Source: Gymnopus androsaceus JB14 (lineage: Eukaryota > Basidiomycota > Agaricomycetes > Agaricales > Omphalotaceae). From it: a stretch of DNA of 64,000 bases. The translations under genes were made by a program, and so were the position numbers. Every line of letters starts with the position of its first letter. Positions within the stretch are counted from its first letter, which is position 1. This document shows positions 1-64,000 of this stretch, in pieces. The stretch covers positions 1 through 64,000 of the forward strand of contig ML769601.1 of the NCBI GenBank assembly GCA_009733575.1. The letters run 5' to 3'. Under the pieces are notes generated by a model that searched no databases, was not told the origin of the DNA, and saw only the letters and a list, made by a program, of their open reading frames with translations.

Positions 1-170
1 CAAGAAGTAGACGTGCCAAAAGTTCAGTTACAGTCAAAATGTAGCTGATTCAAGTAGATGAATTCCAGAGCTCAAACGCTGAAATAATCCTGCGCGAGCA
101 CACATAAAGTCGATGATAAGGTTCTGAGGGAGAGCCCACAGGCCAATTGCTGTGGGAGGTCCGAATTGAG
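1..170. repeat. Dispersed repeat copy (partner at 10511-10660)
   Basis: This stretch aligns with 10511-10660 with scattered substitutions and small indels; shared runs include aaaatgtagctgattcaag. It abuts a fragment of the kinase-like gene of 8.5-9.5 kb. The left edge of the window therefore seems to be a rearranged, decayed duplicate of the 8.5-10.7 kb neighbourhood. No coding content is seen in it. Confidence 0.7.
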
Positions 171-196
171 GGTCACCCTTGTTACTTGTATCCTCC

Positions 197-655
197 ACTA
201 TCTGAATGGCAGGGATATTAAAAGAGGACTTCTCTTCAATAATCATCCCAACGGAGACATACTCCCAAAACACCTTCTCAAACACCACGACTTTCCTCCT
301 TCCTTATCCCATCGCTTTCGGTGGCGCCTGCAGCATCACTGAAGGGCTCGCTTTTGCTCACTCTACTAGAGCAGTGATCTGGGTCGATGTAAATTTACAG
401 AATGTCCTTCTTTCTGAAAATAAAAGGGCCGTTCTCTGTGACTTCGCTGGGTCCTGTCTCTTAAATCTACCTGGGCAGGTGCGACGCCTTCCCTTTGAAT
501 ATTTTGATTCTCAGATTATGCTTGGCATAGGGCCGGTGCCCTGGCACTCTTGCAGATAAGATACTTAATCAGCAAAATATCCTTTCATTATTGCCGCAGA
601 AATGCGGACGGCGTCTTTATCCCTTTGTGCAAGCCAGAGACAGCGAATTTGCTTT
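197..655 (+). pseudogene. Decayed, internally deleted copy of the kinase-like gene at 8471-9494
   Basis: The first ~310 bp match about 8625-8930 of the kinase-like gene, including the segments ITEGLAFAHS, VDVNLQNVLLS and LCDFAGSCLL. The sequence then jumps directly to the gene's last exon (CTCTTGCAGATAAGATACTT onward), so roughly 400 bp of the C-lobe is missing. Frame shifts and in-frame stops are present. It is a non-functional duplicate. It sits just upstream of the Tc1/mariner element, which does not interrupt it. Confidence 0.8.
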
Positions 656-729
656 TAGTTAGCGAGACAGAGTAAGTTGGGTTATTCTACATACAATGCA
701 TATACAAAACAGCGAAAGTGATGTACATA

Positions 730-796
730 CAGTGACGGCCAGATCAAATCCACACCCCCGGATTTGGAAACCGGTTATGTCACCGGCGCTTAAGTC
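730..796 (+). repeat. Left terminal inverted repeat of the Tc1/mariner element
   Basis: It begins CAGTGACGGCCAGATC and ends TTAAGTC. The reverse complement of 2134-2200 matches except for one T/C difference (TTATG here against TTACG in the partner). Confidence 0.93.
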
Positions 797-851
797 CTTT
801 TCCTCCGCGATGACCATACGAAAAAAGCCTACAGGGCTCCCTCCCGTTAAA

Positions 852-1952
852 ATGACACCTACAAAGCGTCGGGCCATCCTTATGTACCATGATGAGCAGA
901 ATAAAAGCTTTAATTGGATTGCCAACAATGCTCCCCTGTTTAAGGACACTGCTGCAGACCATACTACAATTTCTGACAACTATCGAAAAGCTCGTCTTCA
1001 TGGATGCTACTACAAAGCACATCGCCCTGGCCGACGTCCTCGAATATCGGCAGCCGAAGCACAGGAAGGAGTTGCAGACATTGAGGCAGGGCATGCAACT
1101 GATGGAGCAGACCTTCAGCGAAAGCGTTTTCCGACTGTTCCCAAGCGAACAATTCGTCGACTCCTTCAGCAACATGGTCTTCTAGGCTTTGTACGGCGCA
1201 AAAAAGTCATCCTTTCGCAACTCAATTTTGCACAACGCTTTGCATTTGCACGAACTTGGAGTGATTGGGCTACACTCAAGGGTTGGTTGCGATACTGGGT
1301 CATCTTCTCCGATGAATCCAAGTTTGTTTTGAATGGAGGTTCAGATGGGCTTCGGTGGTGTCGTCGAAGGAAAGGGGAGGATCCATTCACGGACACTGTT
1401 GTGAATCAGCGCGACCGAAGAGGATTGGGTACAGGCTCTCTAATGGTTTGGGGGTGCATCACTCGGAATGGCGTTGGGCGACTGTATCAAATTGAAGGCA
1501 TAATGGATCGGTTCAAGTACATGCAAGTGCTAGAGGTGCGTTGCCTTTTGATATAACCCTCACTATAAACTCATTTTTGCTTTCAGGAAGCTCTACTACC
1601 GAGTGTTCGAGAATGTGGATATGATAACCATCGGTGGATTTTCCAACAAGACAACGACCCAAAGCACACTGCTCGAGACACCCAGAACTGGCTCAAGGAC
1701 CACGGCATTTATGTCCTCAAGTGGCCGTCGAAGTCTCCGGATGTTAGTCCCATTGAGAATGCTTGGGCGGAGCTGGAACGGCGAGTCGAAACATGCAATC
1801 CTCAGCCGAAAACATTGAACGAGCTTTGGGCAGCTCTTCAAGAAGTTTGGTATAGTGATGATTTCGGACACTATACTAGACACCTCTATAGCTCATTCCC
1901 TCACCGTATGCAAGGCTTGCTTCGAAATCATGGACGTTGGTTGAAGTACTAG
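852..1952 (+). CDS. Tc1/mariner DD34E transposase (one intron)
   Basis: This is the cut-and-paste transposase of the surrounding element. Exon 1 is 852-1535 (228 codons, phase 0). The intron is 1536-1586 (GT...TTTCAG, 51 bp). Exon 2 is 1587-1952, giving 349 residues, a usual Tc1 length. The N-terminal ~130 residues are basic and fit the paired helix-turn-helix DNA-binding region of the family. The catalytic triad is visible: Asp in IFSDESKF, Asp in QQDNDPKHTA, and Glu in SPDVSPIENAW, with 34 residues between the second Asp and the Glu. The ATG at 852 is chosen because it gives a family-like N-terminus; the frame is open upstream to 696. An intron means host splicing is needed for activity. 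Confidence 0.9.
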
Positions 1953-2133
1953 TCTCACTGTTGTAATCCAAACATTTTTCATTGTTTTCGTCTATTTTAC
2001 ACTTTTTCTGCTGATTTTTGGACTCCAGTAGATTACTACAGCCTGTCGCGTACACTACATCTACTTATATACACTTCATTGCATCCAAAGAGCCCATTTT
2101 GAACACTTTGGTGGCAGCGACATTGGGGAGAAC

Positions 2134-2200
2134 GACTTAAGCGCCGGTGACGTAACCGGTTTCCAAATCCGGGGGTGTGGATTTGATCTGGCCGTCACTG
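2134..2200 (-). repeat. Right terminal inverted repeat of the Tc1/mariner element
   Basis: Reverse complement of 730-796 with one mismatch, followed by the TA duplication at 2201-2202. Confidence 0.93.
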
Positions 2201-2202
2201 TA

Positions 2203-2819
2203 AGTGTCTTTCTCAATCCGATTCAATCCATTCTACATGACAGCTTGTTCTCTCCGCCGTTTGATAAAACAGTTGGTTATGGGAAGTACCGTGTGTGCAC
2301 TCCAGTGTACATGAGGTATCACTAAATACGCAGCTTGCGTACAAGGCGTTAGAACTAGTGATAGAAGTTAAAGCGTTGAATGAACATACTGAACTAGTGG
2401 TTCCTGGGTGGAATGATTGTTGGGACTCCATTATGCGAGCAGGCAGCGGAAACACCATCTACGCGACTGACTCTGCATGGTCTGTTCGTTACAGTCCTTG
2501 CAGTAAATGTATTTGGTAATGGATCATGCCATCCCTGGAGAGGAATAGGGGGCGGAGTATTTGTGTTAGATGCATGATTAAAAGCAGCAACCCATTGGGT
2601 ATAAGCCATACATACTGGCGCTGTCTGAGTAGTAACGCCAAGCCCTGCAGGGTTGCTGACTGGGGTCGTGGTGTACGCGCCGCAGCCATAAGTACGAAAC
2701 TGTAACTCCTGCCAGCACATGCTAGTAGTTTGTCGTTGGGAGTGTAGATTCTGTTTCTCATCGAGCTTTTATAGATCTCCCCAACTTGAAGTCATACGCG
2801 CCACATGTCCAATCATGTC
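2203..2819. other. Unassigned stretch right of the Tc1 element
   Basis: No gene recognised. A 74-codon open frame on + (2295-2519) and a 108-codon one on - (2394-2720) overlap each other. The minus frame contains motifs such as YGCGAYTTTP, but I cannot place it in any family. Both may be chance frames in relic DNA. Confidence 0.3.
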
Positions 2820-2877
2820 GCACTTTTTTTTTGTTCTTGTGGCAGAATGCATGTATTGAATCATATCGATTGCTACA

Positions 2878-3190
2878 TGGACATTCATTGAGTCAACAAT
2901 TACCAGATATAGTCTCGTCTGTATGGACTTCGGATTGTTCATGCGGAGAGGGAGATATGATCAGAGTTTACCAATATACTTCGGATTGTTCATGTGGAGA
3001 GGGTGAGAGGATGTCCCGAAAGTATGACCAGAGATCATTTGGGATTACCAATTGTGGGCAAATTGTGGGTCCACTGAATTCTGGTTTACTACACAAGGAG
3101 TATGCATTGAGTCAACAATTACATCAGCAAAACTGTACAAGCCTGTTATTCCCAGGCCTCGATTGCCAACATCTGCCAATCTGGTGATAC
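2878..3190. repeat. Dispersed repeat R2, copy 1 (partner 7565-7895)
   Basis: It shares an ordered series of words with 7565-7895: CATTGAGTCAACAATTA, TCTGTATGG, TTCGGATTGTTCATG, GGAGAGGGTGAGA, GACCAGAGATCATTTGGG and GTGGGTCCAC. Within this copy the TTCGGATTGTTCATG-GGAGAGGG segment occurs twice (2931-2955 and 2982-3005). The two copies bracket the transposase relic at 4.2-7.2 kb. Confidence 0.65.
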
Positions 3191-3466
3191 ATAGCAATGC
3201 TTGGCGAAGGGTTTAAAAATATGATATTCCTTTACCAACTTCAACAATATTTTTTGAAGGTTGTCAATATTATCTTACATAGTCACACTTTACCAGACCT
3301 TGTAAAGGTTGTCCAATTTATTATATGTGTACTGGATAGGCAGAACACACTAATGTATGTGTCAAGTAGTCAAAACGTAGTCAAAACGTTGAAGTGAACT
3401 CTTAATTAAAAAATAGAGGATGCATCGAGTGGTGTATATTCAATATAAACACGCACATAATATATT
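3191..3466. other. AT-rich sequence, nothing recognised
   Basis: Short open frames only, low complexity and AT-rich. No motif or similarity to other parts of the window was seen. Confidence 0.5.
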
Positions 3467-3556
3467 GCCGCTTGGCTCAGTGGCAAGTGGAGCATGTGAG
3501 CATATTAGCACCTGAGGTTTTACATATAAGGTCCCGAGTTCGAACCAGTGAATAAT
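3467..3556 (+). repeat. tRNA-like pol III promoter segment (SINE head or tRNA relic)
   Basis: The run TGGCTCAGTGG (3473-3483) matches the A-box consensus, and GAGTTCGAACC (3536-3546) matches the B-box core. They are ~55 bp apart with a long insert between. The 3' side does not close an acceptor stem with the 5' GCCGCTT, so this is not a good tRNA gene. A tRNA-derived SINE head or tRNA relic fits better. No second copy was found in the window. Confidence 0.5.
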
Positions 3557-4200
3557 GTAGAAATCTAAATAAGAAATATAAGTGCATTAGCTCCTGCCAA
3601 CAACAATAATAGAAAATGCTATGAATCAGTAAATTATGAATAAAGCAGCCTGCTACTAAAGCGGAGCTGAATTTTCTCCCTTTTTTGACAAAAAAATAAA
3701 CTGAATGGCCAACCTTGGCTAACAACAAAATATGTTATATTGGCTGCAACACTGGTGAATATCACCAGGTTGGCGAGGTTGGCCATTGTCATATGTTTGT
3801 TATAACATACGTCGAAAAATTCGCCAGATTGGCAGGGTTGGCCTTGGTGTTGGCCTTTACCAAACTTCGTAAATGCTTACCTGAAGATCCAGGTTTTGCT
3901 GATGTACCAAATATAGTCTCGTCTGCCATACAGTGCCAACAGGCACTTCTCCAACCACTCGACTTTGAGCCAAAGAAATTAGCTAAAATCATAATAAAAT
4001 TAGTTTTGGCAGGAAACCAGCCAAAAGAATGCGATTACCATCGAGCAAAAAAGCCCTTCCGTGTTTGGAAATAAGTTCCCATGGTGTTCATTTTCGCGAG
4101 GCCAGAATTTTCCAAAGTATTGCCGTGCCAATGTGTCTGTCCGACCGTCCTCTGGCTTCTATGCCTCGGGCATCTGCACGCTCTGCTGCTGCTACTAGGT
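3557..4200. other. Spacer with a short inverted repeat
   Basis: AT-rich DNA with repeated GGTTGGC words. A 12 bp inverted pair (AATGGCCAACCT near 3703 and AGGTTGGCCATT near 3776) could form a hairpin. No gene is supported. Confidence 0.35.
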
Positions 4201-4204
4201 GTGA

Positions 4205-7195
4205 AAATCAAAAAAACGGTATAATCTCACCTCAAGAAGCTGCCGAGCTTGCAGCAGATCCCACCTATATCGACACAACTTACAATACCATTGATAACTC
4301 AGCATTTCACGCATCTTTGGGAACAACATTTCAAAATCTTCCATTCATTACCTCTGCAGGCCCGAATATCTTTGTATCTCATGCTCCAATGGCTAGTAAG
4401 TTGTATTTCCTCATGAATTCATGTCATATAATTGATATTCTGGACAGTTCATGATGATCCGCCAGTTCCCAGAGACAATGAAGCATCGATTCAGCCGATG
4501 GGAAGGATCAGCAGGTGAGTTTCAATAACCACTGTCATGTTGCTCCTGTGCTAATTTGATCATTCAATGGACTTTCCTCCTGAACCAAAAGCAAGGACGC
4601 AACAATGCCGATCTATTCCATCCAGAACATGCTCCCGGTCAACCAAGCAAGAGTACTGAGTGCCGCAACAGGCTTGGCTTGACTGAAAAGGCCAAGAAGG
4701 TTATATCAGCGGTTTCTAATACAAAAGCATTAACCAGTTACTTCCAGGTGAGCACAAATTTTGAATCCTTCTTCACGTGTTAATGGTATACAGTCTTTTA
4801 GAAACCCTTCTGCAAGAAACCATGTACTGAAAACCCGCCACCCGTTTGCACTTCTCCTGAAATTATCAATCTCGATGCGCATGATGCGCAAATGGACATT
4901 GACACCACACAAGAAGACTTGGAGATCGAGGATTTGGCTGGAGCAGTTTCAGCTCATGAAGGATGTGGCTTAGTAGGGCCTGGTTCATCTGACACTGTAA
5001 TGGCTGCTCTTCCCAGTGATTCTATGAATTCATTTCCTTCGTTTCCTCTGAATTTTATCGCACATGAGATTGAACAATCTTTATTGCCTCCATTGACCAT
5101 CGCCGATCTTTCGGAGACGCACGAGACACTCCGCGCACCATTGTTGAATAGTCAACCTTTTGACAGGTCTGTTCTTGAAGATGACTCAGACAGTTCATCT
5201 GTCATGCTCGACAACAACAATTCACAATTGTTCATCAATCCCATTTCTCCACTGAATCCTCCGGCCAACAGGAACAGTGATTCTGAAAGCAACCTGGACT
5301 CCTCTGACTCTGAGAAAGGTGATTGTGATGATGACAACAATGAAAACACTGTCGATCATGAAGCCGTGTACAAGGAGCTTGAAATACTCATTAATAAACA
5401 CATAAAGCGACTTTGGGACAAGAAATTGATGATGGTGGATACATCTGCACCATCAAAAGTCATTGAGCTTGAAGCTCTGAGATGGTACGCGAAGGCTTGC
5501 ATTGAGCTACAGCAAAAGTTTCATGCTCAAAAGCAAAAGATTGCTTCTGCACCTCCTCATCTCCAACCCATCCTGCATAAGCAGATACCAACACAATGGT
5601 CCAAAGCAGCTAAAACAGCGAGTCTTGAAGTTGCCGAGTGTTTAGGAAAGGGCCCATATTATGCACAACGGCTTTGTACTTCAGCCAATCATCTCCTCAA
5701 AACAGGGCTGATCCTGGAGACAAAGCAAGGTCAGGGAGCTACCCATGCTTCACTCCTGAACCGGCTTGATGTGCATGAGAGTGTTCTAAAGTGGGCACAT
5801 GGGCAAGTATCTGAAGAAGATGGTGGTTTCAAAGGCCGGGTAAGTTAGTATTTGCAAGATCTGTGTCACTTTGACTGACCAGACATCAGCTACGTCCTGC
5901 TAAACTTGTCAGATATGTGAACAAGTTTCTATTTCCAAAGCTGCATATAGAGTCTGAGATTTCTCATTCGACAGCTATTAACTGGCTCAATAAAGTTGGG
6001 TTCAAACTAAGGAAGGTCATGAAGGGAGTATACGTCGATGGGCATGAACGTGAAGATGTTGTTGAGAGTTGCAAGGAGTTCATCCATACTTTCAAAACCG
6101 AGATCTTTCCGTTTGTATTTCATTGGTCTTCATCTACATGTGTATCTAAAAAGTTTATTTCACAGATGTTGTTGCACATATTCTGGTGATGAACTTGAAG
6201 TTGAACATCCACCTGTCTTGAATATCGGAGGCAAGATTCATCGTGTCATTTGTTTTGTCTTTGACTGCTCATCTGCACATGAGTCATTTTCCAAAGATTC
6301 TCTGCATGCAAACAAGATGAATTGTGGTCCAGCTGGTGTGCAACCAAAAATACACGATACTGTTACTCCCTCAGGTCCGTTTGCTGGTTGCATTCAGAAA
6401 ATGGTTTTTCCATCAAACTCAACGGAGGTTGATGCTAAGGGGGAATTGTGAGCAGGAAAACCAAAAGGTATGGAGCGTGTTTTTGGAAGAACATGGGCTT
6501 CTTGAGCCGTTGAAGGAGAAGTGCAAAGGTAAATTTGTGGGAGTGTGCAAAGAGTGCAAGAAGTTGCAAAAGGCAAAGGATAAAGCAGCGAAGGAAGCCA
6601 AAGAGAGGCGAGATGAGATAGAAGGTAGTGGGATTGAGCTTGGAAATGACCGCCATGAGTGCAGTGAAGTCACTGATGATCTTGATCGTCCAACAGAATG
6701 TTGCATGCGCCGAGTACTGGAACTTCAGGAAGATTTGCAAAGGAGAAGCCACTCTTACAGATTGTCATTGAAGAGAAGGGCCACAAATGCTTCTTCCTAC
6801 CCAAATTTTACTGTGAGCTCAATCCGATTGAACTTGTCTGGGGCCACATGAAGCGCGGTGAGTTTCTTCATTTTGATCTTATGCTCTACATATTCTGACA
6901 TATCAAAGGCTTTCGAGAGGAAACTGATGGCTCATTTGCAATGGCAAAGGAGCTCGTTCCAAAAGCTCTTGACTCAATCACTAATACCAATATTTGACGT
7001 TACTTTCAACATTGCTATCGATACATGGATGCATATGGAAAGTAAGTTGGTTCTGCTCAAATTGGGTCATTTGCTCATTTGCTCATGTCTTCAAGACATG
7101 GCCTCAACATCAGGCAAGCTGAATATGCTGTGAAGAAGTACACTAGTTATCGGAGAATACCTGCAACCATTAGAATGGACCCCTGCATCCTGTCG
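4205..7195 (+). pseudogene. Internally deleted, frame-broken DDE-superfamily transposase of basidiomycete type
   Basis: The blocks are in order along + but scattered over frames and introns. An N-terminal block has AELAADPTYIDTTYNTIDNS. An acidic middle (4892-5848) follows. A conserved block at ~5900-6110 has SEISHSTAINWLNKVG and RKVMKGVYVDGHERED. A block near 6230-6390 contains FVFDCSSAHESF, DSLHANKMN and QPKIHDTV. A Lys-rich segment precedes a C-terminal block with FLPKFYCELNPIELVWGHMK and QAEYAVKKYTSYR. The second catalytic Asp (FDCSSAH) and the Glu (NPIE) remain. The region between EIFPF and the FVFDCSS block, which should hold the first Asp, is missing. With this deletion and several frame shifts it cannot be active. 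Confidence 0.8.
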
Positions 7196-7385
7196 ATGTG
7201 AGGCTCGGGTATGTCAGCAAACTTCCTTTTATGGAAGGTACCTTCCTAATTAGGGTATGACTAAGCAGGTTCATTTTTGCCAGAGGTCCGAAAACCAGAA
7301 CTTAAGCAAGGTCTTAGCGGAGCACAACCTTAGTAAATACATCTAATATGAGTCCATTGCACCTATTTTGGGGATAATACATTGA

Positions 7386-7509
7386 TATATTGCCTGTTGC
7401 ATTAGGTTCTATAGGTCAACACTGTGCATAGCCCTTCATTCATTTCGGGCCCAAATAAACAAGTTCAAAAATCTTCGGACCTATAGAACCTAATGCAACA
7501 GGCAATATA
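7386..7509. repeat. Perfect 32 bp inverted repeat with 60 bp loop
   Basis: The left arm 7386-7417 and right arm 7478-7509 are exact reverse complements, starting TATATTGCCTGTTGCATTAG. Pairing fails at the next base on both sides. It could be a foldback or MITE-type element, or a recent inverted duplication. No clear target duplication was seen. Confidence 0.8.
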
Positions 7510-7564
7510 CATGCTCTGAAAAAGTTTTAAAATTTGCAGCTTTCCACGGTTACCCGGGTGATGA

Positions 7565-7895
7565 GAAGTGATTGATGGCACTGTATGGCCTTCAATTGTT
7601 CTTGTGGAGAGGGTGAGAATGTCCCTGACCAGAGATCATTTGGGGCTTCATACTACCAACAATGTTGTGGATCCCCCAAATTCTAGTTTCAAATCAACCA
7701 CTACTACAGTACACGTATGCATTGAGTCAACAATTATCAGAAATAGTCTCATCTGTATGGCCTTCGGATTGTTCATCTGAAGAGAAGATGTACATGTCCC
7801 TCGAGGATATGAGTCACCAGAGATCATCTGGGGCTTTAAGTATACTAACAACAATGTTGTGGGTCCACCAATTTTAGTTTCATCATCATCACCTT
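7565..7895. repeat. Dispersed repeat R2, copy 2
   Basis: Partner of 2878-3190, in the same orientation. This copy holds a longer internal repeat, since the block TCTGTATGGCCTTC...GACCAGAGATCATTTGGGGC occurs once at ~7585-7650 and again, mutated, at ~7753-7835. No coding content. Confidence 0.65.
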
Positions 7896-8470
7896 GTCGA
7901 TGTCGAAAAAAAAACAGTGCGGGCCCTGTCAGACTGGTACTCTTGATATACTTAATACATTTTCCATGACAAAGCCACGACTTCACTAGAATTAGGCGTC
8001 GGCGTGGAGAAATCACTCGTATTAAATGAGAGAACCATGAACTCCTCACATGTTGAATAGACTCGGAGCTTATCAGCAACATGTTCATGTCTCAAAACGT
8101 TTTTGGTAAAGTTTGAATAGCCGCACTTCTCAAAGATGCTGATTCAAAAACGTTTTGACTTTTTTCGATTGACTTTTTGCTGATAATCTCAAGTACAGTA
8201 ACAAGTTGCGGATCCTGCTAACTAGCTCAGAGTCGGCAGAGTGTCTAAAAAAGTTTCCGAAGTGCGACGGGGTGAGTCAAAAAGAATCCTAAAGTGCGCA
8301 TTCAACATCAAACATTGGTCCAGTCAGCGCGCTGGGCGTCTAAGCTATATAATTCAGCCCACGTGTTGCGATAAGCCATCGATGTTGATGTGGACCCACT
8401 TCAGTACACATAAAAACTTCAGTCCAGAAAAAGTGTTTTTCAATCTGCTGCGACTTCTTCAGCTTGAGTG
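7896..8470. other. Upstream region of the kinase-like gene
   Basis: No gene recognised. It contains a sequence around 8091-8175 in which CAAAACGTTTT and CAAAAACGTTTTGA recur. No clear TATA box was assigned for the gene starting at 8471. Confidence 0.4.
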
Positions 8471-9494
8471 ATGTCTACCACAGACTACTCTAATTTGTTT
8501 GCAAAAGAGACTCCTCCTGCTCCTCCAGGAAGCTCCGACGCAGACCTTCAGCTTACCGACGTATGGTACAAGAAGGAACACGAAATCTTCATCAGGCTCC
8601 AGGGTCACCCTCGTATCCTTCGCTATCATGGCTGGGATATCAAAAGGGGACTTCTCTTCGATAATCATCCCAACGGAGACTTACTCGAACACCTTCTCAA
8701 ACACCGCGACTCTCCTCCTTCCTTATCCGATCGCCTCCAGTGGGCCTGCGACATCACTGAAGGGCTCGCTTTTGCTCACTCTAGAGCAGTGATCTGGGTC
8801 GATGTAAATCTACAGAATGTCCTTCTTTCCGACAATGGAAGGGCCGTTCTCTGTGACTTCGCTGGGTCCTGTCTCTTGGATCTACCTGGGCAGGCGCGAC
8901 GCCTTCCCTTTGAATATCTTAAATGTCAGATTTTGCCAGCCATGGTGATGCGCATCCCTCCATACCCCCATGCCAAGATATGGGAAGGTCCGGGAAGTCC
9001 GTACCCCTATCCAGATTGGAATTGGACTCCTCATTTTGACCGCTTCTCACTTGGAATCATTCTCTTTTGTCTCGTCGCCCTTCGATTTCCTCATTCTACC
9101 TACTTGTTTCCCCGAGACATCGATGAGCAGTATAAAATCTACCAATTACACCAGAGCGAAACGTTTGATACTCTCGGGGAGGTCCCGAGTACAAAGCCTT
9201 TGAGGCTATCATACAGAAGTGCTTTAGAGCTCAGTATCCCAGTACTGACGAGGTTTTTAAAGATCTTAAAGCTGCATGCGCTGCCATGGTAAGTTGTCTT
9301 CAGCTCTAATTACAAACTATCATACTCAGCTTTATACACAGCCTTCCGATGCCCCACTCTTGCAGGATAAGATACTTGATGAGCAAAATATCCTTTCATT
9401 ATTGCCGCAGAAACGTGGACGGCGTCTTTATCCCTTTGTGCAAGCCAGAGAAAGCGAATTCGAAGAGGACGAGGAATTCTATAGTATGCCTTGA
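8471..9494 (+). CDS. Atypical protein kinase-like gene, N-lobe missing, one frame break
   Basis: The ATG at 8471 opens a kinase-like C-lobe: HEIFIRLQGHPRILRYHGW (alpha-C/beta-4 region), a catalytic-loop equivalent WVDVNLQNVLL (HRD altered, Asp and Asn kept), CDFAGS in place of DFG, and a C-lobe segment FDRFSLGIILFCLVALRFP. The Gly-rich loop and beta-3 Lys are absent, so catalysis is doubtful. Around 9172-9181 (CTCGGGGAGG) the frame slips by one base, and the conserved continuation EYKAFEAIIQKCFRAQYPS lies in another frame. A 41 bp intron (9289-9329) precedes the last exon, ending at 9494. The break sits in a G run and may be an assembly indel. Decayed relatives lie at 197-655. Confidence 0.7.
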
Positions 9495-10510
9495 TAGCTT
9501 GTAGACTAGACGATTCGGAAATTGAGCGAAAGCTGACATCGGAGGGTTCATTGGATTTAACTCATAAAAATTAAGAGAAACTCGAAGGCTCCAGTCGAAG
9601 TTCTGATCTGCCTGTGAAGGCGTCGACGCCATCGGAGGTGAAACATTAATCGGATAGAATAAAGAAGAGCGTCATCGACATGGCTCGAGATACCTTCGGT
9701 TTATATTCTTGACGCTAGATGCTTCTAAATATGTATCCAAAGACTTCGAAGGTGCACCTTACATGGGTTATTTATTTATTTATTTTGTACCCCTTTATTC
9801 CATGTGTACAGGTAAGTCAAGACACGGGGACTCGGGGGAGTGTATGTATCATGAAGTGTCTGTGTGTTTGTGTAGCTGCAGGTAATGGTTTTGTGAATCA
9901 GGAAGGGTGTTTGGGGTGTGTTGCTCAGCCCTAGAGCCTTGAATAATAAGGTGCATTCCACATGCTGCCCTTGAAGGGTGGTAGGAGACCAAGTCCCCAT
10001 TGCAGGCATAACCGCTCTGTGGCCTATTTGGCTCTTGCGAGATATTGGGCGGCCCTCCAGTGTTCCCCGTACACCAGAAGGGTCAAATCTCATGCTACCG
10101 GGTCATGAGCCCATTTTTTTGTGGAAGCAGGTAGAATCGGTAGCTAGTGAGAAGTAGTCGTGAGAGAAGGTTAATGTGTATGTGTCAGTGCAGTCCGTCA
10201 TTCAATTCCCTCGAAGTCGTTTGGATCTATGACTTCATCTCTCCAGTCAGCTTCGGGAATTGTAGCTCCCTCTGCTTGACCGTTAAGCTGTCATCAAGAA
10301 AGTCCCAGACTGACCGGGCCTCGTATCATCGGTTCTTTAGGCTTTGCGATGTTTTCCATCTCTGGTGAAGGCACATGAGGCCTCTTCGGGATTCCAAAAG
10401 GGCAGAAATGCCCTTACCTTACATGGTTAGATGCAACTACTAGGAAACGAACGAGATGAAAGTTTATTATTCTGTATTGAAAAGGTCGGAATGAGTTTAC
10501 ACTGACTTTG
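9495..10510. other. Intergenic region, no gene recognised
   Basis: Contains a (TTTA)n-like run near 9768-9782, a GC-richer block at 9820-10130 without a credible long frame, and a short hairpin AAGGGC-AGAAAT-GCCCTT near 10399. The character suggests relic repeat DNA, but I can assign no family. Confidence 0.4.
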
Positions 10511-10660
10511 TCAAGAAGTAGAGTGCAAAAGTCAGTTACAGTCAAAATGTAGCTGATTCAAGTAGATGAACTGTCAGAGCTCTGAGATAATCCTGTACGA
10601 GCACACATGAAGTTGACGATAGGGTTCTGAGGAGAGCCGCAGGCAATCGCTGTGGAATTG
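10511..10660. repeat. Dispersed repeat copy (partner 1-170)
   Basis: Aligns with the window's first 170 bases. It lies between the kinase-like gene and SSZ1. Confidence 0.7.
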
Positions 10661-10748
10661 ATGAGTGCTCCGCGTCTAATTCAGTGCACGTGTCCATCAA
10701 TTTTTTTTCTTCATCGCGCTCATCGTGAGCAACTCTCCTTCTCTTCTA

Positions 10749-12826
10749 ATGACTTCAAATATGCAAAATGGCACTGCTGATGCAGCAGCAGAAGCCTCCA
10801 ACATCCCAGCTCTCGTTGGAATCAATTTCGGAAATTCCTTTGCATCGATTGCCGTTTTCACAAAGGTTTTTTTGATTTCCCAAAATGCGGTCGATCTAAG
10901 GCTGAATTCTCCGATTATTATAGGATGGACTTGCGGAATGTATCGCAAATGAAGACGGAGAACGGCAGATAGCTTGCGCTTTATCATTCTTTGGTGAAGA
11001 AATGGTTAGATCGTTCGTTGAGCCTGAAGGAAGCAGATGAATTTATCTATCGTTCTATCTGCAGTACATCGGAAGCCCAGCAAAGGCACAGCTCGTAAAA
11101 AACGCCAAAAACACCATCGTAGGTTTCCGCAATCTTTTGGGTAAAAAGTACGTCTTTTCTGCTTTTGTACCAACTACTGAACGCTAATGATTTGCTTGGT
11201 AGATTTTCGGATATTCCCCAATCGCAATCAACGACCTCTGCCCCAGTCATTCAACATCCAGAGCTATCAGATGAGCCTGCATACAAAGTTGAAATCCTCC
11301 AACCAGCTCCAGCACCTCTGCCAAAAAGCACCTCCGGTACTCCGGCCGCGTCATCTGCACCTACTCCTCGCTCCGAACCCATCCCTGCTGAGCGCATCCT
11401 CACAGTTTCCGAGGTAACCACAATATTCCTCAAATCTCTTCTGCAATCCGCCGAAGACTTTTTGGGAAAGAAAGTCCAGGGTGCTGTAATCACGGTGCCC
11501 TCGATTTTCACCGATGCTCAAAAAGACGCGCTCGAAAAAGCCGCTGCCGATGCGGGCATCGTTGTATATCAATTATTAGAAGAACCCGCGGCTGTGGCTG
11601 CAACCACTACTACGGAGGCCTGGAGCCCGACACTTGCTGTCGATCGTACACAGCTCGTTGTTGATGTCGGTTCTTCCTCTCTCTCCCTCTCCCTTCTCGC
11701 TCTCCGTGACGGTTTAGCCCACATCCTCGCCTCTTCCTCCTCAGCTGGCATCGGCGGTGACGCTATCGACTCGAAACTCACCACCTTTTTCGCCAACGAA
11801 TTCACCAAAAAGACCAAAACCCCATTGACGGTCTGCTCCGAAAAACCATCTATTGCTGATGCCCGTGCCGAAGCCAAGCTTCGCCTTGCCGTTGAGCACA
11901 CCAAGCGGACTATCAGTGCTTCGCCTGGTGCTGCTACATGTTCCGTCGAGTCGCTCAAGGACGGCGTGGACTTTACCAGCTCCATCAATCGTCTTCGATT
12001 TGACATGCTCGTCCGCCCAATATATGACTCTATCGCTCGATCTGTCGCTGATCTCCTCGATTCAGCCAAGGTCGACCCACATCACGTCGACGAAATTGTG
12101 TATGTCGGCGGTACGACGTGTTTACCTGGCCTCGACGAGCACCTGTGTCTCACCGCTGGGTTCAACGAGGATATCAACACACCATTCAGCATGGGTACCG
12201 TTATCGGTGGAGGAATCGGCGACCCTACCACGGTCCTTGCTCGTGGGTGTGCGTTGCAAGCTGCTTTGATCGCTTCTTTAACAGAACAAGACGCGGAACT
12301 CAAAAAGGCCTTTGAGCGCAACTCTGAGCTAACAGAGGTGAAAACCACGTCGAAGATACTTGGCTTGGTGTTCCCTGACGAGTCTGGAAACGAGCTTGGA
12401 GGAACTTGGATTCCTCTTGTGCCTGCAGAGACGGTTCTCCCTGCTAGGCGAACAGCCACGTTTGACATTGGGCTTTCTGAACAGTCGAAGCGGTTTGCGT
12501 TTGAGTTGTGGGAGGTTTCGGAAGGGATCGAGTAGAGAAAGTTGTACCTCCCAAGGGAGAAGCGGTTGATGACGAGGAGGAAGAGGAGGAAGAGGAAGAA
12601 GTCGAGGTGAAGCACAAGACGCTTACGAAGGAGGCGTTAATAGGTGCTGCTGAAGCACAAGCAGCGTTGGGGATACAGGTGAAGGGGCCGTCCAAGGAAG
12701 CTGGAAAGTGGACAACGACTGTCGAGGCGACAATCATTGTAGAGGCTTCTGGTGCTGTAGACGTGTACGGTGAAGGAGATTGGCAAGGACGGAGCGGTGG
12801 CTACTGTCAAGGCTCCTGCACCTTGA
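10749..12826 (+). CDS. SSZ1: SSZ1-type Hsp70 of the ribosome-associated complex, with 3' frame breaks
   Basis: Ssz1 is the atypical Hsp70 that pairs with Zuo1 at the ribosome exit tunnel and helps nascent chains fold. Exons: 10749-10865, 10924-11004, 11065-11147, 11203 onward, with three introns of 55-60 bp. N-terminal PALVGINFGNSFASIAVF is the Ssz1-like phosphate loop region. Further on are NAKNTIVGFRNLLGKK, AVITVPSIFTDAQK, IVYVGGTTCLPGL and GDPTTVLARGCALQAALIAS. The frame stops at 12535 after WEVSEGIE, but the adjacent frame continues the family's C-terminus (RVEKVVPPKGEAVDDEEEE, then AALGIQVKG). After a second slip near 12775 it ends with GKDGAVATVKAPAP at 12826. These are two single-base breaks in a conserved gene, so either assembly indels or early decay. 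Fragments lie at 17490-17600 and 29702-30354. Confidence 0.85.
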
Positions 12827-12987
12827 TTGACTATACTCATTTGGTTTTTGCGATACATGTTATGCGTAGATATTCGTTTTAGATTAATATCTATGGCGTA
12901 CCAATAATTTGAAATTAACGCGCTACGCGATTCGGTAAACCAGTAGCCGAGAGCCGGTCGTTGCGCCACACTCTTTCTCGAGCCATC

Positions 12988-14247
12988 ATGGACGCTAGTA
13001 ACCTTGCTCAACAACATACCATGAGTAACCTCTCCTCAAAATGGATCAAAGTCTCTGAGCCCTTCCCACATGTCTTGCTCGTAGAGCTTTCTCGGTACGC
13101 GACTTTTATCCGGATGGTTCAAGTACCCGCGATTTACATGATCATGCACAGGAAACCAGTGAATGCCTTTTGCACAGAGTGGGTATTGGGATGTATTATG
13201 CTTTCTGAAACAATAACTCAACTTAAACACAGATTCTGGCAAGCTTACGGCGCCTTGTTCAATTCCATTTCAGAAGAAACCTCTGACGTGAGAGCTGTGG
13301 TACTCTCCTCCGCTTTCCCGGATATCTTCACCGCTGGATTAGACTGTGCGTACAAGTGGTACCTTTTCTAATGCCCAATACATACATACTCATTTCTATG
13401 CAGTGCTCGAAGCAGGAGATCTAGCCCAAACCACAGCTGACGCTGATTCCGTTCAGACTACCGACCCTGCTCGAGTAGCTTTAGACTTCCCAAAACTAAT
13501 CAAGCCCTTCCAAGAAGCTATTACCGCTCCAGAGAGATGTCTATTCCCTGTTATTGCGGCGATACATGGTATAGTTGTTGGTCTGGGCGTAGATATCGTG
13601 GCTGCGTGTGATATTCGATATGCTGCGTCGAATGCGAGGTTTACAATCAAGGTTCATTATATCGCTCTTCCTAGAGGGTATTTCGACTTGCTAACCGAAT
13701 GCGAATGTGATTAGGAATCGACATCGGCTTGGCAGCAGACATGGGAACTCTCGCCTACCTACCAAAGATAACTGGAAACATGAGTCTCGTTCGCGAGATG
13801 GCCTATACGGCGCAGTTTTTCCCAGCAACCAAGGCGGAGCAGATGGGTCTGGTGTCAAAGGTCGTTGACGGAGGGAGGAAAGAGGTTGTTGCTGCAGCAT
13901 TGGATCTAGCAAAGCTTATTGCGACGAAGAGCCCTGTGGCGGTTAGTGGGACAAAGAGGCTTATTTCACATGCTAGGGATCATTCGTACGTCTCTTCTTA
14001 ATGCGTTGTGGTACTGTGAACTGACCTTCGAGATAGTGTTGCAGAGAACCTGGAATATACATCTATCTGGAACTCTGCTATGCTCCAAACAAAGGTACGA
14101 GGGATACATTCCCTCGTTCAATGTAATATTAACGATGGATGTTATTTCTTTTAGGATATGATGGAAAGCTTGGTGGCGACCAAGACAAAACGACCCGCCA
14201 ATTTTTTACCGCTAAACTACAAATTCGGACTCAAGTCCAAGCTTTGA
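12988..14247 (+). CDS. ECH1: Delta(3,5)-delta(2,4)-dienoyl-CoA isomerase, peroxisomal (ECH1-like)
   Basis: Crotonase-fold enzyme that isomerises dienoyl-CoA in beta-oxidation of unsaturated fatty acids. Exons: 12988-13094 (an alternative ATG at 13021 gives MSNLSSKWIKV), 13152-13178, 13233-13345, 13404-13651, then from 13715 through two more introns to 14247. Conserved blocks: FTAGLDLLEAGD, PVIAAIHG, GVDIVAACDIRYAASNARF, IDIGLAADMGTLAYLPK, KSPVAVSGTKR and HSVAENLEY. The C-terminus KSKL gives a PTS1 signal for peroxisomal import. One base is missing at the start of exon 5: GAATCGAC here, GAAATCGAC in the copy at ~33087. That hits the codon for the catalytic Glu of the K-E-(I/V)-D motif. The rest is open and conserved. 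It is convergent with the RMP gene at 15415-16853. Confidence 0.85.
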
Positions 14248-14329
14248 TTCGAATTACAGTGAATTTTTTTTTGGACCATCTACATCGCGTATTGGTCTGC
14301 ACTGTAATATCTATGTCGCTTTCGTTCAG

Positions 14330-14770
14330 TCGAGGGTAAATAACTACTTGGCATACTCGGTCGGTGATGGTGAGCTCTTTGTGTGACTGACAGAGGCCTG
14401 TAATCTCGTTTTCAAGTTTCCACGGGGGTTTTTTTGGACTCTGATATTCCGTGTGCACAAGCAAGGCTAAGTATGACAGTGTATGTATCGTGAGGTTTCC
14501 GCGGGTCTTATTGGAGTTATTCGACGAAGAGGATACTCTCATCTCAGTCAGAGGCGCATTGAAAATCCTAACTAAGTTATACGAGACTAAGTACGTGTGT
14601 CCTACATTCTATTAGAGAAATGACTCAGGACTGTGTTTGGAAGCGTATACAGGAAGAAGAGTTGATTGCAACAGGTTATAGATACTATGATAGATCATGA
14701 AACCGAGTAAATAGTAATCGAGCATTGGGCGGTCTACATAGTTATTTAGCTAGTCCAAGTCATGTTCCAT
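14330..14770. repeat. ECH1 3' flank shared with the F-box-bearing repeats
   Basis: The ordered words CCTGTAATCTCGTTTTCAAG, CTGATATTCCGTG, GAAGAGGATACTCT, GTAATCGAGCATTGGGC and GAGCTAGTCCAAGTC-like recur at 21.7-23.1 kb and 24.95-26.35 kb. Here the ~1 kb in between (22.0-22.95 kb there) is absent. This ties the F-box repeats to the same duplicated block as ECH1. Confidence 0.6.
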
Positions 14771-14799
14771 GAATAACGATAAATGCACATATCTTGTTA

Positions 14800-15501
14800 C
14801 GCCTTGAATGGGGAACTCAGATGTGATGAGACGAGACTGGGCGAGCAGATTCCAATAATCTTTATTGATAGACCTTTGATAAACCTTTGAGAGTCTGTGA
14901 AATCTGCGAAATCCGTGTTGTTCCATCCCACTCGTCAGATTGACACCACAATGGGTCAGGTCAGACTCAAGATGGCTGGATCATTCAAAGGGTCTCTACT
15001 TATAAGAATCTTGTCACGGAATTGAAATCTGACTAGTCGCTGAACCATGATGAACTCTTTCATTGGGTACAAGATTTAGATATCAATCAATGAGTTTTAC
15101 AATCACCCCAACACATAATCAATTTTGGCAGAGACCAAGCAGCGAAAGGGGAGAAAGAGAGCAAGAAAGGAGAAAACCAACGACGAGATGCATAAAGGAC
15201 AAGTTTGAAGACAAGATAGGTAGCTTCAACATTTTACACATGGAGACATAGAAGCGCAAGGACAGATACTGGTACATAGAGAGCAAACGGAAAAGCAAAC
15301 GAGTACAAGAGCAAGAAAGTAAAAGTGAAAAGGACAGGCCAGACCGTGACGTGAACTTTCAACAGTCCAATCAAGCGCATTCAGTTGGGATGTCGTACAG
15401 TGCGTATCGACGCGTTATAAACCAGCTCTAAGCAAGCTCCCATCAATCCACGTTAGTCGGTGAAGGGACGACAAGTAACGTACTGTTCTACTTTCACACT
15501 T
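14800..15501 (-). repeat. Inverted-repeat arm (partner 17655-18350)
   Basis: The 3' end and downstream flank of RMP-C recur as the reverse complement at 17655-18350, for example GGATTGATGGGAGCTTGCTT and GTGTCAATCTGACGAGT. Together the arms enclose RMP-C in a large palindrome-like structure. Confidence 0.8.
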
Positions 15502-16853
15502 TACCGGAAGATAAGTCTTACCCCACCATCGGTAAGGGATTGCTATGCCTACCACAAGAGCAAAGATCAGCGGAGGTTTCGGAGGGACATTACTACTCAC
15601 AAAGATGATACCATTCTTCATCTGGTCCGAAATCCGTCACCTCACTCTCGAATCGCTGAAGGAACATTCAAATCAGAACCGCATTAATGGGAGACCCAAA
15701 AATTACCTGGAGCCCAGAACCAACACATCCCTATAACCATTCAAAAATCAGTGGAGTCAAAGGAAAGAGCCATAGTAAGGCTACTCACAAGGCGTTCCAT
15801 ACTCATCAAAGTAGGCCGACAATCTGAATGCTCGAGATACCAAGTCCCAACCATCCGATCTTCATCCCAACCACAAGAATCTGGCTGACGGAATGTACTG
15901 ATACCAAAAGCCTGATAAACTCGACTCAGAAGACCAGTAACCCCGGAAATCCGTAAAGGTGCTTCGAAACAAGTCTTCAACGGATCCATCTCGTGGGGTA
16001 TCTTATCGAGAACTGCAGTGTACGTCTTTTGGTCGTAGGTATAGCACGAGTGAGGGGTTACCCTTGCCCACTGGGGTGCGCAGGAAATGTCTTGAACGTT
16101 CCAATATCCTTTGAGTACCAAAGTTCCATCATCTTGTCGCGCCAACTCACATACGGGATACGAAATTTTCTGCTGGATGATTGCAGGAGTAGCTTTGCAC
16201 GAAGCTAGTGTATCCAGTCCCGGCGGTACGTGTAAATCTGCCTGATATGTACGCACTCCATACGAAGAGCAATTGGAGCTGATGGCGGACCATACAGGAA
16301 CACAATCACTTTGATCCAAATCGACTACCCATCGGCCTTGAACCGTAGTTGTAGAATTGAGAGCTGGTGCAACTGTGCATATGGGGGAAGTCGAGACTGC
16401 TTTTCCGTGAACAAAGAAGCTAGTCTTCATACAAGCTTCTATGTTGTCCCAATCTTCCGGTACGTTAGAGAGTGTAGCTGTGTACTGGCGAGCACCAATG
16501 GCAGAACACATCGAATCAGGAGTGATGTCGACCCAGAACGATGTGAGTTCACTTTTCCAGGGGAAGAAGATGATGAACAGCAGGACCGTGATAAACAGCA
16601 GGACTGAAATGATAATCAGGACCGCAATGGCAAGAAGCTTTGGGTCTTTCAGTACCCATTTGCCGGAGCTACGGTTGGACCTGATTAGCTTCGTTGACAG
16701 CAAAGGATTACGCTCGCCAGCCTCTCTAAACCGCACACTACTCCTTGAAGGTGGTGTTGCGGAAACAGCACCGGCCAAGAATCCGGAAGAGCTGGATTGG
16801 CGAGGGGAGTAGCTGGGCGGTGGATCGGGGCTGAATAGAGGATGGTAAGCAGG
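15415..16853 (-). CDS. RMP-C: single-pass Cys-rich repeat membrane protein, one-repeat paralogue, initiator ATG missing
   Basis: Third paralogue of the RMP family (see RMP-A). The order is a Ser/Arg-rich N-terminal tail, a transmembrane helix (LLAIAVLIIISVLLFITVLL region), domain 1 (SFWVDITPDSMCSAIGARQY), one central ~75-residue repeat, the CAPQWARVTPHSC domain, then a C-terminal domain from small exons. Exons on minus: 16853-15789, 15730-15707, 15655-15601, 15548-15415. These restore CVGSGLQRFESEVTDFG and IAIPYRWWGKTYLP. The position matching the ATG of the other copies reads CCT (16853-16851), and an in-frame TGA lies just upstream, so either an unseen 5' exon supplies the start or the copy is dead. 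It is convergent with ECH1. Confidence 0.7.
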
Positions 16854-16925
16854 TGAAATTCATACGGGATTCGAAGACATTACTGAAGCATCACTCGATG
16901 AAGAAAGCAGGTTCCTGCGGTGTAC

Positions 16926-16931
16926 CACGTG
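16926..16931. promoter_or_regulatory. CACGTG palindrome upstream of RMP-C
   Basis: The E-box-type palindrome lies in GTACCACGTGGATA, ~70 bp upstream of the RMP-C reading frame. The same words occur ~75 bp upstream of the RMP-B ATG (36480-36485). RMP-A has the mutated form CCACGTCGTAC. Binding by a bHLH factor is inference. Confidence 0.35.
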
Positions 16932-17489
16932 GATAAAACACGTACCTGCTTAGTTAATAAGAAACCTAACCCTATATTTCCGTGCGCCTAGGTGCGCCTC
17001 CGTTACTCAATTCAGCGCAACGTGATACCCATTTTCTTGAAAGTTTACAACAATGCTCTTGCCCTTGAGGTGAGATGGAGCTCTCTCTAGATCCCTGCCA
17101 TCCATAAGTACGTTCTTGCTCTGCGTGTTGTGCCCTCGTCATCAAGACCTAAGGCGCCGAAGGAGTGTACTGGGTGCCGCATGCTGTGCTGAGCTCGAGG
17201 GAATATCTGGGGTGGTATGAAATCTCCTTTAGGTGACTCGTGAGTGTTACCACTTTAATCGTTCATGTATATGTTGATCCTGACCTTTTTTCATCAGCCC
17301 GCTGAACTTTCAATGGCCATAGACAGTTCGTTCATCTCGCTGCGACTCGCGATCAACATGTTTCTCTTAGAACCAGTACCTCGCAGTGGAGGTTGCGCGA
17401 CACGGTTCCTTTGGCACACAACATTACTCCCATATTATCAGACGACCCATCCGCGTGTTTCGTTGCCCATACCATCCCCGCGCTTGATA
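16932..17489. other. Spacer between RMP-C and the SSZ1 fragment
   Basis: No gene recognised. Short frames exist and one potential intron (GTGAGATGG...CATCAAG, ~17070-17143), but no family resemblance was seen. Confidence 0.35.
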
Positions 17490-17600
17490 GAAGGAAGCAG
17501 ATGAGTTTATCTACCGTCCAATCTGCAGTACATTGGAAGCCCAGCAAGGGTCTAGCTCGTAAAAACGCCAAAAACACCATCGTAGGTTTCCGCAATCTTA
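17490..17600 (+). pseudogene. SSZ1 fragment: end of intron 2 plus exon 3
   Basis: Matches 11028-11135 of SSZ1: GAAGGAAGCAGATGA in the intron, CTGCAG acceptor, then exon 3 with AACGCCAAAAACACCATCGT. It carries small deletions and ends abruptly at CGCAATCTT. It is fused by chance into a longer open frame that runs into the RMP 3' fragment. That frame is not a gene. Confidence 0.85.
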
Positions 17601-17654
17601 ATCCGACACTCCCGACGATGAACTCTCCGACTCCGACGACAAGGAAGCCACAGT

Positions 17655-18350
17655 GTGAAAGTAGAACAGTACGTTACTTGTCGTCCCTTCACCGACTAAC
17701 GTGGATTGATGGGAGCTTGCTTAGAGCTGGTTTATAACGCGTCGATACGCACTGTACGACATCCCAACTGAATGCGCTTGATTGGACTGTTGAAAGTTCA
17801 CGTCTGGCCTGTCCTTTTCACTTTTACTTTCTTGCTCTTGTACTCGTTTGCTTTTCCGTTTGCTCTCTATGTACCAGTATCTGTCCTTGTGCTTCTATGT
17901 CTCCATGTGTTAAATGTTGAAGCTAGCTGTCTTGTCTTTAAACTTGTCCTTTGTGCATCTCGTCGCTGCCTTTCTCCTTTCTTGCTCTCTTTCTCCCTTT
18001 TTGCTGCTTGGTCTCGATTATGTGCTGGGATGATTGTAAACCTCATTGATTGATATCTAAATCTTGTACTCCCGAGTCCCAGTGAAAGCATTCAGCGTGG
18101 TTCAGCGACTAGTCAGATTTCAATTCCAATTTCCGTGACGAAATTCTTATGAGTAGACCCTTTGAACGATTCAGCCATCTCGAGTCTGATCTGACCCGAT
18201 TGTGGTGTCAATCTGACGAGTAGGATGGAACAACACGGATTTCGCAGATTTCGCAGACTCTCAAAGGTTTATTGAAGGTCTATCAATAAAGATTATTGGA
18301 ATCTGCTCGCTCGGTCTCGTCTCATCACATCTGAGTCCCCCCCCCTTCAA
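17655..18350 (+). repeat. RMP 3'-end fragment; inverted partner of 14800-15501
   Basis: Starts within the last RMP exon (TGTGAAAGTAGAACAGTACG, encoding the CESRTVRYLSS tail) and continues through the downstream flank to just before the RMP-A promoter. No upstream RMP exons are attached. Confidence 0.8.
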
Positions 18351-18519
18351 GGCGTAAAAAGATATGTGCATTTATCATCATTCATGGAACACAGCTTAGA
18401 CTAGAAAATGGCAATCGAAATCGAATTTCCGAAATCAAAGGCGTCACACGCTGACACTACGTTATCCACGTCGTACACCACAGCTTGCTTTCTTCCTTGC
18501 TTTCTTCACCGTTGCAGTG

Positions 18520-20621
18520 ATGACTTACCATCCTATATGCAAACCCATTCCACCGTCTAGCTACCCTCGCAGATCCAGCTCTTCCAGATCCTTGACCGGT
18601 GCTGTTTCCACAACAGCGCCTTCAAGGAGTAGTAGTGTGCAGTCTAGAGAGGCTGGAGAGCGTAGCCCTTTACTGTCCAAGCAGCTACCCGAGTCCAATC
18701 GTAGCTTCGATAGATGGGTACCGAAAGACCCGAACGTTCTTGTCTTTGCAGTCCTGTTTATCGTTGCGGTCCTAGTGCTGTTTATCTTTGCGGTCCTGCG
18801 GCTGTTCATCACCCCCTTCCAGTCACCACCAATCACGAAAAGTAAACTCACATCGTTCTGGGTCGACATCACTCCTGATCCGATGTGTTCCACCATTGGT
18901 GCTCGCCAGTACACAGCTACGCTCTCTAACGTGCCGGAAGACTGGGACAACGTAGAAGCTTGCATGAAGACTAGGTTCTATGTTCACGGAAAAGTAGTCT
19001 CGACTTCCCCCATATGCACGGTTGCATCAGCTCTTAATTCTACGACTATTGTTCAAGGCCGATGGACAATCGATTTCGACCAAAGCGATTGTGTTCCTGT
19101 ATGGTCCGCCATCAGCTCCAATTGCTCTTCGTATGGAGTGCGTACATATCAGGCAGATTTACACGTACCTCCGGGACTGGATACATCGTCTTCGTGCAAA
19201 GCTACTCCTGCGATCATCCAGGAGAGAAAATTGTATCCCGAGTGCGAATTGGCGCGACAGGATGATGGAAGTTTTGTAGCCAAAGGCCATTGGAACTTCT
19301 TTGATCAAAGTGAATGTGTTCCTGTATGGTCCGCTATCAGCTCCCATTGCTCTTCGTATGGAGTGCGTACATATCAGGCAGATTTACATGTACCGCCGGG
19401 ACTGGATGCACTATCTTCATGCAAAGCTACTCCTGCGATTATCCAGGAGAAGAAATTGTATCCCGAGTGTGAATTGGCGCGACAGGATGATGGAACTTTT
19501 GTAGCCAAAGGCCATTGGAACTTTTTTGATCAAAGTGATTGTGTTCCTGTATGGTCCGCTATCAGCTCCCATTGCTCTTCGTATGGAGTGCGTACATATC
19601 AGGCAGATTTACATGTACCGCCGGGACTGGATGCACTATCTTCGTGCAAAGCTACTCCTGCGATTATCCAGGAGAAGAAATTGTATCCCGAGTGCAAATT
19701 GGCGCAACAGGATGATGGAACTTTTGTAGCCAAAGGCCATTGGAACTTTTTTGATCAAAGTGAATGTGTTCCTGTATGGTCTGCTATCAGCTCCCATTGC
19801 TCTTCGTATGGAGTGCGTACATATCAGGCAGATTTGCATGTACCGCCAGGACTGGATACGCTATCTTCATGCAAAGCTACTCCTGCAATCATCCAGGGGA
19901 AAAGTTTGCATCCCAAGTGTGAGTTGACGCAACAGGATGATGGAACTTTGGTAGCCAAAGGACATTGGAACATTTCAGATACTTCCTGTGCACCCCAATG
20001 GGTAAGGGTAACTCCTCACTCATGCTATACCTATGATCAAAAGAGGTACACTGCAGTTCTTGATAAGATACCCCATGAGATGGATCCATTGAAGACTTGT
20101 TTTGAAGCACCTTTGCAGTTTTTCAGGGACATCAGTCCTCTGAGTCGAGTTTATCGGGCTTTCAGTATCAATACATTCCACAAGCCAGATTCTTGTGGTT
20201 GGGATGAAGATCAGATGGTTGGGACTTGGTATCTCGAACATTCAGATTGTCGGCCTACTTTGATCAGTATGCAACACTATGTAAGTAGCCTTGCTACTGC
20301 TCTTTCCTTTGATTGGGCTGATCTTTGAATGGTTATAGGGATGTGTTGGCTCTGGGCTCCAGGTGATTTTTGGGTTTCCTCATAATACAGTTCTTATTTG
20401 AATGTTCCTTCAGCGGTTCGAAAGTGAGGTGGCGGATTTCGGGCCACATGAAGATTGGTATCATCTTTGTGAGTAGCAATGTCTTTTCAAAGTCTCCGCT
20501 GATCTCTGCTTTTCTGGTAGGCATAGCAATCCCTTACCAGTGGCAGGGTAAGACTTATCTTCCGTTAAAGTGTGAAAGTAGAGAAGTACGTTATCTGTTG
20601 TCCCTTCACCGACTGACATGA
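18520..20621 (+). CDS. RMP-A: single-pass membrane protein with four 75-residue Cys-rich tandem repeats
   Basis: ATG at 18520. Exons 18520-20280, 20339-20362, 20414-20468, 20521-20621, giving 646 residues. Stopping in exon 1 read-through gives a shorter product. A Ser/Arg-rich cytosolic tail (1-65) is followed by one hydrophobic helix (~72-98) and a Cys-rich ectodomain. Domain 1 has WVDITPDPMCSTIGARQY and ACMKT. Four near-identical 225 bp repeats follow, each with CVPVWSAIS, CSSYGVRTYQADLHVPPGLD, CKATPAII and YPECEL, ending GHW. Then comes a CAPQWVRVTPHSC domain. The small exons add a last module, GCVGSGLQRFESEVADFGPH and CIAIPYQWQGKTYLP. The pattern C...G.R.Y.A.L...C.xTP..I.G..P..C..G.W recalls Agaricomycete proteins of unknown function. 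The topology suggests a type II surface protein. Function unknown. Confidence 0.8.
19081..19980 (+). repeat. Four tandem 225 bp coding repeats in RMP-A
   Basis: Units start at 19081, 19306, 19531 and 19756 (each CAAAG-GA-TGTGTTCCTGTA). RMP-C has one such unit, so the array arose by unit duplication. Units 2 and 3 are closest to each other. Confidence 0.92.
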
Positions 20622-21329
20622 ATTAATGGGAACTTGCTTAGAGCTGGGGTAAAACGCGTCGATATGTACTGTACAACATCCCAACTGATCAATGCGCTTG
20701 ATTGGACTGTTGAAAGTCGGCGTCTGGCCTGTCCTTTTTACTTTTACTTTCTTGCTCGTTTGCTTTGTCGTTTGCTCTCTGTGTACCAGTATCTGTCCTT
20801 GTGCTTCTACATCTCCATTTGTAAAATGTTGAAGCTACCTATCTTGTCTTTAAAATTGTCTTTTGTGCATCTCGTTGTTGCTTTTCTCCTTTCTTGCTCT
20901 CTTTCTCCCTTTTTCTGCTTGGTCTCTGCCAAAGTCGATTATGTGCTGGGATGATTGTAAAACCCATTGATATCTAAACCTTGTACCCTCAATGAAAGAG
21001 TTCAGCGTGGTTCAACTACTAGTCCGATTTCAATTCTGTCACGAGAGAGACCCTTTGAACGATTCAGCCATCTTGAGTCTGACCTGACCCGATTGTGGTG
21101 TCAATCTCATGAGTAGGCTGGAATAACACGGATTTCGCAGATTTCGCAGAGACTCTCAAAGGTTTATTGAAGGTCTATCGATAAAGATTATTGGAATCCA
21201 CTCGGAAGATGGGTTAGTAGTTATTTACCCTCGATTGAACGAAAGCGATATAGAAAGCCTGACAACAAGTTACAATGCAGACCAACACGCGATGTAGATG
21301 GTCCAAAAAAAATCACTAAATTCGAATCA

Positions 21330-21455
21330 GAGCTTGGACTTGAGTCCGAATTTATAATTTAGCGGTAAAAAATTGGCGGGTCGTTTCGCCTTGGTCGCAA
21401 CCAAGCTTTCCATCATATCCTAGAGGAAACAACGATCATCGTTAATATTACATTG
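21330..21455 (-). pseudogene. ECH1 3'-end fragment, minus strand
   Basis: The reverse complement reads the ECH1 last exon from GATATGATGGAAAGCTTGGTTGCGACC through the PTS1 region, plus part of the preceding intron. It is convergent with RMP-A, as ECH1 is with RMP-C. Confidence 0.85.
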
Positions 21456-21472
21456 AACGGGGGAATGTACTG

Positions 21473-21627
21473 TACGAGGGGTACATTCTTCCGTCTAATG
21501 TACTATTCATGATGGGCCTTACTTGCTCTCGCAGGATATGATGGAAAGCTTAGTAGCGACCAAGGCGAAACGACCCGCGAATTTTTTACCGCTAAATTAC
21601 AAAGTTGGACTCAAGTCCAAGCTTTGA
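21473..21627 (+). pseudogene. ECH1 3'-end fragment, plus strand
   Basis: Carries the ECH1 last intron and last exon, ending AAGTCCAAGCTTTGA (KSKL stop). It lies head-to-head with the fragment at 21330-21455, with only ~17 bp between. It begins direct repeat unit 1. Confidence 0.85.
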
Positions 21628-21959
21628 TTCAATTCAATGATTTCTTGTCCATCCACATCGCGTATTGTTCCGCATTGTAGCCTGTATTCGTTTGATCGAG
21701 GGTAAACGACCGCTTGGCGTACTCACTCGATGCCGGTGAGCTCTCGTATCATCGTTGTGTGACCGAAATCCGACAACAGACTTATTACACCTGTAATCTC
21801 GTTTTCAAGTTTCCATTGGACCCTGATATTCCGTGCGTACAAGTAAGGCTAAATTCGACACCTTCGCTCTACCTATTGTACTCGAGTATGTATCGCGAGG
21901 TTTTCTCGGAGATATTTGAAGAAGAGGATACTCTAACATAAGAGGATGGTCGTTACTTA

Positions 21960-22900
21960 CCTATATATATGTCCTTGTTAGTTGATTCTCCCCATTCGAC
22001 ACGATGGTCTCTATCTCTCACTGAACACCACAGCTTAGATCCCGATCCAATTGAGCAGACTGGACGAGGAAATCTGAACCTCTGTCTTATCCGTCTACTC
22101 CATCTTCCCATCTCCAATAGTTCATGTCTTGCTTGTAATCACCCTTTTTATCACTGCGACCATATCTCATCTCTTGTTTCCCTGTGTTAGTCTTAATGCG
22201 CTGGAAAGGATGTCAGGTTACTCGATAAGACGTTTCATCAAGGATTGGTTAATGGTTCGCTTTATGACGAGGATTTTAGTGGGTTTGAAGTCAATTTTAT
22301 CCAGTGCCAGTGAGTAATTCTCAACCCATTGAATGTTTTCTTTTACTTCCGTTCGACAACTTCGAAGGCTCATGAACACCGCATCACGAATCCGACTCGA
22401 AACATACGAAGTGCGCACCCTCTCATGGCTATCGTACCACTTATATGCTATAATTGCGTGTCATGACGATATCGAAGCTTTTCGAATTTCGAATTTGGTG
22501 AGTGATATAATACGCTTTGACCTTTTAACTACGCTCCTTCCTCTTATACCCCACTGTACCTTTTTCTGAGCCGTCCAATAATTCGAATTCCTTACTTATA
22601 CTTCAATTACCTACGATGCTATCTAGCCAGCATCGGAGAAAAACAAGCAAACACAATATAAGCTTGAGATCGATAGAAGACAAATGGTTCATGGGACGTC
22701 AGCTAATAATATTACCAGTGAGTAACTTTGGCCTATACCTGAATTTGACATAGTTGCTGCTCCATCCTCATTGATAAATTCCGTGCGCAGTGCAGGATTT
22801 CAAGATATATGTATACGCTTGCAGATGAGCTCTACGCATTGCTGAAGCGGAGTTTCAGTTTGGGAGTACGAGACTAGCTATAGGTACTTCCTAGATTCTG
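21960..22900 (+). other. Possible spliced small gene, present also at 25200-26130
   Basis: Both repeat units contain + frames of 62-73 codons bounded by good donors (GTGAGTAATTC, GTGAGTGATA, GTGAGTAACT...ACATAG). The frames include LERMSGYSIRRFIKDWLMVR and RLMNTASRIRLE. No family recognised. They may be noncoding. Confidence 0.25.
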
Positions 22901-23095
22901 AAGAGAAAACCCGCATATAAATTGGGATATGAGGTCGAATATGGGTTTGGAAAAGACAAACTCAAATGCATTATAAAAATGACTGTGTTCGGAAGCATGT
23001 ACTGGAAGAAGAGTTGAATGCAACAGATTATAGACAGATCATAAAACCAACTCAATAGTAATCGAGCATTGGGCAGTCCGACTCTAGTTATTGAG

Positions 23096-24422
23096 CTAGT
23101 CCAAGTCGTAAATGTAGCTAATAAAGATGTCCATACCATCGTCCTCGAATTCTTTGAATTCCCCCCCCTGTATCAACCAATCATCACACAAGTTGCTATA
23201 GAGCCCAACGGTCAGTTTTTGCAAACACGAAGAACTGCGTCTTCTCAAACGATGAAAATCACTAGTAATGACACTTCGCAAATCCCAGTCACCAAAGTGA
23301 GCTCCTGTAAATTGGGAAGCAGTAGCTCATCCTGCTCTGAATCGGAGTTATCATTGTTGTCTGTGTCCCCCCCATCCTCATATCCTGTGTAATCTTCCAA
23401 CGAATGACGGAGATCCGGAGGTGTCAAAATTTTGAACAGCCGATGCATAAACTTCCCATTCTGATGAGAATTCTCCTTGTAAATGAAAACTTGTGAGATT
23501 GTGCACAAGGCGCAGGAGCTGCAAAACTTCGTGCGAAGTGAAAGGGATTCGGTGAAGCGTAAGATGGGTCAAGGAGGCTTGACTGCGAGTAAGCATGGAG
23601 CACAGTGATTTGAGGAAAGGAGGGGGCTTCAGAACCCTGCACCGATATTAAGTAAGCGAGCTAGTGCAGGACTATAATCTTATCCAACATCAAGATATGA
23701 AGCCTGGAGCTCTCGATGCAAGTGTCTCCATGACAACCTGTATTGACTTGCATGATGCAAAATGAGAGGCTGCCATCGCAGCACATTTTCATCACCTATG
23801 ATATCGAGGATCACATCCTGTACACTTGGGAAATTCAGCAAGGATCGAGAGGCATGCCAAAAGGTTAACCCTCGCAAATTCGTGCATTCAACCGTGTCGC
23901 AAGGCTGCGTAAATTTGAGGATCTACATCAAGACCGCGAAGTTCTAGAGATCGAAGCTTCGGACAGGTGATTGTGATTGAATCCGAAAATTGCACAAAAT
24001 CTACATCTCCATAGTCGGAAGTGATCCTGAGGTCAGACAGTCAGGAAATACCCTCCCCATTGCAAGCAATGACCGCAAGACTGGTTGGATTTAGTCATCC
24101 GCCCTCTTACGACTACAGAACGCCACCGATTGGTGTTCTGAGTCGAGAAAAATTCTGTGGTGTCACAAAAGTTCTCGCCCTCGTAATGTCGAATGTTCAG
24201 CGAGAAGCTGAGCCTATGTAGACGAGAACGTTCAAGGAAAAGTGGAATCATTGGGTGAGGCTTTTGGAGATGCGGCGAGTCGAACTCGAAGGAGGACCAT
24301 AGAGCTGGCATAGAAGCAACAGTATTGTACCATGTGCTACACACTTGGCCAAGAGCCAGAGTTACCATATAGTGTGCATGTCCAACTCCGATAGTGTTGT
24401 CGCCTTGATTTTCGACACGCTT
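23096..24422 (-). pseudogene. 5'-truncated F-box/LRR gene copy in repeat unit 1
   Basis: Same gene as 26335-28088, but cut off at 24422 just after TLALGQVCS.WYNTVASMPALW, so the F-box and N-terminus are missing. Many single-base indels break the frame. It cannot encode the full protein. Confidence 0.85.
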
Positions 24423-24427
24423 AAATC

Positions 24428-24871
24428 ACGGCGCAGTTTTTCCCAGCAACCAAGGCGGAGCAGATGGGTCTGGTGTCAAAGGTCGTTGACGGAGGGAGGA
24501 AAGAGGTTGTTGCTGCAGCATTGGATCTAGCAAAGCTTATTGCGACGAAGAGCCCTGTGGCGGTTAGTGGGACAAAGAGGCTTATTTCACATGCTAGGGA
24601 TCATTCGTACGTCTCTTCTTAATACGTTCTGGTACTGTGAACTGACCTTCGAGATAGTGTTGCAGAGAATTTGGAGTATACATCTACCTGGAACTCTGCT
24701 ATGCTTCAGACAAAGGTACGAGGGGTACATTCTTCCGTCTAATGTAATATTCATGATGGGCCTTACTTGCTCTCGCAGGATATGATGGAAAGCTTGGTTG
24801 CGACCAAGGCGAAACGACCCGCGAATTTTTTACCGCTAAATTACAAAGTTGGACTCAAGTCCAAGCTTTGA
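24428..24871 (+). pseudogene. ECH1 C-terminal exon fragment
   Basis: Covers the ECH1 region from AQFFPATKAEQMGLVSKVV through HARDHS, the intron, NLEYTS and the final exon to KSKL. It is joined upstream directly to the truncated F-box gene (junction ~24424-24428). The frame is largely intact, but there is no start. Confidence 0.9.
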
Positions 24872-27667
24872 TTCAATTCAATGATTTCTTGTCCATCCAC
24901 ATCGCGTATTGTTCCGCATTGTAGCCCGTATTCGTTCGATCGAGGGTAAACGACCGCTTGGCGTACTCACTCGATGCCGGTGAGCTCTCGTATCATCGTT
25001 GTGTGACCGAAATCCGACAGCAGACTTATTACACCTGTAATCTCGTTTTCAAGTTTCCATTGGACCCTGATATTCCGTGCGTACAAGGCTAAATTCGACA
25101 CCTTCGCTCTACCTATTGTACTCGAGTATGTATCGCGAGGTTTTCTGGGAGATATTCGAAGAAGAGGATACTCTAACATAAGAGGATGGTCGTTACTTAC
25201 CTATATATATGTCCTTGTTAGTTGATTCTCCCCATTCGACACGATGGTCTCTATCTCTCACTGAACACCACAGCTTAGATCCCGATCCAATTGAGCAGAC
25301 TGGACGAGGAAATCTGAACCTCTGTCTTATCCGTCTACTCCATCTTCCCATCTCCAATAGTTCATGTCTTGCTTGTAATCACCCTTTTTATCACTGCGAC
25401 CATATCTCATCTCTTGTTTCCCTGTGTTAGTCTTAATGCGCTGGAAAGGATGTCAGGTTACTCGATAAGACGTTTCATCAAGGATTGGTTAATGGTTCGC
25501 TTTATGACGAGGATTTTAGTGGGTTTGAAGTCAATTTTATCCAGTGCCAGTGAGTAATTCTCAACCCATTGAATGTTTTCTTTTACTTCCGTTCGACAAC
25601 TTCGAAGGCTCATGAACACCGCATCACGAATCCGACTCGAAAAATACGAAGTGCGCACCCTCTCATGGCTATCGTACCACTTATATGCTATAATTGCGTG
25701 TCATGACGATATCGAAGCTTTTCGAATTTCGAATTTGGTGAGTGATATAATACGCTTTGACCTTTTAACTACGCTCCTTCCTCTTATACCCACTGTACCT
25801 TTTTCTGAGCCGTCCAATAATTCGAATTCCTTACTTATACTTCAATTACCTACGATGCTATCTAGCCAGCATCGGAGAAAAACAAGCAAACGCAATATAA
25901 GCTTGAGATCGATAGAAGACAAATGGTTCCCGGGACGTCAGCTAATAATATTACCAGTGAGTAACTTTGGCCTATACCTGAATTTGACATAGTTGCTGCT
26001 CCATCCTCATTGATAAATTCCGTGCGCGGTGCAGGATTTCAAGATATACGTATACGCTTGCAGATGAGCTCTACGCATTGCTGAAGCGGAGTTTCAGTTT
26101 GGGAGTACGAGACTAGCTATAGGTACTTCCTAGATTCTGAAGAGAAATCCCGCATATAAATTGGGATATGAGGTCGAATATGGGTTTGGAAAAGACAAAC
26201 TCAAATGCATTATAAAAATGACTGTGTTCGGAAGCATGTACTGGAAGAAGAGTTGGATGCAACAGATTATAGACAGATCATAAAACCAACTCAATAGTAA
26301 TCGAGCATTGGGCAGTCCGACTCTAGTTATTGAGCTAGTCCAAGTCGTAAATGTAGCTAATAAAGATGTCCATACCATCGTCCTCGAATTCTTTGAATTC
26401 CCCCCCCTGTATCAACCAATCATCACAAAAGTTGCTATAGAGCCCAACGGTCAGTTTTTGCAAACACGAAGAACTGCGTCTTCTCAAACGGATGAAAATC
26501 ACTAGTAATGACACTTCGCAAATCCCAGTCACCAAAGTGAGCTCCTGTAAATTGGGAAGCAGTAGCCCATCCTGCTCTGAATCGGAGTTATCATTGTTGT
26601 CTGTGTCCCCCCCATCCTCATATCCTGTGTAATCTTCCAACGAATGACGGAGATCCGGAGGCGTCAAAATTTTTAACAGCCGATGCATAAACTTCCCATT
26701 CTGATGAGAATTCTCCTTGTAATGAAAACTTGTGAGATTGTGCACAAGGCGCAGGAGCTGCAAAACTTCGTGCGAAGTGAAAGGGATTCGGTGAAGCGTA
26801 AGATGGGTCAAGGAGGCTTGACTGCGAGTAAGCATGGAGCACAGTGATTTGAGGAAGGAGGGGGCTTCAGAACCCTGCACCGATATTAAGGTAAGGCGAG
26901 CTAGTGCAGGACTAGTAATCTTATCCAACATCAAAGATATGAAGCCTGGAGCTCTCGATGCAAGTGTCTCCATGACAACCTGTATTGACTTTGCATGATG
27001 CAAAATGAGAGGCTGCCATCGCAGCACATTTTCATCACCTATGATATCGAGGATCACATCCTGTACACTTGGGAAATCAGCAAGGATGCGAGAGGCATGC
27101 CAAAAGGTTAACCCTCGCAAATTCGTCGCATTCAACCGTGTCGCAAGGCTGCGTAAATTTGAGATCTACATCAAGACCGCGAAGTTCTAGAGATCGAAGC
27201 TTCGGACAGGTGATTGTGATTGAATCCGAAAATTGCACAAAATCTACATCTCCATAGTCGGAAGTGATCCTGAGGTCAGACAGTTCAGGAAATACCCTCC
27301 CCATTGCAAGCAATGACCGCAAGACTGGTTGGGATTTAGTCATCCGCCCTCTTACGACTACAGAACGCCACCGATTGGTGTTCTGAGTCGAGAAAAATTC
27401 TGTGGTGTCACAAAAGTTCTCGCCCTCGTAATGTCGAATGTTCAGCGAGAAGCTGAGGCTATGTAGACGAGAACGTTCAAGGAAAAGTGGAATCATTGGG
27501 TGAGGCTTTTGGAGATGCGGCGAGTCGAACTCGAAGGAGGACCATAGAGCTGGCATAGAAGCAACAGTATTGTACCATCTGCTACACACTTGGCCAAGAG
27601 CCAGAGTTACCATATAGTGTGCATGTCCAACTCCGATAGTGTTGTCGCCTTGATTTTCGACACGCTT
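24715..27667. repeat. ~3 kb direct repeat, unit 2
   Basis: Partner of 21473-24423. Here the F-box gene continues past the repeat end to its start at 28088, so unit 2 is the parental or complete arrangement. Confidence 0.92.
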
Positions 27668-28088
27668 GAAAATTTCACCTAGAACATCCTGGGGAAGCCT
27701 ACGAATAGGTGCCCTCATCGAAAGGATACCGCGTTTATAGAGACTCAGTCGACTTCTGGAGATCTCCAAGACGGCAGTGAGCCTCTGCAATCGGTCGAAG
27801 CTCGAGCTGAAAACGATCTATGGTTTCCTGCGTGTCGTTTGCTAGAAGATCGAGAGCTGGATCCTCCGAGACGGAGGGAGGATCCCCAGAGCGAATTGCG
27901 CTAACAATATCAGTGCAGCGTAGTTTCTCCATGTTCAGTTGTAATGCATTGGGGGCGACTCGGATATCCTGGGGCAAGTCCAAAACATCACATATGGATC
28001 CTAAAGTCAAAGGAAGAGTATATTAGAACCTGAAACGTGAGATACGGGACTTCCATTTACCTTTCCAGTCTGAAGAATTATGAGCCAT
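26335..28088 (-). CDS. F-box protein with leucine-rich C-terminal half, two frame breaks
   Basis: Substrate receptor type of SCF ubiquitin ligases. Exon 1 (28088-28061) encodes MAHNSSDWK. A 60 bp intron is followed by SICDVLDLPQDIRV and a helical segment typical of agaric F-box proteins, then the F-box core RAPIRRLPQDVLGEIFKRV. LRR-like text follows (CPKLRSLELRGL, TNLRGLTFWHAS, ASLTHLTLHRIPFTS, LLLPNLQELTLVTG). The C-terminus ends YIYDLD at 26335. Two single-base slips occur, near 27786 (CRL to AVLEIS) and near 27160 (CAAATTT, where one fewer A would join LDVDL to NLRSLATR). At least one is in a homopolymer. Substrate unknown. Confidence 0.7.
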
Positions 28089-28534
28089 TGGTTTCCTAAA
28101 AGACAAAGTAAAAGTACGCGTTCAAGTCGACGTCGGCGCCTATCATGCACGAGTCAGCGCTTGCGTTGTAGTAACAAGCATTTACGAAAAACAAAATTCA
28201 CTCAACCCTTATTCTTTGTTTCTAAATTCTACGTATTGCAGATAATGGAAAGCAGCCGCATAGAAACCGTAGCTCTACGCTATGGCATACTACACTTCTC
28301 TACTACTGACTCAAACACATTCCGACAGCCACAAAGGATATGGCGGAATGGGTAACTTGAACCATAAGTCACAACACCTTCCATTTCGGAGTGCCAGTGA
28401 TCAGCGAATAGGTCGCGCCGCTCACAACTGATTAACCTTATGTCCTGGGCCACCTAGGTTGTCCATCTCTGCACTACATAGACCCACACTGGCACAAAGA
28501 GCGTAGTAAACGTAAGCGGGGCTTTTTTTTGGCG
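28089..28534. other. Upstream spacer of the F-box gene
   Basis: No gene, repeat or RNA recognised. Confidence 0.4.
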
Positions 28535-28795
28535 GGTTTGACTGATATCTCGAAGAAATACAACGATGCCGATCGCTTCATCCCTGAACGCTTCCTAGAA
28601 ACAGACGGAATCACCGTTCGTACAGAATCTGCGTCGGGAGATTCTTCGCCGACGAGACCGTGTGGTACACTCTTGTTTATCTACTGGCCCTGTTTGATAT
28701 CTTTCCTGCCAAGGACGAGAACGGGGAGGATATCGATATAACGGAGTATGAGTATACTGATGGTGCTATTATGTGGTCTTCAACAATGTGAGGCC
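28535..28795 (+). pseudogene. Cytochrome P450 C-terminal fragment
   Basis: It reads YNDADRFIPERFLE (the PERF region). After a deletion and frame change it reads RICVGRFFADETVW, including the heme-ligand Cys, then YLLALFDIFPAKDENGEDI and ITEYEYTDGAIM. These are the last ~80 residues typical of fungal P450s. The residues between PERF and the Cys loop (FGxGxR) are gone, and no upstream exons are present. Confidence 0.8.
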
Positions 28796-29498
28796 TCCGA
28801 TGACACTGCCAATTTGTGGGATTTGGTGAACGATCTGGATTCATCTTTTACCGTTTCCGTGCATCATCAAGCCCCGCTCGGTGGAATCTATCACCATTAG
28901 AAGTCCATCGCAACGGATATAGACTATGTAGGGCGAATTGGGTTTGTAGAAAGAGAGTATGAGGGAGCTTGATGTTACAAGATATATGACAGTCAATTGC
29001 CTGTAGACATCAATAGTATCAACTTCTAGTTCGGAATTTTGGGAATCCTCACTCTTATCAGAGTCGTGGACAGTTGGGTAGTTTCCGGCGGGTGCGCGTC
29101 ATGGTGAAAGAAGCAAGAAAGAAGACAAAAATACTAAGATTAGGGGGCGCGAAGGCTCCTTTTATTCAGTCTCCTTCGGTGAAAAAGCTCAAGCATTACT
29201 GTATAAGGAGGCCCGAATCTGTCTTAATAGTTTCGATGATTCCTTCACTCGATATTTAGGAAAGTACCCATAAAGTGCTATTGTTCCCGACTTTCAAAAA
29301 AGGTGGCACGGAGTCATTTTAAAGTAGCTAGTAGATAGAATCCATCAGTGAGAAGTATGAACGAGGATCATCTTAGTCTTACGACTGGGCAGTGGCAACC
29401 TACGCAACGCGTAGGCGCGCGCTTAGTGTGTGTGAGACGTATCACATAACACTGACTCCATTCACCATTTTTTGAAACCTTGAACGTTCACTGTCTAA
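28796..29498. other. Relic DNA, nothing assigned
   Basis: No credible frame beyond 61 codons and no similarity to the rest of the window. Confidence 0.4.
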
Positions 29499-29681
29499 GT
29501 GTCTTCCAGTTTTAGACTCGAAATGCATGTAGGACTGAATGCCAATGAAGCCTACAGCCCCCTTCTACGGCTCCCTCTAGAACATGATCAACATGATCGC
29601 CACACTTACCATGATTCGAGTCTTTTAATCCTCTGTCGCGTCTCCAAGTCTATTCGCGACTTCAGTGTGCGCCCACTGTGA
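29499..29681 (+). pseudogene. F-box N-terminal fragment, fused to the SSZ1 copy
   Basis: Contains LLRLPLEHD...DSSLLILCRVSKSIRDFSVRPL, an agaric F-box core also seen in the relic at 60.6 kb (CRVSKAVGEFSVRSLYRD). It stops exactly where the duplicated SSZ1 5' region begins (GAGAAACTCTCCTTCTC), marking the duplication breakpoint. Confidence 0.7.
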
Positions 29682-29701
29682 GAAACTCTCCTTCTCTTTT
29701 A

Positions 29702-30354
29702 ATGGCTTCAAATATGCAAAATGGCACTGCTGATGCAGCAGCAGAAGCCTCCAACATCCCAGCTCTCGTTGGCATCAATTTCGGAAATTCCTTTGCATCA
29801 ATTGCCGTTTTCATCAGGGTTTTTTTTGATTTCCCAAAATGCGGTCTATTTAAGGCTGATTTATGTTATTATCATAGGATGGACTCGCGGAATGTATCGC
29901 AAATGAAGATGGAGAACGTCAAATAGCTTGTGCTTTATCATTCTTTGGTGAAGAAATGGTTAGATCGTTCGTTGAGCCTGAAGGAAGCAGATGAATTTAT
30001 CTATTGTTCTATCTGCAGTACATCGTCTTTTCTGCTTCTATACAAACTACTGAAGGCTAATGATTTGTTTGGTAGATTTTTGGAGATTCCCCAATCGCAA
30101 TCAACGACCTCTGCCCGGGTTATTCAACATCCAGAACCATCAGATGAGCCTGCATACAAAGTTGAAATCCTCCAACCGGCACCAGCACCTCTGCCAAAAA
30201 GCACCTCCGGTACTCCGGCGGCGTCATCTGCACCTACTCCCCGCTCCGAAACCTGCTGAGCGCATCCTCACAGTTTCCGAGGTAACCACAATATTCCTCA
30301 AATCTCTTCTCCAATCCGCCGAAGACTTTTTGGGAAAGAAAGTCCAGGGTGCTT
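29702..30354 (+). pseudogene. SSZ1 copy 2, truncated
   Basis: ATG and exon 1 (NIPALVGINFGNSFASIAVF) and exon 2 are kept. Exon 3 is deleted, so intron 2 runs straight into intron 3. Exon 4 is frame-shifted in the Pro-rich linker (CGCTCCGAAACCTGCTGAG lacks bases) and ends at AAAGTCCAGGGTGCTT, fused to ECH1 intron 3. Only ~one quarter of the protein is represented. Confidence 0.92.
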
Positions 30355-30435
30355 GATAATGCCCAATACTTACATACTCATCTCTATGTAATGCAGTACT
30401 CGAAGCAGGAGATCTAGCCAAGACCACAGCTGACG

Positions 30436-30489
30436 TTACCTATATGCACCTTAAAAGAGTTCAAAAAAAAAAAAAAAAAAAAAAAAAAA
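30436..30489 (+). mobile_element. 3' stub of a poly-A retroposon with 12 bp target duplication
   Basis: The insert is 27 nt (TTACCTATATGCACC...) followed by 27 A. It is flanked by the exact duplication CCACAGCTGACG (30424-30435 and 30490-30501), which occurs once in the intact ECH1. This is the signature of LINE-mediated insertion with strong 5' truncation. The source RNA is not identifiable from 27 nt. Confidence 0.9.
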
Positions 30490-30659
30490 CCACAGCTGAC
30501 GCTGATCATCCTTAGCGCCGCTGCAGCGGCAGGTCCCCGACTCCCCGGCTAAGTCCGCCAAATCGAATTTCGCTTTCCGCGACCTAGTACAAGTCCTCAT
30601 TATACCGAAGACCATATGTAATTAATTATATAACACCTTAGCACGAAGTACCATGGTAT

Positions 30660-32202
30660 TAATTGAAGTTAAGCCTTGCGAAAGCGGCCAGGTCATCCGC
30701 CATTGCCAACCAATCCCTGTCCTCCAAATACCTGTCCCCACCTTCGATATTCTCCTCAGCACACCCCACACCTGTATTGGATGTGGTGGGCCCTAAATCA
30801 CCGAGCACAATGACACTAACACCATTGAATGGCTGCCCTTCAACCTCCCCAACCTTTGCAGAGAGAATCTTTTGCCCGAATACCTTTAGGATCTAAAAGC
30901 AAACCGTCAAGATAGGCATTGATGTAACAAAAACGGGACCTCGGAGCAAGGGGCATTCGGCACCAGAACGGCAGACAAAGTCCTCTTAATGTGACTTATG
31001 TCGTCATCAAAAAAAGTCAATGCTGATCTAGGCGCTTAATGACAATCGCACCGAGCTTTTCGCGTCGTAAAGGGCGAGAGCTATTGCTAAAGTAAAAGTA
31101 GTTGACTTTACAACATATATGAGTGCAGTACGCAAATATTCGTATGGGTATGTTAAGATTTGCGGAAGTGTGGACGAAAAGCTAAGCGTGGCGCTGCGCG
31201 CGCTAATCAGAGCCTCGCGTGGTACCTTTCCTAACTAGGCAAGGTAGGTGACGGTCTGCCATTCGGATGCCGAATGCCCCTTGCCTCGGAGTGTGTTTCA
31301 GAATGTGGTCATCGATGACCCGCAGAGTCTCGAGACAGGGTGCTTGCGATACGAGTGAGTAGTGACCTGTATGTCGGCGATCTTCCGAGCCACAATAAGC
31401 ACAGACATCTAGGGGACGGTATTGGACATTGACCCGGTAAGAATTCACACAATGGAGTATAGTGTCCTGCGGGACATGTTGAGGCCAAACATCCCTAGCT
31501 AACTCATTCTCTGTCGACAGCTTCAATGCTCGTTCCACTCTGGCGTCATGTTGTCGTTGACTTTGCCGTTCCGCTTTAGTGTGATTAGTATTACAATCAT
31601 TAGAAGTAGCATTTGGCAGAGCACTGTGCAATATCATCAGCCCATTGAGAACAGATACAGGGTATTGAACCACGATGCGCAAGGATAGCGGAGATAAACC
31701 CTTCCAGAGATGTAGGATGACTGACACAGCAGTAGTTGTAGGCCAGATAGATGTTCATGAGAGTGAAAGGGTCACAAGTGAATAGAGAATGAAAATCTCA
31801 TTGAAAGCAAATGGCAAGGAGGTTATGAAGATCTTTGCGTTGAACTTTCCCTAATCCAAAACGGGATGTGTTAACATACGTGTGCGTTGCAGTGCCCATC
31901 TTCACTTCTTTCACAGGCAGCTCTTTAATTAGAAAATCGATATCGTTTTGGGGTTGGGCCGCGAAAAAGTCGGTTATGGAAAGATTATTGTCTTTATGAT
32001 ACAATGAATGTACGGAAGAAAAATCAGAAGAACCATGAGGGAAAGAGAGATGGAAAGCGAGTCCAACAATGGGACCAAAACGTTGTATAATGACATCAGC
32101 TGCTGCAATGTAATTTGGTTGAGCAGAAAGCAAAGCGGCTGCATCAGAAACGACAGATTTGATTACAGTGTCTTTTGTGGTTCGGTAGTTCTGGGACACC
32201 AA
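30660..32202 (-). pseudogene. Helitron protein relic (N-terminal region and possible helicase scrap)
   Basis: Minus-strand segments: 32202-31798 (VIIQRFGPIVGLAFHLSFPH...), 31727-31284 (LARDVWPQHVPQDTIL, VCAYCGSEDRR, CLETLRVIDDHILKH). Below the MITE it reads RFCYINAYLDGLLLDPKGI, which continues the last segment if the MITE is removed. A further segment QPFNGVSVIVLGDL resembles a Pif1-type Walker B. The order W-P.., CAxCG, LDGLLL resembles the region before the helitron-like domain in agaric Helitrons. The assignment is from memory of that layout. Rep and full helicase domains are absent. Confidence 0.45.
30946..31283. mobile_element. hAT-like MITE, copy 1 (nested in the Helitron)
   Basis: 338 bp. 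The 30 bp terminal inverted repeats start CAAGGGGCATTCGGCA and end at the mirror ...TGCCGAATGCCCCTTG with few mismatches. A perfect 8 bp target duplication CCTCGGAG flanks it (30938-30945 and 31284-31291). It has no coding capacity. A second copy is at 57053-57389. An 8 bp duplication and CA...TG ends point to the hAT superfamily. Confidence 0.92.
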
Positions 32203-32435
32203 CGGAAAAAGAATGTCAGAAAAGAAACGGGAGAGGGATGTACGCTGTATGGCAAAGGGGTTCTTTATTCAGAGTGTGCAAGAGAAGATCATTTACATTT
32301 TCCATTTCTTCAATGATTATAGGTCTATACCAGCAGCTGTGGGCCAGAGGTGGTTTGCGACAAGTTACAATAACGACGCAACCCTTGACTACCGAGACGG
32401 ACCGGATGACAAGGAGTGTATTACAAGACATGGTA

Positions 32436-32813
32436 ATCGGACCGGGCGAGCACAGTCAGATAAACCATATAAGGAGAGAGATGTCATCAAATATGTCATT
32501 TCTTATTAGAAATTGTACGGATAAGAGACTAGATTAACCTAATGTGGATTTTTCTACTGTGGGAAGACCGATCGCAGCAGACAAGGCCCTTTCTCTGCAC
32601 TTCGTTTGAGAGTCGGGGAAGAACTAGTATTCGGACCGGGAAAACACACTGAGATAAACCATAAAAGGAAGGAGATGTCACCAAAAATGACATTTCTTAT
32701 TAGAAATCGTACAGATAAGAGTTTGGATTTGCCTAATGTGGATTTTTCTACTGTGGGAAGACCGATCGCAGCAGACAAGGCCCTTTCTCTGCACTTCGTT
32801 TGAGAGTCGGGGA
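32436..32813. repeat. Two tandem ~190 bp units at the Helitron 5' end
   Basis: The block ending TTCGTTTGAGAGTCGGGGA occurs twice (ends ~32620 and 32813), with matching upstream text TGACATTTCTTATTAGAAAT and CTAATGTGGATTTTTCTACT. The period is about 193 bp. The second unit ends exactly at the ECH1 junction. Confidence 0.88.
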
Positions 32814-34334
32814 TTCCGTTCAAACCACCGATCCTGCTCGAGTAGCTTTAGATTTCCCAAAACTTATCAAGCCCTTCCAAGAAGCCATTACCGCCGCGGA
32901 GAGATGTCTATTCCCTGTTATTGCAGCGATACATGGTATAGTTGTTGGTCTAGGCGTAGATATCGTGGCTGCGCCGTGTGATATTTGATACGCTGCGTCG
33001 AATGCGAGGTTTACAATCAAGGTTTATTATATCTCTCTTCCTAGCGGTTGTTTTCGACTTGCTAATCGAATGCGAATGTGATTAGGAAATCGACATCGGC
33101 TTGGCAGCAGACATGGGAACTCTCGCCTACCTACCAAAGATAACTGGAAACATGAGTCTCGTTCGCGAGATGGCCTATACAGCGTAGTTTTTCCCAGAAA
33201 ACAAGGCGGAGCAGATGGGTGTAGTGTCAAAGGTTGTTGACAGAGGGAGGAATGAGGTTGTTGCTGCTGCATTGGATCTCGCAAAGCTTATTGCGACGAA
33301 GAGTCTTGTGGCGGTTAGTGGGACGAAGAGGCTTATTTCACATGCTAGGGATCATTCGTACGTCTCTTCTTAATACGTTGTGGTACTGTGAACTGACCTT
33401 CGAGATAGTGTTGCAGAGAACCTGGAATATACGTCCACCTGGAACTCTGCTATGCTCCAAACAAAGGTACGAGGAATACATTCCCCCATTTAATGTAATA
33501 TTAACAATGATCGTTGTTTCCTCTAGGATATGATGGAAAGCTTGGTGGCGACCAAGGCAAAATGACCTGCGAATTTTTTACCACTAAATTATAAATTTGG
33601 ACTCAGTCCAAGCTCTGATTCAAATTTAGTGATTTTTTGTCCGTCCACGTTGCGTATTGGTCTGCATTGTAACTTGTTGTCAGGCTATCTATATCGCTTT
33701 CGTTCAATCGAGGGTAAATAACTACTAACACATCTTCTGAGTGGATTCCAAAAATCTTTATCAATAGACCTTCGATAAACATTTGAGAATCTGCGGAATC
33801 AGCGAAATCAGTGTTATTCCAGCCTACTCATCAGATTGACACCACAATCGCGTCAGGTCGGACTCGAGATGGCCGAATCGTTCAAAGGGTCTCTCTCGTG
33901 ATGGAATTGAAATCGGACTAGTAGCTGAACCATGCTGAACTCTTTCGTTGAGTGTACAAGATTTAGATATCAATGGGTTTTACAATCATCCCAGCACATA
34001 ATTGACTTTGGCAGAGACCAAGCAGAAAAAGGGAGAAAGAGAGCAAGAAAGGAGAAAAGCAACAACGAGATGCAAAAAGGAAAGGACAAGTTCAAAGACA
34101 AGATAGGTAGCTTCAACATTTTACAAACGGAGATGAAGAAGCGCAAGGACGGATACTGGTACTTAGAGAGAGCAAACGACAAAGCAAACGAGCAAGAAAG
34201 TAAAAGTAAAAAGGACAGGCCAGACGCGAACTTTCAACAGTCCAATCAAGCGCATTGATCAGTTGGGATGTTGTACAGTACATATCGACGCGTTTTACCC
34301 CAGCTCTAAGCAAGTTCCCATTAATTCACGTCAG

Positions 34335-36406
34335 TCAGTGAAGGGACAACAGATAACGTACTTCTCTACTTTCACACTTTAACGGAAGATAAGTCTTACC
34401 CTGCCACTGGTAAGGGATTGCTGTGCCTAACAGAAGAGCAGAGATCAGGGGAGACTTCGAAAAGACATTGCTACTCACAAAGATGATACCAATCCTCATG
34501 TGGCCCGAAATCCGCCACCTCACTTTCGAATCGCTGAAGGAACATTCAAATAAGAACTGTATTATGAGGAAACCCAAAAATCACCTGGAGCCCAGAGCCA
34601 ACACATCCCTATAACCATTCAAAGATCAGCCGAATCAAAGGGAAGACCCATAATAAGGCCACTTACATAGCGTTGCATACTGATCAAAGTAGGCCGACAA
34701 TCTGAATGCTCGAGATACCAAGTCCCAATCATCGAATCTCTATCCCAACCGCAAGAATTTGGCTTGTGGAATGTATTGATACTGAAAGCCCGATAAACTC
34801 GACTCAGAGGGCTGGTATCCATGAAAAACTGCAAAGGTGCTTCAAAACAAGTCTTCAATGGATCCATCTCATGGGGTATCTTATTGAGAACTGCAGTGTA
34901 CCTCTTTTGATCATAGGTATAGCATGAGTGAGGAGTTACCCTTACCCATTGGGGTGCACAGGAAGTATCTGAAATGTTCCAATGTCCTTTGGCTACCAAA
35001 GTTCCATCATCCTGTTGCGCCAACTCACACTTGGGATGCAAACTTTTCCCCTGGATGATTGCAGGAGTAGCTTTGCATGAAGATAGCGTATCCAGTCCCG
35101 GCGGTACATGCAAATCTGCCTGATATGTACGCACTCCATACGAAGAGCAATGGGAGCTGATAGCGGACCATACAGGAACACATTCACTTTGATCAGAAAT
35201 GTTCCAATGGCCTTTGGCTATAAAAGTTCCATCATCCTGTCGCGCCAATTCGCACTCGGGATACAATTTCTTCTCCTGGATAATCGCAGGAGTAGCTTTG
35301 CACGAAGATAGTGCATCCAGTCCCGGCGGTACATGTAAATCTGCCTGATATGTACGCACTCCATACGAAGAGCAATGGGAGCTGATAGCGGACCATACAG
35401 GAACACAATCACTTTGATCAAAAAAGTTCCAATGGCCTTTGGCTACAAAAGTTCCATCATCCTGTCGCGCCAATTCACACTCGGGATACAATTTCTTCTC
35501 CTGGATAATCGCAGGAGTAGCTTTGCATGAAGATAGTGCATCCAGTCCCGGCGGTACATGTAAATCTGCCTGATATGTACGCACTCCATACGAAGAGCAA
35601 TGTGAGCTGATAGCGGACCATACAGGAACACATTCACTTTGATCAAAGAAGTTCCAATGGCCTTTGGCTACAAAACTTCCATCATCCTGTCGCGCCAATT
35701 CGCACTCGGGATATAATTTTCTCTCCTGGATGATCGCAGGAGTAGCTTTGCACGAAGACGATGTATCCAGTCCCGGAGGTACGTGTAAATCTGCCTGATA
35801 TGTACGCACTCCATACGAAGAGCAATTGGAGCTGATGGCGGACCATACAGGAACACAATCACTTTGGTCGAAATCGATTGTCCATCGGCCCTGAACAATA
35901 GTCGTAGAATTAAGAGCTGATGCAACCGTGCATATGGGGGAAGTCGAGACTACTTTTCCGTGAACATAGAAGCTAGTCTTCATGCAAGCTTCTACGTTGT
36001 CCCAGTCTTCCGGCACGTTAGAGAGCGTAGCTGTGTACTGGCGAGCACCAATGGTAGAACACATCGGATCAGGAGTGATGTCGACCCAGAACGATGTGAG
36101 TTTACTTTTCATGATTGGTGGTGACTGGAAGGAGGTGATGAACAGCAGGACCGCAAAGACAAACAGCACTGGGACCGCAAAGACAAGAAGGTTCGAGTCT
36201 TTCAGTACCCATCTGTTGGAGCTACGGCTGGACTCGGGTAGCTGCTTTGACAGTAAAGGACTACGCTCTCCAGCCTCTCTAGACTGCACACTACTACTCC
36301 TTGAAGGCGCTATTGTGGAAACAGCACCGGTCAAGGATCCGGAAGAGCTGGATCTGCGAGGGTAGCTAGGCGGTGGAACGGGGTTGCATACAGGATGGTA
36401 AGTCAT
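34335..36406 (-). CDS. RMP-B: paralogue of RMP-A with four tandem repeats
   Basis: ATG at 36406 (MTYHPVCNP). Exons on minus 36406-34667, 34608-34585, 34533-34479 and 34426-34335, giving 636 residues. The layout is the same as RMP-A: Ser/Arg-rich tail, one transmembrane helix (LLVFAVPVLFVFAVLLFI), domain 1, four 75-residue Cys-rich repeats, the CAPQWVRVTPHSC domain, and the small-exon module GCVGSGLQRFESEVADFGPH. All splice sites match RMP-A. The tail ends six codons earlier because CGA has become TGA. It is the only gene of block 2 that stays intact beside dead SSZ1 and ECH1 copies. Function unknown. Location, probably a membrane facing outward, is inferred from topology. Confidence 0.82.
34967..35866 (-). 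repeat. Four tandem 225 bp coding repeats in RMP-B
   Basis: Unit boundaries at 35866, 35641 and so on at 225 bp spacing. Units correspond one-to-one with those of RMP-A, so expansion preceded the inverted duplication or was homogenised afterwards. Confidence 0.9.
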
Positions 36407-36479
36407 TACTGCAGCAATGAAGAAAGCAAGAAAGCAAGTTATGACATCTCAGAATCAGATGATTCAAGCTGTGGTGTAC

Positions 36480-36485
36480 CACGTG
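36480..36485. promoter_or_regulatory. CACGTG palindrome upstream of RMP-B
   Basis: Lies in GTGTACCACGTGGATAACGTGG, with the same neighbourhood as 16926-16931 upstream of RMP-C. Confidence 0.35.
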
Positions 36486-36724
36486 GATAACGTGGTGTCA
36501 GCGTATGAAAGTCTTAGTATGCTTAGTTGTTAATCTCACTAGCTGTGTTTTGTATTATACGACAAATTATTCTGTTGAAGATGTGCATGATCAAATCGTT
36601 TCCTCGAATACCAGCAACCACTAATCCAACTCATAAGTAACAATAATATACGACTATGTACATCCATAAGATCAATCCGACGTCCATCCATGAAAACAAA
36701 TCAAAACTCATGGGCTGCATTGGC

Positions 36725-38432
36725 TCATGAGGAACAACAACTGCCCATCCCCGCACTCATCCCGTTAGCCCTACTAGTCCACTCCCTTGCTCTCCCCCGC
36801 ATCGTCGTCGTCATCTCCGAAATCCCATTAGAGCCCTGCACTCGAATCCCGTTCCCGTTCGCATGCCCATTCACTGCTACACCATGCTGCTTCTGCCTCT
36901 GCTTCCCGTTCCGCCCTCCGCTACCAAGTCTCATGCCATACTCCCTATCACCGTCATACACACCGTTTCCATGTCCATTCAGCGCACGCTCTTCCTCCTC
37001 TTCCTCCCTTTCTCTCTCCAAGCTATACTCGTAATCCCACCTCCGAACTACTCTTCTCGCGACGTATTCAAACACGTCCGGGATGCCTTCGCCTGTTTTG
37101 GCGGAGGCGAAGAAGAGACGGGGGCCAGCTAGGGCGTCTCCTTTGATAGAGGAGATGTTATTTGCGGTCGAGCTTGTACCGAGGGGTTCTGTCCTGAGAG
37201 GGGATGAAGGGAGCTTGAGCAGTGAAGGAGAGTGCGGTCGAGAATGGGTATGTGAGTGAAGATGAGGGTGAGAAGAAGATCGTAAAAGGGAGTGCGAATG
37301 CGACTGAAAAGACGCATGAAGATTGGAATGCAATGGGGAATGCGATTGTGATTGTGGCGTCGACGGTCGCTCTCTACTGCTACCACCAGGCCGAGTAGAG
37401 AACGCAGAATAGAATGACTCGGTAGCGGAGGCGGAGGACGCTACTGAGTGAAGTGTACCGCGGGTCCTCGTCATATGATCGTTCAAATCGTCCTCATGAT
37501 GGGGATCGAATTGACCCCAATTATTCGGCGTTAATGTTACAGCACTCAAGTTGCCTGTGCTCAGGCTCCCGATAGACATGGGGGGGTACGATCCTGATAG
37601 CTCTGGAGAGCCCCTCGCTGATTCGAACTGGTCGTAGACGGAGGAGGAAGGAGTGTGGTATATGGATAGACCTGATACGGAGCTGCTGGCGTAGGGTCTA
37701 GGACCAGTTGACTTTGAACGGGATTTCCGACGGTGAGGGGAGACAGACTTGGACTGAGCGCGGGAGTGAGGTGTAAGTGAAGAGTGTGGTGATTGGAGCG
37801 GAGAGGATGGATAAGCAATGGCCGGCGTCGTTGGCCTAGCAGTCATCTGAGATGCAGCTAGAGGATCATCTTCATCTTCATCCTCCTCGCGATATAGTTC
37901 GGGCGGAACCAGCTTGTCCATGAATGCCCCTGCTTCTTCATGCGACACCACGTCCATATCGCCTTCCAAGTCAACCTTATTCCCAACCAGAACCACGCAG
38001 AAGCTCCCTACATCGCCGTCCTCCTCCCTCAGGGGCGCATGCACCTTGAATTCGTCCCACCATTTCTCCAGTGCATGCATCGTCTCCCGAGTATTCACGT
38101 CAAATACCAATATCGCAGCATCAGCACCACGGAAGAATGCAGAAGAGAGCGAAGAAAATCGTTCTTGGCCAGCAGTATCCCATATCTGCAACGCAACTGT
38201 CTCCCCTTCTTCAGAATCATCGACCTTGACGACCTTGGTGATAAAATCTGCTCCAATAGTTGCACGGTAACCTGTAGAAAACCGTTGAGAGATGTACTAT
38301 ACATAATTCAGAAGATAGTAAGATTGAGAATACGAAGGATACACATACCCGACCCCGTATACTGGTCTTTCCGACTCCTGATGCTCCAATTACGACGAGC
38401 TTGATTGTGCGCGGAAACTTGGTAACCGTCAT
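36725..38432 (-). CDS. Rab-family small GTPase with ~260-residue insertion
   Basis: ATG at 38432 gives MTVTKFPRTIKLVVIGASGVGKTS, with the P-loop in exon 1 (38432-38349). A 53 bp intron is followed by YISQRF, then a one-base slip in a T run near 38278 before GYRATIGADFITK. Further G motifs are WDTAGQERF (G3), VVLVGNKVDL (G4) and FFASAKTGEG (G5). Between G4 and G5 lies a Ser/His/Pro-rich segment of about 260 residues (PHRRKSRSKSTGP, HLHSHTHSRPHSP), likely disordered. The tail is Asn/Gly-rich and ends CCSS, compatible with geranylgeranylation. The switch region resembles Rab/Ypt membrane-traffic GTPases; the exact subfamily is unsure. A normal Rab has ~200 residues, this one ~550. Confidence 0.82.
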
Positions 38433-38999
38433 TCCAGTGCTACTCGACTGTCCACGGTAGCCAGCGAGTTTCAAGATCCAGTTGAACCAGCCAGCGCGAT
38501 AAACCCAATGTCCCTAGGTGTTTAGGTATCCGAATCAGCCTCGCTGAAATATTCTAGAATCCAGCAGATCTGATATAATTTACTGCGAAAAAGAGAATAG
38601 ACTAGAGTGGTTCAGACTGGGCGGGAGATTCGAGAGAATGTCGTCGTTCGATGTCAAGCTTCCGTCCGGATTTCGGACCGAGAAGCCGGTGGCAACGACT
38701 AACTTGAAGCTGGATATGGGTCTAAGAATTTCGAAAATCAATCCCTAGCGTCAACATACTAAAGCGCGATAAAAAACGATCGAAAGCAACCAAAGCAAGA
38801 GATACTATGCCGGTGCTTCCACGTTGAATACCATAGTTGGACGCCGCAAGGGTACAGTGGGGGCTCCTAAGGCTGGGTGATCACTGATCCAACCCCAAAT
38901 CATTCGTGGCCAGGGAGGAAGGTGAATTGAGGAGCTGGGCCTTGACTGTTCTCGCTCCCCCAAGTTGCAGTGTGTACACTCCCATTCAACTTTTCATGC
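38433..38999. other. 5' region of the Rab-like gene, no other gene
   Basis: Upstream of the ATG the frame is open back to an AG acceptor (CACCTAG/GGACATTGGG on minus), so an additional 5' exon is possible. Nothing else recognised. Confidence 0.3.
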
Positions 39000-39350
39000 T
39001 TAATTTCGCAACTCGCAAACCATATAGTTCCAGGCAAGTCTCATTTCAAGTGTTGACAAGCCAGTTATTTTATCTACATGGACCATTGCGTGTTGCGTAG
39101 GTGTACTACTTAGACTAGATCCGGAAAGATCAACGGCAGGAGATGAGATGGTTGTAGCTGTTGGACAATAGTACCAAGTGGAGGGGTAGGCCTGAAAAGA
39201 TCATCGAGACGTTTCCTCGGACTCGACGCTTGACATGAGTTCGTGCGGACTTGGAGGCAGAACACGTGTTCATTGAAACAAAAAACACACAGAGGGATGT
39301 TCATTCGAGATGAAGATCGAACTACTCTCACCTGTAAAAACTGTGTCGCG
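39000..39350 (-). repeat. Degraded duplicate of the 3' end of the neighbouring hypothetical gene
   Basis: Aligns with ~39535-40030: GTGTTGACAAG-CAGTTATTTTATCTACA, then GATCCGGAAAGATCAACGGCAGG and CTGAAAAGATCATCGA. Frames are broken. Confidence 0.7.
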
Positions 39351-39661
39351 GCCCCCTTCAACAAACTATCCAACCCCCAACAACCACCACTAGTAGAGCT
39401 TCCTTTGGCCCTCTCGAAATATTTCTCATTGTCCACTTGTGCCAGAGTCCACAAAAAGGTACTTGTGATATTTGGGGGATAGTGGAAAGATGTTGCCTAT
39501 TAGCCCCGGCGGATGAGCATAAGTGTCATACAGCTCCACTCAAGTTTCCTTTCAAGTGTTGACAAGGCAGTTATTTTATCTACAAGGACCGATGCACGTT
39601 TCAAATTCCTACTCTTGATAGCTTGTATATACAATAATGCAATCTTTTAGTCTCGAAATTA

Positions 39662-42051
39662 TTACTCCAAATGCAAACCAGCACTCTTCACTACTATACC
39701 AGCCGCCTTTGCCCTACCAACCTTCAGCATAATTTCCATTAAACGACTCCACGACATGAATCCAGATTCTGTAACTGGAACATCATCGAAACGGGTGTTG
39801 AACGCCCCTCCTAGTTTGAGCGGAGGTGAGCTAGTAGTACTGGATCCGGAAAGATCAACGGCAGGAGGTGAGACGTGTTGTAGCTGTTGGATACTAGTGG
39901 TACCGAGCGGTGAACTCGGAGCAGCGGTAGGTCTGAAAAGATCATCGATGGCAGGTACACTAGTAGACGTTTCCTCTGAGTTGGGCTCGACGCTCGACGT
40001 GAAATTACGCGGACTTGGAGACGGAACATAGTCTGCGCTGATTCCCTTGGTTGGTGCTAGTTTTGGAGCCTTCGCTTTCCGAACGTCAGCTGTAGCGTTG
40101 CCCCTTTCGCGTTTGTGAGGCCTTCCGGGCCCGCACTCATATGAACGTCCAGAATCATCGTTGAGACCTGATAATTTTCGATTTTTTAGTATCTCAAGAC
40201 ATAACCGAATCATCATCATTACCATTAGATGGAATAAACAATTCCAGTTGGGCACTCGAATCGACTGACGCTAGCTTGAAGCTTCGGTTTTTGAATGATT
40301 TTCGGGAGAATTGTTTCTTCTGAAAAGCCTTTTACGCCTCTTGGATGGCCTAGGTTTGTCAGTATGAGAATCTCCGGAATCATCATCGAGTCCTGACAAG
40401 TTTTAAGCTTTACCATGAACGATATCAGGCTATCAGGTTAAACATAGGTTACATACCATAGTCAAGTGGAAGGCCTAACCATACTGGATTCGCGCGCTCA
40501 CTCTCGAGTTCGGAATCATCATCACGTCCTGGTAGGTTTTCTTCTAAGTTGAGGAATACTATCAGGATTATAAGCCACAAACTGAAACTGTCATCGACTC
40601 CTAGATAGATTCTAAGTCTGAGGATTTAATGGATAGGAAGTTGCGCACCTGCGCCGTGCTCGACAAGATTAACATTTTCGGTATTCTTCATTTTACCAGC
40701 CTTCTTTGAGCTCACTTGTCCTTGCGATTCCAATCTGTTGAAGAATCAGAATTCATTCCAATAAAATTAAAAAAATTTGAAGCACATACTGGAGGACATA
40801 ATTATCGCCTTCGTCTACGCCAGTGATTGTAATAGATAGCTCTACGCTTGCTTTGAGCTTGGACTGGAGGGCGTCAACAAAGGACTGCACAACAACAGGT
40901 GCTACTTTGCGACGACTATAATACAGATTGTGGATCAGGTTTCCTGATAATACAGATTGTGGATCAGGTTTCCTGTGAATACAATCGACACGCAGTACCG
41001 ACTTTGCCACTTCTGCAGAGAGAACTATATCTGATTCTTCCGGGCCCCCCGCAAGCCGGTTTGGCTTAGCCCGACGCAGAGCAGAATGGTTTATGAACCA
41101 TTTCTTAATGTTCTGAGAAGCATGAAAATCTATTTCATGCGATGCAAGGAAACAGTACCTCGGGAATAATTAACTTGGTGCCTGTCTTTTCTATCTTAGG
41201 CCCAAATGCAGGAGACACGTCCATCCATGCATGCGAAAACATTTTCCAGAACTGTTCTCTCGTTCCAAGTGGACCTGACTTGTCTCCAGCATCGATATAT
41301 GCATCCAGATGGGAGTCAAGAAGTCTAAGGGCTTTTCTGTGAAAGTGAGCCCATTCGCCTGTATTTCGTCCAGGTTCGTCGTCATCTAGACCTGACAAAC
41401 GTATCCCAATATAACGGTGGTTTGAGTACATCACGATAAGTATACGTGCGATTATCAGACAGCCATCGATTCTCAAACTCGCTCTCAGCATCAGAATGCC
41501 CGGAACCATCTTCGAGTCCTGATGAATTTTGAACTCAAAAGATACCATGATACTAATGGTAGGTTACATACCAGAACTTCCGTCGATTCCTAATTCCTGC
41601 ACCTCTCCAGATGAAGATGCATCCAACTGCTTTAGCAGACCTACAAACTTTGGCGTTGAGCTTGAAGCTTTTCGGAGTTTGGTGTGATTCAAAGCTTTTC
41701 GGAGTTTCAAACCTTGATTGGCGAACCAACGCTTGATTTTCTAAAATATGTACCAAATTTTAAATATCCTTTTCGCGCGATGCAAATACATAAGTAACGC
41801 GTAAATACCTTTGGAATATCGAGCCCCGTGCCCACTCTAGTTATTTTCGGCTCGAGTGCAGGGGACGCTTTCAACCACGCGTGCGCAAGCGACTCCCAGA
41901 ACTCCCTTTTGCCCGTCTATTTTCCAAGTCGATTTCAACATACGCAATTAAGTGATCTTCAAGGATGTTGAGGGCTATTCCGTGAAAGAACGTCAGGGGA
42001 AGCTTCCTCTTAGCGATGTTTCTTTTTGTCCTTTTCGCGTTTGTGCGACAT
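39662..42051 (-). CDS. Multi-exon hypothetical gene with repeated exon modules
   Basis: Probable ATG at 42051 (MSHKREKDKKK), stop at 39662. Two related modules occur. Module 1 has FFHGIALNILEDHLIAYVE, REFWESLAHAWLKASPALEPK and IKRWFANQGLKLRKA. Module 2 has HFHRKALRLLDSHLDAYID, REQFWKMFSHAWMDVSPAF and IKKWFINHSALRRAKP. Several small exons begin just after a CAG acceptor with the same text, G(A/T)CTCGATGATGATTCCGG, giving acidic L-D-D-D-S-G segments, and the introns before them also look alike. The Ser/Pro-rich C-terminal exon has PAIDDLFRPTAAPSS and ends AGLHLE. The FW...AW / IKxWF pattern recalls Agaricomycete proteins of unknown function. Exact joints are uncertain and single-base slips occur (near 41930 and 42020). 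It could be two fused or neighbouring genes. Confidence 0.5.
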
Positions 42052-42310
42052 CGCGAGCGTAGTTCAAGTTCAGTGGCGCCGGGAAGAGCGCTAATTTTGC
42101 TCTCGCTTTTGTCTTCGCTTCACATCATTTTACTTTACATCATCACTTTCCATACAATTTCCTACAAAAACGAAGCATTCGATAATTACTTGCATTCGGT
42201 GCGCTTTGATTTAGTCCTATAAACTTCGGTGCTGATGTAGACGCTTTTAAAGTTGACTCTCAATACATTGGCTGTCTGTTAAATTTCAAATATTTCGACC
42301 ATATCGCTTC
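42052..42310. other. Upstream spacer of the module-repeat gene
   Basis: Nothing beyond ordinary intergenic sequence seen. Confidence 0.4.
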
Positions 42311-42673
42311 CTAGGGGAACCCGAGAGAGAGTGTTCCTGTCAAGCGCCCCTTGACGCCCCTTTCATAAACTGAAGCAAAATGTTCCATTACCTTGCCCAT
42401 GCTAACCCCTTCCTCAATTGTCATCAGGACCGTATGAAGAATGGCATCTCCCACCTCCCACTTTCTCCCTCTCTTCATCTTCCCATCACCCACTACCATA
42501 TATCGTCCAGCATTGGGAGGCCAGTCGGCCTCATCCATTCCTGACAATTCGTTGATACCATAACTATGTCGACACGGTAAAGCCGGAAGTATCTTCGAAG
42601 GTGCTGGCATGAATGTCAGGGACGTAGGAAGGGACATCTTTTGGTGGTGGATGAAGCGGTACAGGTTCGACAT
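42311..42673 (-). CDS. Hypothetical protein, 120 residues
   Basis: Single open frame from ATG 42673 to stop 42311. It contains WPPNAGRYMVVGDGKMKRG and GVSMGKVMEHFASVYERGVKG. I do not recognise a family. It is divergent from the gene starting at 42813, with 140 bp between starts, so they could share a promoter. It may be a fragment of a longer gene, since the start region (HHQKMSLPTS) offers a second Met. Confidence 0.35.
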   Translation of the reverse strand: MSNLYRFIHHQKMSLPTSLTFMPAPSKILPALPCRHSYGINELSGMDEADWPPNAGRYMVVGDGKMKRGRKWEVGDAILHTVLMTIEEGVSMGKVMEHFASVYERGVKGRLTGTLSLGFP

Positions 42674-42812
42674 TCAAGTTTTGGGCTGTTCTTTGATCGA
42701 TGGCAGACTCGAAGAGGAATGTCCGAACCATCGCCACGTACTAGCCACGTCTTCTGGGCGCTGATGACGATTAATATTGTGTTTTCGAGGATGCAAGTTA
42801 GACATTACCGCC

Positions 42813-43589
42813 ATGGAGTCCACGCCCACGTCCACGCTCAAATATTACGACCAAATGAACCTCCCTGGTAGTGAGCCTCAGGTTATATCCTTCTCCTCTC
42901 GTCACTTTGCCGGTCTAGAAGTGTCTCTTAGTCGATATAAGCGTCGCTGGTTCATTACATTTCCACGAGCGTATGGCATGATAGCTCCCCAGCGTATCCT
43001 GTCTCCTCTTAATATTCCCGATGACAACATGCCAGAGGAACACGCCCGGAATCACTTCTGGTATAATCCATCCGTTACTGGGAACGAAAACCAAGTTCCT
43101 TACAAACCGGATGACCCCGAGGCGAGACTGTCGCCGATTCATATGTTGTTGGATGGCAAGGCTATTATGAGAACCATACATTATCCTGATGTTCCTCAAA
43201 TCGCGAGAATGACTGGGAGGATGCGAAGTGAACGGTCGAGCTCCCAAGATTATAGTAAAGGGAAGGAAGTTGTGTGCTACGAGGTTGAGGTTCTTATTCC
43301 CGATGAAGGCCTGTTGAGACAATGTTATTACTGTCTCGCTTGGGAGGCCAGTGGTCCTATGAAACGGTGGAAGCCTTGTGGTGAATATATGTTCTGGTGT
43401 GGATGGGTGAGCTTTTTTGATGGTTCTTTGTATGAGTCCTGATTCAATGGCCGATTTTAGTGTCAATCCCGAGGTTGGCTTGTGTCCAGTACGACTGGCG
43501 CTTGGGGGAAATTGTTGAGGGATACTTGGACACCACTGCTCAACAAGAACTATTATAGGCCGAGGGATAGTCTCTACTCGTCTCCATAA
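42813..43589 (+). CDS. Hypothetical protein, 240 residues, one intron
   Basis: ATG 42813, in frame with an upstream ATG-like open stretch from 42777. Exon 1 is 42813-43406 (198 codons). The intron is 43407-43460 (GTGAGC...TTTTAG). Exon 2 is 43461-43589. The sequence has SLSRYKRRWFITFPRAYG, HFWYNPSV, a Cys/Trp-rich stretch QCYYCLAWEASGPMKRWKPC, and after the intron CQSRGWLVSSTTGAWGKLL. No signal peptide or membrane segment is obvious. The family is unknown to me. The clean splice and uninterrupted frame argue for a real gene. Confidence 0.6.
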
Positions 43590-43759
43590 CTACGACGTCT
43601 GCTTGGCTTCTGGTTTGATGCTGAGTGGTCGAACGGGGTACAATCCCGTTGTATCAAATATTAATTATGTCTTAGATGATATATATTACTCAGTTTCTCA
43701 AATCTCGGGCAATAGCGGGGTAATAGCGGGGTCCGCTGTAACCCCCCTAGAAGGGAAGA

Positions 43760-43765
43760 TATAAA
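43760..43765 (+). promoter_or_regulatory. TATA box of GST1
   Basis: TATAAA lies 67 bp upstream of the GST1 ATG. Confidence 0.45.
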
Positions 43766-43826
43766 GCGGACTAGCAACTATTCTGTGCTTAGACTCAAAC
43801 AATTTAAGCCGTGTTCTCTACTCAAC

Positions 43827-44638
43827 ATGCTCACCTTGTATGATTTTAACTGGAAGCACACCAAAGGAGTGAACTGGCACCCAACTGTGGCGAAAGTCAG
43901 GTTCGTTGGGTCCTCGTTCTTGTCTTTCACAACGATTTCTAATCGAAATTGCGCAACAGATACTGCCTCAACTACAAGGGTCTCGACTTCAAAACCAACT
44001 GGATCGAATATCCTGAAATCGAAGGCATTGCCAAAGAACTCGGCGCGAAACCTACGGGCGTAAAGCTCAACGGCGATCCCGAGTACACGCTCCCTATGCT
44101 TGTAGATGACATGACCGGCGTCACACTAGCTGAATCCGTTGACATCGCCGAATATCTCGACAAAACTTACCCCGATACCCCCCGCCTCATCCCCGAAGGC
44201 AGCCACGCTCTTCAGGCTGCTTTCCGAGACGCATTCTACCCCAAACTCAGCGCATACAACCCTTTTCTCGTGCCTACCGTTGTGATGGTGCTTAGCCCTG
44301 TCAGCGAAGTGTTCCTCCGGACCAAGATGGAGAAAAAGCTTGGAATGAAAATCGAGGATTTCTACCCTAAGCACGAGGCAAGGGTTGTTGCTTGGAATAA
44401 GTGGAAGGCGGAGGTCGGGACTGTTGCTGCATGGTTTAGGAAGGACGATGTGTGGGTTATGGGGGATACCCCTTCGTTTGCGGATTTCATCCTCGCCGCA
44501 TTTATTCTTTCGGCCAAGACATTATTCGGAGCTGATAGTATAGAGTACAAGGAGATTCTTGAGATCAATGATGGACGATGGGGTCGTTTAGCAAAGAATG
44601 TCGAGAAGTACGACCCAAATGTTCACACCAAGCAATGA
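43827..44638 (+). CDS. Glutathione S-transferase, fungal GSTFuA/etherase-like
   Basis: Exons 43827-43900 and 43960-44638, joined at a phase-2 intron (GTTCGT...CAACAG), giving 250 residues. The N-terminal thioredoxin-fold part has LTLYDFNWK, then YCLNYKGLDFKTNWIEYPEI, YTLPMLVDD and LAESVDIAEYLDKTYPDTP, matching the glutathione-binding (P)-(E/D)S motif of GSTs. The helical C-terminal part has VWVMGDTPSFADFILAAF and GRWGRLAKNVEKYD. The layout resembles the agaric FuA class linked to detoxification of wood-derived compounds. Substrate not deducible. It is the first of a tandem pair at a 1350 bp period. Confidence 0.85.
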
Positions 44639-45176
44639 CTCAGGTCCAACTCACCGAATTAGCTGCACATAATTCTGTAAATGTTAAAAGCTTCATGCTC
44701 AATACCAAGTTAGGAAATTGAAAGCAACAGAATTGTATATACTTGAAGACTTGGAAACCGGAATCGAGCCTACTGAGCCTTTCACGCGTGTAGCGCTTGG
44801 CTTTGTCTTTTGTAGCAGAATGATAACGGTCGATGGAGGAACATGATGTTCTGAGTTTGAAAAAATGTTCAAGCAATGCGATTTTCATTCTTATGCACCG
44901 ATTCAGCACTTAGTTCTCATGGTACGTGCATAAAGGTGTATTAAATCCCATGTTCTTGTATGATTCTCATCTATATTTTGGTAAGCGCACCAAGTTTGGG
45001 ATTTAGTATCCAGGTCTTAGGAACGCATACAGCCGCGTTATAATGCAAGGGCTCATCTGACCTATGCCGTTCGCAGGTGATATAGCATAATCTAATCTAA
45101 TACATTCCTGTGGACTAGGATAAGACCGTAACTATTCCTCGAACGATTTGAGCCGTATCATCGATCTCTCTTCAAT
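44639..45176. other. Spacer between the tandem GST genes
   Basis: Only the ~40 bp before the GST2 ATG resemble the GST1 upstream region. Nothing else seen. Confidence 0.4.
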
Positions 45177-45986
45177 ATGCTCACCTTGTACGATTTCAAC
45201 TGGAAGCTCACCAAAGGAGTGAACTGGCACCCACATGTGGCGAAAGTCAGGTTATTTGGATCCCTCTTTCTTGCCTTTCACAACGATTTCTAATCGAACT
45301 TGAGCAACAGATACTGCCTCAACTACAAGGGTCTCGAGTTCAAAACCACTGGATCGAATACCCCGAAATCGAAGGCATTGCCAAAGGGCTCGGCGTGAAG
45401 CCTACAGGCGTAAAGTCCAACGGCGATCCAGAGTACACGCTCCCTATGCTTGTCGATGACTCGACCGGTGTTGCACTAGCCGAGTCCGTTGAAATTGCCG
45501 AATATCTCGACAAAACCTTTCCCGACACCCCCCGCCTCGATCCCCGAAGGTAGCCACGCTCTTCAGGCTGCTTTCCGAGATGCATTCTACCCCAAGCTCG
45601 GCGCATACGTCCCCTTCCTCGTACCTACCGCTGTGATGGTGTGTAATCCTCCCGGTGAGGTATACCTGCGGACCAAGTTTGAGAAAAAGCTTGGAATGAA
45701 GATTGAGGATTTTTACCCCAAGGACGAGGCAAGGGTTGTTGCTTGGAATAAGTGGAAGGCAGAGGTGGGCTCTGTTGCTGCATGGTTCAGGAAGGAAGAT
45801 GTTTGGGTTATGGGAGATACCCCTTCGTTTGCGGATTTCATCCTCGCAGCCTTCATCCTTTCGGCCAAGACGCTGTTTGGAGCTGACAGTATGGAGTACA
45901 AGGAGATTCTTGAGATCAACGATGGACGATGGGGTCGTCTAGCAAAGAATGTCGAGAAGTACGACCCAAATATCCACACCAAGTAA
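45177..45986 (+). CDS. Glutathione S-transferase, tandem copy 2, two compensating frame slips
   Basis: Same exon plan as GST1 (exon 1 45177-45250, exon 2 from 45311). One base is missing at AAAACCACTGG (GST1: AAAACCAACTGG, ~45346), and one G is extra at GCCTCGATCCCC (~45539), so ~190 bp reads in the wrong frame before the frame is restored. Read in the GST1 frame the block is intact (KPTGVKSNGDPEYTLPML, LAESVEIAEYLDKTFPD), and differences from GST1 are largely silent or conservative. That suggests recent function and possibly assembly errors. The C-terminal half is fully open. Confidence 0.7.
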
Positions 45987-46221
45987 CGGGCCAGTGCTCT
46001 CTCAGGTACGACTCACCGAATTAGCTAGCTATGTAGAATTTGTAAATGTTAAGAAGCTGTCTCAAAATCAAGTTTTAAAATTGCAAGTAGCATTGTTTAA
46101 TTGAAGACATGAATCCAACCTACTGAGTTCCTCACTATAGTAGCTTGCAGCTCCTGCCATTGTCTTTGGTAGCATGAAGAATATCTCTGAGTTTCAAAGA
46201 TACGTTGATTCCACACAGAAT
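45987..46221. other. GST2 3' flank
   Basis: Resembles the GST1 3' flank (ACTCACCGAATTAGCT and the following ~120 bp), extending the tandem duplication. Confidence 0.5.
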
Positions 46222-46640
46222 TCACTTTCTTGACGATGAATCGCTTACTGAAGCTTCTGTTGCCGGAACTTCAAGTGAAGAATCCTGCCATGACCTCCAT
46301 GATGAAACGTCATCGAGAACGCGACATTGTGATAAGCAGAGTGGTCATCGCGTCACCGCTTTTGCTTATAATCATAGCTCCGTACCCATTCCTGTAGAGA
46401 AAGATGAGCTTGTGATGGTGCCCTCCTGGAGGTAATATTTCGAAGAGGAATGGCGAGAAATACCCAATAAAAAATTTAAACTACCACCCTTGACCTTTAG
46501 GACTTGGAAGTCTGGACTCTGGAGATGTAAGTATTAGTTTCAGGAATTGTCGCTGGATGCTTTGAAGTGTGAATCATCGCAGCACATAATCTGGCAGCCT
46601 GAATGTGAAGTGCTTGAGCCAGAGGATGTTAATCTCACGT
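46222..46640 (+). pseudogene. Fragment of an unrecognised gene
   Basis: An open frame with DDESLTEASVAGTSSEESCH and VPIPVEKDELVMVPSW is followed, after a one- or two-base slip, by YFEEEWREIPNKKFKLPP. Further on, IIWQPECEVLEPEDVNLT stops at a GTAAGC donor. It looks like coding sequence with an intron, but no family is known to me and the 3' part is missing. Confidence 0.35.
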
Positions 46641-46699
46641 AAGCATATTCACCGAAGATCCGTTGGATGTGTACGAGGAAGTCAAAGGCCAAATCACCG

Positions 46700-46860
46700 G
46701 CGTCAAGTGTAATTAAGCGGATCAATGGCCGGGCTGGAGAGATGTCAAAGCTGTGATTATGTAGCCCAAAAAGTGAATGAATGCACAGCATGCAAAAAAG
46801 AACAAAAGAACAAATACAAATACAAATTTGTGGGATTGCGATTCATCATTTCGGAATTGT
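46700..46860 (-). pseudogene. Short gypsy relic, second copy
   Basis: Shares with 49513-49590 the words ATGAATGCACA, CAAAAAGAACAAAA-like and GTGG-ATTGC-GATTCAT. In the latter this text encodes the start of an RNase H relic. Here it is decayed further. Confidence 0.4.
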
Positions 46861-47757
46861 CAATGATGATATCGGATTTGCCACCCTTTAACTCCTTTAT
46901 ATCACATGTTTAACTTTTATTGTGCGAGCGTTCTAGTCTCCCGTGGGCAGAGTAATACGACAATCATAAATGATGTGTATAGCTTTTGCAGCAATGATGG
47001 GTGGACCTCACACTGCATACAAGTTTCCATAAATTTTGCTGATTATGGTGAGCTTATGCTAAATTTGTATGAAAAAGCGACTGAAATGGTAAAAACTTAT
47101 GGAAATTTGCATGCAGTGTGATCAATCGTTCCTTCTTTGTGTTAACTTCATCTCGCTTAAGTTCGTTCTCATATTACTGGGAACATACTGGGAACATACT
47201 GGTACTTATTCATAAGCAAAAAAGGGATCAATAGGATATCCAAGATTCAGTGTTATTCTTCACCTAATTACCCCGGGGATCTGGCACAGACAGTTTGGTT
47301 TTTGCGACCTATTGTTATGAAAGTTGAACAAATGATTGAACTTGAATAATGCAACGACGATGGCTCATCTTCGGCAACACCGCAACCTCCAAGTCTGCTG
47401 GGCTTCTTTTATTCAAATTGACATTGACAAGACATTGGCACCGAAGAAACCTGTTTATGAGACTATGAGTATAACACTGTAAGTTCGGGTCATGCATCAA
47501 AAACACCAATGACTCAGCTCGGATCCGCTTTTTCTACGCAAGTATTTGGGTTCTGAAGCTTCAATCCCGTTGCTGTCGGTGCCCAGAACAGCCTTACTTA
47601 TCAATTACAGCTTCCCTCAAATCGCGTCCTACCGCAACTTGAAACCTCAATACTGCCACTCCAGAATAATACTTATAAGCTACAGGTTTTTCCTTTGAAG
47701 CCACGTCCTCACTTGAAACATCAATACCGCCACTCAAATCCTTAGTGCTCTTTAACC
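46861..47757. other. Intergenic, nothing assigned
   Basis: Only short frames. No repeats shared with the rest of the window except minor AT-rich words. Confidence 0.4.
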
Positions 47758-48543
47758 ATGGCACTCGAGAAAGTCCCGCTGCTCCTCGCGGCTTCCATTA
47801 TGTACTACATTGCTGCCACTCCGCCCAATCCTCCTCCGTCTCAGAAAGAAATCTCAAAGTACCCGCCTGGAGACCATCTGTCCATTCGGGGCATTCCAAC
47901 ACCATGGGCAATAGGAAAGGTCGGAGTCCATCTAGCATGCATTATATTGAACCATAACTAAAGACTATACATATACAGAACCTCCTCCTGTCTGCTTTTT
48001 TCTGTGAAATTGTCGTCATTATATCCACCCATTTCAATTCCACCAACAAGTTTGTTGAGACCGCCTTGGATATCCTTGTGCAAAACTCCAACCCTCACAC
48101 AAAACATGCCCCTGCCATCACCCCCATCTTCCTTGTCGGCTTCTTTCTCTGTCTATGTGGCGGCTGTATACGCTGGTTATCATACCGCGCACTTGGCCGA
48201 CTCTTCACCTTTGAAGTATCCATCCGCGATCAGCACAGGCTAGTCAAGGACGGACCATACTCTGTCGTTCGTCACCCAAGCTACACAGGTTCCATCTGTA
48301 CGTGCACCGGTCTAGTTCTTTGTCTATTTGGTCCAGGATCATGGCTTTTTGAGTGCGGTTGGCTAGAACTATTGGCAGTGCAGGTGTTTGCCGTGATTGC
48401 CACTGCTTTGCATGCGGCCGTCTTGTACATTCGTACTTTCTCGGATGGACAAGGAAGATAAGATGATGCAGAAGGAGTTTGGACGGAAGTGGGATGAATG
48501 GGCAAAAGCTGTACCTTATAAGCTCATACCAGGTATTTTGTGA
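47758..48543 (+). CDS. Isoprenylcysteine carboxyl methyltransferase-like membrane enzyme
   Basis: ICMT/STE14-type proteins methylate prenylated C-terminal Cys at the ER; fungal relatives may differ in substrate. Exon 1 is 47758-47919, a 59 bp intron follows (GTCGGA...ATACAG, weak donor), and exon 2 runs from 47979. Hydrophobic segments are LLLAASIMYYIAA, LLLSAFFCEIVVIIS and ITPIFLVGFFLCLCGG. The signature LVKDGPYSVVRHPSYTGS (the xGPYxxxRHPxYxG core) is clear, and the C-terminal motif reads MMQKEFGRKWDEWAKAVPYK. The frame slips by one base near 48430 (GTCTTGTACATTCG), just before that motif, so the raw frame ends early at 48461. The slip may be an assembly indel or a missed short intron. Confidence 0.75.
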
Positions 48544-48792
48544 CGCTTCTGTTGAAGGCCCGGGCACTGTCCTGCCCAATTGAACCGCTAAATTAATATT
48601 CCTATACTATACAGTCCCCTAGTTATTACTGCGACTTGGACCATGAAATCTTACTATCTACAACATTTTATATACCTACCATGAGAATTGTAGCGAGTCA
48701 TAACAAATTCCAAAAAGCCTAAACGAAGTCTAAACTAAATAGGTAAAAAGATCTCATCAGACAATGACTGCGAAGCAGAATGTAGAGACAAG
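48544..48792. other. Spacer downstream of the ICMT-like gene
   Basis: Nothing recognised. Confidence 0.4.
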
Positions 48793-49600
48793 TCAAACGG
48801 ACTCGGATAACAAGATGAATCGCAAAAAATTAAAGGGCCCTAGGTAGTTAACAGTAAGACAAACAGTGCAGGCAGGGTAATAGCCCAATAAAGTCAAACG
48901 GCCATAGATCTCCAGCATCAACTCGGGAAGGGGATGAGATGGCGTTGAGTCACGCTTTGTAAATTGGCATTGATTGCAAGCTGTATGAGCTGTGTATTCA
49001 ATCCGAGTCATCTCTGTAATGTAGGCATCGAGTGCGAATTGTTTGAGCGATGGAATCGATATCAAAATGACTGAGGTCAAGATGGAGGTGCCTAGTTCAA
49101 AGCAGCAACTGAGGCACAACAACGTGAACGATATCTTTGAACAGGATTTGATTGCGTACTAATGTGTTTTGCACTGGTTTCAGGCCGGTTTCCTCTAATA
49201 ATATCCTGTCAATAATCTTTGAGTGTAAGTATTGAAAATAGCAGAGTGATCTTCAAGAGTGAGCTCGGCGGCATGAGTATAGCCTGAGAGAGGTTGGTAT
49301 TCGAATCCGGGATGTCTTCATGACTCACATTGGGACAGGGCATCAGTGACGATTTGAGAGGAACCAGGGCAACAGATGATCTTCACGTCGATGTGTGAAA
49401 CATCATCATGAAAGCAAGCAAGACAGTGACTAAGATACTGTTGGGTTAGAAAGTGTTTCAGAGATCCGTGGTCAGTACACAAGAGAATAGGTGATCCTTC
49501 AGTGTACACACCGCTTTTCAATGAATGCACAATTGCAAGCAAAAAGAACAGAACAAAAATCAGTACAAAGCTGTGGAATTGCCGATTCATTAGGTGTCCG
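48793..49600 (-). pseudogene. Ty3/gypsy retrotransposon relic (RNase H to integrase zinc region)
   Basis: On minus, 49590-49318 reads LLAIVHSLKSG, LLCTDHGSLKHFLTQQYLS and IICCPGSSQIVTDALS, the RNase H end of pol (TDHxxL, ADALS). Further down, 49122-48793 has HTACNQCQFTKRDS and HPLPEL, the C..C end of the integrase zinc finger. Frames are broken, and no LTRs or other domains were found. Confidence 0.7.
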
Positions 49601-49914
49601 CCGCCCTTTGAACTTTAGCTCCTTCAAATTTTGTTTAAACGTTAGTAACAATTCTAATGAGGCTTTACAGACCGAACTTTTATTCCTAAACCTCCAACGA
49701 AGGCTCGTTTGTTCATGAAACGAACTCCCAATTGCCTGATGGCCGTGCTCTGAGTCTAGTCTTCATAACACCTGGACAGATATCTCTGTTTCTTGTCGCT
49801 ACGTACGGTGTTCCCTCCAACGACGAATTATAAAATACATTCATGATTTTATCATGGCCTGTAAAGCTACAGTAGATAAGACTGTCTCACTGTCTGACTT
49901 CGTCTCGGTAAATA
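49601..49914. other. Spacer between the gypsy relic and the BRE4-like gene
   Basis: Nothing recognised. Confidence 0.4.
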
Positions 49915-52900
49915 TCACCTCATTCTCGTACTCGTTCGACTCCCTAGCGGAACACCCCCACCTTTTACCGTTGCAAGAGGGGTAGCCCCATGTCCACCAA
50001 ATCCAAGCCCTCGTATATGATACTGCTCCCCAACAATCTCTTTCGCAGCGAGCATCAGTCTGTCCAACCGACTGACGATGCCAAACGCCGTCGAGACACC
50101 GACACAGAACATCCTGCGAGAGTAAAACACCACGTACGGAGGTAAGTGAATGTTCGACAGTTATGAAATAAACACCTACAAATACTGCTCATTTTCCAAC
50201 GTCTCCCTCGTCAACGTTCTCGGCAGCCCATAATCCTCCTCTGCCTCCTTGTGTATAACATTCAAACCATGAAATTTGAGCATGAACCGATCAATGAGCG
50301 GACATGGCGTGATTTGTGGGAGGGGCGCGCCGTTACGGAGGGAGGTAGATATCATATCTTGACGTGCGAAGCAACAGGTAAGAATAACTGTCAGAGGAAC
50401 GTAGAATGAAAAACACTTACTGATGAACCGCCAATACATCCCCTTGAAAGTTTGGATCGATGAACCTTGTTCGATTAAGCAAAGCGCGGGTCCATGCTGG
50501 TTCGAGATGCTCGATGATAGAAAGTAGATGCGAGAGTGAGTAGGATATTTGCCTACACGAATGAATAAACACCCATTTGCATCAACGAGTCATATACAAC
50601 TCACATTTGCAGATCAAACAACGTATGATATCTCTCTTCAGGCCATTTACCTCGCAGCGAAAACTATAAATCCATGAACATTATGCACCAAGTGAATGAA
50701 TCATCACGCTCACCTCATATTTAACATTGACTTTTCCCGCCCTCAATCGTCCCAGCTTGCCCCGAATCGCGATAAGCCTCGCAACGATGGCATGACTCTC
50801 GATCACTGTGTCCAAGTGTTTCAGACCCATTCGAGCCCAAATCATGGCTGTCGGCGTGCGACAGAACCGCACAATAAATAACCCCAAGCTCCGCACAGGT
50901 AGTAGCCAAAGTGGTCCGCTGATATTGTCTGATCGTGTAGACTGGAGGAAAGTACGAAAAGATACTACAATTTCCAAAAAATGAGGTGAAAAAAGAAACT
51001 CATAGATGCAGAGGGAAACTAACAAGGCTGCGAAAACACCACATGAAACTAGCAAGAATCGGCGCTGGAAAAGAAACAGAGAAAATGTCATGACCATGTC
51101 GAAATGAAAATATTATTATTATTTCACGCACCCAAGCCACTTCCCACCCTACTCCAGGACTTGACGGTAATGCTTGGAATTGATCTTGATATGAATATCC
51201 TATGACCTGTTGACGCAAAAAAAAAGCAAAATTGAAAGCAACCATTAAACCCATCGAGATGATACTCACCAAAACCGCCGTCACGAAGAAAATCAATATC
51301 CTCATCGGTGGACCAGGGATGTACAATCTTATATAAAAGAAGAAGGGAAACATACTGCGAGGACAGCTGAGAGAGCGTATGGGCTTGCATCATGTCCCGT
51401 CTCCGGTGCGCAGATGTACCTTGAATCGAAAATGAGTATAGATAGCTCAAACATTGAGATGGCGAGTCTTACCATATACACAAACCCACGACTCCACCGA
51501 GAAAGGTAGCAAATATCCGCGTAACGAAGCCAAATGTCGTGTCACCTCGGAACCGTGCTGAAGTGAGTTGAGCCATGATACTATTAGGCAATGAAGTTGA
51601 ATGGATATTCATAGGAAATATGAGCGATGCGTACATTCCCCAAAGAAACCGGTTGTCTGTAGAAAATCAATCCATGGACATTTATTCGTTGAAACTGCTC
51701 ACCATAGGCAAACTGTGCTGAGCCCTTGAGGAAGAATGGAAGAGACATGAGTGCTAGCAACAAAGTCAGCAACTCCCAAAAACCTACAAAGAATATACTC
51801 AACTGGTCAGGACTCCAGCTTTGATCGAATACAAAGCGTTTCCTCCCAATACCCCAGACGCACTCTTGTAAAACCAACTACCCATCGATTCCCATACATT
51901 GCTCGGTGGCAATGCATCAGGGTCTCTGCGCTTGGGACACGGCAATCCCATACCATACATATTGTCCTCATCATCAAACGTGGTCTCGGAATCATCATCC
52001 AACAGCCTTCGGTCATCATCAACATGCTGGATCGTATCCGGATCCTCTTCTTCCCCTTCTATTCCCTCTCCTGCGCTGGGACCGACACCCTCACGATATG
52101 TCCATACGCCCTTGATCCACCTGAAAAAATCACTAATCATCCGACTTTGCATCTTCGGTGTCCATACGCGTCGATGTCGTCGTTCCGGGCGAGTTTCCAG
52201 TCGATTAATATGATCAAGAAGATCTCCCAACAATTCCGCGAACCGCATGACGTGGTATTGGTACACATAACAATTGAACAAGTACCGATGAGAAGGTATC
52301 TGGTCGAGCCCATAATCACCCGCATCCGCATCCGCAGAAGGTTCGCGCTCGAACACATCCGTGTACGGTTTAACAACATTCAACCTCCTCACCCTTCGGA
52401 ACTGGTCCAATTCTTCCAAAAGCTTTGCGCGCACATTCCGAATTTCCGACACGCGTTCTTCCCATTTGATTTGTTTTTCCTTCTTCCTTCGCTCGTTTTT
52501 TGCTTTGGTGTTGACGAAGGAGGTAAGAGAGGTCCACCCGAGCTTCCAAGACGCTCCATCCCGTGATCCAGCACTCGCAAACCATGAGTGAAGGCATCCT
52601 ACGGCAAGCTGGCATTGTTCGAGAAGAGGGACACACGACTCCTTCAAAAGGAAGTGAGTTTGCGTGGTATGCCCTTCTGTCTTGGGATCGTGCCATACGT
52701 GCGCCTCAAGGTCGAGGTATCTCTGAGATTCGAATACGCCAACTGGTGAAGCTACAACATGATGGGATCCATGAGAGGAAAAGCGGTTGTGGCTGCGATT
52801 ACTGTGGTGATGCAGAGCAATGTGAAGAAGATTGCTAAGATGATGTTGATGCGGTAGCTCTTGATGTCTCTCCACTGGTGAGGATGGAGAGAGGGGAGTT

Positions 52901-54076
52901 CCAGGTCTGGTCGTTGCCGGCGACATGGGGAACCGCTCTCTGGTAGGATCAATCAGAGCGAAATAGAGCATGGTACCATTCGCGCGAACAGCGATACGCC
53001 GGACGAGATCCTGTAGCGGACGCCAGTCTCTTGGACTGTACCGCGAATAGACCACTTCGGAAGGAAGTAATCGTGCAGCTTGGGCCAACGGACCCAGCGC
53101 TGCTTCACTTTGCGCTATGACCCCCGCTAGAACATTAATGTTCTCTTTGAATTCGTCAACGCATTCAGCTCCGGGTGTTAATCGGAGTAATTTTAGATGG
53201 ATTTCGGTAGATTTTTGCAACGGTGTAAACACCGCGGCTAGGCGTTTGGTAAAGTTGCTCGAGAGGGATTCCGGGAAGAGAACCAGGGCGGCTAGGACGG
53301 ATATGACAGAGTGGAAAGCCAACGGAACCAGGATAGCTCGCCCAACTATGTAATATGGGTATGGAATTAGAGCGGCAGTGGTGAGACTGGTTATTAGACA
53401 TATGCATGAGAAAAGGGTGGCAAAAAGGTATGGACCCGGTCCCTGGTGGACTCGAATGTAGAGCAGGATGGCGGTTCCCAGGAAGATGAAGAGTCCAAGG
53501 ACCACGCTAGGAGCCGCTTCGACGTATTGGCCGTTTGAGAAGAGGGCGGTCGATACAGGCACTGAAGGGTCGGAATTGTTACGGGCGAGGTTAGCGAAGA
53601 ACATGCCTAAGCATGCCCAACCCCACGTCGCTGTAAGAAAGATTATAATGAGTAGCTCCCGTTCCAACACGGCGAGAAATGGGTCACTGGGCGGAGCGAG
53701 AAATGCGGCTATGAGTAAAAGAAAGCTGGCCTAAACAGGTACGATATTCAGCTGATTTGACGAGAGAAGAGGTATCATTCTTATTACATACCTGGCCTAT
53801 CCAAACCTGGACAGCTGGAATCACAAAAAGCACAGAAGACACCCAAGCAGCTACTGCACATCGCAGTGTGATTCGGATTTTTGGCCATGTCCAATTCGCG
53901 GGAATCCAGGAAAGATATGAAGGCCATTGAAACAGCCGGCGTGGAGGATTTGACAATGAGAGCTTTTCTTTCTCTGAAGTCTTGGAATCGCTTGTATTCC
54001 GATGCTCCGAGGAAGATGGGGAATTGGATTGAGTGTTAATGACTGGTGGACGGATACGTGTGCGTTTTTCAGTCAT
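49915..54076 (-). CDS. Large multi-spanning membrane protein, BRE4/ArAE (aromatic acid exporter) type
   Basis: ATG 54076 (MTEKRTRIRPP). Exon 1 54076-53792, a 61 bp intron, exon 2 53730-51804, then about a dozen short exons down to stop 49915. The N-terminal half has membrane segments (IRITLRCAVAAWVSSVLFVIP, ASFLLLIAAFLAPPS, ELLIIIFLTATWGWACLGMF, VVLGLFIFLGTAILLYI). A long His/Arg-rich cytosolic domain follows, then a second membrane set (RIFATFLGGVVGLCIW, MRILIFFVTAVL, FLLVSCGVFAAL). C-terminal blocks are IPGPPMR, AIVARLIAIRGKLGR, LRGKWPEERY, TEDYGLP-like EEDYGLPRTLT and LDRLMLAAKEIVGEQYH. The two-bundle layout is that of fungal ArAE_2_N plus DUF2421 proteins, related to yeast Bre4 and bacterial FUSC exporters. 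Substrate unknown. Confidence 0.85.
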
Positions 54077-55400
54077 ATTCGTACGAGGTTAGTTGGGCGT
54101 TTGGATCATCCGTTCGTTCAATAATGATAATGATCTGCAAAAGAATTCAGTATTGTGGATCCTCGTACTTGGAAGCCCGTACAGTTTTCTGTATACTTAA
54201 CACGCGATCTGCGAGGCTATAGGATTTCCAGTGGATCCAGCAAGACGCAAGAAAAGCTGAAGCCAATCTGCAGGGACTGTTAGAGATCAATATACTGGCT
54301 TACTGGTAGCGGTAAGTTAAGTACATGAAAAAAGAGAATCAGAAAGTCGTTATGTCATTATCTCAGCGGAAAAAACCGCCGGCTGATCCGCACGCTTCTT
54401 ACGCTTTGGCTTCTTGCCTGCTCCCTACGCGTCCACCGCCTGCGTGCTACTGCCAGAAAAATCCATAGGTTTGCGCATTTAGAGCAGCACTGTCTTCAAC
54501 CTGATCCGATTTCGCGACCTTGAATTCGCTCGTAACCGGAAGAAAGCCACAGCAAAGAATTCGAAAACTTATGCAAGCAATTTATACACTGGCAGCACTT
54601 TCCTTTGGGCACTTTCCTCTGTCCTTTTCCGCTGTTCAACTCACTTGACTGCGCACTTTAAACTGGACCTCACAGACCTTTACAGTGCAGCGAAATGGCG
54701 CTGCGTATTATATGAACTGATCAAGCTCAAGTCCCTTTCTTCCTCGACAACTTATTGCACTGACAGGGTTTTTTAATATAACTTGGTGACTTCTGGAGTT
54801 TGTGCGTGATTCTGAACAACATCTTTCTTTGCGACGCACAAACTAATGACACGCTTTCAAAGGTGGCAAATTTAGGTCTCCTGAAGGAAAACTTCTTGCA
54901 GGAGTTCAACGGAATAACTTGGTCCCTGTACGCTGGTTTCTATACCTTCGAGACTCCATGAAAACACCGAAAAGCGGCTGCACAGTCTCGAGACATCTCG
55001 GACTTTCATGATCAAAGTGTCTCTTCATGCCGGCACACATTACTGCGCAAAGTTGCAGAAAGACTTTCCCTATTCCCAAATCTCGACCTTCAAGGCACAC
55101 TGTCAAGTCTGTCTCATCACGGGCTCGTCCCATCAACACTTCTACATGTAAAATGTTTCTTGCCTCAAACTTTCAAGACTGCTTTTACGGTGTCTTAACG
55201 GGGAAAGAAGGAGTGCAGGTACAGTTTTGAGACGCAATGCAGTCGTAATGCCTGGCGATGGTTCCAGGTCCGCAGCCTTGAATAGCCACCGATGTTTTTA
55301 TACCGAAGACCGTTCAATATTTAATAGTTTACCACGGCGATCACTCGCACTCTACTGCGCGGCCTTGCATCTCCTTACATTCACTGTCAAGCCGAAATTT
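54077..55400. other. Intergenic region
   Basis: No gene supported. A short minus frame near 54362-54440 encodes KKPKRKKRADQPAV, a basic NLS-like run, but has no clear start or homologue. Confidence 0.35.
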
Positions 55401-55405
55401 TTTCG

Positions 55406-55412
55406 TATAAAA
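55406..55412 (+). promoter_or_regulatory. TATA box of the expansin-like gene
   Basis: TATAAAA, 155 bp upstream of the ATG at 55561. The intervening leader is C/T-rich (CTTACTCTCTTTTTCG, and ACTCACTACACTACAAACA before the ATG), typical of highly expressed fungal genes. Confidence 0.55.
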
Positions 55413-55560
55413 GGACAGCTTCCAGGTCCGCAACTTCCCAACCTCCTTACACTCACTTACTCTCTTTTTCGTGCTTGGTTTACTACGGCTCCTCCTACAT
55501 TTCGACATCGAAATCGAATACAGTCATTACATCAAACTTCCACTCACTACACTACAAACA

Positions 55561-56267
55561 ATGCCTTCCTTCGCATCCAAACTCACCACCATGGCCGTCC
55601 TCATTCAGTTCCTCCTCCCCTTCCTCCTCCTTCTATCCTTCTCCTCTCCTGCACAGGCACTCGTCGTTCCCGCTCATCATAGGGCGTTAGCCGTTCGCGA
55701 CCATCGCGGGGGACACAGCCACGGAGAAGGACCAGACGCCGGTTCTTCTTCTGCAGCAGAGGCTACCTCCACTGCTGCTACCACACCCACTAGTTCCAGT
55801 TCTGCCGCAAGTGCTTCGTCTACTGATGCATCGTCTTCAACGACGTACACCGGCGGCGAAGCTACTTATTTCTACCAGGAAGGCGCTGCTGGCGCGTGTG
55901 GAACCGTGCACAGCGACTCGGACTTGATCGTCGCTATTGACGAGGCCATGTATTCTTCGGATTTGTGTGGTAAGACGGTCACTATCACCAATACAGCCAA
56001 CTCAAATGTATGTTCTTGTCTTTCTTGTCTCGTCCTCGCTAGTCTTACTCATCAATCATTTGCTAATCGACTAGACTGTAACCGCAACGGTCGCCGACGA
56101 ATGTCCTGGTTGCTCAAACTCGGCTTCATTGGATTTGTCCGTAGCTGCCTTTGAAGCACTTGGAGATTTGAGTGCCGGTGTTCTTGACAGTGAGTTACTT
56201 TTAACAGCCCGCAGTTGGAATGAAGAGGAATTGATCTTGTTTTATAGTCACCTGGGTCCTGTCTTAA
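55561..56267 (+). CDS. Secreted double-psi beta-barrel (expansin/RlpA-like) protein
   Basis: Exons 55561-56007, 56075-56189 and 56248-56267 give 193 residues. The signal peptide (MAVLIQFLLPFLLLLSFSSP, likely cut after AQA) is followed by a His/Gly region and a Ser/Ala/Thr-rich linker (SSSAASASSTDASSS). The DPBB domain has ATYFYQEGAAGACGTVHSD, AIDEAMYSS, CGKTVTITN, then TVTATVADECPGCSNSASLDL and AAFEALGDLSAGVLDITWVL. Cys pairs and the ADxCPGC motif are those of fungal barwin/expansin-like proteins. They are thought to loosen walls or act as effectors; no activity is shown here. The domain ends ITWVLS, with the last exon only 20 bp. Confidence 0.9.
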
Positions 56268-56872
56268 GTGCTCGGTCTCCCCTATAACTCACTCACACAT
56301 TCACGAAAGCTTCGTGAGTTGTGACTGGGATCTGACTCGGAATACGAACTATGGACTTTTCCTTCATCTCTTTCGCTTATCCACGACTTGGACTTGCATT
56401 CCCTATTCGTACTATAAATCCACTATCTCGTAGTACTCACGGATGTGTACGGTTCTTCGGTTGCTTTTGCTTTGGGCTTTCTTGTTGCTGCATTTATCGT
56501 TCATTTTCAGTTTCTTCTTGAATTTCACTTCCTAGTTCGTAGCACGAATTTTTTTTACGATTACGACTGCGCAATGCGCATCTGGATACACATGGTGCAT
56601 CCCTTATCATGGCACCGGAACTGTCAGTATTCTATTTTCCTCCTAATGTACTGTGTACTACATTTTTATTTTTGGATATCAGTCGGCTTCAGTCCGAGTC
56701 GTCTTCAATAATAACATGCATCTCGTATGGTGCAAGTATTGATCATGAGCGTCCAAAGACGTGTATCAGAAAGCGTCCAAGATTTGTGCAAGGTATATAA
56801 CTAGTGAACAGCAACATTAACGAGAAGGATAGAAAAAAAGGATAGTAAAAAACAGAACAGGTAGGACTCCAT
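56268..56872. other. Relic block: F-box LRR scrap and tRNA flank
   Basis: CCTATAACTCACTCACACATTCACGAAAGCTTCGTGA (56282 onward) recurs at 61064, where it encodes part of an F-box relic (LPYNSLTHSRKLREL). The stretch 56625-56870 matches 60270-60460. So this block is a rearranged duplicate of 59.7-61.2 kb. Confidence 0.6.
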
Positions 56873-56975
56873 CGACGCCAGCAGGATTTGAACCTGCGCC
56901 CTCAAAGAGGAACAGATAGAACCTGTAATTGGAGGGCATTCTAATCTGTCGCCGTAACCACTTGGCTATAGCGCC
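56873..56975 (-). tRNA. tRNA-Ser (AGA) with 21 nt intron
   Basis: On minus, the 7 bp acceptor GGCGCTA pairs with TGGCGTC, discriminator G as in serine tRNAs. The D arm is GCCAAGTGGTTACGGC. The anticodon stem ACAGA/TCTGT has loop TTAGAA, giving anticodon AGA. A 21 nt intron sits one base after the anticodon. The long variable arm is CCTCTTTGAGG. The T arm GCAGGTTCAAATCCTGC contains the B box. A T6 run 20 nt downstream can serve as pol III terminator. All parts pair. Confidence 0.92.
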
Positions 56976-57052
56976 TCGATATCCGGCGCAAATACTCTTC
57001 CCAGCTCCACGTATGTCTGATCGATCTCTTCAACAAAAGCAGCAACTTTCCC

Positions 57053-57389
57053 CAAGGGGCATTCGGCAGCAGAACGGCAGACAAAATGCGCTTAACGTGA
57101 CCTGTCAAAACCATGCGACCATAAATAAGCGCCGTAAGCATTCAAGACAGCCATGAAACAGCTACAGAGAGCAAATTATTGACGTTGTGCAACCAGAGGC
57201 AGCCAAAGGCAGTCAAAAGTTGAAATCTCATTTTCCTGAAGTGTAGAACTACGCTAAGAACTCTACGAGAGTGCACATAGACTAAGCGCTCTCTCGGATA
57301 TTTCGGACCCGCATTATCGGATCAGACACCCCTTGCCTATTTTAGTAAGGGTGCATGATGTCTGCCATTCAAGTGCCGAACGCCCCTTG
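57053..57389. mobile_element. hAT-like MITE, copy 2
   Basis: 337 bp, same termini as 30946-31283 (CAAGGGGCATTCGGCA...GCCGAACGCCCCTTG). It has a perfect 8 bp target duplication ACTTTCCC at 57045-57052 and 57390-57397. It interrupts an F-box relic lying after the tRNA. Confidence 0.92.
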
Positions 57390-58006
57390 ACTTTCCCATG
57401 ACATTCTGATTCTACTCAGAGTTATTGCTTCCGCTAGTCGAGCCTTGTCATTAACTTTGTCGCGCCATATTTTTCTCAATCATACAATGGATGGTTTCAC
57501 TTGATCGCAGCTCTCAACACGGAGCCTGCTAAACATCGAGCGCCTGCAAGGCTGGTATATGCTTGCGTACTACCCTCTCGAGCACCTAAGCTGGTCTCGC
57601 ATGCTCAACTATATATCGACCTATCTCTGTTCTTGGCGAAGAAGGTAACACATTATTCAACCTCATACTGGTCCCACAGCTGGTCGGGCCGGGGTAAGGA
57701 GTCCGGTTGCTTGCCATCCACTCCTGAAAGACACATCGTTTCTGCATCTCCTGCTTATCCGCGAGTTTCAAGCCCACCTTGCGGAGGGTACGATATCTCG
57801 GCTGAAGCAGCGTCCTGTCCTTACGCAGATGCGCAAACTGTAATGCGGCGTAGGGTGCCCGGCATCGGACAGGCCATACGCTGACTGGATTCACCTAGGG
57901 GTCAAACGGATTCAAGTATCATTTCTTATAACCAACTACAGTCAATAAAAATATAATATCGACATCAAAAAGTCTTTCGTCGGTCTCGAATATTCGAAGC
58001 AAACCT
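57390..58006. other. F-box scrap and unassigned sequence
   Basis: AGTCGAGCCTTGTCATTAACTTTGTCGCG (~57434 onward) matches the F-box relic at 60684-60712 and is what the MITE separated from its 5' part. A 127-codon + frame (57501-57884) has no recognisable family and may be chance. Confidence 0.45.
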
Positions 58007-59452
58007 CTACTGCTTGGCCTTTTTACTACCGTTGGGCTTTCCAGATTTACCCTCATGCGCTCGCTTTGCAGTCGGCGCCTTGATTTGCACGAACATACCC
58101 CCACCAAAGTACTTGCAGTTGCCCGGCTGCGCCTCGTTACCCGTACGTTCCACATAATGGGTGCTGGAAATGAAACGGATATCAATGGCATCGTACAAGT
58201 AGAACGGACCACCGTTTCCCTCCGGTTCATCATCCGAATCCGAATCTGAGTCCGATTCTTCGTCGTCATAAGCGCTGGGCATGCACTTGATCACGACAGA
58301 GGATGCATCGGAACCACTGTAGCTCCCATTTTCCCAATCTGTTTCGGCATATAACATGATAGGGCAGAGAGAGACATTGAAGGGGGACGATTCCTCTGAC
58401 AGGCGCTGGTAGACCAGGGCATCGACACCTTTCAGATACTGCGGAAGGATACTTTGTCGGCGATAGAGATGTCGAAGAGGAAAGCCAACTTCTTTGGTGC
58501 TCGGATTCGAGAGGTCATTCTCCAGAGCCTGGATGAGACGATCCAAAGCGCCTTCGTTCACCGTGGCCATATTGGGCAACTCGGATTTGTATTGTTGCAA
58601 ATAAGATGCGCTGATTTTACCGAACAGCGGTTCGTGGTCAACCTCGTCCTCGTCGTCCTCATCTGCGTCCGCATCCGGGTCAGACTCGTCACCGTCGCCA
58701 GCGTCTTTGACGGAATTCTCTGGAAGATAGACATCGTATTGGAGAACGATGCGCACCCCTTCGGTGACGGGCTTTACTTTGTGTTCCACGTCGGTGTAGA
58801 ACGCTACAACCTGAAGCTCTGGCTTTTCACTTTCACCCCTTTTCAAAGGCTGCATATCGAATTCGTTCTCGACTCCGCGGTGTCGAAGGCAAAGCTCCCC
58901 GCCTTTCCAAGAGGTATTGAGAGATACCAAAACGGTTCCGTGGTGATTGTCTCCGTGGGTCGTGTCTCTGTGCCAATCGAAATGACCTTCTTGCTGATAG
59001 ACAACCAGCTTGTAGAGTGTAAGAGTCGGCTTCCGATGTTTTCCGATAAAAAGTGTCCCTTTCAACACATCTTTGATCTGACCTTCCATAGAATTCCATG
59101 CACCCTTGAATCCCGAGGTATCCAAGTCCTTGGCTTCAATCTCAAAACCTTTTCGATAGTCGAGATCCAAGACCGTTTCCTCCCCGCGTCCAAACTTGGA
59201 CTGATTCTCCTTCGCGATTTTGAGAATCTCATCCACCTGGGGCTTGACAGGACTGCCAAAAGAGGCTTTATCCTTGACTGTGCCAAAATTTTGGGTGGAA
59301 CAAGTCCTGAAGGACGTAAACGGCGCACAAGCGAGGTCGTTGAGAGCGTTGGAAATCTTTGGATTTTTGACAATCTGAAAGCCTTTTTTGTTGTCCATGG
59401 CTTCTTGCCATTTCTGGAAATCGAGGACAGGATGGATTGTCGGCTCTGACAT
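58007..59452 (-). CDS. 2-oxoglutarate/Fe(II)-dependent oxygenase, prolyl-hydroxylase-like
   Basis: Intronless frame. ATG at 59452 (MSEPTIHPVLDF) is preferred; an in-frame ATG at 59611 would add 53 residues of unlikely sequence. The jelly-roll signature YQQEGHFDWHRDTTHG supplies the HxD iron ligands (about residues 161 and 163). SLNTSWKGGELCLRH follows. The distal His is in VEHKVKPVTEGVR, whose Arg should bind 2-oxoglutarate. An acidic insertion (DESDPDADADEDDEDEVDHE) and another (DDEESDSDSDSDDEPEG) interrupt the C-terminal half. The tail is Lys-rich (KRAHEGKSGKPNGSKKAKQ), suggesting nuclear or nucleic-acid association. Substrate unknown. Confidence 0.85.
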   Translation of the reverse strand: MSEPTIHPVLDFQKWQEAMDNKKGFQIVKNPKISNALNDLACAPFTSFRTCSTQNFGTVKDKASFGSPVKPQVDEILKIAKENQSKFGRGEETVLDLDYRKGFEIEAKDLDTSGFKGAWNSMEGQIKDVLKGTLFIGKHRKPTLTLYKLVVYQQEGHFDWHRDTTHGDNHHGTVLVSLNTSWKGGELCLRHRGVENEFDMQPLKRGESEKPELQVVAFYTDVEHKVKPVTEGVRIVLQYDVYLPENSVKDAGDGDESDPDADADEDDEDEVDHEPLFGKISASYLQQYKSELPNMATVNEGALDRLIQALENDLSNPSTKEVGFPLRHLYRRQSILPQYLKGVDALVYQRLSEESSPFNVSLCPIMLYAETDWENGSYSGSDASSVVIKCMPSAYDDEESDSDSDSDDEPEGNGGPFYLYDAIDIRFISSTHYVERTGNEAQPGNCKYFGGGMFVQIKAPTAKRAHEGKSGKPNGSKKAKQ

Positions 59453-59679
59453 GGCGAAAGTTTGCAGCAAAGAAAGGGGCGAAATTGAAATAGGAGTCAT
59501 TCGGAAGAAGTAAGAGCGACGGCTAATACTATCACCCTTCAACATCAATGTCCCGGGCAGGCACACGGAACCAAACCCCAGCCAAACCTCGTCGACTAGT
59601 ATCCCATCCATATCCTCTATTGTGCCTTCGAGCCTGAGACGCTACCAACTTCCCTGCATTTCGACTTGTAAAAGGTTAT

Positions 59680-60165
59680 TTTAACAGAACACTTGAATCC
59701 TAACATCACAGCTACCTTTCATGATCAAAAACAGACCCTGCCATGTAATTGACTGACTCGACCAGTGAATGTTTGGTACCTCAATCCCATCTGGGATCTT
59801 ACAACTTGGTGTTGGACTGAAGAAGCTGCAGCTCGTCCAACTGCTCAAGCCATCAATGAATTCCTGCAAACCTTACACATTGATGATGATGGCTTCAGCA
59901 ACATTGAGCCATGTTAATGAGGAGTCAAAGGAGGGAAAGCCACAGACGCAAGAAGCTTATCCGTTCAGACCCTCCTCTGAGATTGGACCAAAGATGTCGC
60001 TCAAGCCAGAGGTCACCACTCCATCTTCACTTCATCATCTACCACGACAAACCATTACTCCAACTCCCAACCATTACTCCAACTCCCACCGAGGACATGG
60101 AGGAAGATCCTCATGAGTGGCCGGAATCGGAAAGGAATGCCAAGATAGTGTACAGTAAGTATTGT
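59680..60165 (+). pseudogene. Kinase tail pseudogene (copy of the 63.5-64 kb region)
   Basis: Matches 63480-63985: GTGAATGTTTGGTACC, ATCTGGGATCTTACAACTTGG, GCTGCAGCTCGTCCAACTGC and the Pro-rich tail to GAAGATCCTCATGAGTGGCC. A deletion after CAGACCCTGCC and a lost stretch in GATGATG...GCTTCAGCAAC break the frame. No upstream kinase exons. Confidence 0.88.
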
Positions 60166-60468
60166 ACAGCTTTGCCTCACTTATTTTATTTTATGCTGGA
60201 CAGAAACTTGTACTGTAAGGATTTCTCCGTTACACTCGCTTCCGCTGACATCCCGCTTGAAGCTTTTCTACTATACTTTCCTATTAATGTCAGTTTTATT
60301 TCTGGATGTCAGTCACCAGTTGTCTCACTCCGACTCGCTTTCAGTCATATAAAATCAGGAGCATTTAAAGGCGTATCTAATATTTTGACAGTGCGCGGTA
60401 TATAACCAACGAACAGTAACGTTAACAAGAAGGATAAGGAAAAAATACACCGTGTTAAAGCACGTCTA

Positions 60469-60547
60469 CGACGCCTCAAAGAGGAACAGATGATCCTCCC
60501 TTAGAAGCTATTCTAATCTGTCGCCGTAACCACTTGGCTATAGCGCC
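60469..60547 (-). pseudogene. tRNA-Ser pseudogene lacking the T arm
   Basis: Same 5' half as the tRNA at 56873-56975 (GGCGCTATAGCCAAGTGGTT, anticodon loop TTAGAA, TCTGTTCCTCTTTGAGG), then directly CGTCG. The T arm with the B box is deleted. The intron (about 20 nt) is unrelated in sequence to that of the intact gene. Not expected to be transcribed. Confidence 0.88.
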
Positions 60548-60584
60548 TTGACATCGGGCGTAAATACTCTTTCCACCACCACCA

Positions 60585-61250
60585 CGTCTCATCGATCTCA
60601 TAAACAAAAGCAGCTTCGAGACAACTCTATTCCACTTTTCTACGGCTTCCACCAGAAATCCTCAGCCAAATCATCGATTTCTGCCCCAAGTCGAGCCTTG
60701 TCATTCTTTGTCGCGTCTCAAAGGCAGTTGGAGAATTCAGCGTTCGCTCTCTGTACCGTGATATATCGTTCAAAAATGCCTCTGTTTTTATAAAGTGCTG
60801 CCATGCATTGGTCACGGTTGATTTAGCTGCGGCGTCAGTAAAGTATCTGCGGATAGATTTCGAGTGAGTAATGTTATTTATCGGGTGACATATTTTCTAA
60901 TTAAATAATTTTTGTAGCGGCTTCTTTGGACAAAGTCGCTACCTAATATCTGCGTTTTACCGAATCATGAGCAAGGTTCTATGCTGTTCTATGTCGGTTA
61001 CACAACTTGCGAAGTCTAAAGATCCTTCATGACGAATCTGGTTACGGTCAACCGATGAGCCTCCCCTATAACTCACTCACACATTCACGAAAGCTTCGTG
61101 AATTGTGTATGGAAACGTTTCTTACTGATACTTCACTTTCACAGCATCTGTATACTTCGCAAATCACGATCGTATCTGCTCTTCCTATGAAACTTTTGTT
61201 ATCATGCCGCATAGGAACCTCATAAGATTTAACAACTTTTACACCACGGC
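60585..61250 (+). pseudogene. F-box/LRR gene relic
   Basis: Reads LPPEILSQIIDFCPKSSLV, CRVSKAVGEFSVRSLYRDI, SFKNASVFIKCCHALVTVD and AASVKYLRIDFE, then a GTGAGT...TTGTAG intron (60864-60917). After a frame change it reads LCRLHNLRSLKILHDES and LPYNSLTHSRKLRELCMETF. No ATG precedes the F-box (a TAA lies upstream in frame), and later frames break. Confidence 0.7.
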
Positions 61251-61592
61251 ACGCTCTTCACGATATTGGCCGCTATGATGGAACAAGTTTTAATAAAAAT
61301 TTCGTACTGCGACATAAGATTTGTGGTCTGGCGCGTGACTTCCAGTTGTCTCTTTGATTTGCGGCGAGTTCTTGAATGTCTATTCTGATAGCAGACTCAG
61401 AAACGTTCCGTTGATGCAGCTTTCGAGATCTTTTGGGATATGTACCGAAACTTTGTACAGCAAGTGCACAACGTGGCTAATGCGTGGCTTGAATTCTCTC
61501 TCCCAACACAGACAGCTTTGTCATATTTCTGCACCTATCCTCACGTCGAGCAGGATACAGTTTAGATAGTCTAGCAACTGCCATTGTAGGTA
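61251..61592. other. Spacer upstream of the right-edge kinase
   Basis: Continuation of relic DNA. No feature seen. Confidence 0.4.
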
Positions 61593-64000
61593 ATGGGTGT
61601 AGGAGGTGGCATAAGTCCTACTCACCCCGTGAGTCTACACAATTTGCATTAAATGATTCCATCCTCATCAGAATTTGCTACAGGGACCCGAGCTCTTATC
61701 ATCTACTGCCATACCACTACCAGTACGAAGAACCTCTTCGTTGGATACCTTGACACCTGCTCATTGGGACTTTCCAACGCCAACTGAGAACTCGAAAGCC
61801 AATGGTAAGCTGAAGAGAAAATGGAGTCAAAGTCTCTTTCCGATACACCTCTAGCCGCTATTGGACCATCAAGAACGGCTGGGACCGTGGAGGTTGTATC
61901 GTTCACTCCTCATGGGTCTGTGGCGACACGGTTTCCAGACATGAAAAGTGGAGAAATCGAGGGCCCATCGAGTTCTCAAAGTCTGACAGGGAACTCGAAC
62001 CGACACAATACCGTGACAGAGGACAAAGTTCAACAGCAGTCCCTTCAAGAGAGGCAAGGTGTTATTCTAGGCATGAACCAAAGTACTGCCCAGCAGATTG
62101 TAGATGACACTGCATACAACACGTTGGACGCATGCCTCGATATGCCACGAATAACAGCTAGTTCTCTCACAGGTTTGAGTATTCTTCCTTCCATGATCCA
62201 ATAATTCCGAAAGTTTTTACATACCGTTTTAGCACTGCCTATACACCTATTATCCATGAAAACTGTTGCGGATTTGCAACAAGCAATTTTTGAATTGTAT
62301 GAAGCTCAATTGGCCCAGAAGAATTCATACAGCAGGTTGCGGTACGCAGAAATCTCACAGGAAACATTGGTTCAGGAAGTTATGGAGCATTTACAAGTGG
62401 TAAGTCTCGATCTTTCACTCAATATAGCAACTTAACTTATCCAATGACAGGAACTAGATTCTGCAGCGCATCTGAAATCTGATGATCACCATTCTGTTTT
62501 CGGTACCACAGGGGTGTATTATAAGAGATGCTTGCGGACCCTTCGTCAATTATCAGTCATATATAAGGTCTTCCCGTATTCATTCGTAATTCAGAATGTT
62601 AAACAAGAAGGACGATATGCGGTGGGAGGTGGTGGATTTGCAGTGAGTTGTAACAATTAAGTAACATGCCAGAGCGCATAGATTATTTGATTCACTGATA
62701 CAAAGGATATCTACCGCGGAATAATGGGAGAACAACGCGTATGTCTGAAGGTTCTTCGACTCGTCATGGAACAGCATGAAGAAAACCGCGACAAGATATG
62801 GAAAGTGCGGCCCTTGTGTATTTGCTATATCTCAGGCTCTGACAATTACGTCGAACTTGCCATAGGAATTCTGCAACGAAGCTCTCATATGGAGGCAGCT
62901 CAAGCATCCGAATATTCTTCCGTTACTGGGTCTCAATGCAGAACTGTTCTCGCCGTCGTTCTGTCTCATCTCCCCTTGGATGGAGAATAGAGATATAATT
63001 ACCTACTTGAGGAAGCATCCTACTCACAAGCGACAAACTGTGGTGGGTACCTTTAAAAAAAAATTTTTTTTGTGAATATTATGGACTTACGAGTTTCTAG
63101 CTGTCCGAGATCGCAGCGGGCCTACTCTATCTACATTCACGAGAGCCTCCCATTATACACGGCGATATCCGAGGAGTACGTCCCTATCTTATCTGGCTCC
63201 GAGCACTGAAGTTCATAAACTCACTGACAGGCAAACATTCTTGTCTGCGATAACCTCCATTGTTGCCTCGGGGATTTCGGCTTGTCTTTAATCAGCACCG
63301 TTTCTCAGCCGTGGTCCGACACTACGTCCAGTGCGATGACAAAAGGCGCAATAAGGTGGATGGCACCAGAACTCATAATTCCTGGAATTTCAACCAAGCC
63401 AACTCCAAACAGGACTTCAGGGGACATTTATGCCTTTGGATGCACTGTTCTCGAGGTAATCTTTCCTTTTTTGGACTTGTGAAAATTTATTTTAACGAAA
63501 CACTTAGATCCTAACATTACAACTACCTTTTCATGATCAAAAAACAGACCCTGCCGTTCTTTACAGTCTGATGTTGGGTAATCGACCAACTCGACCAGTG
63601 AATGTTTGGTACCCCGATCCCATCTGGGATCTTACAACTTGGTGTTGGACTGAGGAAGCTGCAGCTCGTCCAACTGCTCAAGCTATCAATGAATTTTTGC
63701 AAACCTTATGCATTGATGATGATGTAGATGCACTTGCTCCAGTTGCATCGAGCCATGTGAATGAGGAGTCAAAGGAGGGAAAGCCACAGATGCAAGAAGC
63801 TTATCTGTTCAGACCCTCCTCTGAGATTGGACCAAGGATATTGCTCAAGCCAGAGGTCACCACTCCACCTTCACCTCATCCTCCACCATGCCAAACCATT
63901 CCTCCAACTCCCAATGAGGACACTGAGGAAGATCCTCATGAGTGGCCGGAATTGGAAAGAAATGGCCTCCAAGATACTGTAAGCATCGGTGTTTTATTGT
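61593..64000 (+). CDS. TKL-type protein kinase, 3' end beyond the window
   Basis: Proposed exons: 61593-61628 (MGVGGGISPTHP), 61684-61804, 61855 onward through TASSLT, then LPIHLLSMKTVADLQQ, ELDSAAHLKSDDH, and the kinase domain. The Gly loop is GRYAVGGGGFADIYRG, the Lys is in QRVCLKVLR, then ALIWRQLKHPNILPLLGL. The catalytic loop is IIHGDIRGANILV (HGD for HRD), then GDFGLSLI, IRWMAPEL, SGDIYAFGCTVLE. After a 52 bp intron come ILTLQLPFHDQKTDPAVLYS and EEAAARPTAQAINEFLQ, and an acidic/Pro-rich tail open to the window end. The N-terminal exon choice is inference; an ATG at 61821 is an alternative. The set is typical of expanded agaric kinases. Substrate unknown. Confidence 0.82.

Follow-up and report, generated by a model that had tools for sequence, protein, structure and literature searches.

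The DNA analysed here (the window) is a 64,000-nucleotide stretch of one contig, C219, in the 83.3 Mb, 934-contig assembly of Gymnopus androsaceus JB14, a litter-decay agaric. Three blocks in the window are built from the same genes. These are SSZ1, which codes for a ribosome-associated Hsp70, ECH1, which codes for an enoyl-CoA hydratase/isomerase, and RMP, which codes for a single-pass membrane protein seen here only in a few Marasmiineae. Block 1 consists of SSZ1, ECH1 and RMP-C. Block 2 consists of a 5' piece of SSZ1, an ECH1 whose start is missing, and RMP-B. The third block, which is inverted and lies between the other two, has RMP-A and the tail of an ECH1. Self-alignment of the window bears out this layout, which an earlier note on the locus had proposed, inverted block included; the large matches have E = 0, far beyond chance, and the blocks diverge by about 6-16%.

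In the comparison of blocks 1 and 2, the SSZ1 segments 10716-11071 and 11151-11485 match 29669-30025 and 30024-30353 (93%), ECH1 matches from 13445-14348 to 32812-33726 (90%), and RMP with its 3' flank matches from 14848-16316 to 33744-35194 and from 16098-16849 to 35651-36402 (85%). The inverted block, 18444-21469, matches 36508-33477 with 93.9% identity over 3059 columns. The scraps of SSZ1 and ECH1 that the earlier note placed at 17.5, 21.5 and 24.4 kb are also present. The first is a forward-strand piece of SSZ1 (17490-17599, 91% to 11026-11136). The others come from ECH1, at 21472-21934 (71%) and, on the forward strand, at 24428-25174 (81%), where the first 180 columns equal block 1 exactly and the rest range over 50-97% per 60-column bin. 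At 21216-21934, two ECH1 tails stand head to head (self inverted repeat 21265-21685, 81%), and their junction at about 21470 is the end of the inverted copy. A directly duplicated stretch of 2.95 kb (21472-27670; 21472-24425 matches 24716-27670 at 98.6%) carries an ECH1 tail and an F-box-like gene, for which the Pfam match to PF12937 in 27077-27817 (E 6.7e-5, 23 bits) is below the cut-off of 24.3. A 3' tail of RMP that the earlier note did not list lies on the forward strand at 17652-18404 (90% to 15500-14750, inverted) and adjoins the start of RMP-A.

Further copies are found on other contigs. The assembly searches score the best candidates only, and the copy counts are thus lower bounds. An ECH1-RMP DNA query (13500-16900) matches C219, C433 and C112, with short pieces on C79, C144 and C514, and the SSZ1 protein has matches above 33% only on C219 and C433 among the candidates scored. 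On C433 (48 kb), two SSZ1-ECH1-RMP blocks follow each other head to tail, with an outer SSZ1 that has lost its 5' part and with block copies interrupted by insertions of about 0.4-2.6 kb. Beside these blocks are some frames that we take, by eye, to be Gypsy- and LINE-like.

That a single block was assembled three times can be rejected because the copies are too divergent. It is also improbable that alleles were joined into one contig as separate blocks, or that C433 is the other haplotype of the locus. C433 does have the same block order, and most of its pieces are 82-95% identical to block pieces of the window, as such an artefact would have it. However, the three divergent blocks lie on one contig, and a profile search for the RNA-polymerase second-subunit family (PF00562) found only three loci in the assembly. 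There are three nuclear RNA polymerases, and three loci are the expectation for a haploid-like assembly. In addition, C433 outside the block aligns nowhere in the window among the listed matches of at least 100 columns, and C219 beyond 64 kb has no match to C433:10001-20000, the sole query used there. The genome set of PMC8480192 was sequenced with Illumina and PacBio; the excerpt of that paper available here does not name the method for strain JB14.

The SSZ1 and ECH1 copies

Block 1 SSZ1 (10749-12835, forward strand) is nearly intact and ends early. It matches the Pfam HSP70 family (PF00012, E 2e-43) with an Hsp70 nucleotide-binding domain that is most similar to fungal SSZ1, and proteins from ten relatives, one of which is named as an Hsp70 interacting with Zuo1p, are 75-88% identical to it. 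With 88% identity to a Rhodocollybia protein over a 443-aa query, its product resembles Ssz1 of the ribosome-associated complex. Unlike full Ssz1, it is without roughly the last 95 residues, which are part of the substrate-binding domain. Alignment with both C433 paralogues reveals a 1-nt deletion at 12529/12530, leading to a stop at 12533-12535, and a second break, a 1-nt insertion near 12766. The frame thus ends at 12533, some 95 aa short, and a complete substrate-binding domain beta is absent as assembled. The annotated protein (P0012) has 537 aa, and those of the ten relatives have 613-658 aa. In an excerpt of PMC7083937, the substrate-binding domain of yeast Ssz1 is described as binding nascent chains. 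The two frame breaks could be consensus errors; as assembled, the gene is classed as a truncated SSZ1. At sites invariant in the ten relatives, departures number only 2 of 313 in block 1 SSZ1, 5 of 96 in the C433a fragment, and 38 of 290 in the annotated C433b protein, which is partly made of spurious exons.

In block 2, only the 5' part of SSZ1 is present (29669-30353, forward strand). The match ends at 30353, where it is joined directly to ECH1 intron/exon DNA. This DNA holds a poly(A) insert at about 30435-30489, flanked by 11-bp direct repeats, which has the look of a retroposon.

Block 1 ECH1 (13021-14247, forward strand) resembles the PF00378 family in that two exon pieces match this crotonase-fold profile above its cut-off (E 7.4e-8 and 1.4e-10). 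It differs from intact genes of the family in its broken reading frame, in which one nucleotide is missing near 13716, at the beginning of an exon, relative to the three copies aligned there. Block 2 ECH1 (32812-33726, forward strand) has lost its 5' end and is broken as well, by nonsense codons at 32986 (TGA) and 33185 (TAG). None of the ECH1 copies of this subtype on C219 and C433 is free of a break, an insert or a truncation. The earlier note was thus correct about the truncated SSZ1 and the stops in ECH1 of block 2. Its statement that block 1 has all three genes stands as far as presence goes, but as assembled none of the three is intact, RMP-C included.

Though broken, these housekeeping copies carry clear marks of past constraint. 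Maximum-likelihood omega values for block 1 SSZ1 are 0.27 against C433a (p 0.007), 0.21 against C433b (p 3e-10) and 0.22 against block 2 (p 0.012), and the value between C433a and C433b is 0.37 (p 0.014). For block 1 ECH1, they are 0.145 against block 2, 0.26 against C433a and 0.14 against C433b (all p < 1e-4); the 24.4-kb ECH1 scrap has zero differences over 61 codons and is uninformative. Block 1 is a member of most of these pairs, and some of the constraint may therefore be peculiar to its lineage. For SSZ1 this does not account for all of it, because the C433a-C433b pair is constrained too.

The RMP genes and their relatives

Two of the RMP genes in the window are intact, each with four 75-aa repeats and with five exons separated by GT-AG introns. 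RMP-A (18520-20701, forward strand; exons 18520-20280, 20339-20362, 20414-20468, 20521-20585 and 20642-20701) codes for 654 aa. RMP-B (34246-36406, reverse strand; exons 36406-34667, 34608-34585, 34533-34479, 34426-34362 and 34305-34246) codes for 647 aa and has the clean splice sites ascribed to it in the earlier note; its annotation (P0001, 572 aa) omits one repeat. RMP-C (15371-16880, reverse strand) has one ectodomain repeat. Its seventh codon, counted from the conserved ATG at 16880, is an in-frame TGA (16862-16860), and the five-exon frame is open from 16859; the public annotation, P0003, uses a different start. On C433, both RMP copies are broken: one has a 1-nt shift and an insert of 2.6 kb, and the other has a premature stop and an insert of 0.7 kb. 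C112 carries a complete five-exon gene of 419 aa, start present, with no SSZ1 or ECH1 alongside. Intact genes therefore make up three of the six copies found in the assembly (A, B and C112) and two of the five that lie in blocks. The claim that RMP was kept in every copy thus holds for RMP-A and RMP-B, which are complete, but not for RMP-C or for either C433 copy.

These genes belong to an unnamed membrane-protein family with a variable number of repeats, found in a few mushrooms. RMP was rejected as a member of a known family: one of the three window frames had a match (E up to 0.01), which was below the cut-off, and the best Pfam E value for the 12 proteins of alignment A2 was 0.01. In the first member of A2, the only one with cut-offs shown, both Pfam matches are under them. 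A PDB sequence search with RMP gave no match at E up to 1, and a Foldseek search with the whole P0001 model gave just one match under 0.001, with an rmsd of 19. The model of a single RMP domain is a predicted small beta-sandwich, and its top structural hits are for the most part Ig-like or FNIII domains. On this predicted structure, the ectodomain would resemble those of tandem Ig-like membrane proteins. We suggest that the domains may have an Ig-like fold, and RMP could have a role in surface binding or adhesion.

The family in relatives was surveyed by protein matches (7 proteins in one search and 10 in another, the 10 coming from a capped list of 7994 candidates). Rhodocollybia and Stygiomarasmius have two RMP paralogues each, and in both cases these are probably on one contig, since the contigs are equal in length. 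SSZ1 and RMP were both found in three relatives, Tetrapyrgos, Stygiomarasmius and Rhodocollybia, and in each of them the contigs that carry the two genes differ in length. On this ground an ancestral SSZ1-RMP neighbourhood is rejected, and the linkage of the two genes looks lineage-specific.

Constraint, decay and duplication

The RMP genes have evolved under weaker constraint than their neighbours. On a codon tree of six copies (283 codons outside the repeat array), half of whose rows, those of RMP-C and the two C433 copies, come from broken genes that were read piecewise, omega is 0.83 (p 0.20 against 1); this and the other omega tests use ungapped codons only. The ectodomain gives 0.59 (186 codons, p 0.006), and the cytosolic tail with the membrane helix gives 1.31 (97 codons, not significant). 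Omega does not distinguish intact copies from broken ones (p = 0.85), the branches of RMP-A and RMP-B alone give p 0.49, and none of the 15 pairs, likewise compared outside the array, singly rejects an omega of 1. The repeat arrays compared with that of C433 have omega values of 0.36 for A (p 0.005) and 0.42 for B (p 0.012). The earlier note had counted a dN/dS near 1 among the RMP copies against its own reading; such values are found outside the ectodomain, and the ectodomain is constrained. It had also set the decay of the housekeeping genes against possible selection on RMP. RMP-A and RMP-B did stay open, but SSZ1 and ECH1 have omega values of 0.14-0.37. The SSZ1 and ECH1 copies were more tightly constrained than RMP as they diverged, and their breaks came late. 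Frames judged by eye to be kept or lost can thus mislead, as the broken housekeeping copies are the more constrained ones.

The frames of RMP-A and RMP-B are nevertheless better preserved than neutral decay would predict. Among copies A, B, C and C112, with both C433 copies left out, all 12 gaps in RMP exon 1 have lengths divisible by three, as against 3 of 14 noncoding gaps from introns, the small exons 2-5 and the 3' flank (p 4.7e-5). Adding C433AB, from C433, brings in one 1-nt indel in exon 1. RMP-A and RMP-B differ at 52 of 1944 coding sites, and their noncoding DNA differs at 66 of 979 sites (6.7%), with 5 indels. A neutral simulation at the noncoding rate, which models neither splice sites nor gene conversion (conversion could erase breaks in the array), yielded two intact frames in none of 20000 runs; when the lower-bound indel rate was used, the probability of having no frameshifts alone was 0.07. 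An excess of intact copies over the neutral expectation is found for RMP-A and RMP-B only, and they are unlikely to be open by chance. Neutral decay as the only process, with the two genes open because they are young, agrees with the A-B omega of 0.85 over the whole coding sequence (p 0.58). We regard this explanation as very improbable, given the noncoding divergence, the simulation, the in-frame coding indels and the constrained ectodomain.

The earlier note suggested that selection may favour extra RMP copies. Such selection would act on dosage or on diversification of a surface receptor, and the neighbours would be decaying passengers. The intact state of A and B, the in-frame indels of exon 1, the solo C112 gene carried without SSZ1 or ECH1, and the paired paralogues in Rhodocollybia and Stygiomarasmius are all consistent with this. 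However, omega is not below 1 outside the ectodomain and shows no difference between intact and broken copies, half of the RMP copies found are broken, and the neighbours are the more constrained genes. Retention of A and B is what stands, and retention of copies differs from selection for their number. We therefore consider selection for copy number a possible but unproven and rather doubtful explanation.

The repeat arrays have a history of their own. Only 10 of 888 sites differ between the four-repeat arrays of A and B (p 9e-11 against the noncoding 66 of 979), and these arrays differ from the C433 array at 36 of 837 (A) and 39 of 837 (B) sites. Outside the array, A, B and C433 are about equally distant (dS 0.07-0.09). 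The repeats match best in register (A.R1-B.R1 99.6%, R2-R2 99.6%). These data fit gene conversion between the inverted copies as the process that homogenised the two arrays. Strong selection confined to the array is a less likely cause, since the array is also poor in synonymous differences (4 of 199 sites, compared with 14 of 194 outside it).

Overall, we think it probable that the locus is the product of ordinary segmental duplication, and that the copies decayed unevenly around a lineage-restricted membrane protein that evolves fast. A tandem duplication of an SSZ1-ECH1-RMP segment in the lineage of G. androsaceus would have come first, and further copying would then have given rise to C433 and the inverted copy A; the order of these events is our inference. 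Partial copies and later insertions may have arisen in transposon-rich DNA. The SSZ1 and ECH1 copies would have been functional through most of their divergence and broken late, and the fast-evolving RMP would have kept its frame in A and B. In such a protein, the ectodomain, a putative string of small beta-sandwich domains, would be constrained, the cytosolic tail and membrane helix would drift, and gene conversion would have homogenised the A and B arrays. The partial and inverted copies, fusions, nonsense and frameshift breaks, retroposon-like insert and transposon-rich surroundings are all as in local segmental duplications with differential pseudogenisation, and uneven decay here is a fairly ordinary fate of duplicated DNA. 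The locus differs from the typical case in that its housekeeping copies were long constrained before they broke, and in that one member is in frame in two copies with homogenised repeat arrays.

Of the questions that this locus leaves, the most interesting concern the condition of SSZ1 and the RMP family, which has no name yet. It can be checked whether any intact SSZ1 exists in G. androsaceus. In a highly unlikely reading, RMP is a fungal surface-receptor family of tandem Ig-like domains, amplified locally and homogenised by conversion between inverted copies as in recognition gene clusters, and the amplification truncated the sole SSZ1. If true, the fungus would be left with a chaperone missing part of its substrate-binding domain.

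RIP- or CpG-type mutation was rejected as the cause of decay. CpG sites account for 24 of 96 C-to-T singletons, compared with 194 of the 1030 C sites of the reference row, a mild excess.

Repeat arrays of the membrane-protein gene

The 75-aa repeat arrays of RMP-A (19087-19998) and RMP-B (34949-35860), two intact copies of the membrane-protein gene RMP, differ by 1.1%, whereas the noncoding DNA of the two copies differs by 6.7%. Because the arrays are so much closer than the noncoding DNA, gene conversion between these inverted copies is likely. Elsewhere in the genome, a weak RMP-like match at C209:60175-60369 (29% identity, E 4e-5) is perhaps a distant RMP paralogue.

State of SSZ1 and ECH1

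Block 1 carries the best SSZ1 (Hsp70 family) of the assembly, though its C-terminus is about 95 aa short; no intact SSZ1 is found among the matches listed in the assembly search. Alignment against both copies on contig C433 places two 1-nt indels in this gene, at 12529-12535 and ~12766. Either a consensus error or a real truncation accounts for its early end.

The ECH1 scrap at 24428-24610 matches block 1 from 13807 with 100% identity over 180 columns, and beyond these the identity is 50-97% per 60-column bin. This pattern could reflect either a mosaic or recent conversion. Read by eye, the block 1 ECH1 frame apparently closes with Ser-Lys-Leu (14230-14247), which is a peroxisomal targeting signal.

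Other duplications and inserted elements

An F-box-like gene is directly duplicated (26335-27817, minus strand, and 22891-24425), and this duplication is recent; there are two long open frames in the second copy but only short ones in the first. A further direct repeat of ~1 kb lies at 43794-46174 (43794-44817 and 45138-46174, 83% identity), and several contigs carry related sequences (66-88%).

The Tc1-like element at 663-2206 combines a transposase match (PF01498, 663-1553) with terminal inverted repeats (728-803/2127-2202), and copies of 94-96% are present on C208, C101, C50 and C163. Within ECH1-derived DNA, an insert at 30435-30489 consists of a 27-nt poly(A) and a short leader flanked by 11-bp direct repeats, and appears retroposon-like. 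On C433, an insert with inverted ends (~44.02-44.47 kb), MITE-like as judged by eye, separates SSZ1 from ECH1.
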